Shown here one piece after another: positions 1 to 64,000 of a stretch of DNA of 64,000 nt. The position numbers and the translations under genes are program-made. Within the stretch, counting starts at the first letter, position 1. Every line of letters starts with the position of its first letter. Source of the stretch: Shewanella pealeana ATCC 700345. GTDB lineage: Bacteria > Pseudomonadota > Gammaproteobacteria > Enterobacterales > Shewanellaceae. The stretch lies in NCBI RefSeq assembly GCF_000018285.1, contig NC_009901.1, positions 2,603,001 to 2,667,000 of the forward strand. Direction: 5' to 3'. The notes under the pieces are model-generated. The model saw only the letters and a list, made by a program, of their open reading frames with translations, ran no database searches and was not told the origin of the DNA.

Positions 1-1
1 T

Positions 2-118
2 TGGTCGCAGCGACCCAATACAAACGAATTACCCAATGTCGCAACGCCTGCACCTATAGAGCAATTTTTAAACATGATGCGTAAAGATACTCCGGCACCA
101 AAGATCCGGGTGAAGTAG
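2..118 (+). other. possible 3' end of an upstream gene
   Basis: An open frame enters from the left edge and stops with TAG at 116-118; it reads like protein (a Pro/Ala-rich stretch, then a basic tail). The same frame continues open after the TAG from 119 to a TGA at 185-187, which overlaps the GTG start of the next gene. This could be the tail of an upstream gene, or of one broken by a nonsense codon. I do not recognise it, and it may be chance. Confidence 0.2.
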
Positions 119-183
119 TGGTTTGAAGCTTACATGGACAGCGATTACATGCAAATTAACGTCACCATTGATAAGGACATGAT

Positions 184-2049
184 GTGAAAATTAAAAACCA
201 CAGTGGAGTGCCCTTGGCCTCCATGGAAGAGACTCAGGCAAAGAGTGACAAACGATCGAAAGCGGCGCAACTTATTAAACCTTATGCAAAATATACAATC
301 GCAGACAGGGTAGAACAACAAGCGCAGTCGCAACAGGATAAAACATTTCTTGTTTATAATGACCAGCACTTTAGTTACGCAGAAGTCGATCAACGTGCAA
401 ACCAAGTGGCCAACTTAGCTGCATCTCGAGGTCTAAATGCTGGAGATGTTTGTGCAATGGTGCTTGAAAATCGGCCCGAGTTTTTCTTTATTTGGTTTGG
501 ATTGACCAAATTGGGCGTCATTGTCGCGTTTATTAATTCACAGGTTCACGGGGCTCCTTTATCCCACGCGATTAAAGAGACTGAAGCAAGCGCCGTCATA
601 GTCGGTGAAGAGTGTGCCCACTTAGTGAGTAAGACTATCAGTGATATTACAGATTGCTCGCTGTTACAGGTGCCACTTTGGTTAGCTTCTGATGTCGAAA
701 AAACTGCAGCCAACAAAGACCTTGAATGCTTTGATAGCAATTTAGCCTTGAATTATATGGATTACAGTCGTGAATTTGATTCAAGGGTAGCCCGAAAAGA
801 TATTACCGCAGAAACGCCGAGTTTACTTATTTTCACCTCTGGAACAACAGGCCTACCCAAAGCAGCCATATACAGCCATATGCGTTGGTTATGTTCTGGT
901 GATGTGATGTCGGTGACAATCGATGCAACTGAATCTGATGTGTTTTACGTCTGCCTGCCTATGTATCATGGCGCAGCGGCAACGTCAGTGACTTCAACCG
1001 CTTTAGCGGCTGGCGCAAGTATTGTGGTTAGGCGAAAATTCAGTGTGCGTGAGTTTTGGCCGGATGTGCAGCAAAACGGGATTACCGTATGTCAGTACAT
1101 CGGTGAGATCTGTCGCTATTTACTCAATTATGACGACAGTAAAAATCAAGGCCAAGGAGTAAAAGATCATACTTTACGCTGCATGCTTGGCGCCGGTCTT
1201 AGTGCCGAGTCTTGGTTGAGTTGGATTAACAAGTTTGGTGAGATGGACATTTATGAAGGTTGGGGCTCCACAGAGGCCAATACTAATTTAATTAATCTAG
1301 ATAACTACATAGGTTCATGTGGCAGAGTAGCAGATTGGAGCAAGACCAATTTTCGCCTGGTTAAATTCAACACTGATTTAGAATGCCATGAAAAGGATGC
1401 CGATGGCTTGTATGTGCCTTGTAAAAGTGGTGAAGTCGGCGAGGCGATAGGCATGATCATTAATCATCCAGAGTTTGGCGGTGGCCGCTTTGAAGGCTAT
1501 ACCTCGAGTAATGCAACAGAGAAGAAGATCCTTGCTGATGTATTTACCCAGGGCGACGCATACTGGCGTTCAGGAGACTTATTACGTTTTGATGACAATG
1601 GCTATTTTTATTTTGTCGATAGAATAGGTGATACCTATCGCTGGAAAAGTGAGAACGTGTCCTCACAGGAAGTCGCAAATGAATTGAGTGGATTAGCAGG
1701 ACTTGAATTGATCAATATCTATGGTGTTCAAGTACCTGAGCATGAAGGCAGAGCCGGAATGGCAGCAATCGTTATGCAACAAGGGAAAGATTTTGACCCT
1801 AATGCGTTTTATGCACTAACAGAGGCTAAGTTACCTCGTTACGCTGCGCCACAATTTGTCAGAGTCAGCAGTGTTGCAGACATGACTTCAACCTTTAAGC
1901 TACGTAAGGTTGATTTGCAAAAACAAGGATATAACCCAATTGGTTGTGACGATCCTATTTATATCCGCAATGATAAATTAGAGACTTATGTACGCTACTC
2001 CGATGAGGCGTTAACAGCAGTCGGTTTACCGCCGTTTAAACAAGTGTGA
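184..2049 (+). CDS. FATP-type acyl-CoA synthetase (steroid acid CoA ligase candidate)
   Basis: This is an ATP-dependent acid:CoA ligase of the ANL superfamily that should activate a carboxylic acid to its CoA thioester. The AMP-binding P-loop TSGTTGLPK lies at about residues 218-226. The downstream QYIGEICRYLLN segment and the DRIGDTYRWKSENV hinge are typical of the FATP/FadD6 branch, which in animals includes the bile acid CoA ligase. Its 621 residues are near the usual length for that branch. The start is GTG, 6 bases after AAGGA; an in-frame ATG at 223 is an alternative. It heads a three-gene block with an aldolase and a hydratase, so a steroid side-chain acid is the most likely substrate. 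The usual HIP-CoA ligase (FadD3 type) is absent, so this enzyme could also activate HIP. Family assignment is firm; substrate is inference. Confidence 0.85.
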   Translation: MKIKNHSGVPLASMEETQAKSDKRSKAAQLIKPYAKYTIADRVEQQAQSQQDKTFLVYNDQHFSYAEVDQRANQVANLAASRGLNAGDVCAMVLENRPEFFFIWFGLTKLGVIVAFINSQVHGAPLSHAIKETEASAVIVGEECAHLVSKTISDITDCSLLQVPLWLASDVEKTAANKDLECFDSNLALNYMDYSREFDSRVARKDITAETPSLLIFTSGTTGLPKAAIYSHMRWLCSGDVMSVTIDATESDVFYVCLPMYHGAAATSVTSTALAAGASIVVRRKFSVREFWPDVQQNGITVCQYIGEICRYLLNYDDSKNQGQGVKDHTLRCMLGAGLSAESWLSWINKFGEMDIYEGWGSTEANTNLINLDNYIGSCGRVADWSKTNFRLVKFNTDLECHEKDADGLYVPCKSGEVGEAIGMIINHPEFGGGRFEGYTSSNATEKKILADVFTQGDAYWRSGDLLRFDDNGYFYFVDRIGDTYRWKSENVSSQEVANELSGLAGLELINIYGVQVPEHEGRAGMAAIVMQQGKDFDPNAFYALTEAKLPRYAAPQFVRVSSVADMTSTFKLRKVDLQKQGYNPIGCDDPIYIRNDKLETYVRYSDEALTAVGLPPFKQV

Positions 2050-2061
2050 TCAGGAGGATAA

Positions 2062-3273
2062 ATGGGACTATTAGGTAATGCAGCCATCGTAGGAGCTGCT
2101 CAGTACAAACCTGAAAAATATCAAACAGCGCCACAGATGTTCCATTTGGAACAAGTCGCCGACTTAGCCAATCAAGCGCTACAAGATGCGGGTTTAGGCC
2201 TAAATGAACTCGATGGACTGGTGATCAGTGGCCCCCAGTTCCATGAAGCATCCATTTTTGTGCCTGCCATGGCGGCCGAGTACCTGGGAATAGAGGTTAA
2301 CTTTGCAGAAGTGGTTGATCTTGGCGGCTGCACATCAGTGGGTATGATTTGGCGCGCCGCGGCAGCCATTGAGTTAGGTCTTTGTCAGGCGGTGCTGTGT
2401 GTTATCCCCGCGCGGATGGCGCCTTTAGCCCCCAATGAAGATCCAGCTTGGATGGCCGAAGCGATGCGCTACGGCGGCCATAGTACCGCTTTTGGTGCTC
2501 CAGAAGCTGAATTTGATATTCCATATGGTCATGTTGGGCAAAATAGTGGTTACGCTATGATTACACAGCGCTACGCGGCCAAATATGGCTATGATCCTGT
2601 GGCGATGGCAAAAATTGCTGTTGATCAGCGTACCAATGCTCAGTATCACCCCGATGCGATATTTAATGGCAAAACCTTAAGTGTTGAAGAAGTACTTGCC
2701 AGTAAAAAGGTTGCAGAACCCTTACATGTTTTAGAAATTGTCATGCCAGTTGCCGGCGGCGCTGCTGTTATTGTTGCTTCAAAAGAGTTGGCTGCTAAAG
2801 CAAAAAATCGTCCCGCTTTTGTGACTGGATTCGGCGAGCGCTTGTCATATAAATCTCCCTCGTATGCGCAAGAGATGACGGTAACACCTTTAGCACAAGC
2901 CGCTAAGCAGGCTTTCACTATGTCAGGTCTAAAGCCTGAGGATATGCAAGCCGCTCAAATTTATGACTGTTATACCATTACAGTTTTACTTTCGCTTGAA
3001 GACGCAGGTTTCTGTCCAAAGGGCGAAGGAATGAAGTTCGTCAGGGAGCATGATCTGACGTGGCAAGGTGATTTCCCGCTTAATACTCATGGTGGTCAAT
3101 TAAGCTTTGGTCAATCAGCCTCAGCAGGCGGAATGTCGCAAGTTATTGAAGCATTCCATCAAATTTCGGGGCGTGCAGAGGGGCGGCAAATTAAGGATTG
3201 TGACAATGTTTTTGTCAGCGGTACTGGCGGCGTGATGAGTGAGCAAGGCGCACTGATTTTACAAGGAGGCTAA
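2062..3273 (+). CDS. thiolase-superfamily lipid-transfer/aldolase protein (Ltp2/Sal1-like)
   Basis: This 403-residue thiolase-fold protein is of the SCP2/lipid-transfer type. Known relatives (Ltp2, Sal1) cleave beta-hydroxy steroid acyl-CoA thioesters by retro-aldol reaction together with a DUF35 protein. A cysteine sits in GGCTSVG (C90), but the second half lacks the usual thiolase GHP and C-terminal CxGGG motifs. Instead it has YDCYT (Y300, Y303) and THGGQLSFG (341-349), typical of the non-thiolytic branch. The start follows an AGGAGGATAA ribosome site, 12 bases after the ligase. The next gene supplies a DUF35 domain, the known partner of these aldolases. Aldolase rather than thiolase is my preferred reading; a degradative thiolase is the alternative. 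Confidence 0.75.
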   Translation: MGLLGNAAIVGAAQYKPEKYQTAPQMFHLEQVADLANQALQDAGLGLNELDGLVISGPQFHEASIFVPAMAAEYLGIEVNFAEVVDLGGCTSVGMIWRAAAAIELGLCQAVLCVIPARMAPLAPNEDPAWMAEAMRYGGHSTAFGAPEAEFDIPYGHVGQNSGYAMITQRYAAKYGYDPVAMAKIAVDQRTNAQYHPDAIFNGKTLSVEEVLASKKVAEPLHVLEIVMPVAGGAAVIVASKELAAKAKNRPAFVTGFGERLSYKSPSYAQEMTVTPLAQAAKQAFTMSGLKPEDMQAAQIYDCYTITVLLSLEDAGFCPKGEGMKFVREHDLTWQGDFPLNTHGGQLSFGQSASAGGMSQVIEAFHQISGRAEGRQIKDCDNVFVSGTGGVMSEQGALILQGG

Positions 3274-4211
3274 TGATGAGCAGTTTTAAACCATTGCCAT
3301 TGGCAACAAAAATTTCTATGCCTTTTTGGCAAGCATTAAAAGAACAAAGTATTCAATTACAGCAATGTAATTCATGCGACGGTTGGGTCTTTTTTCCTCG
3401 TAATCATTGTAGTCATTGCTTAGCGCATGACTTGACGTGGAAACCCGTTAGCGGCGATGCAACTTTATATACTTATACCGTTGCCCGAGTACCGACTATG
3501 GCGGAATTTAAAGACGAGTCCCCACAAATTCTCGCCGTTGTAACGCTTAAAGAAGGGGTGAGAATGAATACCACCCTTGTTGGCGTGCAAGAGAAAGACA
3601 TCATGGTCGGCATGCACTTAAAGCCTGTATTTGACCAAGTTGATGTCAAAGGTAATACACTTTTAAGGTTCACCAGTGTTGATAGCGATTTAAGTGTTCT
3701 AGAGTATCAAGACCCTCTGGCTAACCTAGCTAGAAATAGTCAGGGACAAGTTCAGGTACCAATTACCAATTTAGCTGCACTGAATGCGTTAGTGACCGAT
3801 GAGTTTTCTCCATGGAGTGAGCCGTTAACGGTAGATCAAGGCTTGATTAATGGGTTCGCTGATCTTTCTGGCGATGATTATTGGATCCATACCGACCCAG
3901 AAAAAGCCGCTAAAGAGAGCCCGTTCGGCACGACGATTGCTCATGGCTCGTTAGTGCAAGTGTTACAGTCACGGTTGCCACTGACCTTGCCATATGAAAT
4001 TGTGGGTTTTAATACCATGGTTAATTACGGTTCAGACAGATTGAGGTTTCCGACCCCAGTCCCAGCTGGCGCACGGATCCAATCACGCGCTAGAGTTAAA
4101 TCGGTAGCCTCTACCCATAAGGGACTGCAACTTATCCTCGAAGTCCATATTCATTTAGTCGATAACGATAGGCCTTCAGTTATCAATGAATTGGTCATTT
4201 TCTACCGCTAG
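3273..4211 (+). CDS. DUF35 (Zn-ribbon/OB-fold)-MaoC hydratase fusion
   Basis: This is a two-domain protein of about 312 residues. The N-terminal part is DUF35: a zinc ribbon with C32/C35 and C46/C49, then an OB-fold to about residue 135. The C-terminal part (about 185-312) is a MaoC hot-dog hydratase with the SGDxxxxHxD motif (D201, H206) and a following IAHG. MaoC hydratases add water to the enoyl-CoA; the aldolase (previous gene) plus DUF35 then split the product. Fusing the two joins sequential steps. In the actinobacterial protein ChsH2, as I recall, the order is MaoC then DUF35; here it is reversed. The first ATG overlaps the thiolase stop (TAATG); the second ATG at 3276 has better spacing to AGGAGG. 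A terminator follows. Confidence 0.8.
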   Translation: MMSSFKPLPLATKISMPFWQALKEQSIQLQQCNSCDGWVFFPRNHCSHCLAHDLTWKPVSGDATLYTYTVARVPTMAEFKDESPQILAVVTLKEGVRMNTTLVGVQEKDIMVGMHLKPVFDQVDVKGNTLLRFTSVDSDLSVLEYQDPLANLARNSQGQVQVPITNLAALNALVTDEFSPWSEPLTVDQGLINGFADLSGDDYWIHTDPEKAAKESPFGTTIAHGSLVQVLQSRLPLTLPYEIVGFNTMVNYGSDRLRFPTPVPAGARIQSRARVKSVASTHKGLQLILEVHIHLVDNDRPSVINELVIFYR

Positions 4212-4236
4212 TTTTCACTTTCCCCATTTAGCCTTG

Positions 4237-4263
4237 GCCGAGTTAACCGCTCGGCTTTTTTTT
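4237..4263 (+). terminator. Rho-independent terminator
   Basis: GCCGAG (4237-4242) pairs with CTCGGC (4250-4255), followed by eight T. It closes the three-gene block and separates it from the hsaC-ipd operon, whose own promoter should lie between about 4264 and 4402. Confidence 0.8.
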
Positions 4264-4402
4264 GCTAAAAATTAATAGTCCCCATTAGTTCGAGTTAAAT
4301 CAGTCGGTTATATCATAATCCTTTTTTTAGTCTTAACGGACGATGAAGCTATTGATGCTGTTCAAGATAATTGAATTCATGCAGAAAAGGAGACAAACAA
4401 CA

Positions 4403-5305
4403 ATGGACATTAAAGCACTCGGCTATTTCGTTGCACAAACTGATGATCTCGCACAATGGCAGCAATATGCTGAAAATGTATTAGGCATGATGGTCACATC
4501 AGCCCCTGGCGGCGGTCTTTACTTAAAAATGGATGACCGACCTTACCGCATGCTAATTGTTGAGGGCAGTGATAAGCGTTATCTAGCGTCAGGATGGGAG
4601 CTTGCTTCACAAGCCGCTTTTAACACTGCGATTGAATCTTTAAACGCAAAAGAGGTGAGCTGGGAAGAAGGTAACGCTGCCGAATGCTTGCAGCGTGGTG
4701 TGCAGCAACTTGCAATAGTCATTGACCCCGCGGGCAATAGACACGAATTGTATTGGGGGCATAAATCTGATTGCCAACCGTTTATTTCACCTCAAGGTGT
4801 ACCAGCCTTCCTTACGGGTGATATGGGATTAGGTCATACGGTTTTGCCAGCGCCTAATTTCGATGAGACATACGCATTTATGACAGATGTCCTAGGTTTT
4901 GGCTTATCCGATATATTCAATTTCAAACCCTCGCCAGACGCCGAGCCCATTCGTATTCATTTTATGCACTGCAATAACCCTAGACACCATAGCTTGGCTA
5001 TTTGTGAGTTTCCATCGCCAGTAGGCTGCGTGCATGTCATGGTTGAAGTGGAGTCAATGACAGAAGTGGGCCGCGCCCATGATAGGCATCAAAATCACGG
5101 TGTTGCGCTATCAGCCACTTTGGGTCAGCACCTCAACGACAAAATGACCTCTTTTTACATGAAAACACCATCTCAGTTTGATCTTGAGTTTGGTTGCGGC
5201 GGTTTGCAAGTTGATTGGCAGGACCATTGCGCCTTTGAGTTTACTCGAGTGAGCATTTGGGGCCACGATTTTTCAGTTGGACAAAATCAACAAGGAGCCG
5301 AGTAG
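4403..5305 (+). CDS. hsaC: extradiol ring-cleavage dioxygenase (HsaC/TesB type)
   Basis: This type I extradiol dioxygenase should cleave the catechol formed from the aromatised steroid A ring (3,4-DHSA), giving DSHA. It is built of two vicinal-oxygen-chelate domains. Numbered from the chosen start, the Fe(II) ligands appear to be H145 (LGHTVL), H211 (CVHVMVEV) and E262 (DLEFGCGG), with the active-site histidines at 195-196 (NPRHHSLA). The 300-residue length matches the family. ATG 4403 is preferred over the in-frame ATG 60 bases upstream because it has an AAAAGGAGA site and the N-terminus then begins like HsaC (IKALGYF). ipdA begins at the next base. The hydroxylase (HsaAB) and hydrolase (HsaD) that flank this step are not in the window. 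Confidence 0.88.
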   Translation: MDIKALGYFVAQTDDLAQWQQYAENVLGMMVTSAPGGGLYLKMDDRPYRMLIVEGSDKRYLASGWELASQAAFNTAIESLNAKEVSWEEGNAAECLQRGVQQLAIVIDPAGNRHELYWGHKSDCQPFISPQGVPAFLTGDMGLGHTVLPAPNFDETYAFMTDVLGFGLSDIFNFKPSPDAEPIRIHFMHCNNPRHHSLAICEFPSPVGCVHVMVEVESMTEVGRAHDRHQNHGVALSATLGQHLNDKMTSFYMKTPSQFDLEFGCGGLQVDWQDHCAFEFTRVSIWGHDFSVGQNQQGAE

Positions 5306-6181
5306 ATGAATAAATTACAAACCGTAAAGCAAATGGTCGAACAGCTCGAAGACGGCATGACTATCGGTATCGGTGGTTGGGGACCAAGACGAAAGCCGAT
5401 GGCGCTAATTCGCGAGATCCTTCGCTCAGACTTAAAAGATCTCACCATTGTTGCCTATGGCGGTGCAGACGTTGGCATGCTTTGCGCTGCCAATAAAGTA
5501 AAGAAAGTTATCTTCGCATTTGTATCTCTTGATTTTATTCCCCTCGAGCCCTTTTTCAGAAAGGCTCGTCAAAATGGTGACATCGACATCATGGAAATTG
5601 ATGAGGGAATGATGTTGCTCGGCTTACGGGCTGCAGCATGGGGTTGCCCATTTATACCGACTCAAGTCGGCTTAGGTACCGATGTCGTTAAGGTTAATCC
5701 GGACTTAAAAGTCATTGATAGCCCCTATGACGATAAAGAGTGGGTAGCCATGCCAGCATTGAAGCTCGACGCGGCACTGATCCATGTCGATAGAGCCGAT
5801 GTTCGCGGTGTGTGTCAAATCACTGGACCCGATCACTATATGGATGATTGGTTTGTTAGAGCGGCTAAAAAAGCCTTGGTGACCTGCGATGAACTTGTGG
5901 GATCTGAAGTATTTAACGACCCTAATGCAGCACGCTGTGTTTTTTGGGAGCGTAGCCTAACAACCGCAGTCGCCCATGTCCCCGCGGGTGCTCATCCAAC
6001 CTCTTGCGCGCCTTTTTACGGTTTTGATACCGCCCATTTTAAAGAATACAACGCTTGTGCGCGTGACGGTGGTTTTGAACTGTATTTCGATAAATATGTA
6101 AAAGATAAGTGTGAAAATGATTATCAAGCGTTAGTCGGCGGGGTAGACACCATAAAACAATTAGCCTTACCGGTTTACTAA
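5306..6181 (+). CDS. ipdA: CoA-transferase-family ring C hydrolase, alpha subunit IpdA
   Basis: This is the alpha subunit of the heterodimeric IpdAB enzyme, which hydrolytically opens the last steroid ring (COCHEA-CoA) late in HIP breakdown. It has the class I CoA-transferase fold. GIGGWGPRRKPM (21-32), YGGADVGMLC (51-60) and the acidic IDEGMM segment (98-103) match what I remember of mycobacterial IpdA closely, and 291 residues is the expected size. The start directly abuts the hsaC stop, with AAGGAG upstream. It is followed by ipdB, with ipdC and echA20 further on, as in other steroid degraders. A glutaconate-type CoA transferase is the broader alternative, but the neighbourhood makes IpdA very likely. 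Confidence 0.9.
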   Translation: MNKLQTVKQMVEQLEDGMTIGIGGWGPRRKPMALIREILRSDLKDLTIVAYGGADVGMLCAANKVKKVIFAFVSLDFIPLEPFFRKARQNGDIDIMEIDEGMMLLGLRAAAWGCPFIPTQVGLGTDVVKVNPDLKVIDSPYDDKEWVAMPALKLDAALIHVDRADVRGVCQITGPDHYMDDWFVRAAKKALVTCDELVGSEVFNDPNAARCVFWERSLTTAVAHVPAGAHPTSCAPFYGFDTAHFKEYNACARDGGFELYFDKYVKDKCENDYQALVGGVDTIKQLALPVY

Positions 6182-6255
6182 ACATATCAACGACAGCAGC
6201 GCCTTGAATACATTGCGAGGCGGTCAAATTTTGCAGCAAGGAAAAGGATAACACG

Positions 6256-7086
6256 ATGACTATAGCGAAAGAGTACAGCTTAGCAGAGCTGATGATATGC
6301 GCCGCTGCAGAGGCATTTCGCCATGATGGTGAGGTACTTGCAACCGGTATTGGGCTAATTCCTCGCCTTGGTGCTAGTTTAGCCATGAAAACTTTTAACA
6401 GCGATCTGATGATGACAGACTCAGAAGCTTATTTGTTGTCAGAGCCAAATCCGGTAGGGCCAAGAGCTGATAATTACATTCAGCAAAATGAAACATGGAT
6501 GGGTTTTTCACGGATTTTTGATAATGTTTGGAGCCGTAAGCGCCATGCGATGGTAGGCCCGACTCAAATTGACCAATTTGGTCAGGCAAACATTTCAGCA
6601 TTAGGCAGTGACTATAGTAAGCCAAAGGTGCAAATGCTTGGCGTAAGGGGCTTTCCTGGCAACTCAATTAGCCACCCTAATTCGTTCTTTGTACCAAGCC
6701 ACAATACTCGTGTTTTCGTAAAAGGTGAGTGCGATATGGTGGCATCGATTGGTTATAACCCTGAACGGTTGCCAAAAGGCTACCGACTCGATGATATCGA
6801 TATACGCCTAGTGATAACCGATCTATGCGTGATGGACTTTAACGGCCCGGATCACCAATTACGTTTAGTGAGTCTGCATCCCGGGGTCGCGCTTAATACG
6901 GTTATTGAAAATACAGGGTTTGCAATAGACATTGCGCAAAATGTAAAGACAACACCGCCGCCAACCGTTGAGCAACTCGCTATTATTGCCGCGTTAGATC
7001 CGCATAACTTAAGAGCAAAACAACTTAAAGACAATCCTCCTGGTGATAGAACCACTAGCGCCAAACTCGTAGAAGAGGTGGCCTAA
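6256..7086 (+). CDS. ipdB: CoA-transferase-family ring C hydrolase, beta subunit IpdB
   Basis: This is the partner subunit of IpdA in the COCHEA-CoA hydrolase. The protein has 276 residues with the CoA-transferase beta fold. A GIGLIPRLGASLA stretch lies near residue 30, VGPTQIDQFGQAN near 95-107, and GVRGFPGNSISHP near 125. A 74-base gap from ipdA contains no gene; an AAGGAAAAGGAT ribosome site precedes the ATG. Its stop overlaps the next start by one base (TAATG), so translation is probably coupled. Pairing with ipdA is the main reason for the name; the fold alone would only say CoA transferase. Confidence 0.88.
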   Translation: MTIAKEYSLAELMICAAAEAFRHDGEVLATGIGLIPRLGASLAMKTFNSDLMMTDSEAYLLSEPNPVGPRADNYIQQNETWMGFSRIFDNVWSRKRHAMVGPTQIDQFGQANISALGSDYSKPKVQMLGVRGFPGNSISHPNSFFVPSHNTRVFVKGECDMVASIGYNPERLPKGYRLDDIDIRLVITDLCVMDFNGPDHQLRLVSLHPGVALNTVIENTGFAIDIAQNVKTTPPPTVEQLAIIAALDPHNLRAKQLKDNPPGDRTTSAKLVEEVA

Positions 7087-8042
7087 TGTCTAACAATACA
7101 GCTCACAGTGAAGCGGCCCCGCAAACTACGGATAACCAACTAGCCGCGCTTGATGTAAGTCAGCGCGAAGATATTGATGGCGTCGTGTTTTATGAGGTGC
7201 GGGAACAAGTTGCAATTGTAACCATGAATCGCCCCGAATATAACAATGCACAAAATTCGAAAATGACCTACGCGCTCGACGCCGCTTTTAAACGAGCGTG
7301 CGACGACGACAAGGTAAAAGTGATCATACTCGCCGGTGAAGGTAAGCACTTTTCAGCCGGACATGACATCGGCACCCCCGGACGCGACGTTGACCAAGAG
7401 TTTGATCGTGCCAGTCTTTGGTACGATCACAGCAATAAAAGCGGCGGTGAGTTTTTATATGCGAGAGAGCAAGAGGTTTACTTAGGTATGTGTCGTCGCT
7501 GGCGTGATATGCCGAAGCCGACCATTGCTATGGTACAAGGCGCCTGTATCGCTGGCGGGCTAATGCTAGCCTGGGTATGTGACCTAATTATCTGTTCTGA
7601 TGATGCCTATTACTGCGACCCAGTTGTTCGAATGGGGATCCCAGGCGTTGAATATTTTGCGCACGTGCATGAGCTTAACTCTCGCATTGCAAAAGAGTTT
7701 TTATTCTTAGGCGACAAAATGAATGCTCAGCGTGCTTATGAGTTAGGCATGGTGAACCGAATTTTTTCGAGGAAAGATCTCACTAGCGAGACGTTAACCA
7801 TAGCTAATAAAATCGCCCAAATGCCACGACTTGGTTTGCAACTAACTAAGCAAGCGATTAATAACGCAGAAGATTTGATGGGCAAACGTAGCACTATGGA
7901 TATGGTTTTTGGCTTACATCATTTTGCTCATGTTCATAATGAGTCAATATCCGGAGACAAACTCGGTGGCTTTGATGCAAAAGCGATGGCAAAAGCCAAC
8001 AAGGCTGCCAGCGGTGCAGAGAAGTGCAAGGAGACATCATGA
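7086..8042 (+). CDS. enoyl-CoA hydratase/isomerase-family protein, atypical active site
   Basis: This is a crotonase-fold protein of 318 residues with a non-conserved N-terminal stretch of about 35 residues before the fold starts. The oxyanion-hole segments are present (HFSAGHDIG near 95; ACIAGGLML near 155). The two glutamates that activate water in ordinary hydratases appear replaced: the GGCEL-type position reads GGLML and the QPE-type position reads CDPVV. It may therefore be a hydrolase, an isomerase or another specialised crotonase in the ring C/D pathway rather than a simple hydratase. It is coupled to ipdB by TAATG and overlaps ipdC by four bases. Related genes occur beside ipdABC in other steroid degraders, to my recollection. 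Family firm, reaction unknown. Confidence 0.8.
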   Translation: MSNNTAHSEAAPQTTDNQLAALDVSQREDIDGVVFYEVREQVAIVTMNRPEYNNAQNSKMTYALDAAFKRACDDDKVKVIILAGEGKHFSAGHDIGTPGRDVDQEFDRASLWYDHSNKSGGEFLYAREQEVYLGMCRRWRDMPKPTIAMVQGACIAGGLMLAWVCDLIICSDDAYYCDPVVRMGIPGVEYFAHVHELNSRIAKEFLFLGDKMNAQRAYELGMVNRIFSRKDLTSETLTIANKIAQMPRLGLQLTKQAINNAEDLMGKRSTMDMVFGLHHFAHVHNESISGDKLGGFDAKAMAKANKAASGAEKCKETS

Positions 8043-9193
8043 GCCATGCCGTTGATGCTACAAATCCTGTTGATCCAGTGTATGAGCTTAAAACCGATTT
8101 AACTGAAATGCTGGGTTGCCGCTATCCCATTGTCCAAACCGCAATGGGTTGGGTGTCAGACGCAAACTTGGTGATTGCAACCACAAAAGCGGGCGGATTT
8201 GGATTCTTAGCCGGTGCGACAATAGAGGCTTCTGAGCTAGAAAATGAAATTCTCAAGGTTATTACTGCCACTGGGAATAGTCATTTTGGTCTCAATTTTC
8301 ATATGTTCCAAGAGAATGCCAAAGAGTGTGTTGATCTCGCGATCAAGTACTCCCTTAGAGCCGTTAGTTATGGCCGAGGCCCAGATAAACAAACCATCTC
8401 GCGGCTAAAAGCAGCAAAAGTGTTATGTATCCCTACCGTTGGCGCACTGAAACATGCGTTAAAAGCGCAAGCGCTAGGGGCTGACATCATCACGATTCAA
8501 GGTGGAGAAGGTGGTGGCCATACTGGCGGTGTGCCTTCAAGCATACTCTTACCCCAAGTACTCGATGCGGTATCGATTCCAGTAATTGCGGCAGGTGGAT
8601 TCTCAACCGGACGTGGTTTAGCTGCAGCTTTAGCTTCTGGAGCATGCGGTATAGCAATGGGGACTCGTTTTTTAATGACCTCTGACTCACCCACACCGGC
8701 ACATACGCTCAATAAGTATTTGGAAGTTAACGACACCCAAGCTATTAAAGTGACAACAGCTGTAGATGGTATGCGCCATAGAATGATTAATTCTCCATTT
8801 ATTGCGCGCCTTGAAAAAGCCAGCCCATTTGGGCGTCTACGGATCGCACTAGCAAGTGCATGGTACTGGAAAAATGAAACCGGAATGACATTTGCCCACA
8901 TGGTCAAAGTGTTTATCGAATCGGTGAAAACTGAGCCTGGGGCCGTGTCTCAAGTTGTTATGTCCGCAAATCAGCCAGTGTTATTACAGCGTTCAATGGT
9001 CGATGGCCAACCCAATGAAGGCATTCTGCCAAGTGGTCAAGTTGCAGCCTCAATTAATGAACTTATCAGTGTCGATCAGCTAGTAACCGATATCGTAAAA
9101 CAAGCACATCAATGCTTAAGCCAACTTCAGGCTCGAACATTAATTACCGAGACACCAATCAATAAAAATCACTCTACAAAGGAGGCTAGCTAA
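8039..9193 (+). CDS. ipdC: nitronate monooxygenase-family flavoenzyme IpdC
   Basis: This FMN-dependent TIM-barrel protein of the 2-nitropropane dioxygenase family matches IpdC, which dehydrogenates the HIP-derived CoA thioester before ring D opening. Motifs include PIVQTAMGWV near the N-terminus, IQGGEGGGHTGG in the middle, and AAGGFSTGRG followed by GIAMGTRFLMTSDS for phosphate binding. The start chosen is the ATG at 8039 (AAGGAG upstream, ATGA overlap with the previous stop) rather than the GTG at 8024. It is about 384 residues, a little longer than the mycobacterial enzyme because of both termini. Position between ipdB and echA20 supports the call. Confidence 0.88.
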   Translation: MSHAVDATNPVDPVYELKTDLTEMLGCRYPIVQTAMGWVSDANLVIATTKAGGFGFLAGATIEASELENEILKVITATGNSHFGLNFHMFQENAKECVDLAIKYSLRAVSYGRGPDKQTISRLKAAKVLCIPTVGALKHALKAQALGADIITIQGGEGGGHTGGVPSSILLPQVLDAVSIPVIAAGGFSTGRGLAAALASGACGIAMGTRFLMTSDSPTPAHTLNKYLEVNDTQAIKVTTAVDGMRHRMINSPFIARLEKASPFGRLRIALASAWYWKNETGMTFAHMVKVFIESVKTEPGAVSQVVMSANQPVLLQRSMVDGQPNEGILPSGQVAASINELISVDQLVTDIVKQAHQCLSQLQARTLITETPINKNHSTKEAS

Positions 9194-9195
9194 TT

Positions 9196-9981
9196 ATGGC
9201 CAATGCATCGGTTAACCCTATTTCGCTGCCTAAATCAGCATTTATTACAGAGCTAAAAAATGGCGTCGCGGAGTTGGTGATCAACAAACCGCCAGTCAAT
9301 GCCTTAGATAGCCATGAATGGTTCGCCTTAGCTCATGAGATTGAACGACTCAACGCGGATCTAGCCGTTAGAGTGATTGTTATTCGTGCTGAAGGTCGAG
9401 GCTTTTGTGCCGGCGTTGACATTAAAGAACTGGATCAGTACCCAGAACGCATTGTTGCCGTAAATGCCGGTAATTATGCGACGTTTAAAGCCATTCATCG
9501 GGCAACAGTGCCGGTAATTGTCGCCGTTCATGGATTTGTACTGGGCGGTGGAATTGGTATCACAGGTGCTGCAGATATTGTAGTTGCATCCGATTGTGCC
9601 ACATTTGCACTACCAGAGGTGGATCGCGGCGCAATGGGCGGTGGAGCCCATTTACAAAGATTGTTCCCGGTACAGAAAGTACGCTACATGTTTTTTACTG
9701 GTGACACTATCACGGCACCAGATGCAGAGCGCTATGGCTTTATTGAGCGCATCGTTACTAAGCAAGAGCTGCGTAAAACGGCGTTAGCTATTGCCACTAA
9801 AATCGCGGCGAAAAGTCCTGAAATGATCCGTATTGCCAAAGAAGCCTTAAATGGTATTGAAGATGGCAATCTCGAAGACAAATACCGCTGGGAGCAAGGT
9901 TTCACACTGCAGGCCTATACCTCTCCAGACTCAGCTGAAACTCGTAAGGCGTTTATCGAAAAGCGTGAAGCGAGCTTTTAG
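9196..9981 (+). CDS. echA20: crotonase-family ring D hydrolase EchA20
   Basis: This 261-residue crotonase matches EchA20, which opens steroid ring D by hydrolysis in the HIP pathway. GRGFCAGVDIKELDQ is almost diagnostic. GFVLGGGIGITG (oxyanion hole), ALPEVDRGAMGGG (retained Glu) and the C-terminal KEALNGIED segment agree with the remembered mycobacterial protein. The start lies two bases after the ipdC stop, with AAAGGAGG upstream. It sits directly after ipdC, as expected for sequential reactions. Confidence 0.88.
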   Translation: MANASVNPISLPKSAFITELKNGVAELVINKPPVNALDSHEWFALAHEIERLNADLAVRVIVIRAEGRGFCAGVDIKELDQYPERIVAVNAGNYATFKAIHRATVPVIVAVHGFVLGGGIGITGAADIVVASDCATFALPEVDRGAMGGGAHLQRLFPVQKVRYMFFTGDTITAPDAERYGFIERIVTKQELRKTALAIATKIAAKSPEMIRIAKEALNGIEDGNLEDKYRWEQGFTLQAYTSPDSAETRKAFIEKREASF

Positions 9982-10010
9982 TTTTAACCCTTTACCATTC
10001 GAGGCAGCTT

Positions 10011-11168
10011 ATGAATTTAACATATACAAAACAACAACAAGCGTTTCGGTTAGAAGTACGCCAATGGTTAGCGGATAACTTACCGGAACAAAAATTAGCA
10101 AGTTACGATACCCGAGAAGGATTTGAGCAACATAGGGTGTGGGAAGGCAAATTATTTGATGCACGTTTATCCATGGTTATGTGGCCAGAAGAGCTTGGCG
10201 GTCGCGGTTGTGATCTTATTGAATGGTTGATCTTTGAAGAAGAATATTATGCTGCTGATGCGCCAATGCGGGTTAACCAAAATGGTCAGTTACTACTCGG
10301 GTCAACATTAATCGAATTTGGTACCGATGAGCAGAAAAAGCAATTTTTACCCCCTATGGCCGCGAGCCAACATATGTGGGCTCAAGCGTGGTCAGAGCCT
10401 AATGCCGGCTCTGATATGGCCGCAATTACCAGTAAAGCGATACGAGAAGGCGACCATTATGTGATCAACGGTCAAAAGACTTGGTCCACAAGAGCGAGTT
10501 TTGCCGATTGGTGTTTTGGCTTGTTCCGCAGCGATCCTACTTCGAGTCGCCATCATGGCTTGTCGTATCTAATGGTGCCACTCGACGCAGAAGGGGTGAC
10601 CATTAGGCCGATAAAAGCCCTTAACGGAAAAGATGCTTTTGCAGAGATCTTTTTTGATAACGTTAAAGTTCCTGTGGTTAATCGGGTGGGGGATGAAGGC
10701 GTTGGTTGGCGGGTTGCGATGGCGACGGCAGGGTTTGAGCGAGGATTGTTACTGCGCTCTCCGGCACGTTTTCAGCAGACGGCTCGCAAATTAGTCGAGC
10801 TGTATAAAGCCAATCAACAAACTGCTGATAATGATCCGAGTATTCGCAATCAGGTCAGTGAATATTGGTCGGCCGCCGAGGCTTATGCATTGTCTGCATA
10901 CAATACCGTTGGCCGGCTAAATCAAGGTGACAAGATTGGCGCCGAGTCGAGCATCAACAAGATTTTTTGGTCAGAGTTAGATTTGAAGATGCACGAAACC
11001 GCTATGCGGATTTTGGGTTCTCGCGCCGAGTTACTCGACAATGATGCACAAGAAGCATATTGGCTCGATGGCTTTTTATTTGCGCAAGCGGGTCCTATCT
11101 ATGCGGGATCTAACGAAATTCAACGCAATATTATTGCGGAACGCATGCTTGGCCTGCCACGCGCCTAG
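10011..11168 (+). CDS. fadE31: acyl-CoA dehydrogenase, FadE31 type
   Basis: This FAD-dependent acyl-CoA dehydrogenase subunit has 385 residues. It shows WAQAWSEPNAGSD at 123-135, the INGQKTWSTRA flavin segment, and the C-terminal GSNEIQRNIIAERMLGL signature. SYDTREGFEQHR near residues 31-42 and the SEPNAGSD context resemble FadE31 of the KstR2 regulon rather than FadE30 (which is at 30042). Steroid ACADs often act as alpha2beta2 heterotetramers, and the next gene is a second, shorter ACAD nine bases away, so the two probably form one enzyme. The substrate is presumably a CoA ester formed after IpdAB ring opening. A GAGG ribosome site precedes the ATG. Confidence 0.83.
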   Translation: MNLTYTKQQQAFRLEVRQWLADNLPEQKLASYDTREGFEQHRVWEGKLFDARLSMVMWPEELGGRGCDLIEWLIFEEEYYAADAPMRVNQNGQLLLGSTLIEFGTDEQKKQFLPPMAASQHMWAQAWSEPNAGSDMAAITSKAIREGDHYVINGQKTWSTRASFADWCFGLFRSDPTSSRHHGLSYLMVPLDAEGVTIRPIKALNGKDAFAEIFFDNVKVPVVNRVGDEGVGWRVAMATAGFERGLLLRSPARFQQTARKLVELYKANQQTADNDPSIRNQVSEYWSAAEAYALSAYNTVGRLNQGDKIGAESSINKIFWSELDLKMHETAMRILGSRAELLDNDAQEAYWLDGFLFAQAGPIYAGSNEIQRNIIAERMLGLPRA

Positions 11169-11176
11169 GGGGAATT

Positions 11177-12253
11177 ATGGACTTTACATTCACAGAAGAT
11201 GAACTCGCATTTCGAGAAGCCATCAGTCGATTTTTAATGACCGAAGCGGCTCCTGAGGCGTTGAGAGAGATTTGGGAGACTGATACGGGACGCTCACCTG
11301 AATTGCGCAATAAAATTGCCGAGCAAGGCTTAACGGCACTATCTATTCCAGAAGAAGATGGCGGCTTAGGACTTGGTGACGTTGCTTGGTCTTTAATGAC
11401 CCAAGAGCTGGGTTATTACGGGATCCCCGATAGCTTAGCTGATACTGCATATCTTGCTGCAGGCGTGCTAACAGCGCGGCCGCAAACTGACAATCTAGAA
11501 CGCAATCAACAGATTAAGCAATGGTTAACTGCAATCGGCGAAGGCAGTATTCGTGTTGCTGTCGGCCATCCAGTTAATCCGCTAGTGGCTGACGCTGCAG
11601 TAGCTGATCTGTTAATCCTGCTCGATGGTGATGATGTACATGCCGTTACACGTAAAGATATTGATGTAGTGCTGCGCCCAAGTATCGATTCATCAAGACG
11701 GCTTGCTAAAGTCAGTTGGCAACCAAGTCGCGATAGCTTGCTTGCTTCAGGTGAAGTAGGCAAAGCGATTCAACAGCAAATATTAAACCGCGGCGCTTTG
11801 TCAGCGGCTGGGCAGTTGTTAGGTTTAGCGCAAAGAATGCTAGATCTGTCTATTGATTATGTTGCACAGCGTAAGCAATTTGGCCGTGTAATCGGTAGTT
11901 TTCAAGCCGTTAAACACCACTTGGCAGATGTGGCATCAAAAATAGAGATGGCAAAACCCGTGCTATACCGCGCTGCAAAGGAGTTTGATGACGAAAGTGT
12001 CGACTCTTCTGTGTATATTTCTCAAGCCAAGATTTTTTGCGCTGAAGCAGCACACTTGGCGGCAAAAAACGGTATTCAAGTCCATGGTGCAATGGGATAC
12101 ACCTGGGAAGTCGATTTGCAGATGTTTATGAAACGGACCTGGGTTTTAGAGTCGACTTGGGGCGATGTGAGCTTTCATAAAGCCAGAGTCAATGAGTTTG
12201 TGTTTGACGCAAATAACAAAATTGGTCCAGGCCAAACCTTTGGGAGAACATAA
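11177..12253 (+). CDS. fadE32: acyl-CoA dehydrogenase, FadE32-like partner subunit
   Basis: This is an acyl-CoA dehydrogenase of 358 residues. It has the N-terminal helical domain (SIPEEDGGLGLGDVAW near 55-70), an RKQFGRVIGSFQAVKHHLAD segment, and a C-terminal HGAMGYTWEVDLQ motif. It is shorter in the middle beta domain than its neighbour, as is common for the companion subunit of steroid ACAD heterotetramers. GGGGA precedes the ATG. The stop overlaps fadA6 by one base. The pairing with the FadE31-type gene suggests a FadE31/FadE32 complex; the exact paralogue name is less certain than the family. Confidence 0.75.
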   Translation: MDFTFTEDELAFREAISRFLMTEAAPEALREIWETDTGRSPELRNKIAEQGLTALSIPEEDGGLGLGDVAWSLMTQELGYYGIPDSLADTAYLAAGVLTARPQTDNLERNQQIKQWLTAIGEGSIRVAVGHPVNPLVADAAVADLLILLDGDDVHAVTRKDIDVVLRPSIDSSRRLAKVSWQPSRDSLLASGEVGKAIQQQILNRGALSAAGQLLGLAQRMLDLSIDYVAQRKQFGRVIGSFQAVKHHLADVASKIEMAKPVLYRAAKEFDDESVDSSVYISQAKIFCAEAAHLAAKNGIQVHGAMGYTWEVDLQMFMKRTWVLESTWGDVSFHKARVNEFVFDANNKIGPGQTFGRT

Positions 12254-13407
12254 TGGCAAATGCTTATATCGTTGATGCGCTTCGCAGCCCAACAGGCCGC
12301 CGTAAAGGAGGCTTGTCTCATATACATGCCATTGATTTAGCGGCTCATTCTTTAAAGGCATTAGTAGAACGTAATGCTATTCCTGCAGCAGATTATGATG
12401 ACGTTATTTTTGGTTGTGTCGATACCATAGGTTCGCAAGCTGGCAATATTGCACGTACTTCATGGCTAGCTGCAGGTTTACCGCTGAATGTACCCGGAAC
12501 CACAGTAGATCGCCAATGCGGCTCGTCACAGCAAGCGATACATTTTGCCGCGCAAGCAGTGATGAGCGGTACCCAAGATGTGATAGCAGTGGGTGGTGTG
12601 CAGACTATGACACAAATTCCGATATCTTCTGCAATGTTAGCAGGCCAACCTCTGGGATTTAGCACACCGTTTGCAGAAAGTGAATTGTGGCATAAACGCT
12701 TTGGCGATGCGCCGGTGGATCAATTTTATGCGGCGCAGCGAATTGCAGATAACTGGCAGATTAGCCGCGAAATGATGGAATCATTTTCGCTAGAGAGCCA
12801 TAACCGCGCATTAACTGCGATTAAAGAAGGCTATTTTGAGCGAGAAATCGTGCCATTAGCCGGAGTCACTCAAGATGAAACGCCAAGAGTATCAAGCCTT
12901 GAAAAAATGGCGTCTCTTGAACCTGTAGGCGATGCGTATCCGTCAATTACAGCTGCAGTGTCGAGCCAAACCTGTGATGCGTCGGCAGCCATGTTAATTG
13001 TCTCAGAACAAGCATTAGCTAAATATCAGCTTAAACCACGGGCACGTATTCATCATCTAAGTGTACTTGGTGATGATCCCATCTGGCATCTAACTGCACC
13101 TATTGCTGCAACAAAAGCCGCATTACAAAAAGCTGGCATGACTCTAGATGATATTGATCTCGTTGAAATTAATGAAGCATTCGCATCGGTTGCGATGGCG
13201 TGGCTTAAAGAAACGGGATATAGCCACGATAAGACCAATGTGAATGGTGGCGCAATTGCACTTGGGCATCCTTTAGGCGCGACAGGCGTACGCTTAATGA
13301 CTGGTTTGTTACACGAGCTAGAGCGGCGCGGTGGGCGCTTTGGGTTACAAACAATGTGTGAGGGCGGTGGCCTTGCCAATGTCACCATTATTGAGCGTTT
13401 GTCATAA
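12253..13407 (+). CDS. fadA6: acetyl-CoA C-acyltransferase FadA6
   Basis: This degradative thiolase (384 residues) should perform CoA-dependent cleavage of the 3-oxoacyl-CoA formed after ring C opening. All catalytic residues are visible: nucleophile C89 in VDRQCGSSQQ, H339 in ALGHPLGATG and C369 in MCEGGG. The GCVDTIGSQAGNIAR and VQTMTQIPISSAM segments match FadA6 of the HIP pathway as I remember it. Translation is probably coupled to fadE32 (TAATG). This differs from the second thiolase at 23720, which has a different active-site context. Confidence 0.87.
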   Translation: MANAYIVDALRSPTGRRKGGLSHIHAIDLAAHSLKALVERNAIPAADYDDVIFGCVDTIGSQAGNIARTSWLAAGLPLNVPGTTVDRQCGSSQQAIHFAAQAVMSGTQDVIAVGGVQTMTQIPISSAMLAGQPLGFSTPFAESELWHKRFGDAPVDQFYAAQRIADNWQISREMMESFSLESHNRALTAIKEGYFEREIVPLAGVTQDETPRVSSLEKMASLEPVGDAYPSITAAVSSQTCDASAAMLIVSEQALAKYQLKPRARIHHLSVLGDDPIWHLTAPIAATKAALQKAGMTLDDIDLVEINEAFASVAMAWLKETGYSHDKTNVNGGAIALGHPLGATGVRLMTGLLHELERRGGRFGLQTMCEGGGLANVTIIERLS

Positions 13408-13462
13408 GCGACTTGAGCCAATACAAAAACAATAAAAGTTAGTGCAATTGAGGGAGCATAGA

Positions 13463-14341
13463 ATGAAAGCATGTAATTCGAGAACCGTAATTATTACCGG
13501 CAGTGGCGGTGGCCTAGGTCGAGCTTATGCGTTAGCGTTGGCTGCAGAAGGAGCCAATGTAGTAGTTAATGATATTCGCGCCGACGCTGCTGCAGCCGTT
13601 GTTGACGAGATCTTGACTCAAGGTGGGCAAGCTATTGCGAACTCAGATGACATTACTCGCATGGACACCGCAACCAACATTGTCGATGCAGCGTTAGAGG
13701 CATTTGGTGAGGTACATGTACTGATTAATAATGCCGGTGTTTTGGCTGACAGAATGTTTATTAGCCTTAGCGAAGCAGATTGGGACAAGGTCATGCAGGT
13801 TCACTTAAAGGGCCATTTTTGTTTAGCCAATATTTTGGGGCGTCGTTGGCGTGACCTTGCAAAGGCCGGTCAACCGGTTGACGCACGGATCATCAATACT
13901 AGCTCAGGTGCAGGGCTTCAAGGCTCTATTGGGCAGTCAAACTACTCTGCTGCTAAAGGTGGCATTGCATCGTTAACATTAGTTCAAGCAGCTGAACTGG
14001 GGCGTTACGGGGTAACAGTAAATGCACTCGCGCCCGCAGCCCGCACCTCAATGACCCAAAGTGCCATGCCTGATGTGGTAAAGAAACCAGAAGATGGTAG
14101 TTTTGACCTGTGGGCGCCGGAAAATGTTGCGCCGCTGGTTGTATGGTTAAGCAGTTCTGAATCGAAGCATATCTCAGGACAGATCTTGGAAAGCCAAGGT
14201 GGACGGATCTCCTTATGTGATGGTTGGCGTACCGGTTTGACGGTAGATCATGGTAAACGATGGGAAATTAGCGAGGTAGGCTACGCTGTTGACCAACTCA
14301 TAGGAAAAGCACCTGCAGCACAAAAAGTATGGGGTAGCTAA
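13463..14341 (+). CDS. SDR oxidoreductase, Hsd4B/Rv3548c-like
   Basis: This is a short-chain dehydrogenase/reductase with the glycine-rich TGSGGGLG motif near residue 13, NNAG near 83 and the YSAAK catalytic pair. A long C-terminal tail follows the SDR core, as in the dehydrogenase part of peroxisomal-type multifunctional enzymes. Such proteins oxidise 3-hydroxyacyl-CoA in beta-oxidation and occur in the HIP regulon of mycobacteria. The start at ATG 13463 follows AGGGAG; an upstream GTG at 13442 is less likely. It is the last gene of the ipd operon. A small inverted repeat (AGCTAAA/TTTAGCT) follows the stop without a T-run. Confidence 0.8.
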   Translation: MKACNSRTVIITGSGGGLGRAYALALAAEGANVVVNDIRADAAAAVVDEILTQGGQAIANSDDITRMDTATNIVDAALEAFGEVHVLINNAGVLADRMFISLSEADWDKVMQVHLKGHFCLANILGRRWRDLAKAGQPVDARIINTSSGAGLQGSIGQSNYSAAKGGIASLTLVQAAELGRYGVTVNALAPAARTSMTQSAMPDVVKKPEDGSFDLWAPENVAPLVVWLSSSESKHISGQILESQGGRISLCDGWRTGLTVDHGKRWEISEVGYAVDQLIGKAPAAQKVWGS

Positions 14342-14411
14342 GGATTTTAGCTAAAAGCCTTTAGCTGAATTGAGACAATTGACCACGATAATGGATTAGC
14401 ACCGAGGACAA

Positions 14412-16007
14412 ATGGCAATGAACGATAATATTGATAATAAAAGACGTAGTTTGCTTAAAACAGGTACAGCACTTGGTGCTGCAGCATTGAGTGGAGTTTC
14501 ATTAATCGCGCAAGGGGCTGACGCCGGTAACAGACAAAAGGCTAAGGTTGCGAGTGCCGATTTACCATTACCCGAGTACGATAACCTCGATGTTGTCGCG
14601 ATGGCTGAATCTCTTAAAAAAGGTGAACTTACTCCTATAGAGTTGTTTGATGCGGCTTATGCACGCTTTGAAAGTCGCTCGGCAATCAATGTTGTTGCGG
14701 TGGAACATTTTGAACAAGCACGTGAGCATGCTTTGACGCTAAGTAAAGCGGGCAATAAAGAGCGCGCCGACAGTAACGCGCCACTTCGTGGTGTTCCTTT
14801 CGCGTTAAAAGATCTGCATATAAAAGTAAAAGGGACTGTTACGACCAATGGTAGCCCACTTTTTAAAGACTCGGTAGCAACCAACAACTCCACTCTTACT
14901 CAGCGGTATATGGACGCAGGCTTGAATATCATGGCTAAGTTGACCAGCCCTGAGTTTGGCCAAACGGCGACCACCGAATCGGCTCTTCACGGTGATACGC
15001 TAAATCCTTGGGACCTTGCTCGAACTAGCGGCGGCTCAAGCGGAGGCTCTGCGGCAACAGTTGCGGCAAGAATATTGCCAGCGGCACATGCAAGTGATGG
15101 CGGCGGCTCAATCCGAATTCCTGCATCAAACTGTGGTGTATTTGGTTTAAAGCCGAGTAGGGGACGAGTACCAATGGGCCCAGGAGCTATAGAGGGCTGG
15201 ATGGGATTGTCAGTTCATAATACGGTGACCCGTTCAGTACGAGATTCGGCACTGTTACTCGACTTAACTCAAGGTAAAGAGGCAGGCTCTCGCATTACTC
15301 ACCAAGATCAGAGCTTAATGGCTGCAATTAAAAAAGCGCCAAAAGGCCTGAAAATAGCGGTGATGAATAACCATCCCTTCGGCTTGCCCATTCATCCTGA
15401 CTGCATTAAGGCGGTAAATAAAACTGCCAAACTGTTAGCTGCACTAGGGCATCACGTTGAAGAGGCACAGCCCATATTACCTATAGAAGGTATGTTTAAA
15501 GGCATGGGGGTCGCTACAACGAGTGGCTTACTTTACACCATTCAAGAGCAAGAAAAATTGCTCGGCCGTAAAGCACGAGAAGAGGAGTTTTCACCCATCG
15601 TGTGGCGTCACCTGCAAAATGCACCTAATTACACCGCTCAGAATGTGTTTAGTGCCCGTAGTGCGTTTGATGATGGCGCAAAGGCATTTGACCACTTCTT
15701 CAGTGATTACCATTTGATCCTGTCACCGGTAACCGCGGTGCCACCACCTAAAATCGGTGCGCTAAGCTTAAATCAACCCTATGATGATTTTGTGCAAGAT
15801 ATTATGTATGCCTCACCGATTACCGCACTGTTCAATATGACGGGCTTACCCGCTATGTCGGTTCCTTTACACTGGAACGATGATGGCTTACCTATTGGAG
15901 TGCAGTTTGCCGGACCTTACGGCGGCGAGCCCTTGCTGTTATCTTTAGCAGCGCAGTTAGAGCAAGCATCGCCGTGGGCAGATAAATTACCAGGGTTTAT
16001 TAGTTAA
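14412..16007 (+). CDS. Tat-exported amidase-signature hydrolase
   Basis: This amidase-signature enzyme (531 residues) hydrolyses a C-N amide bond. The catalytic triad can be placed at K133 (FALKDLH), S209 (GGSSGG) and nucleophile S233 (DGGGSIR), with the spacing of 24 between the serines expected for the family. Residues 11-38 form an RRSLLKTG twin-arginine signal followed by a hydrophobic stretch, so it should be exported folded to the periplasm. GAGGAC precedes the ATG; a second ATG lies six bases on. Its place right after the steroid operon suggests it feeds the pathway, for example by removing glycine or taurine from conjugated bile salts. That is inference; another amide or peptide substrate is possible. 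Confidence 0.85.
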   Translation: MAMNDNIDNKRRSLLKTGTALGAAALSGVSLIAQGADAGNRQKAKVASADLPLPEYDNLDVVAMAESLKKGELTPIELFDAAYARFESRSAINVVAVEHFEQAREHALTLSKAGNKERADSNAPLRGVPFALKDLHIKVKGTVTTNGSPLFKDSVATNNSTLTQRYMDAGLNIMAKLTSPEFGQTATTESALHGDTLNPWDLARTSGGSSGGSAATVAARILPAAHASDGGGSIRIPASNCGVFGLKPSRGRVPMGPGAIEGWMGLSVHNTVTRSVRDSALLLDLTQGKEAGSRITHQDQSLMAAIKKAPKGLKIAVMNNHPFGLPIHPDCIKAVNKTAKLLAALGHHVEEAQPILPIEGMFKGMGVATTSGLLYTIQEQEKLLGRKAREEEFSPIVWRHLQNAPNYTAQNVFSARSAFDDGAKAFDHFFSDYHLILSPVTAVPPPKIGALSLNQPYDDFVQDIMYASPITALFNMTGLPAMSVPLHWNDDGLPIGVQFAGPYGGEPLLLSLAAQLEQASPWADKLPGFIS

Positions 16008-16691
16008 GCTTCGAATGAAGCTTGAATACATGTTTTATCTACGTATTTCGGCAACTCCGATGGGGAACGGTGTTTTTCTGTATGTGCCATAACTTACTTT
16101 TGCCCCAACGTTGGTTAGCCTTCGAGTGAAGGCTGATCACATTTTTTCTCAGCTGTGGCTACGGGGAAGTGTGTTCTACATTTTCGCTTCATGGCTATCA
16201 ATCGCCTCCAGCGGGGTATGTGCAGATACTGCTGAAGCACGCCTCAAGTACGTCCGTGTAGGCTCAACGAAAACATCCCTGTTTCCGACGGCTTCAGCCG
16301 TACCTACACTAGGTAATGGGTGTACTTATTTAGGTTGGTGTTGCTTGATGTCTAACTTGGAAATGCCCCAAAGCTAGCTAAGGAAGAAGTTTGTTTGCAC
16401 CCTGTTTATCAGCTTAGCAATAGCTAAGCTAATGTGAGGCGCAACACACAACAACTGCGCCCGAATTATCATATGAGCCGAAGCCTAGTGACTTTTCACC
16501 CTGAGTGAACATTACAATTTATGCAATGATGAAGGTTGTTTTTTCACTCAAGCAGAGAAACTAGAATAGAGTTCTTTCTATGTTATAACTCATTGTTAAG
16601 GAATTGGTTTACTGTTAGTCTTGAGTAATTAAAGTACTGGCGTTCTGTTCTTATGAAGACCGTTCTTATTCGGAATTCAGCCTAATATACT
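16008..16691 (+). other. intergenic region with short hairpins and a palindromic repeat
   Basis: This stretch has no convincing gene. It holds two small hairpins (AAGCTTC/GAAGCTT near 16009-16026 and AGCCTTC/GAAGGCT near 16117-16134) and one copy of a 90-bp palindromic repeat described separately. An open frame at 16111-16377 runs through the repeat and is judged spurious. Confidence 0.5.
16220..16309 (-). repeat. palindromic intergenic repeat, copy 1
   Basis: Read on the minus strand, this segment is about 80% identical by eye to 18736-18825 on the plus strand, so the two copies are inverted. The shared core reads GGATGTTTTCGTTGAGC. The ends of the element are inverted repeats of each other (TACGGCTGAAGC against GCTTCAGCAGTA), so single strands can form a long hairpin. 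It looks like a small dispersed element of Shewanella type. Confidence 0.65.
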
Positions 16692-16698
16692 GTTATGT
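16692..16698 (+). repeat. cassette boundary, R'-like GTTATGT
   Basis: GTTATGT here is followed by a purine-rich ribosome site and then an ATG, the same layout as at 17614-17620 before the next gene. It would be the left recombination point of the first cassette (G/TT after 16692). The sequence upstream is not recognisable as a full attC. Confidence 0.4.
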
Positions 16699-16713
16699 TT
16701 TCAAGGAGGGCGG

Positions 16714-17526
16714 ATGCCTGAACCTATTACAACTGTAGGACTAGGTGCAATTGCTGCGTATTTAGGCAAAGATGGAATAGCAAAGATACTTGGTCCCACA
16801 GCCGAGTATCTTGGTGGTGAACTACAAGAGTTCACTAAAAAAAGAATGAATAATGTTGGACAAATCTTCAGTAATGCAGAAAAAAAGCTAGGAGATAAAG
16901 TAGAGCAACCCGGCGCAATTCCACCTAAAGTTCTTAAAACAGTAATAAATGAGGGGTCTTATTCTGAAGATCAAATTGCCGTAGAATACTTCGGTGGTGT
17001 CTTAGCATCTTCAAGAACAGAATTATCAAGAGATGATAGAGGAGCAAGGATAGCGAAAGCATTAGATATTTTGTCGTGCTATCAGCTAAGAGCCCACTAT
17101 CTAATTTACTCCTCACTCTCGCACCTTTTTAAAAATAAAGGTCAAAGCCTTAGAATGAACGAGCAACGTGATAAATTGGAAATGTTTATACCATTTGACG
17201 GTTTTGCTAATGCAATGGGCTTGACTCAAAAAGAGTGGGATAACCCTCAATTACTAACCCATATTTTTCAGGGGCTTAATTCAGATGGTCTTATCAGTGA
17301 TCGCTGGGCATTTGGCCCAGTAGATACTTTAAAAACTATGAGTAGCAGCCCATTAATAACATTACCTGGTATTGTATGCACGCCTACATCAAGTGGTGCA
17401 GAACTTTTTCTATGGGGTTTTGGTAGTGGAAACCAAGATTTAGATTACATTTTCACAAATGATTTTTCTGCAAAGGTTGATGGGACTCCTGAATTAATTC
17501 AAGGCGCTCTAGCAACAAAAACATAG
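16714..17526 (+). CDS. Abi-alpha/DUF4393-like protein on an integron-type cassette
   Basis: This 270-residue soluble protein has a glycine/alanine-rich N-terminus (GLGAIAAYLG). A central helical region with IPPKVLKTVINEGSYSEDQ (about 69-87) and EYFGGVLASSRTE follows. The order of these elements (alpha-helical start, PPKVL, acidic pair, then a 'xxLAxS' helix and 'LDILSxYQLRAHYLIY') resembles the Abi-alpha/DUF4393 family associated with abortive phage infection. The resemblance is moderate. AAGGAGGG precedes the ATG. The gene fills a unit bounded by GTTATGT at 16692 and an attC site, and its stop codon lies inside that attC. Not part of the steroid pathway. Confidence 0.6.
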   Translation: MPEPITTVGLGAIAAYLGKDGIAKILGPTAEYLGGELQEFTKKRMNNVGQIFSNAEKKLGDKVEQPGAIPPKVLKTVINEGSYSEDQIAVEYFGGVLASSRTELSRDDRGARIAKALDILSCYQLRAHYLIYSSLSHLFKNKGQSLRMNEQRDKLEMFIPFDGFANAMGLTQKEWDNPQLLTHIFQGLNSDGLISDRWAFGPVDTLKTMSSSPLITLPGIVCTPTSSGAELFLWGFGSGNQDLDYIFTNDFSAKVDGTPELIQGALATKT

Positions 17527-17620
17527 CAAGGTAATCAAACGGCCACGTAACCGTTTTCTCGGTTCCGCTTCGTTATACATTCTAGCCAACTATTACTTGC
17601 CGCTTATTGCTGCGTTATGT
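17521..17620 (+). repeat. integron attC recombination site
   Basis: The outer boxes are ACATAGC (17521-17527) and GTTATGT (17614-17620), complementary at six of seven positions. Inner arms CGGCCACGTAA (17540-17550) and TTACTTGCCG (17593-17602) pair imperfectly. The body resembles Vibrio/Shewanella attC sites (GGTTCCGCTTCG, then GCCAACTAT, then GCGTTATGT). The single outer mismatch creates the TAG stop of the upstream gene. The exchange point would be after G17614. No integrase gene is visible. Confidence 0.6.
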
Positions 17621-17631
17621 TTAAGGAGTAG

Positions 17632-18144
17632 ATGTTGAGAAACTCGATATTTTCAAAGGTTTTCTTTAGAGACCCGACTCAAAGTGTTGGTCTATTGAAG
17701 TGGGTGAAACTTACATTACTAGAGTCTTATCTTGGTGAGCAAGTAATCGACATTATATTGTCTGTCTCATCCTATCAAACTAAATCTATTACTTGGAAAG
17801 GTGGAGACCACGCTGAAGGAGGGTATCGAGGGGAGCTAGAGTTTTTCATCCCTGCAACCTTGATCAACAGGTTGTTGAAGACGCATATTCTAGAGCTACT
17901 TGAAATTAAGTATTTTCAGCATTACCAAGTTCTTGAAAAGGGGAATACTAAGGAGAACAAAGCTTTATTTTCAGCAAATCCTAATAATCTTCCAGTATTG
18001 TCTGAGTTAAAGCTTAGTTATAACACTATATGGGTAGTCATAAACGTTACTATTGATGTGATTGTTTATTTGGCTACTTCTGATATTTCGGCTGCACTTT
18101 TAAGTGGGGCAGTGATTGAGTTTATTAGGCGTTTTAAAATTTAA
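17632..18144 (+). CDS. hypothetical protein, second cassette gene
   Basis: This 170-residue protein of unknown function starts 12 bases after the attC with AAGGAG just upstream. The first 130 residues are mixed and charged. Residues about 131-163 are strongly hydrophobic (VVINVTIDVIVYLATSD then ISAALLSGAVIEFI), suggesting one or two membrane segments near the C-terminus, which ends RRFKI. AT content is higher than in the catabolic genes. It is followed by GCATAACG, which looks like the left half of another attC, but no right half is found. I do not recognise a family. Confidence 0.6.
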   Translation: MLRNSIFSKVFFRDPTQSVGLLKWVKLTLLESYLGEQVIDIILSVSSYQTKSITWKGGDHAEGGYRGELEFFIPATLINRLLKTHILELLEIKYFQHYQVLEKGNTKENKALFSANPNNLPVLSELKLSYNTIWVVINVTIDVIVYLATSDISAALLSGAVIEFIRRFKI

Positions 18145-18985
18145 GCATAACGAATGATATGGGGGCAGTGTAAACTTTGATTGAACACCATACATTCCCT
18201 AATCCCGCGAGCCATTTTTAGACACTTTAATCTAACGTATTTCTGTCCAAAAACGAGCTGGGGCTTTAGTCATAACTTAAAACCATAGTGGCGCATTTAG
18301 GCTTACAAAAAACACCTATTCCCCATCGAAGTTGCCGAAGGAGTTGAAGTCAATCACGTGAGCGAGGCAGGATGCTGAGGTAGCCTTAGTAGAGCCATGG
18401 AAGACGATTCTGAGGCGATAGCGATTGTCGAAAATAACTGAGGCTAGTATCGAATGCATGTAACTTCGTCTGGGGCGCTGAGGGTTTTTTAAGGGGGACT
18501 AGCGCTTTCCCCCTTGACTCGGGTGCGGGCGAAGCGCCGCGACGTTAGTTGTTAGACAGAGTCTAATTTGAAATCAGTGTGTGAGCTGAAAGCTCATGAC
18601 CTCTATCGAGCACCGCTTGATTACTTAAAACGCTTTAGAGGTTTTCGAACTAAAAGCTCTAAATCACTTTTGTCCACTAACGAGCTAGACCTTTAGTCAT
18701 AACACTAAACTCCAAGAATGTGCTTTTCTAACTCGGTGCAGATACGGCTGAGACCGTCGAAAACATGGATGTTTTCGTTGAGCTCACATGGACGTGCTTG
18801 CAGCGTGTCTCAGAAGTGTCTGCACATATGCTGCCCGCAGGCCATTGGAACCACTTTTGTTAGATGCCACTCTTAGCCAAAAATATATCGAGTCTTTTGG
18901 GGTTTTGTAATCAAACTAAGTTTGATTTGGCTTTACGAGGTAGTCGAGCTGCAAGCTCCAACAAACTTTTGTCTAACAACGAACT
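18145..18985 (+). other. intergenic region rich in degenerate repeats
   Basis: No gene is visible in about 840 bases. A phrase of the form TTTAGTCATAAC preceded by AACGAGCT occurs at about 18250-18285 and again at about 18675-18705; related TTTTGT(C/T)-AAC-GA pieces recur near 18850 and 18967. A region near 18345-18450 has a further partly palindromic pattern (AGGATGCTGAGGTAGCCT, then GAGGCGATAGCG). This looks like old mobile or repeat debris. A second copy of the palindromic repeat is listed separately. Confidence 0.45.
18736..18825 (+). repeat. palindromic intergenic repeat, copy 2
   Basis: The 90-bp element begins GTGCAGATACGGCTGAGAC and ends GTCTCAGAAGTGTCTGCAC; these ends pair at 16 of 19 positions. 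It is inverted relative to copy 1 at 16220-16309, so the two copies flank the cassette genes. Confidence 0.65.
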
Positions 18986-19011
18986 AAAAAAACGGCTCCT
19001 GTAGGAGCCGT
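18986..19011 (-). terminator. Rho-independent terminator of the DUF1302 operon
   Basis: Read on the minus strand: ACGGCTCCT, short loop, AGGAGCCGT, then seven T. It lies about 80 bases beyond the end of the DUF1302 gene and is correctly oriented for it. Confidence 0.8.
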
Positions 19012-19034
19012 ATTAATTAACACAGATTTAAGTG

Positions 19035-19064
19035 ACTAATGTAACTAATGTAACTAATGTAACT
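19035..19064. repeat. 9-bp tandem repeat
   Basis: ACTAATGTA is repeated three times without a mismatch (19035-19061), followed by ACT. It lies between the DUF1302 stop codon and its terminator, so it is transcribed but untranslated. Confidence 0.8.
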
Positions 19065-19090
19065 GAGTTAAGTACATAGAGTTTTAGTGA

Positions 19091-20617
19091 CTAGAACGCC
19101 CACTTAACGTTTAAACCAATATAATCTCTGTCACTTAACGTGCGCTCTTTATACGCTTCATCTACATCAGGGTCGCCATAATAGCCGACATAGTCTAACG
19201 AGGTTTGGATTCCTGTCGGATTATGGGTAAAGCTAATGCCGACGCGTGCACGGTTATCCCCTTGACCACCCACACCGCCAGTTATGACACGCCCGCTTAA
19301 CTGATTACTGTAGGCTAACGGTATGCTCATGTCCCAACTTTCGAAAATACCTGGATAAGACAGAGTTAAGCTCGCTGCAATAGCAAAACTATGATCTTCA
19401 TAATAAAGCTCATTAGTATCTGGCGTTCCCGGAATACCAATATTGCGAGCTTCAACATCAAGAATGTCAACATAGCTCGCTTCAATGGTTAGGTTAGTTG
19501 CATCCGCTATAGACGTACGACCAAAGTTAACAATCGCATTTAAGTTAGCTTGTAAAATCTCAGCTTTACTCGGTTGAACCATTTCAAATGCCGTGACTAA
19601 TGCGGGGGCTCCATCTTTATAGCTTACCTCCGCGCCAATTGACGCCGGGCCAGTACTGGTCGACATCGTCGCTCCAACTAAGGTTATTTCATCGAAATAA
19701 CGCACATTGTAGCCACCGGATGGGAACTGGCCAGCGTTTGCCATAATGTCAATTTCAACCATAGGAATACGGTCGTTGTAGTTAAGATAATATAGCCCTA
19801 GCTCTGTTACGTCGGTAATACGATAGCGACTACCTACACCCCATTGACTGGTTTCATCAGGCGTAATATCTGGACCACGAGGACCAAATGCACAGGTTCC
19901 GTCAGGTAGGGCTTGTAGACAGTAAGCGCCATGGCCTACTGCTTGGCTGGTACTAAAGAAAGTACCGGGTGACGCGACAATCGTTTCTTCCCAGTTAAAC
20001 TGCCAGTGCGCCATAACCGACCAATTATTGGTTAATTCAGCTTGTACTGACACCTGTTGCTCTGGAAGAAGGATATCTTTTACTTCGGTACCGGGTACAT
20101 AGCTTTTAATCGCATCAGAAGGCCCTTGTGCAAGTGAGATACTTGGAAAAAATAGCGCTTCGCCCCATGCAACAACTTGCTGACCTACACGCAAATCTAC
20201 ATAGCCTTCATCACCCAATACAAAAGCGGTATATGCATACAAGTCGAGTAATCGCGTGTAACCACCATGCCATCTTTGCGCTTCGCTACTAAATTTATCA
20301 TCTTGATAAACATCATCATAGAAGGTGCTACCAGATACAACTAAGCCACTATTACCCCATCTAAGGTGGCTCTCTAATAGTAGATATAGGCCGTTACCGA
20401 TCAAATCATGCTGTTCAAAATTAGCATCTCCTTGGCTGCCTGCAGCCAAAATCTCATCCGGCTTTTCTAAGCGCATACCGGCGCTATAAGTTAACGTGCC
20501 TTTCCAATCTAGTGTCACGTCATCGCCAAGTTTAATGGTTTCTGCGCTATATGCCGAACTACTCAGGCATGAGCCTAAAATCGCCAGTGCTAAGGTATTT
20601 CGCTTAAATTTTTTCAA
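19091..20617 (-). CDS. DUF1302 outer-membrane beta-barrel protein
   Basis: This 508-residue protein has an N-terminal signal peptide (about residues 1-25, ending AYSA) and many alternating beta-type segments. The C-terminus is VKWAF, the terminal-Phe signature of outer-membrane barrels. It matches the DUF1302 family, which is very often encoded beside DUF1329 and steroid or hydrophobic-compound catabolic genes in Proteobacteria. Uptake or surface handling of a hydrophobic substrate is the usual proposal. It is downstream of DUF1329 by 26 bases on the minus strand and probably co-transcribed. Function is inferred from context. Confidence 0.82.
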   Translation of the reverse strand: MKKFKRNTLALAILGSCLSSSAYSAETIKLGDDVTLDWKGTLTYSAGMRLEKPDEILAAGSQGDANFEQHDLIGNGLYLLLESHLRWGNSGLVVSGSTFYDDVYQDDKFSSEAQRWHGGYTRLLDLYAYTAFVLGDEGYVDLRVGQQVVAWGEALFFPSISLAQGPSDAIKSYVPGTEVKDILLPEQQVSVQAELTNNWSVMAHWQFNWEETIVASPGTFFSTSQAVGHGAYCLQALPDGTCAFGPRGPDITPDETSQWGVGSRYRITDVTELGLYYLNYNDRIPMVEIDIMANAGQFPSGGYNVRYFDEITLVGATMSTSTGPASIGAEVSYKDGAPALVTAFEMVQPSKAEILQANLNAIVNFGRTSIADATNLTIEASYVDILDVEARNIGIPGTPDTNELYYEDHSFAIAASLTLSYPGIFESWDMSIPLAYSNQLSGRVITGGVGGQGDNRARVGISFTHNPTGIQTSLDYVGYYGDPDVDEAYKERTLSDRDYIGLNVKWAF

Positions 20618-20643
20618 ACTATCTCTCCCTAGATATTATTATA

Positions 20644-22029
20644 TTAATGGCTTAAACGGCGTAGCGCTGCGGGGGTAAAGTTACTGGAAGTAAAGTCACC
20701 TTTGTTTAAGATAGGACCTTTATCTTGTTCCTGGAAAAGGTTGTAACCAACATAGCCACCACTGGTAAGATCGTGGTAGAAACTACTACCGGGCTCAAAA
20801 GCTTGGGTATCGAAGGCGTAGTAATAATTTACAAAAGCGTGTTGAACTAACTCATCTCGGGTATCGTAGTAATCGGCAACAATTGCATGCCAATTATCTT
20901 CATCTAGATACATGGTGCGTCGACCATATTTATGACGATAATCTTCTTTTAACTTTCCTTCTAATACCCAAACGCGGCGCAGCTCATAGCGCATGTATTC
21001 AGGGTTTGCATGGTTCACCTGCAATAGGGAGTCATATTTAACATCACCTTTATTTACCTTGTAGGTGTTAACTGGGATAAAGATCTCTTTGCGTTCGCCT
21101 AGCGTCCAGTTATAACGCTCTGGCGACCCATTCATTAGGCGATCTGAATCGATAGTGAGTTTTCCTGAAGAGGCACTTAGCGGTGTATCAAACCCGTATT
21201 CCGGTAACTGACGTACACGACGTGTTCCCGGGTTATAGTTCCATGCCAAGCGCTTACCCTGTGCATAGTTATTGGGTTCTGAAACAACTGTCGCACTTCC
21301 CTTAGTTCGAGTGGGGAGGATATTAATTGCTAATCCATAGGCTTGAACTTTGCCTAAACGCTCACCAAGTTGCTCTGGCACTGTACCTGTAAATATGCCG
21401 TATGAACGCGTTCTTCCCCATGCAATGACACCATCAGAGCTCACATCTGCAATGTCTCTTGTGGTATCAAATGTAAATGCTCGATATGCATAATTATTAT
21501 TGGCTAGGGCTTGTAGCGGTTGCTCCATATCTGGGATAGGGAAGGGAACTCCACCCTGGTAGCCGGTAAATCCAAGGCCGTCATCAACGAGTTTAGCCTC
21601 CACTGCATTTCGCTTTACAACTTCACAAGAGGCATCTGGGTATCTAAAGTCTCTTCGCCCAGTGTAAACCGGCATTTTGAACGTATCAGGGTATTGCTCG
21701 AACATGGCCTTTTGACCAACGGTAAGTTGATCGCTATATTTCTGCCAGTTTTTGCCATCGATAGTATAAATGGGTTTGTCGTCTGCATAAGGGTCTACTA
21801 GGTGCTGTCCTACGCTTAGCTCATATTCAACTCCTGGTGGCTTTCCTAACCATTTTCCTGAATAAGCAGGGATGGTTCCTGCCGAATTACCTGCTGCTAT
21901 TGCGCCTACACAAGTTAATTCATTGCCCAATTTGGCAACTTGCTCAGCGGGTGCACTCGCTAATGCAAAGTGTGATTGAACTATTAGCAAACTGGTCACT
22001 ATTGGTGGTAACAGATTCTTTTTTAGCAT
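20644..22029 (-). CDS. DUF1329 periplasmic/outer-membrane-associated protein
   Basis: This 461-residue protein has a signal peptide (about residues 1-25, ending ALASA). It matches DUF1329, whose fold resembles the lipoprotein carriers LolA/LolB, so it may carry hydrophobic molecules across the periplasm. The central part is rich in Tyr and Asn, as usual for the family. It leads the two-gene minus-strand operon with DUF1302 and diverges from ipdF, sharing the 395-base region 22030-22424. An RND or MmpL partner often occurs with this pair, but the RND operon at 31341 is not adjacent. Confidence 0.82.
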   Translation of the reverse strand: MLKKNLLPPIVTSLLIVQSHFALASAPAEQVAKLGNELTCVGAIAAGNSAGTIPAYSGKWLGKPPGVEYELSVGQHLVDPYADDKPIYTIDGKNWQKYSDQLTVGQKAMFEQYPDTFKMPVYTGRRDFRYPDASCEVVKRNAVEAKLVDDGLGFTGYQGGVPFPIPDMEQPLQALANNNYAYRAFTFDTTRDIADVSSDGVIAWGRTRSYGIFTGTVPEQLGERLGKVQAYGLAINILPTRTKGSATVVSEPNNYAQGKRLAWNYNPGTRRVRQLPEYGFDTPLSASSGKLTIDSDRLMNGSPERYNWTLGERKEIFIPVNTYKVNKGDVKYDSLLQVNHANPEYMRYELRRVWVLEGKLKEDYRHKYGRRTMYLDEDNWHAIVADYYDTRDELVQHAFVNYYYAFDTQAFEPGSSFYHDLTSGGYVGYNLFQEQDKGPILNKGDFTSSNFTPAALRRLSH

Positions 22030-22424
22030 CTTTATTCCTCTAGTTATGGTTCATATTGCTACAAGGTCTTGTTGATAATCTCATTATTTTTTTGTTTAAA
22101 AATATATCGCGCATTCCGATTATTTTGTAAAAAAAACAGATGAGAATCGTCTATTGGGACTAGTGCTAATAGAGGTAATGGCGTTTGGATTAGGTAGATC
22201 TTCTCTGCACTTAAACGTCTATTTATTCAGTTGTTAATGATTTCCTTATATTTAATTCATAAAAAGGCTAACGGTTTGTGAGCATTCAATTCGCCGTACT
22301 GGCTTTTTAGTCCACTTTGACGATGAATTAACTGCTCTAGCTCTGCTTAATGACACTTATCCGGCCATGTTGAAATGATTTTGCTCAACATTTGTATGGC
22401 AATTTAAATATCGAGGGGAAGAAT
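22030..22424. other. divergent promoter region between DUF1329 and ipdF
   Basis: This 395-base AT-rich stretch has no gene and must hold promoters for both directions. A run of AT-rich DNA sits near 22080-22135. A candidate operator is listed separately. No KstR2-type palindrome was recognised. Confidence 0.45.
22367..22391. promoter_or_regulatory. inverted repeat, possible operator upstream of ipdF
   Basis: ATGTTGA (22367-22373) and TCAACAT (22385-22391) form a perfect 7-bp inverted repeat with an 11-base spacer, 33 bases before the ipdF start. The geometry suits a dimeric repressor site. No second copy was identified in front of the other catabolic blocks, so the call is weak. Confidence 0.3.
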
Positions 22425-23210
22425 ATGAAGCAAGCACCTGAATATGTCGCGGGCCATGGGTTACTGAAAGGTAAGTCTGTATTGATCACTGCAGCTGCTG
22501 GCGCTGGAATTGGATTTGCTGCCGCTCGACGAGCCGCAGAAGAAGGGTGCCGGGCTTTAATGATTTCAGACATTCACCCAAGGCGGCTCGATGAAGCCGT
22601 TACTCGCTTACGTGCAGAAACTGGACTAGAGCAGGTATATGGTCAAATTTGCGATGTCACCAATCAACAAGATGTCAGTACATTAGTGCAATTAGCGGAG
22701 TCAAAGCTTGCCGGCATTGATGTACTCATCAACAACGCCGGATTGGGTGGACAAAAGAACGTTGTCGATATGTCTGATAATGAATGGTCTACGGTGCTTG
22801 ATATTACTTTAACGGGCACCTTTAGAATGATCCGTGAGATCTTGCCCCACATGCAGGCTCGTGGACATGGCGTTATTGTTAACAATGCGTCAGTACTTGG
22901 CTGGCGTGCACAAAAAGAGCAAGCACATTATGCCGCCGCGAAGGCAGGTGTCATGGCATTAACCCGCTGTAGTGCTTTAGAAGCCGCAGAGCATGGCGTA
23001 CGAATTAATGCGGTATCACCGTCAATCGCGTTACATGATTTTTTAAAGAAAGCTTCTAGCGAAGAATTGCTTAACCAACTTGCGAGTAAAGAAGCATTTG
23101 GCCGCGCAGCCGAAGTTTGGGAAGTGGCAAATGTCATGATGTTTCTCGCCAGCGATTACTCATCTTATATGGCGGGTGAAGTGGTTTCTGTCAGTTCGCA
23201 ACAGGCTTAG
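22425..23210 (+). CDS. ipdF: SDR dehydrogenase IpdF
   Basis: This short-chain dehydrogenase of 261 residues matches IpdF, which oxidises the 5-hydroxyl of HIP-derived CoA esters before IpdC acts. The N-terminus (VAGHGLLKGK), ITAAAGAGIG (21-30), VIVNNASVLGWRAQ, and the C-terminal SSYMAGEVVSVSSQ all agree with the remembered mycobacterial protein. S156, Y169 and K173 form the catalytic set. The start at ATG 22425 follows GAGGGGAAG; an in-frame TTG at 22392 is rejected. It opens the third catabolic block, separated from ipdABC by about 13 kb. Confidence 0.88.
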   Translation: MKQAPEYVAGHGLLKGKSVLITAAAGAGIGFAAARRAAEEGCRALMISDIHPRRLDEAVTRLRAETGLEQVYGQICDVTNQQDVSTLVQLAESKLAGIDVLINNAGLGGQKNVVDMSDNEWSTVLDITLTGTFRMIREILPHMQARGHGVIVNNASVLGWRAQKEQAHYAAAKAGVMALTRCSALEAAEHGVRINAVSPSIALHDFLKKASSEELLNQLASKEAFGRAAEVWEVANVMMFLASDYSSYMAGEVVSVSSQQA

Positions 23211-23221
23211 GAGGTGTTCTC

Positions 23222-23707
23222 ATGGCTAATATTGAAATATTAACTGCAGAGCAATTACTAGACTCAGCAAGCCTAGATCTGGGGCATTCCGATTGGTTAA
23301 CCATTTCTCAAGAAAGAATAAACCTTTTTGCCGAAGCTACCGGCGACCATCAATGGATCCATGTTGATCCAGAGCGGGCCGCGACGGGTCCTTTTGGTGC
23401 TTGTATCGCTCATGGTTACCTTAGTCTTTCTCTAGTGAATTTGTTTCTACCGCAACTCGTTGAAATAAGAAACATCAGTATGGGCGTTAACTACGGCTGC
23501 GATAAAGTGCGCTTTCCCGCTGTAGTACCGGTTGGTAGCAAGGTCCGCGGCCAAGGAAAAATTATTCATAGCGTAAATAAAGGCGCGTTTATCCAAGCCA
23601 CCATTCGCGTCACCATTGAGATCCAAGGTTCTGACCGCCCAGCCTGTGTGGTTGACACCATCAGTTGCTACACCTTTGATACGCCAACGACAAACTCTAA
23701 TAACTAA
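23222..23707 (+). CDS. MaoC-family enoyl-CoA hydratase
   Basis: This 161-residue single hot-dog-domain hydratase should add water to an enoyl-CoA intermediate. The hydratase motif is complete: D42 and H47 in TGDHQWIHVD, followed by FGACIAHGYL. The segment MGVNYGCDKVRFPAVVPVGS is like that in the C-terminal domain of the DUF35-MaoC fusion at 3273, so the two are likely related. A strong AGGAGGTG site precedes the ATG, 12 bases after ipdF. The exact substrate in the steroid pathway cannot be read from the sequence. Confidence 0.85.
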   Translation: MANIEILTAEQLLDSASLDLGHSDWLTISQERINLFAEATGDHQWIHVDPERAATGPFGACIAHGYLSLSLVNLFLPQLVEIRNISMGVNYGCDKVRFPAVVPVGSKVRGQGKIIHSVNKGAFIQATIRVTIEIQGSDRPACVVDTISCYTFDTPTTNSNN

Positions 23708-23719
23708 AGGAATTATAAG

Positions 23720-24925
23720 ATGACAGAAGCAGTGATCGTCTCCGTTGCACGTACCGCATTAAGCAAATCTTTTCGTGGCGCATTTAATGATACTGAAGCC
23801 CCGGTTCTTGGTGGCCATGTTGTCAAGTCTGTCGTTGAGCGTGCTGGTATTGACCCTAAGTCTATCGATGATGTGATTATGGGCGCAGCAGCCCAGCAGG
23901 GGACCCAATCCTACAACATTGGCAGACTCTCAGCTTATACCGCTGGCCTACCCGATACCGTATCAGGCATGGCACTAGACCGTATGTGCGCATCGGGTTT
24001 AATGAGTATTGGTGTTGCAGCAAAATCGATTATGACTGACGAGATGAGCACCGTTGTTGCCGGTGGCGTTGAGTCGTTATCGTTAACCCAAAATAAATAT
24101 AAGAATACTTATCGAGCACAGTCTCAAGCGGCAATTGCTGCAATGCCTAGTGCTTACATTCAAATGATCGAAACTGCCGAAATTGTCGCAGAGCGCTACG
24201 GCATCAGTCGTCAGGCTCAAGATGAATACTCGCTGCTAAGTCAGCAACGCACCGCTAGCGCCCAGCAAGCGGGTTACTTTAATGATGAAATTGTACCGAT
24301 TACTGTTCAGCAACTGACCTTTGATGAAAACCGCCAACCAGCAGGCCATAAAGAAACGATTGCGTTACAAGACGATTGTAATAGACCGCAAACAACGCTA
24401 GACAGTTTGTCTAATCTTGCTCCTGTTTGGAAAGGTGGCGAGTGGACTGGCGAAGGCCGCAATGTTACCGCGGGCAATGCATCACAGTTTGCCGATGGCG
24501 CAGCGGCAAGTTTATTAATGAGTAAAACCCAAGCAGCAAGCCTTGGTATTGCCCCCTTAGGAACTTACAAAGGTATTGCCGTAGCAGGTTGTGCCCCAGA
24601 AGAGATGGGAATAGGTCCGGTGCTCGCTATCCCCAAACTGTTAAAGCGTTTTGGTCTGACCATTGATGATATAGGTCTGTGGGAGATCAATGAAGCCTTT
24701 GCAAGCCAAGTTGTTTATTGCCAACACAAGTTAGAGATCCCCGCCGATAGATTAAATGTAAATGGCGGCGCTATTTCTATTGGGCACCCATTTGGTATGT
24801 CTGGCGCTCGTATGGTGGGTCATGCACTGATTGAAGGCAGGCGTCGAGGCGTTAAATACGTTGTTGTAGCAATGTGTATTGGCGGTGGTATGGGCGCAGC
24901 AGGACTCTTTGAAGTCAATCAGTAA
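23720..24925 (+). CDS. acetyl-CoA acetyltransferase/thiolase
   Basis: This 401-residue degradative thiolase has nucleophile C90 (LDRMCASGL), the GHPFGMSG histidine motif near 355, and C386 in MCIGGGMG. It is complete and of normal length. It differs from the FadA6-type enzyme at 12253 in the motif around each catalytic residue and is closer to general beta-oxidation thiolases. It could carry out another thiolysis step, for example in side-chain shortening or late C-ring products. It lies 12 bases after the MaoC gene with AAAGGAATT upstream. Confidence 0.85.
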
Positions 24926-24939
24926 TAAAGGAGTGATTC

Positions 24940-25788
24940 ATGTCAGTAATTTTAGAAAAAGCACAGAAACTATTCTTGTCAGACAATGACGCAAATGTAC
25001 TCACAGGCCATCAATTTGAAACGGTTAATTATTTAGTCAAAGACAAAATAGGCATTATCGAGCTAAATCGACCCAATAAAATGAATGCTTTCAATCAAAC
25101 CATGCGCAGCGAGCTGCAGGCTGCGATAGAAATGGCAGACAATAATGACGATTTAAGAGTGATTATGATCCGTGGTGCTGGTGATCACTTCTCTTCGGGC
25201 GCGGACTTGAAAGAGCTTGTTGGTGCCAAGCACGGTATAGAGGCACAGATCCTTAATGAATATAAGCCATTTTTATCACGTATTGCCCAGTCAAAAAAGA
25301 TTTATATGGCAGTTGTACAAGGCGCCGCAGCAGGGATAGGCGGTTCGTTAGCCTTAAATTGTGACTTAGTCGTTATGGCTGAAAGCGCCTGCCTTTTTCA
25401 GGCTTTTGCCGCTATTGGATTAGTGCCTGATGGAGGCGCAAGCTGGCATTTAGTCAATAAACTGGGCTACAAGAAAGCGTTCGAACTTTGCGTCGAGGCC
25501 GACAAGCTCACGGCGCTGGAGTGTCTGAGCAGCGGCTTGGTCAATCGTATTTCTGATGATGCAAGTGTGCAAGGTGATGCACTTGTTTGGGCACAAAAAT
25601 TGGCCACCGGAGCACCACTATCACAGCAGTACTTAAAGCGATTATTGCAACAAGCTCAGCGAGGGAGCTTACACGACACCATTCGCCAAGAGGCGCTGTA
25701 TCAGCAGTTCTGCTTCAACAGTGACGATTTTAAAGAAGGTGTGAATGCCTTTTTTGAAAAACGCGATGCAACCTTTACTGGTAAGTAG
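24940..25788 (+). CDS. enoyl-CoA hydratase/isomerase family, PaaG-like
   Basis: This crotonase-fold protein of 282 residues has an N-terminal extension of about 35 residues. HFSSGADLKEL and QGAAAGIGGSLAL form the oxyanion hole. The hydratase glutamates are not at their usual places; instead GLVPDGGASWHL carries an aspartate as in PaaG and delta3,delta2-enoyl-CoA isomerases. A double-bond isomerase is therefore more likely than a hydratase. AAGGAG precedes the ATG, 14 bases after the thiolase. Substrate unknown. Confidence 0.8.
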   Translation: MSVILEKAQKLFLSDNDANVLTGHQFETVNYLVKDKIGIIELNRPNKMNAFNQTMRSELQAAIEMADNNDDLRVIMIRGAGDHFSSGADLKELVGAKHGIEAQILNEYKPFLSRIAQSKKIYMAVVQGAAAGIGGSLALNCDLVVMAESACLFQAFAAIGLVPDGGASWHLVNKLGYKKAFELCVEADKLTALECLSSGLVNRISDDASVQGDALVWAQKLATGAPLSQQYLKRLLQQAQRGSLHDTIRQEALYQQFCFNSDDFKEGVNAFFEKRDATFTGK

Positions 25789-25852
25789 CTGATATTAACC
25801 CGAATTAAAGCAATAGATCAGATTATTAAGAACGTTATTAATGGGAGACGTC

Positions 25853-27499
25853 ATGCGCGAAGTCATGGATTTTGATGTTGTGATTGTAGGAGCTGGGCCT
25901 TCAGGGCTATCCGCCGCTTGCAGGCTCATGCAGCTGAGTAAACAGGAAAACCAACAAATTTCTGTTTGTGTTGTGGAGAAAGGTTCAGAGGTTGGGGCAC
26001 ATATCCTATCTGGCGCCATTATCGAACCTCGAGCAATCGATGAGTTGTTTCCCGATTGGCGGACTCTAGGGGCACCATTAACAACCAGCGTGACAGAAGA
26101 TAGATTACTTTTTTTGTCTGATAATAAAAAATCAATCACCTTGCCCCAAGTCGCTGTTCCAAAGCCGTTACATAATCAGGGAAACTATATTGCAAGTTTA
26201 GGTAATGTTTGCCGTTGGTTGGCTGAACAAGCTGAAGCGTTAGGAGTCGAGATATTTCCTGGATTCGCTGCGGCAGAAGTCCTATACCATGAGGATGGCT
26301 CAGTAAAAGGCATTGCAACCGGAGACATGGGGGTCAGTAAAGATGGTCAACCGAACTCTCAATACATGCAAGGCATGGAGCTGCATGCAAAATTTACCTT
26401 ATTCGGTGAAGGGTGCCGTGGTCATTTAGGAAAAGAACTGATCCACAAGTTTGGCTTAGCCGATGAAAGTGATGCACAGCATTATGGGCTGGGAATGAAA
26501 GAGATCTGGGACATTAATCCTGAGCTGCATCGTCCTGGACTGGTTGTGCATGGTTTTGGCTGGCCACTTGATAAAAATGCTGGCGGTGGTTTTTTCCTAT
26601 ACCACACCGATAATCATCAGCTAGTTGTAGGCTTAATTGTCGATCTCAATTACAGCAATACTCATTTAAGTCCTTTTGATGAATTTCAGCGCTTAAAGCA
26701 TCACCCACAATTGGCACAATATCTAAAAGGTGGGTCACGGGTGTCGTATGGAGCAAGGGCTATAGCTAAAGGGGGACTCAATGCGTTACCTGTAATGAGT
26801 TTTGCTGGAGGCATGCTGCTAGGTTGTAATGCTGGCACATTAAATGTGGCAAAAATTAAAGGTACCCATACCGCAATGAAGTCGGGGATGTTATGTGCTG
26901 AAACCGTATTTGACCTGCTCAATAACGACGTAACATCAGGCTCCACTGACGCAGTGTTCGAAGCTAAATTTAAACAGTCTTGGCTTTATGAGGAGCTACA
27001 TAGCAGCCGAAATTTTGGGCCCGCATTACACAAATACGGTACGCTCGCTGGCGGTGGCTTTAACTATATTGATCAGAATTGGTTTGGCGGAAAGTTACCC
27101 TTGTCGCTACGAGATAATATTGAAGACCATGCTTGCCTCCTCCCCAGCAGTGAGTCAAAACCCATTACTTACCCCAAACCTGATGGAATCTTAAGTTTTG
27201 ATAAGTTGACCTCGGTATTTCTGTCCAATACCAATCACGAAGAAGATCAGCCTTGCCATTTATCACTACTCGATCATTCCGTGCCTTCTAAACACAACAT
27301 CCCAATTTTTGATGAACCAGCAGCACGCTATTGTCCTGCTGGGGTATACGAGGTAGTTGACAACGGCGGAGGCAATGCACTGCAAATCAATGCGCAGAAT
27401 TGTTTGCATTGTAAAACCTGCGACATAAAAGATCCGTCACAAAATATCAGATGGACAGTGCCAGAAGGCGGTGGCGGGCCGAGCTATCCCAACATGTAA
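25853..27499 (+). CDS. electron transfer flavoprotein:ubiquinone oxidoreductase
   Basis: ETF-QO accepts electrons from reduced ETF, hence from the acyl-CoA dehydrogenases, and passes them to quinone at the inner membrane. The FAD-binding VIVGAGPSGLSAACRL motif is near the N-terminus. Near the C-terminus four cysteines (CPAGVYE, then CLHCKTCDIKDP) bind a 4Fe-4S cluster. About 548 residues is full length. The ATG at 25853 fits the GGGAG site better than the in-frame ATG at 25841. An ETF-QO inside the catabolic block probably serves its dehydrogenases directly; ETF subunits are not in the window. Confidence 0.9.
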   Translation: MREVMDFDVVIVGAGPSGLSAACRLMQLSKQENQQISVCVVEKGSEVGAHILSGAIIEPRAIDELFPDWRTLGAPLTTSVTEDRLLFLSDNKKSITLPQVAVPKPLHNQGNYIASLGNVCRWLAEQAEALGVEIFPGFAAAEVLYHEDGSVKGIATGDMGVSKDGQPNSQYMQGMELHAKFTLFGEGCRGHLGKELIHKFGLADESDAQHYGLGMKEIWDINPELHRPGLVVHGFGWPLDKNAGGGFFLYHTDNHQLVVGLIVDLNYSNTHLSPFDEFQRLKHHPQLAQYLKGGSRVSYGARAIAKGGLNALPVMSFAGGMLLGCNAGTLNVAKIKGTHTAMKSGMLCAETVFDLLNNDVTSGSTDAVFEAKFKQSWLYEELHSSRNFGPALHKYGTLAGGGFNYIDQNWFGGKLPLSLRDNIEDHACLLPSSESKPITYPKPDGILSFDKLTSVFLSNTNHEEDQPCHLSLLDHSVPSKHNIPIFDEPAARYCPAGVYEVVDNGGGNALQINAQNCLHCKTCDIKDPSQNIRWTVPEGGGGPSYPNM

Positions 27500-27609
27500 A
27501 GCATATACGTTGTGATAAACCTCAGTGCCTAGTCTACAAGCAGGGGGGAGCGGTCTGTTCCCATATAGGCAATAGATTGCCTTCATAATAATCAATTTGG
27601 AGAGATGCT

Positions 27610-28374
27610 ATGAGCGGACGTTTAATTGGAAAGGTTGCCTTAATTACCGGGGCAGCCCGAGGTGTTGGTTTAGCAACTGCGAGATTAATGGCAAGGGAAG
27701 GAGCCCAAGTTGTTCTCACCGATATAAATGCTGAACAAGGGAAAGAGATAGCAAATAGTATTGGTAATAATAGCTTGTTCATAGAACATGATGTCACTAA
27801 AGAGGCTGATTGGTCTGCTGTTATCAATCATATTGAAGCTAAATTTGGCCAATTAAATATTCTGCTCAATAACGCCGCAATCTTGCAACTTGGTGACATC
27901 AAAGAAGAAACGTTGGCAGGATGGCAGAGAGTGCACATGGTTAATTCAGACAGTGTTTTTCTTAGGATCCACTATGCTTTGCCGCTAATGGAAAAAAGTG
28001 GCGGTGGTTCAATTATCAATATGTCCTCTTCATCAGCCGTTTTCGGTATGCCACATTTTGCAGCCTATGGTGCGAGTAAAGCCGCTATTCGTGGACTGTC
28101 TCAAAGTGTTGCGGTTTATTGTTCGCAGACCAAAAATAACGTTAGGTGCAACACCTTGCATCCGGATTCAATTATGACACCTATGGTTATGGAGATAAGT
28201 GCACAAGCAGGTGATCGCAGCTTAGCAGATCCTGATCGTGCTAAGGCTTATGTATGCCGTCCTGAAGACGTCGCTAATAGTGTTTTATTTCTAGCGTCCG
28301 ATGAATCAAAACATATTAATGGTGCCGCTATTGCGCTAGACGGTGGGGCGACAGTAACTCCTCCTTATATTTAA
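27610..28374 (+). CDS. 3beta/17beta-hydroxysteroid dehydrogenase-like SDR
   Basis: This SDR of 254 residues is NAD-binding, with GAARGVG (14-20), NNAA and the catalytic S140, Y153, K157. Its resemblance to the Comamonas 3beta/17beta-hydroxysteroid dehydrogenase, as I remember it, is clear in EHDVTKEADWSAV (59-71), GQLNILLNNAAIL (80-92) and TLHPDSIMTPM. It should oxidise a 3beta- or 17beta-hydroxyl to the ketone. The next gene is a ketosteroid isomerase, which acts on the 3-keto product, so a 3beta role fits best. GGAGAG precedes the ATG. Confidence 0.78.
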   Translation: MSGRLIGKVALITGAARGVGLATARLMAREGAQVVLTDINAEQGKEIANSIGNNSLFIEHDVTKEADWSAVINHIEAKFGQLNILLNNAAILQLGDIKEETLAGWQRVHMVNSDSVFLRIHYALPLMEKSGGGSIINMSSSSAVFGMPHFAAYGASKAAIRGLSQSVAVYCSQTKNNVRCNTLHPDSIMTPMVMEISAQAGDRSLADPDRAKAYVCRPEDVANSVLFLASDESKHINGAAIALDGGATVTPPYI

Positions 28375-28412
28375 TTTTGCTCGCTTTGGTTCATTAATAA
28401 ATGGAGATTATT

Positions 28413-28784
28413 ATGATATCTGAACAATTTGGTCTAGGAGTCGTTTCTAGCTATATAGAGTTTTTAAATACCGGTAACTTTGAAGGTATTGCCTCACTTT
28501 ATAGTAAAAATGCAATCGTAGAAGACCCAATTGGTAGCGATAAAATTGTAGGTAGAACGGCAATACGTGATTTCTATCGTCAAGCGGTTTTGGGCGTTCA
28601 TCAAGTAAACCAACTCGGTCAGGTTCGTGTCGCTAATAATGAAATAGCCTTTCCTTTCGAAGTGATTTTAGCAAACGATCCTACGCTTACTATTTCAGTT
28701 ATTGATACCTTCAAGCTCAATGACGAAGGTGAAATTGACACCATGCGTGCATTTTGGGGGCCGGGAAATGTCACTTCGCTCTAG
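28413..28784 (+). CDS. ksi: steroid delta5-isomerase (ketosteroid isomerase)
   Basis: This 123-residue cone-fold enzyme moves the C5-C6 double bond of 3-keto-delta5 steroids to C4-C5. Counted from ATG 28413, Y14, D38 (VEDP) and D98 (SVIDTF) fall where the catalytic Tyr14, Asp38 and Asp99 of Comamonas KSI lie. The segments GRTAIRDFYRQ and MRAFWGPGN are also family hallmarks. GGAG six bases upstream supports this start over the in-frame ATG at 28401. Together with the preceding HSD-like SDR it is direct evidence for a steroid substrate. Confidence 0.9.
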   Translation: MISEQFGLGVVSSYIEFLNTGNFEGIASLYSKNAIVEDPIGSDKIVGRTAIRDFYRQAVLGVHQVNQLGQVRVANNEIAFPFEVILANDPTLTISVIDTFKLNDEGEIDTMRAFWGPGNVTSL

Positions 28785-28836
28785 GCACAAAAATAACCAC
28801 TCCATAACGACTCAGCTATAAAAGGATACGTTATAA

Positions 28837-30042
28837 ATGGATTTTACCTTCACTGAAGAGCAACAAATGATCCGAGATACCGCGGAAGCTTTTCTCGTTG
28901 AAATATCAACCAGCGCCCAAGTACGCTCTGCAATGGAAACTGCAACGGGATATGACAAAGCCGTTTGGAACCGAGTGTGTGAGCAGATGTTTTGGCAGGG
29001 CGTTACCGTTCCTGAAAGTTACGCTGGTTTAGGCCTTGGTTATGTTGAGCTGGTTGCGCTATTAGAAAAAATGGGAGAGCGGCTGTTTTGTTCACCGTTT
29101 TATTCTACGATTGCATTGGCTGCAAATGCATTATTGATTGCTGGTAATGAGCAGCAAAAAAACCGCTATTTTGAAGATATTCTAGCGGGCGCTACCGCAA
29201 CTCTTGCCTATACAGGAGCAAATGGTAGATGGGATGCGAAAGCGGTAGAAGCGCTGTGTGTCAGAGAGAATGGTCAATATAAATTAAATGGATGCTATCG
29301 ATACGTTGTTGACGGTCATAGCGCTAATTTTTTAATTGTTGCAGCAAGAACCATCGGCAGTGTCGGTGAAGAAGGAATAAGTTTGTTTGTTGTGGATGGC
29401 TCTGCTAATGGTGTGCAGCGCAATTGGCTCCCAACGATGGATCAAACCCGTAAACAGGCACAGGTTGTGTTTGAAAACGTTATTGTTGATCCGGGGGCGT
29501 TACTTGGCGAGTTTGAGCAAGGGTGGCAGAATCTATCGGTCATTATTGATTTAGCCACTATTGCTATTGCGGCCGATCAAGTTGGAGGCGCACAAGTAGC
29601 ATTAGATCAAAGCGTTGAGTACACCAAACAACGAGTTCAGTTTGGAAGAACTATTGCGTCTTTTCAGGCTATAAAACACAAAGCAGCCGATATGATGCTT
29701 AAAGCTGAGGCTGCGCGGTCGTCTATATATTATGCAGCATGCGTTGCCGACCAATTTCTAAATTATCACCGTCAAGATACTGATGGCGCGCCTTGTCACA
29801 CTAAAAATCCATTCCGCAGAGAGTTAACCGAAGTTGCGAGTATCGCAAAAGCCTATTGCAGTGATGCATATTTTTTTAACGCTGGTTGCGGGATCCAACT
29901 ACACGGTGGCGTTGGCTTTACCCAAGAGTATGATATTCAACTTTATTTTAAACGAGCCAAATCCACAGAAACGTATTTAGGTAACGGTGCCTATCACCGC
30001 GAGCGTTTAGCTAATCTTATTCTCCAGCCTGGAGCTTTATAA
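28837..30042 (+). CDS. acyl-CoA dehydrogenase, partner subunit of FadE30-type gene
   Basis: This is an acyl-CoA dehydrogenase of 401 residues. Visible are VPESYAGLGLGYVELV near 67, RVQFGRTIASFQAIKHKAADM near 265-285, and HGGVGFTQEYDIQLYFKRAK near 362. The usual SEPxAGSD stretch of the beta domain is missing (it reads YTGANGRWD), so substrate or FAD contacts differ, as in the companion subunits of heteromeric steroid ACADs. AAAGGATACG precedes the ATG. The stop overlaps the next start by one base. Probably forms a complex with the FadE30-type protein; it could also be the FadE33-like subunit. Confidence 0.78.
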   Translation: MDFTFTEEQQMIRDTAEAFLVEISTSAQVRSAMETATGYDKAVWNRVCEQMFWQGVTVPESYAGLGLGYVELVALLEKMGERLFCSPFYSTIALAANALLIAGNEQQKNRYFEDILAGATATLAYTGANGRWDAKAVEALCVRENGQYKLNGCYRYVVDGHSANFLIVAARTIGSVGEEGISLFVVDGSANGVQRNWLPTMDQTRKQAQVVFENVIVDPGALLGEFEQGWQNLSVIIDLATIAIAADQVGGAQVALDQSVEYTKQRVQFGRTIASFQAIKHKAADMMLKAEAARSSIYYAACVADQFLNYHRQDTDGAPCHTKNPFRRELTEVASIAKAYCSDAYFFNAGCGIQLHGGVGFTQEYDIQLYFKRAKSTETYLGNGAYHRERLANLILQPGAL

Positions 30043-31232
30043 TGAAACTCGATTTTGATAATGCAGATGAATGCTTTCGTCGCGATGTGAGTCAATGGCT
30101 TAGTGATAATTTAAGCGGTGAATTTGAATGTATTCGTGGCCGAGGTGGTCCTGGCGACGAGCATATGTTTATTGAAGAGCGTAAGGCTTGGGAGCGAAAA
30201 CTATATCAAGGTGGCTGGACATGCATTGGCTGGCCAAAAGAGTACGGAGGAAAGGCGGCCAGCATAGTGCAGCAAGTTATTTTTAACGAAGAATACGCAA
30301 GGGCTGGAGGCCCAGGCAGAATAGGCCATATAGGTGAAACTCTAATTGGGCCAACATTAATAGCCTATGGCAGTGAGCAACAAAAACGCCGTTATCTTGC
30401 GGGTATTTTAACCGGCACCGAATTTTGGTGTCAGGGGTACTCTGAACCCAATGCTGGTTCTGACTTAGCTAACGTACATACCAAAGCTAAGTTTGATGAT
30501 GAAACGGGCCAATGGTTAATAAGCGGCCAGAAGGTGTGGACATCGTTAGCCCACGAATCCCATTATTGTTTCGTTGTCGCTAGAACCGATCCAAAGTCTG
30601 TTGGCCAAAAAGGCTTGGGTTTCTTTTTAGTTAACATGGAGCAGCCTGAGGTCGATGTTAGACCCATAGCTCAAATGACATCAACCAGTGAATTCAATGA
30701 AGTTTTTTTTGATGATGCAGTATGTAGCAGCGATGATTTGGTTGGTCAATGTGGCGATGGTTGGACAATTGCGATGAGTCTACTTGGATTTGAGCGTGGA
30801 ATTTCAACTCTGGGTCAACAGATGCTTTTCACTAACGAGTTCAACGATATAGTTAATGCAGCAAGAGCCAATGGGTCCGCTGATGATCCGATAATAAGGC
30901 AAAGAATTAGTGATGCGTATATTGGCTTAAAAATAATGCGCTATAACAGTATGCGTATGCTGTCAGATTCCAATGTTGACGGCGATTTATCTAAAGAGGC
31001 TATGTGCTATAAGCTTTACTGGGCGAGCTGGCACCGTAACTTAGGTAAACTTGCTATGGATGTACTTGGACCGGAGGCTGAAATTTTACTCGACAGCCCC
31101 TATCAACTGACTCAGCTACAATCTATGTACCTTTTTTCTCGTTCAGATACCATCTATGGTGGGACCAATCAAATCCAGCGCAATATTATTGCCGAGCGTG
31201 CTCTTGGAATGCCAAAAGAACCTAGAGGTTAA
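30042..31232 (+). CDS. fadE30: acyl-CoA dehydrogenase, FadE30 type
   Basis: This acyl-CoA dehydrogenase of 396 residues matches FadE30, which introduces the first double bond into the HIP-CoA propionyl side chain. RRDVSQWLSDNLSGEF near the N-terminus, RGRGGPGDEH, CQGYSEPNAGSDLANV, SGQKVWTSLAHES, EFNEVFFDD and YGGTNQIQRNIIAERALG follow the remembered FadE30 sequence closely. It is coupled to the previous ACAD by TAATG. It is the last gene of the catabolic locus and is followed by a bidirectional terminator. Confidence 0.85.
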   Translation: MKLDFDNADECFRRDVSQWLSDNLSGEFECIRGRGGPGDEHMFIEERKAWERKLYQGGWTCIGWPKEYGGKAASIVQQVIFNEEYARAGGPGRIGHIGETLIGPTLIAYGSEQQKRRYLAGILTGTEFWCQGYSEPNAGSDLANVHTKAKFDDETGQWLISGQKVWTSLAHESHYCFVVARTDPKSVGQKGLGFFLVNMEQPEVDVRPIAQMTSTSEFNEVFFDDAVCSSDDLVGQCGDGWTIAMSLLGFERGISTLGQQMLFTNEFNDIVNAARANGSADDPIIRQRISDAYIGLKIMRYNSMRMLSDSNVDGDLSKEAMCYKLYWASWHRNLGKLAMDVLGPEAEILLDSPYQLTQLQSMYLFSRSDTIYGGTNQIQRNIIAERALGMPKEPRG

Positions 31233-31290
31233 AGGTAAGAGATAAGTAAGAGATAAGAGGTTAGTCGGCTAGCGAAAAATGCAATAAAAA

Positions 31291-31317
31291 GCCTGAAGAA
31301 TATCTTCAGGCTTTTTT
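31291..31317. terminator. bidirectional terminator
   Basis: GCCTGAAGA and TCTTCAGGC form a perfect 9-bp stem with loop ATA (31291-31311), flanked by A5 on the left and T6 on the right. It serves fadE30 on the plus strand and the RND permease on the minus strand. Confidence 0.88.
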
Positions 31318-31340
31318 ATTACACGCTTAATACTTGAATA

Positions 31341-34300
31341 TTAACTTGTGCTCGCCTGTAACTCCTGAAGTTTTTCAACTCTCGTTTTACTGCCAATTAT
31401 GCGCTTAATATCTTCAATCATGACGTATAGGCAGGGAATTAACACTAAAGTCACCACAGTGGCAAACAACACGCCAAAGGCTAATGATACTGCCATCGGG
31501 ATCACCATCTGCGCCTGCATGCTAGTTTCAGTCATGATGGGTACCAAGCCGATAAAGGTTGTCAGCGAAGTAAGCAAAATCGCCCTAAAGCGACGACATC
31601 CAGCTTCGAGTACCGACAACTTCATAGCCACACCTGACTCACGAGACTTGTTGATATAGTCGACCATCACCAGAGAGTCGTTAACGACAACACCCGCGGC
31701 GGCAATAATACCGAATACTGACAGAGCGCTTAAATCAAGGCCCAATAGCATGTGGCCGAGTACCGAGCCAATCACACCAAATGGGATCACAGACATGATC
31801 ATTATCGGCTGTGAGTATGACTTGAGTGGTACGGCCAATAAGCTGTAGATCACTAACATAGAGATTAAGAAATCTCTAAGCTGGGTATCTGCGCTATCAA
31901 GTTGCTCCTGAATATTACCCGAAACCTCACTTTTAACCCGTGGGTACTTCGCTAATAATTCAGGTAAGAAGTTATCGCGTATATCTTTAGCCAGTTTAAA
32001 CGGCTCTGCTTGGTCTGCGTCAACTGAGCCCCAAACATTAATAGTACGATTACCATTTTCACGGCGAATACTGTTGACCCCATCGGTCACCACGATTGCT
32101 GCCACCTCAGACAGTGGGATTTCAGCGCCTTGGGGCGTCTTAATCATCACATCAGATACCTGAGCTATAGAGTTACGTTGCTCTTCTGGATAACGCAGCA
32201 TCACCTTGATCTCTTCACCGTTACGCAAAATACGTTGAGCTTCGAGGCCGTAGAAACTGTTACCCACCTGACGTGCAATATCCGCCAAGGTTAAACCTAA
32301 GCTGTGAGCTAGCGGCTTAAGCTCAAACTGGATCTCTTTAGCACTTGACTGGCGACTGTCGTTAACATCACCCACGCCTTTCAGCGTATTCAGTTTGGCT
32401 TTAAGCTCTTTAGCCGCAGCGATTAACTGCTCATCATCCTTACCTTCGAGCCTAAAGCTGATGTCACCATCATCTCGGCCTCCACCGAACAAATTATCTT
32501 GGATGGTGAATGATTTCATACCCGGAATGAGCGGCATGTTTTGACGCCATAGCTCGGCAACGGCAAAGGTATCGATAGGGCGAATTTCAGGATCCACCAG
32601 TTTTGTCATCACCTGCGCCGAAGTTCGACCGCGAAGTTCAACCTGCAGATCAGAAATCATCTTCTGGCCGTACTGCTCCTCAAGCTGATTATCGACACGT
32701 CTTAGTGCTTCTTCAATTGATAATGCTGCCGATAAGGTCGCATTTTCAGAGGCATCGATATTCATCTCAAATGTGATCCGTGGGAAATCATGAGGAATTT
32801 TCGGTTGACCAATAAAACGTACGAGCCCACCTGAATAGAGCCCTGCACAGACTAAGATCATGCTGATAAATATCATGATGACCGTATAGCGATACTTAAC
32901 CGCAAGTTCAAGTGTTGGACGATAATAGCTGTGGATCAGTATCTTTAAGCCAGCATCGACTTTACCTTGTAAAAAGTTAACGCCGTTTCTAAGCCAATCG
33001 AGAGGATTTTTTGAGCCCGGTTTCACCACCGTCTTTTGCTTCATGCGCGCCAAGTGGGCAGGCAAGATAAGCTTAGACTCAATAAGTGAGAAAATAAGGC
33101 ACAGGATAACCACAAAACCAATTGCTTGGCCAAAGGCCGAAGAGGGGCCATCATCGAGTGTGATGGGTAGAAAGGCGGCAATCGTTGTTAACACGCCGAA
33201 GGTCGCTGGCATAGCAACACGCTTAACTCCACGGATTACATTGTCGAGGGTTTGCCCTTTTTCCTCACATTCGGCGTGAGCACTTTCGCCCATCACAATG
33301 GCGTCATCAACCACAATACCTAAGACTAAGATAAAGGCGAACAAGCTAATGACGTTAATGGTGACATCAATCATCCCCATAGGCATAAACAGCAGAGTAC
33401 CTAAGAAACAAACGGGTAGGCCCATCATCACCCAGAACGCCAGTCTTACTCGTAGAAATAACGCCAGCAAAATGAACACCAGTACGGCTCCACTTTTCAT
33501 GCTGTCTAGCATAAGATTCAAGCGGCCCTCTAGGTAATAGGTCATATCCACCCAAGGCTCTAACTTAACTCCTTGTGGTAACACTTTCTGTTTCTCGGCG
33601 ATATAGCCTTTAACTACATCGGCTACATCGGTAAGGCTTTGATCGTTAGCCGCGCCAATAAAGAAAGTCACAGAGTTCATGCCGTTAAACTTAGAGTACT
33701 GAATACCTTGCTCAAAACCATCGACCACAGTAGCCACATCACCGAGTAACAGGGTGGTTCCATCTTCAAGGGTGATTAACGGTAAGCTTTCAAACTCATA
33801 ACCAACATAGGCTTGGTTCTGCACTCTAAGATTGATATAACCGTTCTCGGCGCGAATTTGACCGGCTGACATGTTACGTGAATAACCGCGAACGGCTTCT
33901 GCTACATCATTAAAGCTTAAGCCAAATTCACGCAGTCTATCTTTACTGACCTCAATGGCAATCTCATAGCCAAGACCACCATAGAAATCGGTAATATTAA
34001 CCAGGGGTAATTGTAAAAGCTCGTCGTGGATCTTCTCACCCAAATCTTTTAGCTGGCGCTGGGAAAGATCGCCATAAAGGCTCATATACATCACTTCTTG
34101 ACGAAGTTTAATACGCTCCACTTTTGGTCTTTCCATGCCATCAGGAAAACTTGAGATTGAGTCAATTTCCGATTTCACCTCTTCCAGTACCACCTGTGGG
34201 TCATAAGAGTCTTCTACTCGAAAGTATCCAGAAGAGACGTTACGATTAGAATAGGTGATCACGCGCTTAAGCCCTTGAACGCTCTCTAATGCTTCCTCAA

Positions 34301-34514
34301 TCTTAATGGTGATCCCTTCTTCGACCTCCTGCGGCGCCGCACCAGGGTATACGGCATTAAACTCTAGCCAGTTGATCTCAACGGCCGGAAAAAACTGCTT
34401 ACGAATCGTGTTTGCCGTTAACAGTCCACCCAGCAAGATAATAATCATTAGCAAGTTTGCGGCAACGCTATTGCGTGCAAACCAAGCGATGATGCCTTTG
34501 TTAGTATCTATCAT
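31341..34514 (-). CDS. RND-family efflux permease
   Basis: This 1057-residue resistance-nodulation-division transporter of the inner membrane is driven by proton flow. One N-terminal membrane segment (about 15-33) is followed by a large periplasmic domain, a membrane block around 340-480 with the LGIVVDDAIVMGESAH segment (aspartate pair for proton relay), a second periplasmic domain, and a second membrane block near the C-terminus. It starts three bases after the adaptor gene. No outer-membrane factor is in this operon, so it probably uses one encoded elsewhere. Substrate unknown. Confidence 0.88.
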   Translation of the reverse strand: MIDTNKGIIAWFARNSVAANLLMIIILLGGLLTANTIRKQFFPAVEINWLEFNAVYPGAAPQEVEEGITIKIEEALESVQGLKRVITYSNRNVSSGYFRVEDSYDPQVVLEEVKSEIDSISSFPDGMERPKVERIKLRQEVMYMSLYGDLSQRQLKDLGEKIHDELLQLPLVNITDFYGGLGYEIAIEVSKDRLREFGLSFNDVAEAVRGYSRNMSAGQIRAENGYINLRVQNQAYVGYEFESLPLITLEDGTTLLLGDVATVVDGFEQGIQYSKFNGMNSVTFFIGAANDQSLTDVADVVKGYIAEKQKVLPQGVKLEPWVDMTYYLEGRLNLMLDSMKSGAVLVFILLALFLRVRLAFWVMMGLPVCFLGTLLFMPMGMIDVTINVISLFAFILVLGIVVDDAIVMGESAHAECEEKGQTLDNVIRGVKRVAMPATFGVLTTIAAFLPITLDDGPSSAFGQAIGFVVILCLIFSLIESKLILPAHLARMKQKTVVKPGSKNPLDWLRNGVNFLQGKVDAGLKILIHSYYRPTLELAVKYRYTVIMIFISMILVCAGLYSGGLVRFIGQPKIPHDFPRITFEMNIDASENATLSAALSIEEALRRVDNQLEEQYGQKMISDLQVELRGRTSAQVMTKLVDPEIRPIDTFAVAELWRQNMPLIPGMKSFTIQDNLFGGGRDDGDISFRLEGKDDEQLIAAAKELKAKLNTLKGVGDVNDSRQSSAKEIQFELKPLAHSLGLTLADIARQVGNSFYGLEAQRILRNGEEIKVMLRYPEEQRNSIAQVSDVMIKTPQGAEIPLSEVAAIVVTDGVNSIRRENGNRTINVWGSVDADQAEPFKLAKDIRDNFLPELLAKYPRVKSEVSGNIQEQLDSADTQLRDFLISMLVIYSLLAVPLKSYSQPIMIMSVIPFGVIGSVLGHMLLGLDLSALSVFGIIAAAGVVVNDSLVMVDYINKSRESGVAMKLSVLEAGCRRFRAILLTSLTTFIGLVPIMTETSMQAQMVIPMAVSLAFGVLFATVVTLVLIPCLYVMIEDIKRIIGSKTRVEKLQELQASTS

Positions 34515-34517
34515 GAA

Positions 34518-35711
34518 TTAATCCTTATCTTCCATCGCGATTTGCGTAGGTTGCTGTTCAGGATTTTCTTCATCACGTAACAACTTGTCTTCAGGCAGAG
34601 CTAGCTCCATGCCTTCGATGGGGTAATCTAAAGCAGAGGTGATCACATTCATGCCTGATTCGAGACCATCGGAGACGATAACCTTAGAGCCGACTTGACG
34701 TAGAATGGTGATGTCTTTGTATCTAAGCTTGCCCTCATCATCTAGCACCGCGACCTGATTGTTGATCACAAGGTGGCGCGGCAGTTCTGCGACTAAACCC
34801 GCATGAGTACCATCGATTGTTGCAGTAACATAAGTGCCATAGCGTAATTCATTGTTGTTTGACTTTAGTCCGTAAGGATCGGTTACTTCAGCGACCAAGT
34901 AGGTCATGCGACTGCGATTATCAATCACGCCCTCACTACGCACCACAGTAGCAGGCCATTCTTGAGTCTTACCTGCGAATTCACCTTTCAATACCACTTG
35001 TGCATGTTTGCCTTTGTCATCTAAAAACTGCAGTTCCTTATCTGCAATAGGAAGACGGATCTCAGCTTCTGCGGTACTTAACACCTTACCTAATGGTGTG
35101 CCCATGCTGACGTATGAGCCTAAACCTATGTTACGCGCCTCGATTAGAGCATCGTATGGCGCTTTAATTAAGGTGCGCTCAAGATTACGTTTAGCACGTT
35201 TAAGCCCTGCTTCAGAAGAGTTTAACTTGGCAATCTCTTGCGCTAATTGAGGCTTTCTAAGACTCAGTTCAGTCGGTACACCATTCTTAATGCGTTTCCA
35301 TTCCTCTTCGGCAACCTTACCGTACGCTTTCTCTTGCACTAATGTCGCTCGCGCCGAAGCCATATTCGCCTGCGCATCAATCAGTGCTGATTCGTAATCG
35401 CTAGGATCTATTTTGGCAAGGATATCGCCTTTTTTGACAAAGCCGCCGCGTACAAATTTTTCAGATAAGAAAACGATCTCGCCGTTTAGCTGGGAAACTA
35501 GTTCCGTCTCATATTTCGCATTAACTACGCCATAGGAGCTGACTGCAAAACTCATCGGATTAATTTGGACTGCCTCGACAGAGACCAAGGGGGTGGTATC
35601 GAGCTCTTCCTTCTCTTCTGGCGGCTTTTTCAATGCCGATATGCCAATAAATCCTGCCACGCCGATAGCGATGACAGCCATTGGTAAAATGATCTGTTTT
35701 TTGGTAGCCAC
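34518..35711 (-). CDS. RND efflux periplasmic adaptor (membrane fusion protein)
   Basis: This membrane fusion protein has one N-terminal anchor (IILPMAVIAIGVAGFIGI), a biotinyl-lipoyl-like domain (KKGDILAKIDPSDYE), a helical hairpin around residues 110-180, and beta-barrel parts after. It links the following RND permease to an outer-membrane channel. The start at GTG 35711 fits an AGAGGA site; an upstream TTG at 35753 is possible. A long acidic, Gln-rich tail ends the protein. Confidence 0.85.
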   Translation of the reverse strand: MATKKQIILPMAVIAIGVAGFIGISALKKPPEEKEELDTTPLVSVEAVQINPMSFAVSSYGVVNAKYETELVSQLNGEIVFLSEKFVRGGFVKKGDILAKIDPSDYESALIDAQANMASARATLVQEKAYGKVAEEEWKRIKNGVPTELSLRKPQLAQEIAKLNSSEAGLKRAKRNLERTLIKAPYDALIEARNIGLGSYVSMGTPLGKVLSTAEAEIRLPIADKELQFLDDKGKHAQVVLKGEFAGKTQEWPATVVRSEGVIDNRSRMTYLVAEVTDPYGLKSNNNELRYGTYVTATIDGTHAGLVAELPRHLVINNQVAVLDDEGKLRYKDITILRQVGSKVIVSDGLESGMNVITSALDYPIEGMELALPEDKLLRDEENPEQQPTQIAMEDKD

Positions 35712-36170
35712 AAACACGTCCTCTTGTTGAAGCAAATTTGCACTCAATAGCAATCTTTTTACTGCTTTGGCAGCAATAACGATGAGTAATCTAATTAGAA
35801 TTTTGAATACATGTTAATGAAACTGGCGAAATGTAAAAGTGCGATAATGTAAACGTGTGTGACTCAATTTGACATAAATGAGATTTAGATTGGGGGAGAA
35901 TATGTTTTATTGTATACAATAGTTCTTCATCTAACTGTTTTTACAGTTTAAATATTTACAGGTTAGTGGATTTAAAGAGAGCATTAAGAAAGCTAGAACA
36001 AAAACATATGATGATATTTAAATATGTAAAAATGTAACAAAAGCAATTTCTACTGGATTGCATCTGTCTATATGACTGAGCCTATGACTGAATCCAGCCT
36101 AGATTGATGATATAGCAGCAGAGGAAGGACAGAGTGAAGGGGAGTAAAGCAGGATTGAGCGAATAGAAAA
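35712..36170. other. intergenic region, no gene seen
   Basis: About 460 AT-rich bases lie upstream of the RND adaptor. They should contain the promoter of the RND operon. I see no coding frame, repeat or RNA gene. Confidence 0.4.
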
Positions 36171-36190
36171 AGCAGTGCTAATGCACTGCT
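36171..36190 (-). terminator. Rho-independent terminator
   Basis: AGCAGTGC and GCACTGCT pair around the loop TAAT; on the minus strand the stem is followed by T5. It lies just beyond the SEC-C gene and fits it. Confidence 0.8.
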
Positions 36191-36205
36191 TTAAATTCTA
36201 CGATT

Positions 36206-36541
36206 TTAACCGCAGCATTTCTTATATTTCTTACCACTACCGCATACACATGGATCGTTACGATTCGGTGACTTTTCAAAACGGGTAGTTTGTGGCTTAT
36301 TAAGCAGTCCAGTCAAAAGAAGGATATTTTCCTCTTGGTTTGGATCGACAGTAATCAAGCCCACCAGCTCATTATCAGTAAGCAGTTGTAATACTTCTGC
36401 TTCACGCTCGGCGGTTTGAACCAGTAGTTGAAGTGGGTTTTCTTCGGTTCCCACTTTTATTTCACGTTTAGTGTTGTAACCATAGCTTTCGTGCTTAGGC
36501 TTTGGGGTTTTACGCCCTTTAAAAAAGAATTTGTCTGACAT
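36206..36541 (-). CDS. SEC-C/SWIM metal-binding motif protein
   Basis: This small protein of about 111 residues ends in [18 protein letters not shown], the zinc-binding SEC-C motif found at the end of SecA. The N-terminus is basic ([22 protein letters not shown]). It resembles the PBPRA1643-type SWIM/SEC-C family of marine gammaproteobacteria. The role is not known; SEC-C tails often bind ribosomes or SecB. The ATG at 36541 is preferred over a TTG 15 bases upstream. Confidence 0.82.
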
Positions 36542-36908
36542 CGCTATGGCGCTCAATCTAAATAAAGATAAATTTACGCAAGCTTATACTATAAAAAAGG
36601 CTTCAGTGGTATCTAAGTCTGATAATCGTGGCCTTTTTAGTACGAAAATTAGCTTTTGAACATAAATAGTCATTTCCTAGGGCTGCAACAACTATTTAGA
36701 TGTAGGCGGGAAAGAACTCGTGTTTGTCTCGTCTGTCTAAATAGATAGCGGAGATTGAATCTAAAATGGCAATAAATACGCTTAATTGGCGGTTAAAGCG
36801 GCTGCAGATAGCCTTTTGACACAAGAGTTTGCCATCTGAGACCTTTTGCTATTTCCGCATCGAGGAAAACTTTGTTAAAATCGGCGCAAATTAAAGGAGA
36901 GCTTTTAT
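36542..36908. other. divergent intergenic region, no gene seen
   Basis: This stretch separates the SEC-C gene (minus) from ppaC (plus). Promoters of both are expected here. I see no frame or hairpin of note; an AAAGGAGAG ribosome site for ppaC is at its right end. Confidence 0.4.
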
Positions 36909-37829
36909 ATGCCAGTTTATGTTGTGGGCCACAAAATCCCAGACTCAGATTCAATTTGTGGTGCTATTGCACTTGCACACCTAAAAAACCAGATCGGTGA
37001 AGCGTCTGTTGCGACTCGTTTAGGTGATATTTCACCTGAGACTGCATTCATTCTTGATAAGTTTGGTTTCGAAGCGCCTGAGCTTAAGCTTAGTTATGCT
37101 GGCGAAGAAGTTTACATTGTTGACCATTCAGAACTGACTCAAGCACCTGACGACATCGCAGAAGCGACAATTGTTGGTATTGTTGATCACCATAAACTGG
37201 GCGATCTAACAACTTCAACGCCACTAGAGTGCTGGATCCGTCCAGTAGGTTGTAGTAATACCGTCATCAAGATGATGTATGACTTCTACAATGTTGAGAT
37301 CCCAAAGAATATCGCTGGCATTATGCTTTGCGCTATTTTAAGTGACACGGTTATTTTCAAGTCGCCAACTTGTACTACAGCCGATATTAAGTGCGTAGAA
37401 GCACTTGCTGAAATTGCTGGCATCGAAGACTTTAAAGCCTTAGGCATGGATATGTTTAAAGTGAAGTCTGCGGTTGAAGGCACTCCTGCACGTGACCTTG
37501 TTATGCGTGACTTTAAAGACTTCAACATGAACGGTAACCTAGTGGGTATTGGTCAGTTAGAAGTGATCGATCTTTCAGTATTCGATGACATTAAAGCGGA
37601 TCTAGAAGCGGATATTGCGGCGCTTAAAGCAGAAGGCAATCGTCACAGCGTACTATTGCTACTGACTGACATCATGAAGGAAGGTTCAGAAATGCTAATC
37701 GTCACTGACGATCTAGCTAAAGTTGAATCGGCATACAACTGCAAGTCAGTAGATAACAAAGTTTGGTTAGATGGTGTACTAAGCCGTAAGAAGCAAGTTG
37801 TACCACCACTACAGGATGCTTTCGCTTAA
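36909..37829 (+). CDS. ppaC: manganese-dependent inorganic pyrophosphatase (family II)
   Basis: This enzyme hydrolyses pyrophosphate to phosphate in the cytoplasm. The 306 residues show the DHH-type motifs: GHKIPDSDSICGA at 7-19, VDHSE near 76 and GIVDHHKLGD near 94-103, which supply the Mn ligands. C-terminal DHHA2 features include a SRKKQ segment (299-303 region) that binds pyrophosphate. Length and motifs are typical. It is monocistronic, with its own terminator. Codon use is that of a well-expressed gene. Confidence 0.93.
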   Translation: MPVYVVGHKIPDSDSICGAIALAHLKNQIGEASVATRLGDISPETAFILDKFGFEAPELKLSYAGEEVYIVDHSELTQAPDDIAEATIVGIVDHHKLGDLTTSTPLECWIRPVGCSNTVIKMMYDFYNVEIPKNIAGIMLCAILSDTVIFKSPTCTTADIKCVEALAEIAGIEDFKALGMDMFKVKSAVEGTPARDLVMRDFKDFNMNGNLVGIGQLEVIDLSVFDDIKADLEADIAALKAEGNRHSVLLLLTDIMKEGSEMLIVTDDLAKVESAYNCKSVDNKVWLDGVLSRKKQVVPPLQDAFA

Positions 37830-37865
37830 TTAAGCAATTCCTGAACAAGATTCAGACATAAAAAA

Positions 37866-37890
37866 GGCCGAACAGATGTTCGGCCTTTTT
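37866..37890. terminator. bidirectional terminator
   Basis: GGCCGAAC, loop AGAT, GTTCGGCC, flanked by A5 and T5. It serves ppaC and the convergent Lon-like gene. Confidence 0.88.
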
Positions 37891-37912
37891 GTTGGCTCTT
37901 AACTAATGAAAG

Positions 37913-40300
37913 CTAGTCTTTGGTGTCTCTGTGACGTAAGCCGTTAAGTCTCGCTTGGGCTAAGCCTAAAATACTATTTTTAGGGTAGTCGCCTTGTTGA
38001 TTCAAGGTGCCGACTTTGCAACCCGTGAGCAATTCAATGGCTTGGTTAACATGGTTGATGGCCCAAATATGGAATTTGCCTTTCTCAACCGCTTCGACAA
38101 TATCTCGACGTAACATTAAATTGTGGACATTCGACTGCGGAATAATGACCCCTTGGGTATCTCTACGCCCCTTAATCTTACACACATCAAAGAAGCCTTC
38201 AATTTTCTCATTGACGCCCCCAATGGGCTGCGCTTCACCAAACTGGTTCATCGAGCCGGTAATCGCGATATCTTGACGGATCCCTTTACCCGAAAAAGAT
38301 GACAACATGGCGCATAACTCTGCCATTGTTGCACTGTCACCATCGACTCCACCATAGGATTGTTCAAAGGTGAGGTGAGTCGATAGTGGGATCTTATCAG
38401 TCTTACCTAAGATAGCTGCAATATAAGCGGTTAAAATCATTACGCCTTTTGAGTGGATACTGCCACTGAGTTCAACATTGCGCTCGATATCGAATACCTT
38501 ACCTTCACCAAATGAGCTGGTGGCGGTAATTCGGCTAGGAGCACCAAATTGGTAATCGGTTGTCGACATCACAGATAGACCGTTCACTTGACCAACCGTT
38601 TCGCCTTGAGTATCGATTAAGGTTTGGCCATTGATAAAGCTTTGCATAAATTCATCTTTTGCGCGGCAGATGCGTTTTTCTTTATTAAATAGAGCCTGTT
38701 CCACATGGCTAACGCGGATCATGTTGGCATTCGCTGCACGGGCGCAATAGTTTGCCTCACGTAATAGATTGGCGATATCGACTGAATGCAGTGAAAGCAT
38801 ATTCTGATCATCGGCTTGACGCGAGCTAAACTCGATGACTCGAGCGATTGCTTTTCTATCGCAGTGTAAGATCTGGTTGCTGTGTACAATACTGGAGATG
38901 AACTGGGCATAATGCCCCTCAGACACATCGGTACGCGGCATTCTATCTTCAAAGTCGGCAGTTACGCGAAACAACTCGGTAAACTCGGCGTCATACTGCT
39001 GCAATAGCTTGTAGGTAGCAAAATCACCGAATAAAATGATTTTCACGTCTAATGGAATCGCCTCAGGATCCAATGAGATGGTGCCAGACAAGGTCACTTC
39101 ACGCTCGAGAGAAGTTAAACTCAGCTTGCGTGATCTCAGAGCCCGCTTTAAGCCGTCCCATACATACGGATGCTCAAGTACTTTAACCGCATCTATCATC
39201 AGTACGCCGCCATTTGCCTTATGTAGACTACCTGGGCGAATGAGAGAGAAATCGGTAAAAACCGTGCCTTTATAGGTGGCATTTTCGACATAGCCGAAGA
39301 TGGTGTGATAGTTCGGAGTCTCCTCAACGATGATAGGTTGTAATTGAGACTCCTGTGACACCAACACATTGATCTGGTAACGCCTTGGCATCTTCTTACT
39401 CATTGAAGCATAGGCGAGGGCGGCTTGCTCTTCGCTTTCCTCCAAGAAAATGTCCAGATTGTCGAGGATGTCTTTATGCATCGCCTTTATGTAGGATTTT
39501 ACATTAGTCTGTTCTTTATATTGCTGTTTAAGACTGGCTAGTGCATGGGTAAGGACTTCTTCAGCGACTTGTTCATCGTGTTTTTGCTGCTTTTCAGAGT
39601 ACTCTTCCTCCCACACGGTGATCTGCCTAACGATGCCACGAAGCTGAGCCTCAAGAGCTGAAATTGCATTCTGCATCCTTTCTTGCTCTTGCGCAGAGAG
39701 TGCCACATAGCTTTCTTCTGTATGAGGTTCCTCACCATTTAATGCAACAAGCTCGTAATTACCTTGGGCAGAGATAGATAGGCCAACACTATTACGCTTA
39801 GCTTCTTCGGTTAGCACCAGTAATGCTTCTTCCTGTCTCGAAGTCAGTTGGCTTTTTAATCTGTCGGCTCGGTTGTAGTACATCTCATTATCGAACGCTA
39901 AAGGCAATGCCTTAAGCAGTTTCGACATCAGTTTTTCTATGTCTTTTTTAAAGCTAAGCCCCATGCCTGCGGGAAGTTTTAGTACCTTGGGGCTGCGGGA
40001 ATCATCGAAGTTAACTACATAGCACCAATCGAATAGTGTACGGCCGTTCGAATTAGGCGCTTGACGATTAAGGTGGCGTAAAACCATAGTACGCTTGCCT
40101 AAGCCGTTACGGCCAAGCGCGTAAATGTTATAGCCTTTCTCTTTCATAGAAAGGGCAAATTCTACCGCTTGTTGCGCGCGGGCCTGACCAACGATTTCGT
40201 CTAAGGGTTCGAGGTGTTTAGTCGACTTGCAGTCTGAAGAGAGCTTTTTTAGCGTCGACGCGCGGTAAAGCTTGGCACTGCTGAGAGGTTTTATTGGCAT
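37913..40300 (-). CDS. Lon-like ATP-dependent protease (LonH/LonB type)
   Basis: This 795-residue protease-ATPase has a P-loop-like GRNGLGKRT near residue 60, a long helical insert (about 180-320), AAA elements such as GGVLMIDAVKVLEH (Walker B), and a C-terminal Lon protease domain. The catalytic serine lies in GGVDGDSATMAEL and the lysine in GGVNEKIEGF, the Ser-Lys dyad of Lon. It lacks the Lon N-terminal substrate domain, so it belongs with the YcbZ/LonH group. GAGGA precedes the ATG. It degrades unfolded or specific proteins; targets are not known. Confidence 0.88.
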   Translation of the reverse strand: MPIKPLSSAKLYRASTLKKLSSDCKSTKHLEPLDEIVGQARAQQAVEFALSMKEKGYNIYALGRNGLGKRTMVLRHLNRQAPNSNGRTLFDWCYVVNFDDSRSPKVLKLPAGMGLSFKKDIEKLMSKLLKALPLAFDNEMYYNRADRLKSQLTSRQEEALLVLTEEAKRNSVGLSISAQGNYELVALNGEEPHTEESYVALSAQEQERMQNAISALEAQLRGIVRQITVWEEEYSEKQQKHDEQVAEEVLTHALASLKQQYKEQTNVKSYIKAMHKDILDNLDIFLEESEEQAALAYASMSKKMPRRYQINVLVSQESQLQPIIVEETPNYHTIFGYVENATYKGTVFTDFSLIRPGSLHKANGGVLMIDAVKVLEHPYVWDGLKRALRSRKLSLTSLEREVTLSGTISLDPEAIPLDVKIILFGDFATYKLLQQYDAEFTELFRVTADFEDRMPRTDVSEGHYAQFISSIVHSNQILHCDRKAIARVIEFSSRQADDQNMLSLHSVDIANLLREANYCARAANANMIRVSHVEQALFNKEKRICRAKDEFMQSFINGQTLIDTQGETVGQVNGLSVMSTTDYQFGAPSRITATSSFGEGKVFDIERNVELSGSIHSKGVMILTAYIAAILGKTDKIPLSTHLTFEQSYGGVDGDSATMAELCAMLSSFSGKGIRQDIAITGSMNQFGEAQPIGGVNEKIEGFFDVCKIKGRRDTQGVIIPQSNVHNLMLRRDIVEAVEKGKFHIWAINHVNQAIELLTGCKVGTLNQQGDYPKNSILGLAQARLNGLRHRDTKD

Positions 40301-40630
40301 AATGCGTCCTCTTAATAATGACGGTCAATAATTTTACTCTATACAGTTAGATAGTAGATTTCTGCAATTATTTACGGATCGGCTAGATATTAGCCTATTA
40401 CGCGGCTTGTTTGCTGGATATTTGTGCAGTGTGCAGTGGAAGGGACTTTAAAATAGCGATTATCAATAATCTATCATCAAATAAAAGTATTTAACTCTTT
40501 GATGGAGTGAAACTTTTACCATTAAGAGTTTTACCATTTACTCTATTGCAAGAGTAAATGGTGTATCTCGGTATTTATGCTTTGTGGTTTTTTATCGTGT
40601 GGTGTTGGATTTTTCCATGTGCAATCGGTA
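40301..40630. other. intergenic region between two minus-strand genes
   Basis: It holds the promoter of the Lon-like gene and a strong hairpin (listed separately) past the end of the U32 gene. No gene was seen. Confidence 0.4.
40533..40562. repeat. perfect 12-bp hairpin
   Basis: ACCATTTACTCT and AGAGTAAATGGT pair without mismatch around the loop ATTGCA, 69 bases beyond the U32 gene stop. No T-run follows on either strand, so it is not a standard intrinsic terminator; it may protect an mRNA end or bind a protein. Confidence 0.7.
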
Positions 40631-43048
40631 TTACAAACCTTTTCGATATTGCTCATTGGTGGTGTTAGCAATCAACCCCTGTAACTTGCAAGAGAGCTCT
40701 GCTTCACTGCTGTTTAGCCTCTGTCTCAGTTCTTGTGAGGCTTCTGATGTATTCTGTGATTGTTGTTGTGGTGCCTGTTTTGAAAGTGACTCAACAAGCA
40801 AGTCTACAGTGTCAAATTGGCTTTGTTGTAGCTGACTCTTGGTAGAAACAGAGCGCAAATCAAGTAGCACGGAATCGAAATAGCCTTCAAGTTCAGTCAA
40901 GATCTGAGGGTTATAGAAGTGCTCGCTTCCATATAAGGCATTATGCTCACGGCGCTTCTTATCGATTACAAAGTCGATGCCTTTAACATTGGTCAAGGAG
41001 CTCGTCTTTTTACAAACCGTTAAGCACTCCTTATCCATAACCGCTTTATCGCAGCCACATGATTGCAAGAACAGACATTGGCGACTGCTCATTAACATCA
41101 CAGGGTGATATAGACTGTAATGTAACTTGAAGTTGCTTGGCGCCTTAATGGCTTTTATCTGCTGCTTATTCAGTTCATTAGAAACGAATGCACCAACACA
41201 GCCTTGCTGCTGTAGGCTATGCATACACAGAGAGTTGCTTATGTTCAAATAAGGGCCTGCAACCCACTCAATGCCACTTTGGCTAGCAGCAAAACCCACG
41301 CCGCTATTGTTGCTGACAATGATTCTAGGCTTAATGTCGGCGAGTAATTGCTTTGCCGCAATGAAATCAGGCTCCATGATCACTGCGCCAAACCAAGGAA
41401 TTAGCTCAGGCTCCTGGTTAAACAATAGACTCAGCTTTTCACGCTCAGCGGATATCGCATCAGGAATTGCATAATATACACTGACGTCTTTACCGTAGAG
41501 TGATTGTTTAATCTGGCGGTATAGGGCCAGATCTCGTCTATTCGCGATAAGAATCGACACGCCTGTGTGTTTATCAATGCTAGGGTTAGGCTGTTGAGCT
41601 GCGCCTATGGCTAATTGTCCGCAAGCGTTTGCAACATGCTTGCGCACCGTTTGCAAGGTAAGGGGCTCAACATGCTCTCTGCCATCGTTTAACCAGCAAA
41701 CAATTTGGCGTTTCATCTCGGTTAATTCTTTAAAAGGGACGAATAGGTTTTCAGCAAGTTCGTCATAGTGGATAGGTTCGAGACCGAACTCTAGTCCACC
41801 AATGCTCGCGAAGCGTTTCGTGAGCTCGTCTGTCTGCAAGCCGTACTTGTCTGATGGAAGTAGCACAGAGACTGACTCCACATAAAACGCACGATACTTA
41901 TCTTTGAGGTTATTAGTCTGAAGCTTTACTGAAATCCGTAATGCTTGGTTTTGTTGACCACTAAAGCGTAAGCTCACAATGGGTTTGTCTAAACTTAGCT
42001 TGGCAATTTTTCCGGCAAGGGTCTCAATGATCTCAGTCTTTTCATCATAGAGTGCTTTCTTAACATTCACTGAGCCTTCGGTGTTTTCTCCAGAGGCTAG
42101 CTTCAAACTCTCTATTCGCGTGAAGTGCTGCACCGCGTTGTCGCGAGGGTTATCGATATACATATTCTTACCGACAGCGCCCTGCAGATAACCGTTAGAA
42201 AAATCACGGTTAAATACTGTGTAGAGTGGAGCTTTGTCTGAGCTCATGATTTGATTCTGCTCAAGACGGCTTATCTGCTTACGCCAGGTATCAATGACTC
42301 GGTAGACATAGTGAGATTTCTTTATTCGCCCCTCAACCTTTAACGAATCCGCGCCGGCAGCATAAAGGGCGTTAAGATCAGAATACGCCGAATTGTCTTT
42401 TAAATTTAGTGGATATTGTGCGCCAACATCCGTAGTTTGATACTGATCTCGACACGGTTGGCTACAACGGCCACGATTGCCTGAATTACCGCCATGAGCA
42501 GAGCTGAAATAACAGAGACCGGAAAAGCCAATGCAGTTAGATCCGTGTACAAATACCTCTGTCAGCATATCTAGACTGTGAGCCTTATCTGACATCAGCC
42601 TAATTTCCTCGAGGTTAAGCTCCCTAGATAGGTTAGCCCTTGAGGCGCCAAGCTTAGAGAGAAACTCGAGTTGTCCGCTGTTATGGGTAGTCACTTGAGT
42701 CGATGCGTGAATATCAAGGCTGGGGTAATGTTGCTTCAATAGATAAAACAAGCCAAAGTCCTGAACAATTACCCCATCTATGCCGGTGTTGACTAGTTGG
42801 TTCAACAGCTTGAGTAATGCCGGTAGTTCCTGCTCTAACACTATGATGTTGAGTGTCAAAAACAGTTGGCAGTCGTGCTGATGTGCAATACGAAGCAGGC
42901 CATATAGATCTTCAAAACTTAAATTCTCGGCTCGGGTACGAGCATTAAAGCTATTTAGGCCACAGTAAACAGCGTCAGCTCCTGCAACAATGGCGGCTTT
43001 AATAGACTCGATATCACCACCTGGTGCGAGTAATTCAAGTTTTCTCAT
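40631..43048 (-). CDS. U32 family peptidase/RlhA-like protein
   Basis: This 805-residue protein of peptidase family U32 has an N-terminal domain starting LELLAPGGDIESIKAAI, a TIM-barrel-like fold. The U32 signature EVFVHGSNCIGFSGLC lies near 165-180, with further cysteines (RGRCSQPCR). E. coli RlhA, a shorter U32 member, is needed for hydroxylation of 23S rRNA C2501. The present protein adds a long C-terminal part with more Cys clusters (QSCGCDKAVMDKECLTVCKK) that may bind iron-sulfur. The ATG at 43048 follows AGGAA and begins where family members do; an upstream start at 43123 is rejected. Confidence 0.85.
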   Translation of the reverse strand: MRKLELLAPGGDIESIKAAIVAGADAVYCGLNSFNARTRAENLSFEDLYGLLRIAHQHDCQLFLTLNIIVLEQELPALLKLLNQLVNTGIDGVIVQDFGLFYLLKQHYPSLDIHASTQVTTHNSGQLEFLSKLGASRANLSRELNLEEIRLMSDKAHSLDMLTEVFVHGSNCIGFSGLCYFSSAHGGNSGNRGRCSQPCRDQYQTTDVGAQYPLNLKDNSAYSDLNALYAAGADSLKVEGRIKKSHYVYRVIDTWRKQISRLEQNQIMSSDKAPLYTVFNRDFSNGYLQGAVGKNMYIDNPRDNAVQHFTRIESLKLASGENTEGSVNVKKALYDEKTEIIETLAGKIAKLSLDKPIVSLRFSGQQNQALRISVKLQTNNLKDKYRAFYVESVSVLLPSDKYGLQTDELTKRFASIGGLEFGLEPIHYDELAENLFVPFKELTEMKRQIVCWLNDGREHVEPLTLQTVRKHVANACGQLAIGAAQQPNPSIDKHTGVSILIANRRDLALYRQIKQSLYGKDVSVYYAIPDAISAEREKLSLLFNQEPELIPWFGAVIMEPDFIAAKQLLADIKPRIIVSNNSGVGFAASQSGIEWVAGPYLNISNSLCMHSLQQQGCVGAFVSNELNKQQIKAIKAPSNFKLHYSLYHPVMLMSSRQCLFLQSCGCDKAVMDKECLTVCKKTSSLTNVKGIDFVIDKKRREHNALYGSEHFYNPQILTELEGYFDSVLLDLRSVSTKSQLQQSQFDTVDLLVESLSKQAPQQQSQNTSEASQELRQRLNSSEAELSCKLQGLIANTTNEQYRKGL

Positions 43049-43479
43049 GGTATTCCTAGTTATCACGCAAATGGCAATATGTAGATATGGGGGGTAAAGA
43101 CCTCTCGTAGTCGAGACGATCAAAGCTTATTGTAAGAGCAAGCTAGAAGCAGATCTATGTCAGTAAAAGCTATTTCTCTAAACTATGATACGGATCTTAT
43201 CAATATCCTTAGCCGCTTCGGTTTCATTGCCACTTACTGCAGCTAACTGCGCAATATCTGTTTATACAAGAATGTATATAACAAAAACACACAAGTACTT
43301 AGCATAAAGATAATTAATGACTAATTTGTACGCATAAGATCCTGAGCTTTGGTTTTTTTAAAGAGAATAAATCTGAATTAGTGTAAGCTAAATGTTCTTA
43401 TTCTCAAGTAATTACCTCGTGCATTACTGCTTAGAATTTCATCCGTATTCACTTAGAACACCAATATTAGAAGTCCACT
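43049..43479. other. divergent intergenic region, no gene seen
   Basis: About 430 bases lie between the U32 gene (minus) and the membrane/winged-helix gene (plus). It is AT-rich, with promoters expected. No frame or structured element was recognised. Confidence 0.4.
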
Positions 43480-44532
43480 ATGCTTTACAATCAAAATCTC
43501 GCTGAACGTTTTCCAAAAGGTAGGTTTGCAATGTGGAGCGTTTATAGCTTCACTGGCGCGTCTATTTTAGCCTCTATCATTTTTTCTTTATTGCTTTTCC
43601 TTTCGATTGATGACGATCCTGTCATGCAATTATTGTTTGGTGGACTCGCCGTTATTTTTGAACTAGGTAAATTCTTCGCCTGGTATGAAGTCGGTGAGCG
43701 CTATTCAAGAAAGAACTTTTTCGGTATGTTTTCCGCGCTTGGCTTTTATGCCGTACTAGCCGCCATCTCCATCGGTGGCTCGATTGGCGGTATTAATAGT
43801 GCTACCAATAAAGCCCAAGAGCATGTTCATGTACAGCAGAGTAAAGTGAACGCTTTCAACATGCAGATCGACGCTATCGATAAGCAGATTGAGCTTAACA
43901 ACGTTGCGGCAGAAAAGTATATCCAGATGGAGCGCATCGCAACGGGTGTCACTCGTATTCAAAAAGAGAACAACAAACTGCGTGAACAGCAGCAGCAACT
44001 CGCTATGCAACGTGACAGTGTTCCGGTTGTTAGCCAAGGCTCTATCGTTGGCCTAATTGAAAGCCTAGCGCTATCACTCAATATCAAAGCTGAAACGGCG
44101 CAACTTGGTTTAGTGGTGTTCCTGTCTATTTTATTGGATTTCTTCGCAGCCTTCTTTGTTGGTTTAATTGGTGAAGAGAACCGCTTCAGACAACGATTTA
44201 AGCAGCAATCTCAACAGCTAGAGCCTATTACGCTGGATGCTTATCGACGCCTGCATAATGATGACTCCGACTTTATTCCTATTTTCGAGCCAAAGCAGTT
44301 ACCTGAGGCAGAACCTAAACCTCTATATGAACGCGTTCTAGATGCTCTTGGCAATAATCGAGTTAACTGTAGTAAACGTGCGGTGAGTCAATATTTGAAT
44401 ATTTCTACCGAAGAAGTAGATGAGGTTTTTGCGCGTATGTTCAGTGAAGGCGTAGTGACTAAAAAACCAAACAACCATTACCAATGGCATGGGGTGAATA
44501 TGGACATTAACCCATCGCCTGAGCCTATTTAA
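43480..44532 (+). CDS. membrane protein with coiled coil and C-terminal winged-helix-like domain
   Basis: I do not recognise this 350-residue protein. It shows three membrane segments (about 24-43, 49-67, 83-104), a long charged heptad-rich coiled coil (about 110-182), a fourth membrane segment (about 207-231), and a C-terminal region (282-337) built like a winged helix: LYERVLDALGNNRVNCSKRA, then SQYLNISTEEVDEVFARM and a beta-wing GVVTKKPNNHYQW. The second segment holds an E-x-x-K pair (E61, K64). The layout suggests a membrane-anchored DNA- or protein-binding regulator. A terminator follows, and the gene is alone. Confidence 0.75.
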   Translation: MLYNQNLAERFPKGRFAMWSVYSFTGASILASIIFSLLLFLSIDDDPVMQLLFGGLAVIFELGKFFAWYEVGERYSRKNFFGMFSALGFYAVLAAISIGGSIGGINSATNKAQEHVHVQQSKVNAFNMQIDAIDKQIELNNVAAEKYIQMERIATGVTRIQKENNKLREQQQQLAMQRDSVPVVSQGSIVGLIESLALSLNIKAETAQLGLVVFLSILLDFFAAFFVGLIGEENRFRQRFKQQSQQLEPITLDAYRRLHNDDSDFIPIFEPKQLPEAEPKPLYERVLDALGNNRVNCSKRAVSQYLNISTEEVDEVFARMFSEGVVTKKPNNHYQWHGVNMDINPSPEPI

Positions 44533-44564
44533 GCTACCTCAATAGAATAAATGACTCCATCAAA

Positions 44565-44592
44565 GGAAGCAGCATTAGTTGCTTCCTTTTTT
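44565..44592 (+). terminator. Rho-independent terminator
   Basis: GGAAGCA (44565-44571) pairs with TGCTTCC (44580-44586), followed by T6. It closes the preceding single gene. Confidence 0.8.
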
Positions 44593-44700
44593 ATTGGCTT
44601 TTTGTGGTAAAAACAAGCATAAGCTCCAAATTGGTATTTGAATAAAAACAGTAAAGCCCTTAGGATCAAGGCAATTAAAATATCAATAAGATCTCAGTAA

Positions 44701-45342
44701 ATGCCAGCTAATCAGATTAATACTCAAGAAGAGCCTTTAACGCTTTATTTTATCTATGACTCTCACTGCCCGTGGAGCTATGCTGCCACGCCTGTTGTTG
44801 AAGAACTGCTTAATGCTTTCGACTATTCAGATGTCCATTTACTGCATTGCGCACATTTCAACGGTTCTGACGCACCTAAAAAGGCACAGGTTGAGCAGGT
44901 TAGTGCACTCAGCAATGTGGAATTTAGTGATGCTTATTCTAAGCAAGTAAGTAATAAGGTGTCTTCAGTTAAGACGGCGAACTTTATGTCTTGGGTGCAG
45001 TCTAAGCAAGCTGATAAAGAGTTTGAGTTCCTAAAAGTACTTCAACATCAACACTTTGTTGAAGCCAACCCGTTAAATTCGAGAGACGATTTCGACAAGA
45101 TAATTAATCAATATAAATTATCGCCGTCAAATAAGGTGTTTAAAGATGCACTAAGCCATGAGGCAGAAAGTGTGTTAGCGGGTATTGCAGAGATTGGCGA
45201 GGCTATTGGCACCAATGCATTCCCAGTATTAGTGATGACATCAGGCGATCAGGCGATCTTTATCGATCACTCGCAACATTTGGCATCGCCAAAAGATGTG
45301 GTGGAAATGGTTCGTGCTGAGCTTGCTGATTTAAGCGATTAG
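44701..45342 (+). CDS. DsbA-family thioredoxin-fold protein with CPWS motif
   Basis: This 213-residue thioredoxin-like protein lacks a signal peptide, so it is cytoplasmic. The FrnE/DsbA-like active site reads CPWS (C23, S26) in DSHCPWSYAA, so the second cysteine of CxxC is lost. The cis-Pro loop is present (GTNAFPVLV, about 178-186). A single-cysteine site suggests glutathione-type or isomerase chemistry rather than dithiol oxidation. No clear ribosome site is seen. The gene is alone; function is otherwise unknown. Confidence 0.8.
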   Translation: MPANQINTQEEPLTLYFIYDSHCPWSYAATPVVEELLNAFDYSDVHLLHCAHFNGSDAPKKAQVEQVSALSNVEFSDAYSKQVSNKVSSVKTANFMSWVQSKQADKEFEFLKVLQHQHFVEANPLNSRDDFDKIINQYKLSPSNKVFKDALSHEAESVLAGIAEIGEAIGTNAFPVLVMTSGDQAIFIDHSQHLASPKDVVEMVRAELADLSD

Positions 45343-45812
45343 TGAGTTAAATACGTCATCATGTGTAAGTGGGCACTCGTACAATAGTTCATGTATATAA
45401 TGCCCTTGTATATTGCCAGTTGCAGTTGAGTAACCTTGGTCATTTTCGGTTCAAGGTTATTCAATTATTAGCAAAGCTAAAGGCACGAGAACCTAAACTA
45501 AAGCCTAATCAGTTGTTATAGCAAACTCGAATGAGCGCTACATAGAAGACGACCAACCCAAACCACTTAAGTACTAACAGAGTATCAATAAGCATACAGT
45601 CACTCCTTAGAGAAATAACCTTTGTCACACTAATCTGTAGGGCTTGTATTCATTGGGTGTAGTCACTCGTCAAAGGCTAGCATTCAAACCCGATAAACTA
45701 GTCCATAATCGCTTCTTTTAAACGGTTACAGCTTAGCAAACGAATGTTAAATATGGATTAATTAACCGCATTTTAATGAACTATTCATTTAGATAATTCA
45801 ATGCTACCAATA
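45343..45812. other. intergenic region with one small-ORF candidate
   Basis: About 470 bases without a large gene. The only structured item is the 28-codon minus-strand frame described separately. The stretch near 45430-45470 has a short GGTTCAAGGTTATT motif only. Confidence 0.4.
45509..45595 (-). CDS. small membrane peptide candidate (28 residues)
   Basis: A 28-codon minus-strand frame begins ATG, eight bases after a good AAGGAG, and ends TGA. The peptide starts MLIDTLLVLKWFGLVVFY and continues VALIRVCYNN: one membrane span of about 20 residues with a positively charged C-terminal end. This is the typical design of small bacterial membrane proteins that regulate transporters or oxidases. 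No family is recognised. Confidence rests on the ribosome site and hydrophobic design only. Confidence 0.45.
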   Translation of the reverse strand: MLIDTLLVLKWFGLVVFYVALIRVCYNN

Positions 45813-46628
45813 CTATGCCTTTTTCTGCGCATAAACATGAATGTAGCGACCTAGAGACAAAAACGGCTCTTGTCTACACAGCTTTTGTTCCATCGCTAAG
45901 ATCTGCTCGAAGCTAAAATCGCCCATATCATGATTTTGCATATAATCATGAAATGTTCTAACCCCTGTTTTGCCTAAGATCTCAAAACCTGCTTGCTCTA
46001 AACAGCGATAGACTAGATCGGGCTCTATACCTTGCTGTGGCTGAAGTTTAAAACGTTTACGATGGGGCATCCCTTGTTCTATATGCTTAAGGTTACCGCA
46101 GATTAAATTTTTAAATAGTAGGCCGTTATAGTTATAGAACATCACTGAGATAATCCCTCCGGGCTTTACCTGCTCACAGAGTGAAGTCAATGCGCTAATC
46201 GGCTCTGCTAACCATTCCATTACTGCATGAAACAACACTAAATCGACGGGTTCATTAAGGTGCTCAGCTATATTCTGCACTGGACTATGAATAAATCGAT
46301 ATTTGTCTAATAGCTGATTGGCACTAATGTCTTGTTCAGCAAGCGATAGCATTTCACTAGATAGATCGCAAAGACTAACATTGTGCCCAAGTGCAGCAAT
46401 CTTTTGCGACAATTGCGCTAAGCCGCCACCAGCATCGAGTACGCTAAAAGGCTGGTCTTCTTGTTTGCCCCGCAGATCTGCATCAGCAGCTAACCGAAAC
46501 AAAATCTGTTCAATATCGTGCCATACCACAGTTTGTCTTATTTCACCTTTTGCGGTGCCATAAATACTCGCGGCAAACTTATGTGCTAAATCGTCAAAAT
46601 TTCTATCTTGTTTCACTGTCTTCTTCAT
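45813..46628 (-). CDS. cmoM: tRNA 5-carboxymethoxyuridine methyltransferase CmoM
   Basis: This SAM-dependent methyltransferase esterifies the cmo5U34 carboxyl in certain tRNAs to give mcmo5U. The N-terminus after ATG 46628 reads MKKTVKQDRNFDDLAHKF, followed by SIYGTAKGEIRQ, the SAM-binding VLDAGGGLAQL, LFHAVMEWLAEP, and the C-terminal RQEPFLSLGRYIHV. All agree with E. coli CmoM (formerly SmtA). This start is preferred over a frame extending to 46688 because the family begins at QDRNFDD. About 271 residues. Alone in its transcription unit. Confidence 0.9.
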   Translation of the reverse strand: MKKTVKQDRNFDDLAHKFAASIYGTAKGEIRQTVVWHDIEQILFRLAADADLRGKQEDQPFSVLDAGGGLAQLSQKIAALGHNVSLCDLSSEMLSLAEQDISANQLLDKYRFIHSPVQNIAEHLNEPVDLVLFHAVMEWLAEPISALTSLCEQVKPGGIISVMFYNYNGLLFKNLICGNLKHIEQGMPHRKRFKLQPQQGIEPDLVYRCLEQAGFEILGKTGVRTFHDYMQNHDMGDFSFEQILAMEQKLCRQEPFLSLGRYIHVYAQKKA

Positions 46629-47270
46629 ACGTTGAACGTTATCTGTTGGCGAAATTACGCGGGCGCGAATTCTCTCACAGCAAGCCAAAAAATCAAATCA
46701 GTGCAGCAACAAATAACCACTGTGAACCACAATATCTGCCGCGAGAGCCTAACTAAACTGATGTTATTATCGGATCCCCCAATGCAGGAAGTGAGTAAGT
46801 ATGCAGATTATTGAGTGGTAATTAAAAATATCCCGGGGTTATAATTTAATTTATGCATCTACGTGGGTATCTATTCACTCTGTCACTGTGGCGTTGTAAG
46901 AGACGCGAGTTCAAAAAATAACCATAGAACATCTTAAGAGTTTCTGGTTTTATGTTTAAGAAATCAAGAGTTCCCATACTCATATTAATGCCTCAACCAT
47001 ATCTAATCAGGTAAAATTTTAATTATGATTATTGCCTCATTCTTCTGACCATACTGAGTTCCAGCACGATCAATCTTTAGAAAAATTGAGAGCTCCGTAA
47101 GTTTTAGGCCTCATGTGCGAACTGACTGTTATCTACACTATGGAACATTCACATATTTCTATTGAGTGCAGCTTTAAAAGCATGCAATTATCAGTAAGGT
47201 AAAGCGCACATGTCATATATTAGAATGTTAAGCGCTAAGGCTCCAATTCATATTTTTAAGTGACTTAATT
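46629..47270. other. intergenic region, no gene seen
   Basis: About 640 bases between cmoM (minus) and the metallo-beta-lactamase-fold gene (plus). Promoters of both are expected. Short frames here look random. No repeat or RNA gene was recognised. Confidence 0.4.
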
Positions 47271-48116
47271 ATGATACTGACATCTTTGATTGATAATACT
47301 AGATTGAATCATCGAACAGACCTAACAATAGAAAGAGGGTTATCTATTCACGTTAGCACTATGGGGAAGAGCATATTATTTGATGCCGGGAGTAGCAGGG
47401 CCTTTTGTGATAATGCAGCCTTATTGAACGTGGATATCAAAGCTGTTGATGCTGCAGTGATTTCACATCGTCATCATGATCATTGTAATGGCGTTAACCA
47501 TTTTATAGACAATAACTCGAAAGCTCAGGTCTATTTTCGGGAATGCGAAAAGACCAATTATATTTTCAAAGCATTTGGTTTTGAAAGTAATGTAGGTATA
47601 AATAAGCAGTTACTGACTAACGCTACTAATCGCTTAACCTTTGTTAACCAATTAACGGAGATATTTCCTAATATTTTTATCATCACTAATTTGGTTGATA
47701 AATACCCCGAGCCAAAAGGTAATAAATACCTTTTCACTGATTCTGAGGGCTGTTGTAAACCCGATACATTTGATCATGAATTACTACTCGTTATAAAGGA
47801 AGATGATGGGCTTGTCGTGTTTACGGGTTGCGCTCACAGTGGTGTGCTCAATATGATAGAGACTGCAGTCAATTCATTTCCTACTGCGAAAATTAAAGCT
47901 GTTGTCGGTGGTTTTCATTTGGTCGGGTTACCGCTCTTTAACAGTATCGGTGGGACTAAGCAGCAAATCGAAGAAATTGGGAAATTGATGTTAAATTACC
48001 CAATAGATAAGCTATATACAGGACATTGTACAGGCATGAAAGCCTATAACATTTTGAAAGGTGTGCTTGGAGAGCGCTTAGAATACTTTCCAACAGGTCG
48101 TAGCATTAGCATTTGA
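47271..48116 (+). CDS. metallo-beta-lactamase-fold hydrolase (DHPPS/MptE-like)
   Basis: This 281-residue MBL-fold protein has metal-binding SHRHHDHCNG near 63-72 (an HxHxDH variant), FTGCAHSG near 184, GGFHL and a late TGHCTG. This order is that of the group near 7,8-dihydropterin-6-methyl-4-(beta-D-ribofuranosyl)aminobenzene phosphate synthase, seen in archaea and many bacteria where its role is unclear. No signal peptide. The ribosome site is weak. No operon partners. Confidence 0.82.
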   Translation: MILTSLIDNTRLNHRTDLTIERGLSIHVSTMGKSILFDAGSSRAFCDNAALLNVDIKAVDAAVISHRHHDHCNGVNHFIDNNSKAQVYFRECEKTNYIFKAFGFESNVGINKQLLTNATNRLTFVNQLTEIFPNIFIITNLVDKYPEPKGNKYLFTDSEGCCKPDTFDHELLLVIKEDDGLVVFTGCAHSGVLNMIETAVNSFPTAKIKAVVGGFHLVGLPLFNSIGGTKQQIEEIGKLMLNYPIDKLYTGHCTGMKAYNILKGVLGERLEYFPTGRSISI

Positions 48117-48304
48117 CTTTATATAATCACTTATCAGATAAAATTTGTCGGTGATTTGTGTTGTTCAGATATGCTCACAAGTATTAATGGCTTAATAAGC
48201 CTACAGGCTATAAGTGTTTGGCATGAAAAGCGAAGATAGCGCTAATGGCTGAATATTGCGATAGGCAGCCGAGATAGGCTATAGATGTGCAAAATTTTTT
48301 AATC

Positions 48305-48365
48305 AAAAGTGGTAAGCCTATCTACGCTGCAAGTTTTACTGAGCACAAATAAATTTACCACTTTT
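48305..48365. repeat. 11-bp perfect inverted repeat with 39-base spacer
   Basis: AAAAGTGGTAA (48305-48315) and TTACCACTTTT (48355-48365) are exact complements. The element lies downstream of codA on its strand and downstream of the MBL gene, so it may act as a processing or termination structure for either. No T-run follows. Confidence 0.55.
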
Positions 48366-48396
48366 CTTAAGCTATTAGCCTTTTAAGCAAGTTGTT

Positions 48397-49692
48397 TTAA
48401 CGACGGAAGGTCACTTCTTCGGTTTCATTCAAGTGAATTTGTGTTTGTGCAACCTGAGTCTCAGCTAACACCTTACCCTGACGCACAGAGTAACGTACTG
48501 GAACCTGACGACGTAGCGCATCAAAGCCATTATCGGCAGGCAAGATAAGCAAGTTACCTGGTTTACCTAGCTCAATACCATAGGTGTCTTGGATGTTTAG
48601 CGTGCGTGCTGACTTGTTGGTGATAAGCTCTAGCGAGTTGTTGATTTGATCGTAACCCATGATTTGGCAAACATGTAGCCCCATGTGCAGCACCTGCAGC
48701 ATGTTAGCTGTACCTAGTGGATACCAAGGGTCGAAAATATCATCGTGACCAAAACAGACGTTAATGTCAGCAGCTAGCATCTCTTTCACGCGGGTAATAC
48801 CACGGCGCTTAGGATAATCATCGAAACGGCCCTGTAGATGGATATTCACTAGCGGGTTGGCAACGAAGTTAATCCCTGACATGCCAAGTAGACGGAACAG
48901 ACGTGAAGCATATGCACCATTGTAAGAGTGCATTGCCGTTGTGTGACTCGCTGTTACGCGCTCGCCCATTTGATACTTATGTGCAAGAGCTGCAACCGTT
49001 TCTACAAAGCGAGACTGCTCATCATCAATTTCATCACAGTGAACGTCGATTAGGCGGTCGTACTTACGAGCAAGATCAAACACATAATGTAGCGACTCTA
49101 CGCCGTATTCACGGGTAAATTCAAAGTGCGGGATCGCGCCAATCACATCTGCGCCTAGCTTTACCGCTTCTTCTAGTAGCTCTTTACCGTTAGGGTAAGA
49201 CAGAATACCTTCTTGCGGGAAAGCCACAATCTGGATATCCACCCAAGGCTTCATCTCTTCTTTCACTTCAAGCATGGCTTTAAGTGCAATTAGAGTCGGA
49301 TCCGATACATCGACGTGAGTACGAACGTGCTGGATACCGTTGGCAATCTGCCATTTTAGGGTTTGCTTAGCACGAGACTTAACGTCTTCGATAGACAGCA
49401 TGGATTTACGCTCAGACCAGCGTTCGATCCCTTCAAACAAGGTGCCTGAAATGTTCCAGCTCGGCTCGCCAGCAGTTTGCGTGGTATCTAAGTGAACATG
49501 TGGCTCACAAAAAGGTGGCACAGCCATGCCGCCTTCACCATCAATCACTTGTAAAGAATCGGCACTTGGAAGTTCGATGCTTTGGCTCATAGCAGCAATC
49601 GCTTTGAACTTACCGTCTTCAATCAACAATTGTTGAAGGCCTTCTTGACCTTTTAGAGTCACATTTTTGATCAACATACTTGCTGATGACAT
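48397..49692 (-). CDS. codA: cytosine deaminase CodA
   Basis: This cytosine/isoguanine deaminase of the amidohydrolase family makes uracil and ammonia from cytosine. Metal motifs are EPHVHLDTT (H65, H67), HCDEIDDEQ and [10 protein letters not shown]. Of about 431 residues, length is normal for the E. coli-type enzyme. The start at ATG 49692 has AAGGA six bases upstream; the upstream ATG 49719 would overlap codB. It is the second gene of the codBA operon. Confidence 0.92.
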
Positions 49693-49702
49693 GGTGTTTT
49701 CC

Positions 49703-50968
49703 TTATGCATTGGTAGCATTTTTACAATCTGATTTAACTAATTTTTGTTTATTCATGCGTTTTAGCGCTTCATCTATTAATAAATAGCTGATGGCACCCG
49801 CAAGTACGGCATTAATTGGCACTATGCCTGGTAATAGGTGGCCTGCTAGCACGCCTATCACGACACCGCTAATCGCAGCCCAATTTACCGTTGAAAACTT
49901 AGCATTGGCGAAGTCTTTATATTTTTCACGGTTACGTAAGTAATCGGCGATGATAATGCCACCAATAGGTGGGATAGCTGCCGATAGGAAGGTTAACCAA
50001 CCGACAAAGTTATTATATAGCCATAGCGCGCACAGAGTGCCGATCACGCCGTTAAAAATTGACAGGTACTTACTCGGCAAGCCGGTAATGTTTGAAAAGC
50101 CTAAGCCCGAAGCATACAGCGCATTATCATTGGTGGTCCAAATATTAAGACCCAAGATGATAATGGCTGGGATTAATAGTCCCTGAGCAATCATAACCTC
50201 AGAGATATCAGCTTGCCCCGTTGCCGCAGCGCCCGCTGCGCCGAAGATAAACATCAACGAATTACCGACGAAGAAGGCAAACATGGTGACAAACACGGCA
50301 GTTTTAGGATTTTTACCGAAGCGAACAAAATCTGCGGTCAGTGTACCGGCTGAGATAAATGAGCCGACAACCAATACCAGAGCGGTATTAAAATCGATTG
50401 GATTTTCAGGCTCGACCGCCATTAAGCCTTGCATGCCGCCCATAGTGTCGACCGCTTGTAGTACCGAGAATCCGCCAAATAGGGCGATGGCTGGAACCGC
50501 GATGGCTGACAAAATCATAATCGCGCCAATACCGAAGTACACGGTAAAGGTCATCAGTAGACCCGAGACAATAATCAGCAGGTTGGTATCTATACCTGTG
50601 GCTTTCTGTACCGGAATAGCAAACATTGCCACGCCAACACCAAACCAACCAACTTGCGTGCCACCGAGAAGTAGCGAGGGTAGCCAAGAACCTTTTAAAC
50701 CGAATGAGTAACGCGCGAGGAGATGAGTAGAGAGGCCTGTTTGAGCGCCGATGTAACCAAGAAATGAAGTATAGATACCGAGAATTAAATTACCAATAAG
50801 AACTGCTAGAACAAAATCATTAAAAGAGAGGCCTGTGCCGAGCGTTCCTCCCGTCCACATACTTGCTGAAAAAAAGGTTAATCCCAGCATCACCATCGTC
50901 AGAGAGAAAACACCTTTACGGCCCGATTGAGGAACCGGACTTAAACTGTAATTATTATCGCTTGCCAT
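49703..50968 (-). CDS. codB: cytosine permease CodB
   Basis: This NCS1-family cytosine:cation symporter of the inner membrane has 421 residues and about twelve hydrophobic segments. [16 protein letters not shown] near 38-53 and [12 protein letters not shown] are typical. It precedes codA by 10 bases on the minus strand, so uptake and deamination are expressed together. In E. coli this operon is controlled by PurR and NtrC; no full PurR site was found here. Confidence 0.92.
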
Positions 50969-51390
50969 TTATTGCCTCTGGTCATGTAATTATTATTCAC
51001 GGCCTACCGAAATTGCAAAATCACTCAAGCATAGAAAGCAAGCTCGAGTCTGTGCGCATCAGGCAAACGGCGCGTATTTTAGTGATAATGAATACAGAGT
51101 CAAGCAATAAACCCGCCTTAATTACAAATCGATGCATTAGTTATTTCAATGTAAATTCAATGCTATTTTAAAGCTATCACTTATGATGGGCAGCGAGTCT
51201 CTATTCAACCTTTAACTCCCATTTCAACCAACTTATTACATTTAAGTTGCTGTCAACCCCAGTGTACTTGAACTTTGGTGAATTGCTTGTCCTAAAGCAT
51301 ACGAGGTAGCTCCTCAACTATACTTTTAATTCGATGCTTGAAAGCTTAATTCGTAGTCAACTTAAAAGTTCGGTAGAGAGGACAGTTAAC
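50969..51390. other. divergent intergenic region upstream of codB
   Basis: About 420 bases with promoters for codB (minus) and the DUF4242 gene (plus). A half match to a PurR operator (AGGCAAACG at 51061-51069) is present, with no second half. No gene was seen. Confidence 0.35.
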
Positions 51391-51663
51391 ATGCCAAAAT
51401 ATGTGATAGAAAGACTACTTCCCGGTGCAGGGGATTTATCGGCTAGCGACTTACAGGGGATCTCTAGGAAGTCTTGTGATGTGCTAGAAGCGTTAGGACC
51501 CAAAGTGCAATGGGTTGAAAGTTATATTACCGATAATAAGATCTATTGTGTTTATATTGCGCCAGATGAAAGCTTGATCAGAAAACACGCGGAAATGGGA
51601 GAGTTTCCAATAGAAGCCGTTAATCAAGTTAGGACGATTATTGATCCAACGACATCTGAATAA
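51391..51663 (+). CDS. DUF4242 (SCO4226-like) small protein
   Basis: This 90-residue protein matches the DUF4242 family: MPKYVIERLLPGAG at the start, VQWVESYITDNKIYCVYIAPDE in the middle, AEMGEFPIEAVNQVRTIIDP at the end. A Streptomyces member binds nickel; the general role is unknown. ATG 51391 follows GAGAGGA and gives the family N-terminus; an upstream ATG at 51334 is rejected. Confidence 0.8.
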   Translation: MPKYVIERLLPGAGDLSASDLQGISRKSCDVLEALGPKVQWVESYITDNKIYCVYIAPDESLIRKHAEMGEFPIEAVNQVRTIIDPTTSE

Positions 51664-51673
51664 ATTCAAGCAG

Positions 51674-51707
51674 ACTCGAGCTAACAAGCCTATTGTTGGC
51701 TCGAGTT
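51674..51707 (+). terminator. strong hairpin, probable terminator
   Basis: ACTCGAGCTAACAA pairs with TTGTTGGCTCGAGT (one G-T pair) around the loop GCCTAT, then TT. It lies ten bases past the DUF4242 stop. The T-tract is short, so termination efficiency is uncertain. Confidence 0.6.
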
Positions 51708-51785
51708 TACTCGGGAAGTTATTCCCCGCGCCTTATGAAATCACCAAAAGTTTACCTATTATTTTGATGATTTCGATCTTGATGA

Positions 51786-53330
51786 TTACGACTCGGGCAC
51801 AACTTTAGGTTTGGGTTTAAACAGGGCCAATAGCGGGATGAGACACAGGTAGGAGACCAACAGAAAACCGAATGTAAATACGAACGCCGTCAAGGTTGAT
51901 TGTTGATGTAAGATATTTTGCATCTGAGCCAAAAATGTCGGGTCGGTGATAGTGGTTCCTTGGGCTTGTGCCGCTTGCTGTAAAACTGGATTGGTTGGCG
52001 AAAGTGCACCGCCTAATTCGTTCCATTCCCGCTGCTGGGTACGGAAGAAATAAGTATTCACAATAGAGATCCCGAAAGAGCCGCCAATGGTGCGGCATAA
52101 GTTAAACACCACGGCACCACCGATTGTGTCTTTGGGGGCAAGGGTGGCGTAGGCCAACTGGCTAAGAGGCGCAAACACTAAGCCCATGCCTGCGCCTTGA
52201 ATGATACTGGGTAATAAAATCCAATAGATGTTTATCTCAAGGGAGTATTGCGTCATCAAATAGGTTCCGAGCGCATTAAGACTCAGGCCAATAACAATCA
52301 ACAACCTGGCATCAATTCTATCCATATAGCGCGCCATCATCAGTAGCACAAATGCTGATGCGAGACCTCTTGGCGCCATGGCAAAGCCTGTGGTTTCTAC
52401 CGGGTAATTTAATAACTGCTCTAGCATCATAGGTTGCAACTGAGTGATACCGAACATTCCCATCGAGAAGCCAGCCATAACCAGACATGACATTGCAAGG
52501 TTACGGTCTCGCAATAACCAAACAGGAGCGATCTCACTCTTAGTCGTAAAAGAGCGTGCCACAAAGAAAATAATCGCAATGGCGCTGATTATGGTTGAAA
52601 ACAAGATGGTATTGGACTCGAACCAAGATTCTTGATTACCCCGGTCGAGCACCATCTGCAGCAGACCAATACCGATTGTCATTGCGATAACGATTGGCCA
52701 GTCAATTTTAGGTTTACCTTTACCACTGAGCTTAACAAAGGTGTAAATCAGCGTAAGGCAGATGGCGCCAACGGGTAGATTAACGTAAAAAATCCAGCGC
52801 CAATCCATGTTTTCGGTAATGATCCCACCTAGTGTCGGCCCTAGAATTGGCCCAAGCAATACGCCAACACTAAATAGTGCCATCGCCTTACCGCGCTGAT
52901 TAGCGGGATAGATCTGCACCATGATTGACTGAGATAGAGGGATCACCGAAGCGCCAAATGCTCCTTGCATCACCCTAAAGGTCACCATTTCAGTAATGGT
53001 ATCGGCTTGGCCACAAAGAGCCGAGCTGACAATAAATCCACTGACTGAGATCAATAGTAGATTACGAATACCAAATTTAAGCGCAAGAAAACTGGCTAGC
53101 GGGATAAATATCGCCTCAGCCATAGAGTAGGAGGTCAGTACCCAAGTGACTTGATCGGACGTCACCCCCAATGCGCCCATCATATGCGGTAGGGCAACAT
53201 TCGCAATCGTCATGTCGAGTAAGACCATGATAGCGGATAACATCACCGCCAAGGTCACCAGTTTACGACTGCCTTCACTTAATACTTGAGCATCACCAGG
53301 GCTTGACGATGCTTGAGAGAGCTCGGTCAT
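51786..53330 (-). CDS. EmrB-type DHA2 major facilitator drug exporter
   Basis: This 514-residue MFS protein has about 14 membrane segments and the DHA2 motifs MTIANVALPHMMGALG near 45-60 and MALFSVGVLLGPILGPTLGG near 160. It moves toxic compounds across the inner membrane and works with the EmrA-like protein encoded one base upstream. Named EmrB type because of the partner. Substrates unknown. Confidence 0.88.
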   Translation of the reverse strand: MTELSQASSSPGDAQVLSEGSRKLVTLAVMLSAIMVLLDMTIANVALPHMMGALGVTSDQVTWVLTSYSMAEAIFIPLASFLALKFGIRNLLLISVSGFIVSSALCGQADTITEMVTFRVMQGAFGASVIPLSQSIMVQIYPANQRGKAMALFSVGVLLGPILGPTLGGIITENMDWRWIFYVNLPVGAICLTLIYTFVKLSGKGKPKIDWPIVIAMTIGIGLLQMVLDRGNQESWFESNTILFSTIISAIAIIFFVARSFTTKSEIAPVWLLRDRNLAMSCLVMAGFSMGMFGITQLQPMMLEQLLNYPVETTGFAMAPRGLASAFVLLMMARYMDRIDARLLIVIGLSLNALGTYLMTQYSLEINIYWILLPSIIQGAGMGLVFAPLSQLAYATLAPKDTIGGAVVFNLCRTIGGSFGISIVNTYFFRTQQREWNELGGALSPTNPVLQQAAQAQGTTITDPTFLAQMQNILHQQSTLTAFVFTFGFLLVSYLCLIPLLALFKPKPKVVPES

Positions 53331-53331
53331 G

Positions 53332-54396
53332 TTACTGCTCTTGTTTGTTTGCTGTGCTAACTGTATCTATGGTGACATTCGCGCTAGCGCCCACCCGTAA
53401 CGGAGTGTCAGGGTGTTCACTTTCGTTAGCAAGACGAATGAGTATAGGGAAACGTTGCGGGACCTTTACCCAGTTACCGGTGGCATTTTCTGGAGGCAGC
53501 AGTGAAAATGATGAGCCGCTAGCGGGAGATATGGCTTCAATGGTGCCGTGATAATCCACACTCGGGTAGAGATCTAAGGTGATTGTTGCCTGCATTCCCT
53601 TAGTGATCAATTCTAGCTGGGTTTCTTTAAAGTTAGCTTGTACCCAATAGGTATTGGCCTCAACCAAGGGCACCAATGCTTGGCCAACAGACACCACGCT
53701 ACCCGCATGGGCGGTTAACTTACCTAAGGTGCCACTTTTGGGAGCAAAGATATTGGTGTATGAAAGAGACAGACTGGCCTGACTGAGCGCCGCCGCGGCC
53801 TTTTTCACTTCCGGTGCGGCATTACCTTGCGCGCCTTGGGTTTTAATGAGTTGTGACATGGTTGCGCGGGCGGCAATCACATTCTCTTCAGCGGAGGAGA
53901 GCTTGGCGCGGGCATCATCGAGTTGCTGCGCTGGCAGTAACTGTTTTGCTACCAGTTGCTTAATACGTTGGTAGGTTGCCTGAGCATCGGTCAGTTGAGC
54001 CACGGCGCTTCTAACGTTGGCACTGGCAGCCAGGATCGCATCATCACTGGCGGCATTATTCTGTATCGCCACCTCGTAAGCGGCGCGAGCTTCATCGAGT
54101 TGTGCCTGAAAGGGGGCTGGATCGATCTGTACCAGTAAGTCACCTTGGCTGACCTCTTGATAATCAGATGCATTAACGCTGATCACCTTGCCATGGACTT
54201 GTGGTGCAATGTAAATGATGTTGGCATGAACATAGGAGTCATCGGTACTCGGGTAGTTCTTTTGATGCTGAATATAGAAATAACTAAGAGTAACAAGTGC
54301 CGCGAGCACTGTGGCGGCAATGATAAGGTTACGTATTAGGTGGGATTTTGGTTCTAGCTCTGCTGGTGCTGATGTTTCTGCTAAATTTTCGCTCAT
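53332..54396 (-). CDS. EmrA-type membrane fusion protein
   Basis: This 354-residue HlyD-family protein has one N-terminal membrane anchor (about 24-44), a biotinyl-lipoyl half motif (VSQGDLLVQIDPAPFQAQLDEA), a long helical hairpin (about 100-190) and a C-terminal beta-barrel. It pairs with the DHA2 exporter to span the periplasm. The two genes are separated by one base. No TetR or MarR regulator is adjacent. Confidence 0.88.
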   Translation of the reverse strand: MSENLAETSAPAELEPKSHLIRNLIIAATVLAALVTLSYFYIQHQKNYPSTDDSYVHANIIYIAPQVHGKVISVNASDYQEVSQGDLLVQIDPAPFQAQLDEARAAYEVAIQNNAASDDAILAASANVRSAVAQLTDAQATYQRIKQLVAKQLLPAQQLDDARAKLSSAEENVIAARATMSQLIKTQGAQGNAAPEVKKAAAALSQASLSLSYTNIFAPKSGTLGKLTAHAGSVVSVGQALVPLVEANTYWVQANFKETQLELITKGMQATITLDLYPSVDYHGTIEAISPASGSSFSLLPPENATGNWVKVPQRFPILIRLANESEHPDTPLRVGASANVTIDTVSTANKQEQ

Positions 54397-55014
54397 TATT
54401 TTAACCCAATTAGGTTATTTGACGTAAGCCGAGCGGTTGAACCTGTACTTAAGAAGCTGATAGCTCGGCGAAACATTCATTCGTTTCACAAATACTAGAC
54501 CCCGTTTGTAGTAGTCACAATGTAAGTGACTAAAAAAGCATAAAAGTGAAGCCGATTTAATATTGAGTAGAGGGAATAATTAAGCATGTTAACCATAGTG
54601 TTAGCTATGCGTTAGCATTTGATTAAAGGAATATCTCGCCAGCGATTAGAATATTGCGGTATACATTTTTCTTCGCATTCTGCACTTCTACGAAAACTAT
54701 CCTGTAAGCACTAATAAGTGTCGCCTCTTCTAGTCTTTTGAAAATACTGATTATTGGTAACTAATGGTTTATTGCTACTGGTTAAGCAATGTACCGCTGA
54801 CTCAAGTGCATCCTTAAGTCGCTAAGGCTAAATCAGATGCCATTTACTTCAAATCTGATTTTAATTACGTTAACTATTGCTGCAGCGCTCACATAAACTA
54901 TACACTGGCACCACATCTTTTTTACAAAAATAATTAGTGCTAATTCAATTACATCTAATTGATTTTACCAGCACCCTTTAGAGATTTGTGAACAGCACAT
55001 TTAGGGACGAACGT
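54397..55014. other. divergent intergenic region between two efflux operons
   Basis: About 620 AT-rich bases without a gene. It must drive emrAB (minus) and the RND tripartite operon (plus). No regulator gene or convincing operator was recognised. Confidence 0.4.
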
Positions 55015-56241
55015 ATGCCAAGTCATCTCAACAGCACAGCATTCAAATTAACACTGCTTTTTTCATCAGTGGCACTCATTACTGGCTGCGAAAAAGAACC
55101 AGTGCAAATCACCCCTAAATTAGTTGTTGTTGAAAAGGTATCGACAGCAACTGTGCCACTTTATGGCAATTATGTCGGAGTAACAAAGGCCTCGTTGGAT
55201 GTTGAAGTAAGAGCGAGGGTCGATGGCTTTGTTGAAAACAAAACTTTTATCGAAGGCAGTGCCGTCAAAGAAGGGGCACTACTTTATCGTATCGATAATC
55301 GGCCTTATGTCGCTGTGGTTAATCGTTTAAGTGCTAATGTTGAATCCCAGCAATCAGCACTTGAAAAGGCGCAACGTGATGTCGAACGTTTAAAGCCCTT
55401 GTATGAGCAAGACGCTGCCAGTCAGTTAGATTTTGATAATGCGCTGTCGGTTCTATCGCAAGCAAAATCCAGTGTTGCAGCAAGTAAAGCCGAACTTGAA
55501 GAGGCAAGGCTTGAACTCAGTTATACCGAGATTCAGTCTCCCATTAGTGGATTAGTCAGCCGCTCAGAAGTTGATATCGGCGCATTGGTCGGTAGCAGCG
55601 GTCAATCGTTATTAACTCGGGTTAAGCAGGTCGACCCTATTTATGTCACCTTTAATATGTCGGCGTTAGATTATCTTAATGCGCGCCGACGGATGACCAG
55701 TGACAAAGAACAACAAGCCGCTGAATCAGAAGGTAAAGCCGTTGAAGGTTTCGTTACAATTACATTGCCAGATAACAGTGAGTACCGGTATTTAGGTGAT
55801 GTCGGCTTTACCGATCCTTCGGTCAACCCTGAAACTGGGACCTTTCAGGTAAGGGCTGAACTCCCCAACCCAGATAAAGAGTTACTGCCGGGCCAATACA
55901 CCAATGTCAGAATTAAGCTCAGTGAAGTGAGTGGTGCAATCGTTATCCCGCAAAAAGCCACGCAAGTTGAGCAAGGTGGCGTCTATGTGATGATTGTGCT
56001 GCCCAATAATAAAGTTGAACGCCGCTTTATCGTGATAAAACATCAAGGTGAAATGGGCGTAGTAGTACAAAGTGGTTTAAAAGCGGGAGAGTTGGTCATT
56101 GTCGAAGGCATGCACCGTGTCCGTCATGGGCAACTGGCAGAGCCGTTAACTGCCGAGCAGTATAATAAGAAAGAGGATGTAAAACAAAAAGCGCAAGCAT
56201 TGAAGCAACAAAAGCTTGAGCAGGAACAGGGGGATAACTAA
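55015..56241 (+). CDS. RND efflux periplasmic adaptor lipoprotein (MexA/AcrA type)
   Basis: This 408-residue membrane fusion protein is lipidated: a signal sequence ends at the lipobox LITGC. Lipoyl half motif (SAVKEGALLYRIDNRPY), helical hairpin with LKPLYEQDAASQLDFDNA, then ISGLVSRSEVDIGALVG and barrel domains follow. ATG 55015 with AGGGA upstream is preferred over the GTG at 54988. It is first of a three-gene tripartite pump operon; its stop overlaps the permease start (TAATG). Confidence 0.88.
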   Translation: MPSHLNSTAFKLTLLFSSVALITGCEKEPVQITPKLVVVEKVSTATVPLYGNYVGVTKASLDVEVRARVDGFVENKTFIEGSAVKEGALLYRIDNRPYVAVVNRLSANVESQQSALEKAQRDVERLKPLYEQDAASQLDFDNALSVLSQAKSSVAASKAELEEARLELSYTEIQSPISGLVSRSEVDIGALVGSSGQSLLTRVKQVDPIYVTFNMSALDYLNARRRMTSDKEQQAAESEGKAVEGFVTITLPDNSEYRYLGDVGFTDPSVNPETGTFQVRAELPNPDKELLPGQYTNVRIKLSEVSGAIVIPQKATQVEQGGVYVMIVLPNNKVERRFIVIKHQGEMGVVVQSGLKAGELVIVEGMHRVRHGQLAEPLTAEQYNKKEDVKQKAQALKQQKLEQEQGDN

Positions 56242-59200
56242 TGGCACAGTATTTTGTTAATCGCCCCGTATTTGCCAGTGTCATCTCTATTGTCATTGTG
56301 CTGCTGGGCTTAATTGCGATGTTTCAATTACCCATTGACCAATATCCTTACATTACACCGCCTCAGGTCAAAATATCGGCATCCTATCCCGGTGCCACAT
56401 CCACTACCGCGGCAGAATCTGTGGCTACACCATTAGAGCAAGAGCTTAATGGCCTGCCAAATATGATTTATATGAGCTCTAAGAGTACCAACTCTGGTAG
56501 CACCAACATTACGATTACGTTTGATGTTGGTACAAACCCAGATCTTGCGGCTGTTGATGCACAAAACTCAACGCAACAAGCAACGGGGAGCTTGCCTATT
56601 GATGTGCAAACCGAAGGGGTGTCAGTTTCCAAAGAAGCCTCTGTTGAGCTGCTCAAATTAGCCTTAACCTCTGAAGATGAGCGTTATGATGAAATTTATC
56701 TAAGTAACTACGCCACTATTAATATTCAGTCAGCCTTAAAACGTATTCCGGGTGTGGGACGAGTCAGAAATACAGGTGCACGTAGTTATTCAATGAGAGT
56801 GTGGTTAAACCCCGACACAATGGCGGGTTATGGGCTCACTACCTCAGATGTTATCGATGCGATAAAAGCGCAAAACAAGGAGTCGCCAGCGGGCAGTATT
56901 GGCTCCCAACCAAATGCTGACACCTTGAGTATGACTCTGCCAATCACCGCCGCAGGCCGAATGAGCAGTGTTCCGCAGTTTAACGAGATTATTGTGCGTG
57001 CAAGCGCCGATGGTTCGATTATACGCTTGCGTGACATTGCCAACATTGAACTCGGTTCATCCTCTTATACACTGCAATCACAACTCAATGGCAACAATGC
57101 CACCATCTTGCAGGTTTACTTATTGCCAGGTGCTAATGCGCTAGAGGTTACTAAAAAAGTAAAAAGTGAGATGGCAAAACTTGCTCAAAAATTCCCTCAA
57201 GGGATGAATTGGGAAGTCTTTTTTGATGCCTCCGTGTTTATCGAAAACTCAATAGATGAGGTAGTAAAGACCCTAGTTGAAGCGCTTATTTTGGTTATTC
57301 TAGTGGTATTCATGTTTTTACAGAATATTCGCGCAACACTTATCCCCGCCATTGCGGTGCCTGTTTCTTTAATTGGCACATTAGCCGCCATGCTTGCCTT
57401 TGGTTTTACCATCAATACCGTGAGTTTATTAGCGCTAGTGCTGGCAATTGGTATTGTGGTCGATGATGCCATTGTTGTGGTGGAAAATGTTGAACGTTTA
57501 ATGGATGAAAAAGGGCTGAGTTCATCCCAGGCAACTAAGGTTGCCATGAAGGAGCTCTCTGGTGCGCTTATTGCTACCAGCCTAGTGCTTGCTGCGGTGT
57601 TTGTGCCTGTGTCCTTCTTGTCTGGGATCACCGGTATTATGTACCGAGAGTTTGCTGTCGCGATAACGGTTGCGGTACTGATTTCAACTCTGGTGGCGCT
57701 GACACTTTCGCCGGCACTTTGTGCGTTATTACTCAGGCCAGGAGATAAAGCGACATCAGGCTTTTTCAAATGGATGAATGATCGTTTAGACACAGCCACA
57801 ACTAAGTATGTCGGATTGGTGGTGTTAACCAACAAGCACGCCAAACGCAGTTATCTGTTATTTGCCTTAATGGTGGGCGGTGTGTACTTAACAATGAGTT
57901 CGCTGCCATCGAGCTTTATGCCAGATGAAGATCAGGGTCGATTTTTTATCGATGTGTCACTGCCTAATGGGGCAACGGTTAATCGTACTCAAGATGTCCT
58001 TAAGAAAGCCGAAGCCACAGTTCTTGCTCATCCTGCGGTAGCTTACTCGTTTACCCTAGCAGGTGAAAACAGACGCTCGGGTTCGAATCAAGCAAACGGT
58101 CAGTTTGAGATAATTCTAAAACCTTGGTCAGATCGCGTGGACAATGATGCAACCGTACAAAAAGTGATGAACGAGATTAAGCAATCACTCCATGATGTGC
58201 TCGAGGCTGAATTCAAAATTTATTTACCTTCGGCAGTCCCAGGCCTCGGCAATGGCTCAGGTGTAGAGATGGAGCTGCAAGATACTTCAGGGAGTAACTT
58301 TAAAGGCTTAATGGAAACCGCTGATGAACTGGTTGAAGCCTTAAAACTGCAACCCGAGATAGCGACAGCCGGATTATCACTGCAAACTGCCATTCCGCAG
58401 TTACACCTTAATGTCGATGAAGCTAAAGCCATGGCCATTGGGGTTAAGGTGTCTGATATTTATGGCACCATTAAAACATTTACAGACTCATCGACGGTTA
58501 ATGACTTCAATTTATTTGGACGAGTGTACCGAGTGAAAGTACAAGCAGAAGAGCAGTATCGTCAATTTCCGGATCAAATAGAGGATTACCATGTTCGCTC
58601 CTCATCGGGCGCCATGGTACCAATAGGTGTATTGGCTACATCTGATTATTCGGTTGGGCCTGCAGCGCTCACGCACTACAACATGTTTACCAGCGCTTCG
58701 ATTAATGCATCTCCTGCACCGGGTTATGCCTCAGGCGATGTGATCCGCGCGATTGAGCGGGTTGCAAAACCCATGCTACCTGACGAGTTTAGTTATGAGT
58801 GGACCGGAATAACCTATCAAGAGGTGCAGTCTGCCAATCAAACGGCTATTGCGGTGACGTTAGCGATGGTGTTTGTGTTCTTGTTTCTTGCCGCGCTTTA
58901 TGAGAGCTGGACTCTGCCGATAGCGGTATTGCTCATCGCCCCCATTGCGATGTTAGGTGCATCAGTGGGGACCTTAGTGAGCGGCATGGAAAGTAATCTC
59001 TTTTTTCAGGTGGCGTTTATCGCACTGATCGGAATGGCTGCAAAAAACTCGATATTGATTGTCGAGTTTGCCAACCAATTACATAAAGAAGGTAAGAGCC
59101 GATTAGATTCAGCCATTGAGGCGGCTAATATGCGTTTTAGACCTATTTTAATGACCTCATTAGCCTTTATTCTTGGCGTACTGCCACTGGTATTTTCTGT

Positions 59201-59375
59201 CGGGCCAGGCGCTGTCAGCCGCCAAAGTATCTCTATTCCTATTTTATGTGGCATGATTTTCGCGACAACCATTGGCATCATTATGGTACCGCTGTTTTTT
59301 GTGACTACGGCAGGCTGGGTTCGCTCTAAAATCACCGGCAAAGCCGATACAGTGGAGGTGTCGACTCATGCCTAA
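56241..59375 (+). CDS. RND efflux permease (MexB/AcrB type, HAE1)
   Basis: This 1044-residue inner-membrane drug-proton antiporter has the signature N-terminus AQYFVNRPVFASVISIVIV, ASYPGATSTTAAESVATPLEQ (porter domain), LVLAIGIVVDDAIVVVENVER (paired Asp for proton relay, near 403-404) and GMAAKNSILIVEFANQL in the second half. Length is standard. It is coupled to the adaptor by TAATG and overlaps the outer-membrane factor by eight bases. Substrates probably include drugs, detergents or bile salts, from the family in general. Confidence 0.92.
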   Translation: MAQYFVNRPVFASVISIVIVLLGLIAMFQLPIDQYPYITPPQVKISASYPGATSTTAAESVATPLEQELNGLPNMIYMSSKSTNSGSTNITITFDVGTNPDLAAVDAQNSTQQATGSLPIDVQTEGVSVSKEASVELLKLALTSEDERYDEIYLSNYATINIQSALKRIPGVGRVRNTGARSYSMRVWLNPDTMAGYGLTTSDVIDAIKAQNKESPAGSIGSQPNADTLSMTLPITAAGRMSSVPQFNEIIVRASADGSIIRLRDIANIELGSSSYTLQSQLNGNNATILQVYLLPGANALEVTKKVKSEMAKLAQKFPQGMNWEVFFDASVFIENSIDEVVKTLVEALILVILVVFMFLQNIRATLIPAIAVPVSLIGTLAAMLAFGFTINTVSLLALVLAIGIVVDDAIVVVENVERLMDEKGLSSSQATKVAMKELSGALIATSLVLAAVFVPVSFLSGITGIMYREFAVAITVAVLISTLVALTLSPALCALLLRPGDKATSGFFKWMNDRLDTATTKYVGLVVLTNKHAKRSYLLFALMVGGVYLTMSSLPSSFMPDEDQGRFFIDVSLPNGATVNRTQDVLKKAEATVLAHPAVAYSFTLAGENRRSGSNQANGQFEIILKPWSDRVDNDATVQKVMNEIKQSLHDVLEAEFKIYLPSAVPGLGNGSGVEMELQDTSGSNFKGLMETADELVEALKLQPEIATAGLSLQTAIPQLHLNVDEAKAMAIGVKVSDIYGTIKTFTDSSTVNDFNLFGRVYRVKVQAEEQYRQFPDQIEDYHVRSSSGAMVPIGVLATSDYSVGPAALTHYNMFTSASINASPAPGYASGDVIRAIERVAKPMLPDEFSYEWTGITYQEVQSANQTAIAVTLAMVFVFLFLAALYESWTLPIAVLLIAPIAMLGASVGTLVSGMESNLFFQVAFIALIGMAAKNSILIVEFANQLHKEGKSRLDSAIEAANMRFRPILMTSLAFILGVLPLVFSVGPGAVSRQSISIPILCGMIFATTIGIIMVPLFFVTTAGWVRSKITGKADTVEVSTHA

Positions 59376-60924
59376 TCAATTCAATATCAGTCAATTCAAT
59401 ATCACTCAAGCCTATATCAAGCATAAGATGCCAATCGGTGGTGTTCGAGCATTTCGAGTGAACACCTCAGTATTGAGTGTCGCCTGTGGGATTTTGCTAC
59501 TTTCTGGTTGCGCCATGGGGCCTGATTACCAGAGACCCGATCTTGAAATACCGGAGCAATTTCACCACGAGTTGCAGCAAACCGATGAGCAGAATGTTGG
59601 GCTGAAGCATTGGCGTGATTTTTATCTCGATCCTGATCTACAGGTATTGATAGAACATGCTCTCGATCAAAACCTAGATTTAGAGGGAGTGCGCTCAAGG
59701 TTGTTAGCCGCAAGAGCTGGGGTTACGGTTACTGACGCAGCACTATTTCCAGTTGTAGGACTTGATGCAAATGGTGAGCGAGCATTAGATAGCGCGTTGA
59801 CCAGTACTGATCCCGTTAAAGAAGATACTTTTTATGTTGCCGGTACGGTTTCGTGGGAATTGGATCTTTGGGGAGCGAATCGTCGAAGAAGTGAAGCTGA
59901 ATTTGCCAACTTCATCTCTTCACAAGAAGCACTTAATTTAGCCACCATCAGTCTAATCAGTGATGTTGCCAGCCGTTATTATGAATGGCTCGATGTTGAG
60001 CAACGTTATCAAATATCGCTTAATACTGTCGAGCTACGTAAAAAAGAGCGAGATCTTGCTAGGCTACGTAAGCAAAATGGTGTGATATCGGGCCTGCAAG
60101 TTAGGCAGGCGGAGGTGGAGTATCAAAGTGCCAGAGTCACACTACCGGATCTTGATTATGAGCGAAGTGAAAAGGCGAATCAGCTGCGAATATTACTGGG
60201 CGAATTTACGTATCCCCTTATTCCTAAAACTGAAGCGCAGTTAAAAGCTGAAGGAGCATTGTTTCCAGACTCATTTGCAGTGGGTATTCCATCACAGATG
60301 CTATCACAACGCCCTGATGTAAAGTCCGCTGAGCAAGCTCTTGTTGCAGCCAATGCCAATGTCGGTGTCGCTAAAACAGCATTCTTTCCTAAATTTACCA
60401 TTAGCGGCAGCTATGGTTCTGAGTCTGAAAGCCTCAGTGACATATTTGATAGCCAGGGGCTGACTTGGTCGCTTTTAGGCGGGGTAACCGCTCCGATTTT
60501 CAATGCAGGTAAGATCTCAGCTCAATATGATATTGCTCAGGAAAATGCCAAACAGGCTATGCTCAGTTATAAAAGTACGGTGCTTGGGGCATACTTTGAA
60601 GTAAATGATGCGATGAACAGTTTCAGACGCTCTGAGCTCGCGATTGACGCTCAGCAGGAATTAGTCGTGGCATCAACTGAATATACCCGCTTAGCAACGT
60701 TAAGATACCGAAATGGTGTGTCGAGTTCGTTGGATCTGATGGATGCACAGCGAAGTCTGTTTAGCGCCGAACTGACTCTAAGTCAGGTGAAACGTGATCG
60801 ATTATTGTCGATGATTACGCTTTATCGTGCGCTGGGTGGGGGAGTACTGACCCGTGATGAGATGAAGGCTGAACTTGAAAAACCGACTGGCAAGCAACAA
60901 GTTGAAGAAGTCACTAATCAATAA
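59368..60924 (+). CDS. outer-membrane efflux factor (OprM/TolC-like lipoprotein)
   Basis: This 518-residue NodT-type outer-membrane factor is lipidated at the lipobox LLSGC, followed by AMGPDYQRPDLE. The family repeats are visible: a WELDLWG segment near 170 and LTWSLLGGVTAPIFNAG near 365, with long helices that form the periplasmic channel. The ATG at 59368 has GGAGGTG and overlaps the permease stop. This gives an unusually long pre-signal stretch of about 30 residues containing QFNISQFNITQ; ATG 59428 is an alternative. Confidence 0.87.
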   Translation: MPNQFNISQFNITQAYIKHKMPIGGVRAFRVNTSVLSVACGILLLSGCAMGPDYQRPDLEIPEQFHHELQQTDEQNVGLKHWRDFYLDPDLQVLIEHALDQNLDLEGVRSRLLAARAGVTVTDAALFPVVGLDANGERALDSALTSTDPVKEDTFYVAGTVSWELDLWGANRRRSEAEFANFISSQEALNLATISLISDVASRYYEWLDVEQRYQISLNTVELRKKERDLARLRKQNGVISGLQVRQAEVEYQSARVTLPDLDYERSEKANQLRILLGEFTYPLIPKTEAQLKAEGALFPDSFAVGIPSQMLSQRPDVKSAEQALVAANANVGVAKTAFFPKFTISGSYGSESESLSDIFDSQGLTWSLLGGVTAPIFNAGKISAQYDIAQENAKQAMLSYKSTVLGAYFEVNDAMNSFRRSELAIDAQQELVVASTEYTRLATLRYRNGVSSSLDLMDAQRSLFSAELTLSQVKRDRLLSMITLYRALGGGVLTRDEMKAELEKPTGKQQVEEVTNQ

Positions 60925-60941
60925 ATAATAAAAATTTTTGA

Positions 60942-61050
60942 GCGATTAGTCCTCCAATTTCGGGAGGCTAGTCGCAGAGCTCTGCTAGGATACACTGCTC
61001 CTACAACTAAGCTCCTAACTCAGCTCCTACAATTCAGTTACTACAACTCC
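60942..61050 (+). repeat. hairpin followed by short direct repeats
   Basis: A 14-bp stem (60942-60955 with 60962-60975, two G-T pairs, loop of six) lies 17 bases past the efflux stop. It is followed at 60997-61050 by four imperfect 12-14 base repeats of the type GCTCCTACAACTAA. The hairpin may end the efflux transcript, though no T-run follows. Confidence 0.55.
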
Positions 61051-61090
61051 GCACTGCCCCCGAAAACATGCTAATTTTGCCACTGCTCGG

Positions 61091-62344
61091 TTAACACTTA
61101 ATCAAGGGAATGTCTTTCCACCGCGTCGTATACTGTGGTGTGAGCATCTCTCTGCGCATGCCCCATTTCTGTGATATGCCTTGGGCGGCCAGAAACAGAG
61201 AGTCTGTGCCGTACTTTGCATTAATGCTATCTAGCACCAACATCTTGTTTGGGTTCCTGCACTTCTCGAATAGGTCGCCTTGTAAGTTGGCCTCGCTGCA
61301 CAGGTTGATCAGGCCCACACCAATTTTGTAATAACGTATAGCGGGGTTGAATCTGACGATAGCGGCTCTTGTTGCTGCCTCAATCAGCTCACAGGTGTCA
61401 TTTGTTGGATAATTAAAATGATGAACAAACTTAAATCCGCCGGGCTGCTCATCAAAAGGCGAGTTTGAGGCAAAAATCAGCATGCTTTTACATAGCGAAC
61501 CTTGGGTTCTGGCCTTTGCTGCTGCGGTTGAAGCATGCTTGCTTAACGCCTGACACAAGGAGGTTGAGTCGGTGACTCTATTGCCTACGCTGCGGGTTGA
61601 AAATATCTGTTTCTTGTCTGCGCGGGCCTCATCCCAAGTTTTGCACACTTCACCATTTAACTCACGAATTGTACGTTCAAGCTCGATGCTAAATTGCTTA
61701 CTAGCGATGCCGGTTTTCATTTGTGACAAAGCAAAAGCATTGTGGATATTCATCATCCCGAGTCGTTTAGCGATTCGATTGCCAACGCCCCATACATCGT
61801 TAGTTTTCATGGTCTTTAAAATCGAAATGCGCTGCTCATCACTGCTAATAGCGCATACACCGTTATATCCGGCGATTCTCTTGGCGGCATGATTGGCAAC
61901 CTTAGCCAAAGTGAGCGTGGGGCCAATCCCAACACAGACCGGAAGCCGAGTTTCTTTCCACACGGCGCGCCTTATTTTCATCGCATGCTCAGTTAAACAA
62001 GGGATAGCGGGGTAACAGTGCTTAAATGATAGAAATGACTCATCGATGCTGTAGATATGCTGCTCCGGTGCAAAACGGCCAATTACCTCCATCATTGCTG
62101 CAGATAACGAGCCATAGAGCTCATAGTTTGAAGACAGCGCGATAACGCCTTTCTGCTCACACAGTTTCTGTGCTTCAAAGTAGGGACCAAACTTGTTAAT
62201 TCCAGCCTCTTTGGCCAATCTGTTCGCCGCAACAATCATCCCGTCGTTGTTACTGAGCACTACGATAGGGCGGTTACGCCAGTCAGGCCTAAATACCTGC
62301 TCGGCGCTGCAATAAAATGAGTTTGCATCCACAAGTGCATACAT
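61091..62344 (-). CDS. umuC: translesion DNA polymerase V subunit UmuC
   Basis: This Y-family DNA polymerase of 417 residues copies damaged templates during the SOS response. The catalytic acids are in place: D6 (ALVDANSF), D101 and E102 (YSIDESF). The middle has VCVGIGPTLTLAKVANHAAK and the C-terminus is of normal length. It follows umuD by two bases on the minus strand and is under the same LexA box. Confidence 0.93.
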   Translation of the reverse strand: MYALVDANSFYCSAEQVFRPDWRNRPIVVLSNNDGMIVAANRLAKEAGINKFGPYFEAQKLCEQKGVIALSSNYELYGSLSAAMMEVIGRFAPEQHIYSIDESFLSFKHCYPAIPCLTEHAMKIRRAVWKETRLPVCVGIGPTLTLAKVANHAAKRIAGYNGVCAISSDEQRISILKTMKTNDVWGVGNRIAKRLGMMNIHNAFALSQMKTGIASKQFSIELERTIRELNGEVCKTWDEARADKKQIFSTRSVGNRVTDSTSLCQALSKHASTAAAKARTQGSLCKSMLIFASNSPFDEQPGGFKFVHHFNYPTNDTCELIEAATRAAIVRFNPAIRYYKIGVGLINLCSEANLQGDLFEKCRNPNKMLVLDSINAKYGTDSLFLAAQGISQKWGMRREMLTPQYTTRWKDIPLIKC

Positions 62345-62346
62345 GA

Positions 62347-62754
62347 TTAATCGTTCTCTAAAATTGAGCTTCTACGATGACAGCGAATAGAACGTATAAC
62401 CACGCCTTCAACACTAAAAGTATCGTGTTCAAGAATGGGCGTGCTCATGTGGGATTCGTTAGCGGATAGCAGTAATCGATTTACCTTATCGATAATCTTA
62501 CAAACAAACGAGCCGTTGTAGTTGGCGACTATCACGTCTTGATTGCGAACCTCAACATGCCTATCGACAATTAAAATGTCACCATCAAAGATGCCAACAC
62601 CTTGCATAGAGTCGCCATTGGCTTGGCCAATAAACGTTGAACTCGGATGTTCTATCAGTAACTCGTCAAGACTTAACGGCAGTTGCCGGTAATCGGTAGC
62701 GGGGGACTCAAAGCCTGTAATGCCAGCACTGGCTGCAATCGGGATAATGTTCAT
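62347..62754 (-). CDS. umuD: SOS response protein UmuD (S24 self-cleaving)
   Basis: This 135-residue S24-family protein cleaves itself to UmuD' on contact with RecA filaments and then joins UmuC as Pol V. The cleavage site is A10-G11 (AASAGITGF), the nucleophile S49 (NGDSMQG) and the base K86 (VCKII), with the 37-residue Ser-Lys spacing of the E. coli protein. The arm before the cleavage site is about 14 residues shorter than in E. coli UmuD. It leads the operon with umuC. A LexA box overlaps its promoter. Confidence 0.92.
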   Translation of the reverse strand: MNIIPIAASAGITGFESPATDYRQLPLSLDELLIEHPSSTFIGQANGDSMQGVGIFDGDILIVDRHVEVRNQDVIVANYNGSFVCKIIDKVNRLLLSANESHMSTPILEHDTFSVEGVVIRSIRCHRRSSILEND

Positions 62755-62768
62755 GCTAAAAAATAATT

Positions 62769-62788
62769 AACTGTATGTTTATACAGTA
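62769..62788. promoter_or_regulatory. LexA (SOS) box
   Basis: AACTGTATGTTTATACAGTA matches the gammaproteobacterial consensus CTGT-N8-ACAG with AT-rich centre (CTG 62771, CAG 62786). It lies 15-34 bases upstream of the umuD start, as in other umuDC operons. Confidence 0.92.
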
Positions 62789-63017
62789 TAGTGGTTTTAT
62801 ATCATTTTGCGCAATAAGGATGACAACTATCTGTGAGCAGTTTGCAGCATTCTCCTCTAATAACATGGTATTTAAAGACAGGTTTTCAATACTTACACTT
62901 TTATTTACAATAGCTTTTATCGCTTCAAATTTATGTAAGATTATTCTTAGTGAATAATGAGAAGTATTTGTTGATCAATGAGTTGTGGTTGTGACTCTAG
63001 TCTATTTCTATTGCTGG

Positions 63018-64000
63018 ATGTTAAATGATATGACAAGAAGATGTGCGCTCAGCATTTGTTTATCTTTTATTGTTTCTATATGTATAGTTAATTTATTCTT
63101 GACTGTTAATAAAGGTAAGTTGAATAGTAAGTTTTTAACTAACATCCTTTTTATTAGTGATGCAATATACCGTTTTAATGTAAACAGCCTTAACAGTAAG
63201 TACATTTCTCTACCATCAAATGATTTAAAACAGGGGGTCATAGTAAAAAATTCTGAAGCTAAAAAAATTCGAGACCTATCTGAACATATAGATAATCTAT
63301 TTGCTGTATTGAAAATCAATCCAATCATATCTAGCAACTTATGGACGGTCGCGAATGTATACCCAGAGTATGTCATTCCAAGGCCGTTTAGAGAGGAGTA
63401 CATAAACCTTTTTGATAAGGATTTTGCTGAGGAAAACTACCTAGAACGTATTTTAAAATTAGAAAATATTGAAGAAACACTAGAAGGAAGTGGTTTAACT
63501 GTATTTGAAACAGTGAGAGTTTTCGGTCCTTATATAGAAGAGGGAACCAATGAAGAGTTATTTTCAATTTATTACCCACTATATTTAGAAGGCGTTGTTT
63601 TTTCTGTTTTAGTTATTGATGTAAAAAGTAATTTTTTAAATGATTTCATAGAAAATTTTAATGATGAAGAATTTACTTGGTTTGAAATGTCAGATAAAGA
63701 CCGTCAAAACATCAGTACGATTATATACGAATCCTTAGCACTTAAGACCGAAGATAGAAAAGTGGGCCTAACAATAAAAACACCTACACTGTACAACTCT
63801 ATTGCCATTTTAATATGTACGCTAATCATACACGGCTGTTTTTTAATTGCTGCATACATTAGAAAGTTTTATGTCGAAAGCAGCATAGATAGGTTATCAG
63901 GCTTCTATCGAAAAGATGGTTTTATGAGTAAAAAAATGTCTGTTAACTCTATGTGCCTAATTGATATCGATCACTTTAAGAAAATCAATGATACATATGG
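63018..64000 (+). CDS. diguanylate cyclase with periplasmic sensor domain (partial)
   Basis: The frame from ATG 63018 stays open to the window edge. Visible are an N-terminal membrane segment (about 8-29), a periplasmic part of about 225 residues without a recognised motif, a second membrane segment (about 257-280), then the start of a GGDEF domain: SIDRLSGFYRKDGF and LIDIDHFKKINDTYG. The GGDEF motif itself lies beyond the edge, so activity cannot be judged. It should make cyclic di-GMP in response to a periplasmic cue. AT-rich composition compared with neighbours. The ribosome site is weak. Confidence 0.82.
   Translation, partial: MLNDMTRRCALSICLSFIVSICIVNLFLTVNKGKLNSKFLTNILFISDAIYRFNVNSLNSKYISLPSNDLKQGVIVKNSEAKKIRDLSEHIDNLFAVLKINPIISSNLWTVANVYPEYVIPRPFREEYINLFDKDFAEENYLERILKLENIEETLEGSGLTVFETVRVFGPYIEEGTNEELFSIYYPLYLEGVVFSVLVIDVKSNFLNDFIENFNDEEFTWFEMSDKDRQNISTIIYESLALKTEDRKVGLTIKTPTLYNSIAILICTLIIHGCFLIAAYIRKFYVESSIDRLSGFYRKDGFMSKKMSVNSMCLIDIDHFKKINDTY

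Follow-up and report, generated by a model that had tools for sequence, protein, structure and literature searches.

The steroid ring C/D genes of Shewanella pealeana ATCC 700345 as part of a 76-kb bile-acid degradation island, probably gained laterally beside tRNA-Ser(UGA)

Is the steroid ring C/D gene set that lies in two blocks at positions 4,403-31,232 of a 64,000-nucleotide stretch of the Shewanella pealeana ATCC 700345 genome (the window; NC_009901.1, positions 2,603,001 to 2,667,000) a locus of its own or part of something larger, and how did it reach this genome? The strain is squid-associated, with a genome of 5,174,581 bp. Steroid catabolism has been predicted for it and tested: cholate was removed without detectable metabolites, testosterone was transformed only, not removed, cholesterol was not used, and the assays supplied an additional organic substrate with each steroid and included no growth on a steroid alone (Bergstrand et al., 2016). 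Because that study predicted and tested steroid metabolism in the same strain, both the locus and the steroid metabolism of S. pealeana are already known; what is new here is the 76-kb extent of the island, its borders, the short junction in relatives and the plasmid-borne relatives. We are highly confident that the region (Table 1) is the right part of an island for the aerobic breakdown of bile acids and steroids, one whose gain beside tRNA-Ser(UGA) was probably lateral.

Table 1. Features of the window, numbered from its first nucleotide, with the match behind each assignment
Position	Strand	Assignment	Support
184..2049	+	Acyl-CoA synthetase, PRK08279 family; probable steroid side-chain CoA ligase (substrate putative)	729 bits, cut-off 625
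2062..3273	+	Thiolase-fold lipid-transfer protein; putative Sal-type steroid side-chain aldolase	9myr, 587 bits
3273..4211	+	Putative Shy-type fusion of ChsH2-type Zn ribbon/OB fold and MaoC hydratase	PF12172, PF01796, PF01575
4403..5305 (ORF open from 4343)	+	hsaC/tesB, extradiol dioxygenase	2zi8, 244.9 bits; NF045631, 291.5 bits, below cut-off 450
5306..6181	+	ipdA/scdL1, COCHEA-CoA hydrolase alpha	6con/6co6 alpha subunit (best PDB match), 219 bits
6256..7086	+	ipdB/scdL2, COCHEA-CoA hydrolase beta	6co6_B, 172 bits
7086..8042	+	scdN-type crotonase	PRK08290, 458.7 bits, cut-off 280
8024..9193	+	ipdC/scdK, FabK-like flavin-dependent 5-OH HIC-CoA reductase	FabK model, 191 bits, cut-off 453; FabK structures
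9196..9981	+	echA20/scdY, ring-D-opening HIEC-CoA hydrolase	PRK07938, 391.7 bits, cut-off 260
10011..11168	+	Acyl-CoA dehydrogenase, FadE31 position	ACAD models; order as CNB-2 1281
11177..12253	+	Acyl-CoA dehydrogenase, FadE32 position	IpdE2 model best, 137 bits, cut-off 450; order as CNB-2 1282
12253..13407	+	fadA6/scdF, thiolase	PRK07801, 694 bits, cut-off 591
13442..14341	+	SDR, Rv3548c/ScdE type	PRK07791, 459.5 bits, cut-off 373; PF00106
14412..16007	+	Amidase-signature enzyme, apparent Tat leader; candidate bile-salt amidase	PF01425, 313 bits
16714..17526	+	ORF of unknown function, probably outside the pathway	No Pfam, NCBIfam or PADLOC match
17632..18144	+	ORF of unknown function, probably outside the pathway	No Pfam, NCBIfam or PADLOC match
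19091..20617	-	DUF1302 protein; probable outer-membrane steroid uptake	PF06980, 368.6 bits
20644..22029	-	DUF1329 partner protein	PF07044, 328 bits
22392..23210	+	ipdF/scdG, SDR, 5-oxo HIC-CoA oxidase	PRK07831, 458.9 bits, cut-off 336
23222..23707	+	MaoC hydratase	PF01575, 81 bits; syntenic relatives
23720..24925	+	3-ketoacyl-CoA thiolase	TIGR01930, 415 bits, cut-off 240.55
24940..25788	+	Enoyl-CoA hydratase	Crotonase-family models, below equivalog cut-offs
25841..27499	+	ETF-ubiquinone oxidoreductase (ETF-QO)	PF05187, 162 bits
27610..28374	+	SDR, distal part of block 2	SDR models
28401..28784	+	Ketosteroid isomerase	1ocv (steroid delta-isomerase), 71.7 bits
28837..30042	+	Acyl-CoA dehydrogenase, FadE33-type subunit (by order)	IpdE2 model, 175 bits, below cut-off
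30042..31232	+	Acyl-CoA dehydrogenase, FadE30-type subunit (by order)	Large-subunit ACAD model, below cut-off
31341..34514	-	RND efflux gene, right flank, outside the island	84-95% in four relatives

Family and structure matches and gene order agree on a HIP-pathway locus for steroid rings C and D in a Shewanella genome, as an earlier note on this DNA had proposed. All the genes it named, among them hsaC, ipdA, ipdB, ipdC, ipdF, echA20 and fadA6, are intact open reading frames at or within the positions given for them, and the pathway ORFs of the window are uninterrupted and for the most part lie close together. Matched to characterised enzymes, as the note had suggested, HsaC, IpdA and IpdB have 2zi8, 6con and 6co6 as their best PDB matches. 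HsaC is nearer to 2zi8 (labelled 'probable biphenyl-2,3-diol 1,2-dioxygenase BphC', and which we take to be M. tuberculosis HsaC) than to other dioxygenase structures; His145, His215 and Glu266, presumably the iron ligands of HsaC, are conserved in this alignment, and the start at 4403 is better than that at 4343 because the 2zi8 alignment starts only at residue 21 of the longer reading frame. Against glutaconate CoA-transferase IpdA and IpdB reach 92 and 62 bits, well below their scores with 6con and 6co6, which we take to be IpdAB hydrolases, and in the alignment Ser56 of IpdB stands at the position of the CoA-transferase catalytic Glu; at sequence level the pair is of the hydrolase type, not a CoA-transferase. 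The same site holds Gly57 in the published RHA1 IpdB, and IpdC has been described as a FabK-like flavoprotein. Against the PDB, EchA20 and the small dehydrogenase matched only generic members of their families. The HIP-pathway genes ipdC, ipdF, echA20 and fadA6 are all present; which M. tuberculosis or Comamonas gene PRK07938, PRK07801, PRK07831, PRK08290 and PRK07791 each represent is our assumption. The SDR at 13442 scores above its model cut-off and presumably corresponds to Rv3548c/ScdE, and the FadE30/31/32-type dehydrogenases of the note were found as four acyl-CoA dehydrogenases in two pairs, for which the names FadE30, 31, 32 and 33 come from gene order only. Matches to the IpdE2 model are also below the curated cut-off.

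The synthetase at 184..2049 is syntenic in S. halifaxensis, S. corallii and the genome G109, and the lipid-transfer protein, whose match 9myr carries the label 'Nonspecific lipid-transfer protein', precedes Shy and HsaC as Sal1 does in Pseudomonas stutzeri Chol1. The amidase has an RRSLLKTG leader and the motifs Lys plus GGSSGGS/GGGS; family, cluster position and leader make it a candidate Bsa-like bile-salt amidase. We discarded the idea that the amidase is a novel component, because published lists of such clusters already include bile-salt amidases.

The two-block layout described in the note holds, with ipdF and the FadE33/FadE30-type pair in the second block, apart from block 1. The gap between the blocks contains the divergent DUF1302/DUF1329 genes and the ORFs at 16714-18144, which had no match in three other Shewanella clusters or on plasmid pVa1 and are found in S. 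pealeana only among the four clusters; the S. corallii stretch in that comparison reached only as far as the amidase, and a search of further stretches from S. corallii and G109 likewise gave no match. In block 2 the ketosteroid isomerase that had been claimed holds at the sequence level, with Tyr18, Asp42 and Asp102 kept, presumably the Tyr14/Asp38/Asp99 catalytic triad of the C. testosteroni enzyme; at E up to 1e-10, searches of five genomes from outside Shewanella and of two plasmids found no ketosteroid isomerase. The genome has two ETF-QO genes, the copy outside the island lying at genome position 5,006,135. Relatives of the FadE33-type gene follow sdrB in many of the best 80 of 550 loci, as fadE33 follows gene 1286 in Comamonas testosteroni CNB-2, and the FadE30-type gene has orthologues at 62-92% in seven of ten genomes or records.

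Beyond the window the gene set continues. The island spans genome positions 2,558,294 to 2,634,232 (about -44,700 to 31,232 in window numbering), 76 kb of which the window shows only part. The earlier description as a near-complete C/D locus was right about the C/D genes and understated the whole, since side-chain and ring A/B genes share the island. Upstream of the window are FadD3, the HIP-CoA ligase (genome 2,573,960; 709.5 bits, cut-off 657), a KshA_C domain (199 bits) and, also in the island, ETF alpha and beta. KshA, HsaA, HsaC, HsaD and KstD, the 9,10-seco set, are all present in the genome as homologues, with the HsaA, HsaD-type and KstD-type genes lying in the island as well; because the scores for HsaA (363.8 bits), HsaC, HsaD-type (166.2 bits) and KstD-type (571 bits) proteins fall under the curated cut-offs, these four appear as homologues rather than confirmed equivalogs. 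No TetR-type regulator was found among the 63 island ORFs scanned; a review gives KstR homologues as absent from bile-acid-degrading Proteobacteria.

The note had suggested that order, split and gene complement may differ from described clusters; for the order within block 1 this is not supported. In the published tables, CtCNB1_1275-1283 of the CNB-2 testosterone/cholate cluster have the order of window positions 4,403-13,407 (hsaC to fadA6), and C211_RS11205-11255 of Chol1 are colinear with block 1 including the two genes before hsaC, in the order Sal1-Shy1-dioxygenase-IpdA-IpdB-ScdN-ScdK-(RS11240)-ACAD-ACAD-ScdF (PMC8399759, Table 1). We therefore dropped the proposal that the order of block 1 is unusual. 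In that same table RS11240, at the place of EchA20, carries no assignment, no gene is known for the HIEC-CoA hydrolase of Chol1, and an amidase is found elsewhere in the bile-acid cluster (PMC8399759). In S. pealeana the amidase follows the SDR. The genes that are split off in S. pealeana come soon after in CNB-2, where the tabulated ScdE-type SDR, fadE33, fadE30 and ipdF are 1286-1289, and in the tabulated Chol1 cluster ScdE and ScdG directly follow ScdF; in S. pealeana, by contrast, ipdF and the FadE33/30-type pair share block 2 with ETF-QO, ketosteroid isomerase and an SDR. These differences are real but modest. The KstR2 regulon of M. tuberculosis and R. jostii has counterparts of ipdA, ipdB, ipdC, ipdF, echA20, fadA6 and four FadE genes in a different order, while clusters of Glaciecola, Colwellia, Thalassotalea and Vibrio have the same block 1, amidase included, in at least 9 of the 80 loci. 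These are the best 80 of 550 confirmed; short loci among them make the counts lower bounds, and they are silent on more distant carriers.

The pathway is an established one, whose individual steps we infer from gene order and sequence similarity. Bile acids would be converted to the two-ring acid HIP by side-chain enzymes, some of them encoded in the window, and by ring A/B enzymes, most of them encoded upstream of it; FadD3 would then activate HIP. The HIP side chain may then be shortened by the dehydrogenase pair at 28,837-31,232 with its partner hydratase, dehydrogenase and thiolase, and the ring oxidised by IpdF and IpdC; EchA20 would open ring D and IpdAB ring C, FadA6 and the pair at 10,011-12,253 would finish beta-oxidation, and electrons would pass to ubiquinone via ETF and the island-borne ETF-QO. 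Several of these proteins come from broad families. HsaC matches the model for biphenyl dioxygenase as well (284.1 bits), and the score of the HsaD-type protein is slightly higher with the BphD model (168.5 bits) than with that of HsaD. All of this would suit a cluster whose steroid-like enzymes act on some other ring compound, be it a terpenoid, a hopanoid or an aromatic, for instance biphenyl or phenylacetate. We consider this extremely unlikely: the HsaC model outscores the biphenyl model, 2zi8 is the closest dioxygenase structure, IpdAB is closest to 6con/6co6 and is without the transferase Glu, a KshA_C domain lies upstream, and the strain has published steroid metabolism. That the locus is degraded and the strain merely transforms steroids, as the fate of testosterone and the lack of either steroid as sole substrate in the published test might indicate, is very improbable too in view of the open, mostly packed ORFs and the removal of cholate without detectable metabolites.

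The island lies between tRNA-Ser(UGA) and the RND gene, and the same junction is 0.5-7 kb wide in all four relatives examined; a tRNA boundary with a short site in relatives is the pattern of a tRNA-associated island. No integrase-type match was found among the 63 island ORFs of at least 110 aa, the two end stretches compared have no 10-mer in common, and GC content in the window does not separate the island (0.42-0.48 inside, 0.395-0.46 beyond). A repeat of the tRNA-Ser 3' end was rejected as the island's own att pair, as it occurs in G098, which does not carry IpdA, and not at the right end; no further copy is present elsewhere in the region. The four Shewanella carriers all have the cluster, or block 2, next to the same tus-LysR-MFS-tRNA-Ser segment, on one or the other side, a shared neighbourhood that lateral gain alone does not explain and that would fit an island that was ancestral in Shewanella, was never gained laterally and has disappeared from most species. 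We regard this as unlikely, for IpdA occurs in only 4 of 129 Shewanella species genomes, there are two different insertion points among the carriers, Vibrio has plasmid relatives of the cluster, and in the tree Vibrio branches inside Shewanella (local support 0.988 and 0.995), although transfer from Shewanella to Vibrio could give the same tree. Alteromonadales/Vibrionales clusters form one clade there (local support 1.0); 24 of 85 sources were dropped with one of the eight proteins missing at >80% length, and S. corallii locus L010 was excluded as a duplicate of G020. In an ungapped comparison IpdA of S. submarina (P0017) differs from that of G109 and is closer to S. corallii. The island was probably gained laterally beside tRNA-Ser(UGA).

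Since the island adjoins a tRNA gene and has near-complete relatives on Vibrio plasmids, 55 of its 63 ORFs having a relative on pVa1 of Vibrio alfacsensis, the evidence suggests that the pathway moves between marine bacteria. The FadE30-type gene has no orthologue on two Vibrio plasmids or in the draft genome of Vibrio sp. PID17_43, among the five non-Shewanella genomes and two plasmids searched, which suggests that it belongs to a separable module; the G109 copy holds a stop codon. Tentatively, as an idea that we doubt slightly more than we believe, the complete bile-acid pathway may be a modular unit that circulates between Shewanella, Vibrio and Alteromonadales of the sea, present as a 76-kb tRNA-Ser(UGA) insertion in S. 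pealeana and S. halifaxensis and on plasmids in V. alfacsensis, with the pair at 28,837-31,232 as an optional module. If so, carriers lacking the pair, namely Vibrio sp. PID17_43, the two Vibrio plasmids and perhaps G109, would use cholate and other 7-hydroxylated bile acids but would stall on 7-deoxy steroids. The locus itself confirms published biology; its borders, the short site and the relatives on plasmids of fish-associated Vibrio would help to account for the patchiness of bile-acid degradation in the sea.

Translation and comparison with NCBIfam, Pfam and PDB bore out all the steroid ring C/D genes that an earlier note had listed in two blocks of this window (bases 2,603,001-2,667,000) of the closed host genome (5,174,581 bp). 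The genes of block 1 are spaced by -19 to 74 bases, and between the blocks stand divergent DUF1302 and DUF1329 genes plus two ORFs for which no family match was found; these ORFs lie in a 42% GC stretch and have no counterpart in three other Shewanella clusters or the Vibrio alfacsensis plasmid pVa1. The ketosteroid isomerase candidate, a small NTF2-like protein, conserves the three positions that are catalytic in ketosteroid isomerase. IpdA Glu100, which does not vary among the 12 sequences aligned and stands opposite a Glu in both structures aligned, is presumably the catalytic Glu105 of RHA1. In the alignment IpdB Ser56 falls at Gly57 of RHA1 IpdB, and because it thereby stands at the catalytic Glu position of class I CoA-transferases, a predicted ring hydrolase fits this protein, not a transferase (site as interpreted in PMC5380842).

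Further genes of the pathway lie in the upstream part of an island in which we counted 63 non-overlapping ORFs of at least 110 aa; the stretch from window base 184 onward accounts for 27. All 63 were compared with NCBIfam or Pfam, and none matched an integrase or a TetR-type regulator. The name HsaE is a tentative one, given by position. A PF05187 search found two ETF-ubiquinone oxidoreductase genes in the genome, one of them inside the island; its presence alongside the ETF alpha and beta genes upstream suggests that the many acyl-CoA dehydrogenases have an electron route of their own. The 2-thiouracil desulfurase-family gene of the island was matched neither in the stretches of S. halifaxensis, S. 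corallii and G109 (a further Shewanella genome) nor in pVa1. Near it adjoin four genes for a BaiCD-like old yellow enzyme and others, and pVa1 has an NTF2-family protein, SDR, alkene reductase and SDR side by side; our guess is that these neighbors may be the module for 12-hydroxyl removal (SteA/SteB/Hsh1/Sor1) described in a review (PMC8399759).

Features of the island and its flanks (upstream, upstream part of the island)
Feature	Position	Content or remark
Island	genome 2,558,294-2,634,232	63 ORFs
Left flank	genome 2,558,019-2,558,109	tRNA-Ser(UGA), preceded by MFS gene
Right flank	window 31,341-34,514	RND gene
Block 1	window 4,403-16,007	hsaC, ipdA, ipdB, scdN, ipdC, echA20, 2 acyl-CoA dehydrogenases, fadA6, SDR, amidase
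Inter-block ORFs	window 16,714-18,144	two
Block 2	window 22,392-31,232	ipdF, MaoC hydratase, thiolase, enoyl-CoA hydratase, ETF-ubiquinone oxidoreductase, SDR, ketosteroid isomerase, second dehydrogenase pair
ETF-ubiquinone oxidoreductase	window 25841-27499	second in genome
FadE30-type gene	window 30,042-31,232
2-Thiouracil desulfurase-family gene	genome 2597670-2598146
Adjoining genes	genome 2598332-2603118	BaiCD-like old yellow enzyme, HsaD-type hydrolase, SDR, SnoaL-like protein
HsaF-type, HsaG-type enzymes	upstream
HsaB-type reductase	upstream	hydroxyphenylacetate hydroxylase reductase model, below cut-off
Fumarylacetoacetate-hydrolase-family protein	upstream	at HsaE place
KshA	upstream	KshA_C domain
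KshB-type reductase	upstream
KstD-type, HsaA-type enzymes	upstream
HsaD-type hydrolase	upstream
FadD3	upstream	above model cut-off
Further acyl-CoA ligase	upstream
ChsH2-type, lipid-transfer proteins	upstream
Acyl-CoA dehydrogenases	upstream
ETF alpha, ETF beta	upstream
MFS transporters	upstream	two
Regulator	upstream	weak LuxR-type helix
MMPL, YCF48 proteins	upstream

The steroid degradation locus is real and was already known in S. pealeana ATCC 700345. Bergstrand et al. (2016; PMC4810484) predicted steroid catabolism for Shewanella and degradation of the cholate side chain for this strain. Supplied with an additional organic substrate, the strain removed cholate, leaving no detectable metabolites, and transformed testosterone; cholesterol was not used. 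From hsaC to fadA6, the departure from described gene orders that had been thought possible is not seen: CtCNB1_1275-1283 of Comamonas CNB-2 run in the order found here (Table 1 of PMC4810484 and of PMC5380842; for ScdN, Table 1 of PMC8399759), as do C211_RS11205-11255 of P. stutzeri Chol1, including the two genes preceding hsaC, although RS11240, which occupies the position of EchA20, has no assignment in the PMC8399759 table (Chol1 contiguity being taken from locus-tag numbers). The same review lists amidases of such clusters as bile-salt amidases.

The flanking MFS and RND genes are 76.4 kb apart in S. pealeana. In four relatives outside the four IpdA carriers of the 129 genomes searched, their spacing, taken from match positions, is about 0.5 kb (G098), 2 kb (G041), 6 kb (G107) and 7 kb (G034), and the tRNA-Ser(UGA) gene intervenes in all four. 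No terminal repeat was recognized at the island ends. Left of the window, the tRNA 3' end (genome 2558096) is repeated 106 bases downstream at 2558202, and island-free G098 has a similar repeat. S. halifaxensis carries the island at the same site, with 60 of the 63 ORFs matched at 72-99% identity; those without a match are the two inter-block ORFs and one at genome 2,597,670. On the opposite side of a tus-LysR-MFS-tRNA-Ser segment lie block 2 of S. corallii, whose cluster is split between two contigs, and all of the cluster found in G109.

The spread is patchy: of 129 Shewanella species genomes, 4 gave an IpdA match (E up to 1e-60), and among the best 80 of 550 confirmed IpdA loci in genome_contigs, at least nine combine block 1 and the amidase (S. 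corallii, a Thalassotalea MAG, four Glaciecola MAGs, Colwellia ponticola, Vibrio sinensis and Vibrio sp. PID17_43). IpdA-like proteins were also encoded by 32 plasmid records, the three closest (75% identity) being V. alfacsensis plasmids. One of these, pVa1 (NZ_CP032095.1; plasmid loci L108, L109, L110, L111 and L121), is 176,380 bp long and typed non-mobilizable. It holds relatives of 55 of the 63 island ORFs at 44-87% identity, the alignment in some cases spanning part of the sequence; four others had no match and four only a paralogue (27-35%). The annotation breaks some pVa1 genes into pieces, through either sequencing error or decay, so any pathway there is a putative one. The plasmid also carries an XrtA/PEP-CTERM exopolysaccharide locus, and two further V. 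alfacsensis plasmids have IpdA relatives, pYa108 with the same gene order in part. In a midpoint-rooted FastTree tree of eight concatenated proteins (61 of 85 sources), 14 Alteromonadales/Vibrionales-type sequences grouped in a single clade with local support 1.0, inside which Vibrio, itself a clade (1.0), was nested in Shewanella (0.988, 0.995). Among the papers listed in literature searches, none treats the V. alfacsensis plasmids as steroid-degrading, the word "steroid" is absent from the passages of PMC9345347, and Bergstrand et al. (PMC4810484) detected steroid genes in none of 186 marine Vibrio genomes.

One component appears separable. With the FadE30-type member of the second dehydrogenase pair as the only query and V. 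alfacsensis represented by plasmid records, seven of the 10 genomes or records searched gave an orthologue (62-92%); pVa1, pYa108 and the Vibrio sp. PID17_43 draft genome yielded nothing closer than a paralogue at 33-34%. The FadE30-type gene of S. corallii and of G109 lies apart from the cluster stretches, in G109 about 600 kb away (G109:C1:2678314-2679474) and with one in-frame stop. The ketosteroid isomerase was found in one of the same 10, S. halifaxensis; 37-38% relatives are present in at least two of the best 80 of 550 IpdA loci (L039, L043). PMC8399759 describes the HIP-CoA dehydrogenase of P. stutzeri Chol1 as dispensable for cholate and chenodeoxycholate, while its mutants accumulate an HIP derivative from deoxycholate and lithocholate. 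We infer that carriers without the FadE30-type gene may be restricted to 7-hydroxylated bile acids. To a pathway already known in this organism, our analysis adds that the locus sits in a 76-kb island linked to a tRNA gene, that it is patchily distributed and has relatives on Vibrio plasmids, and that it includes a candidate module for substrate range which can be tested.
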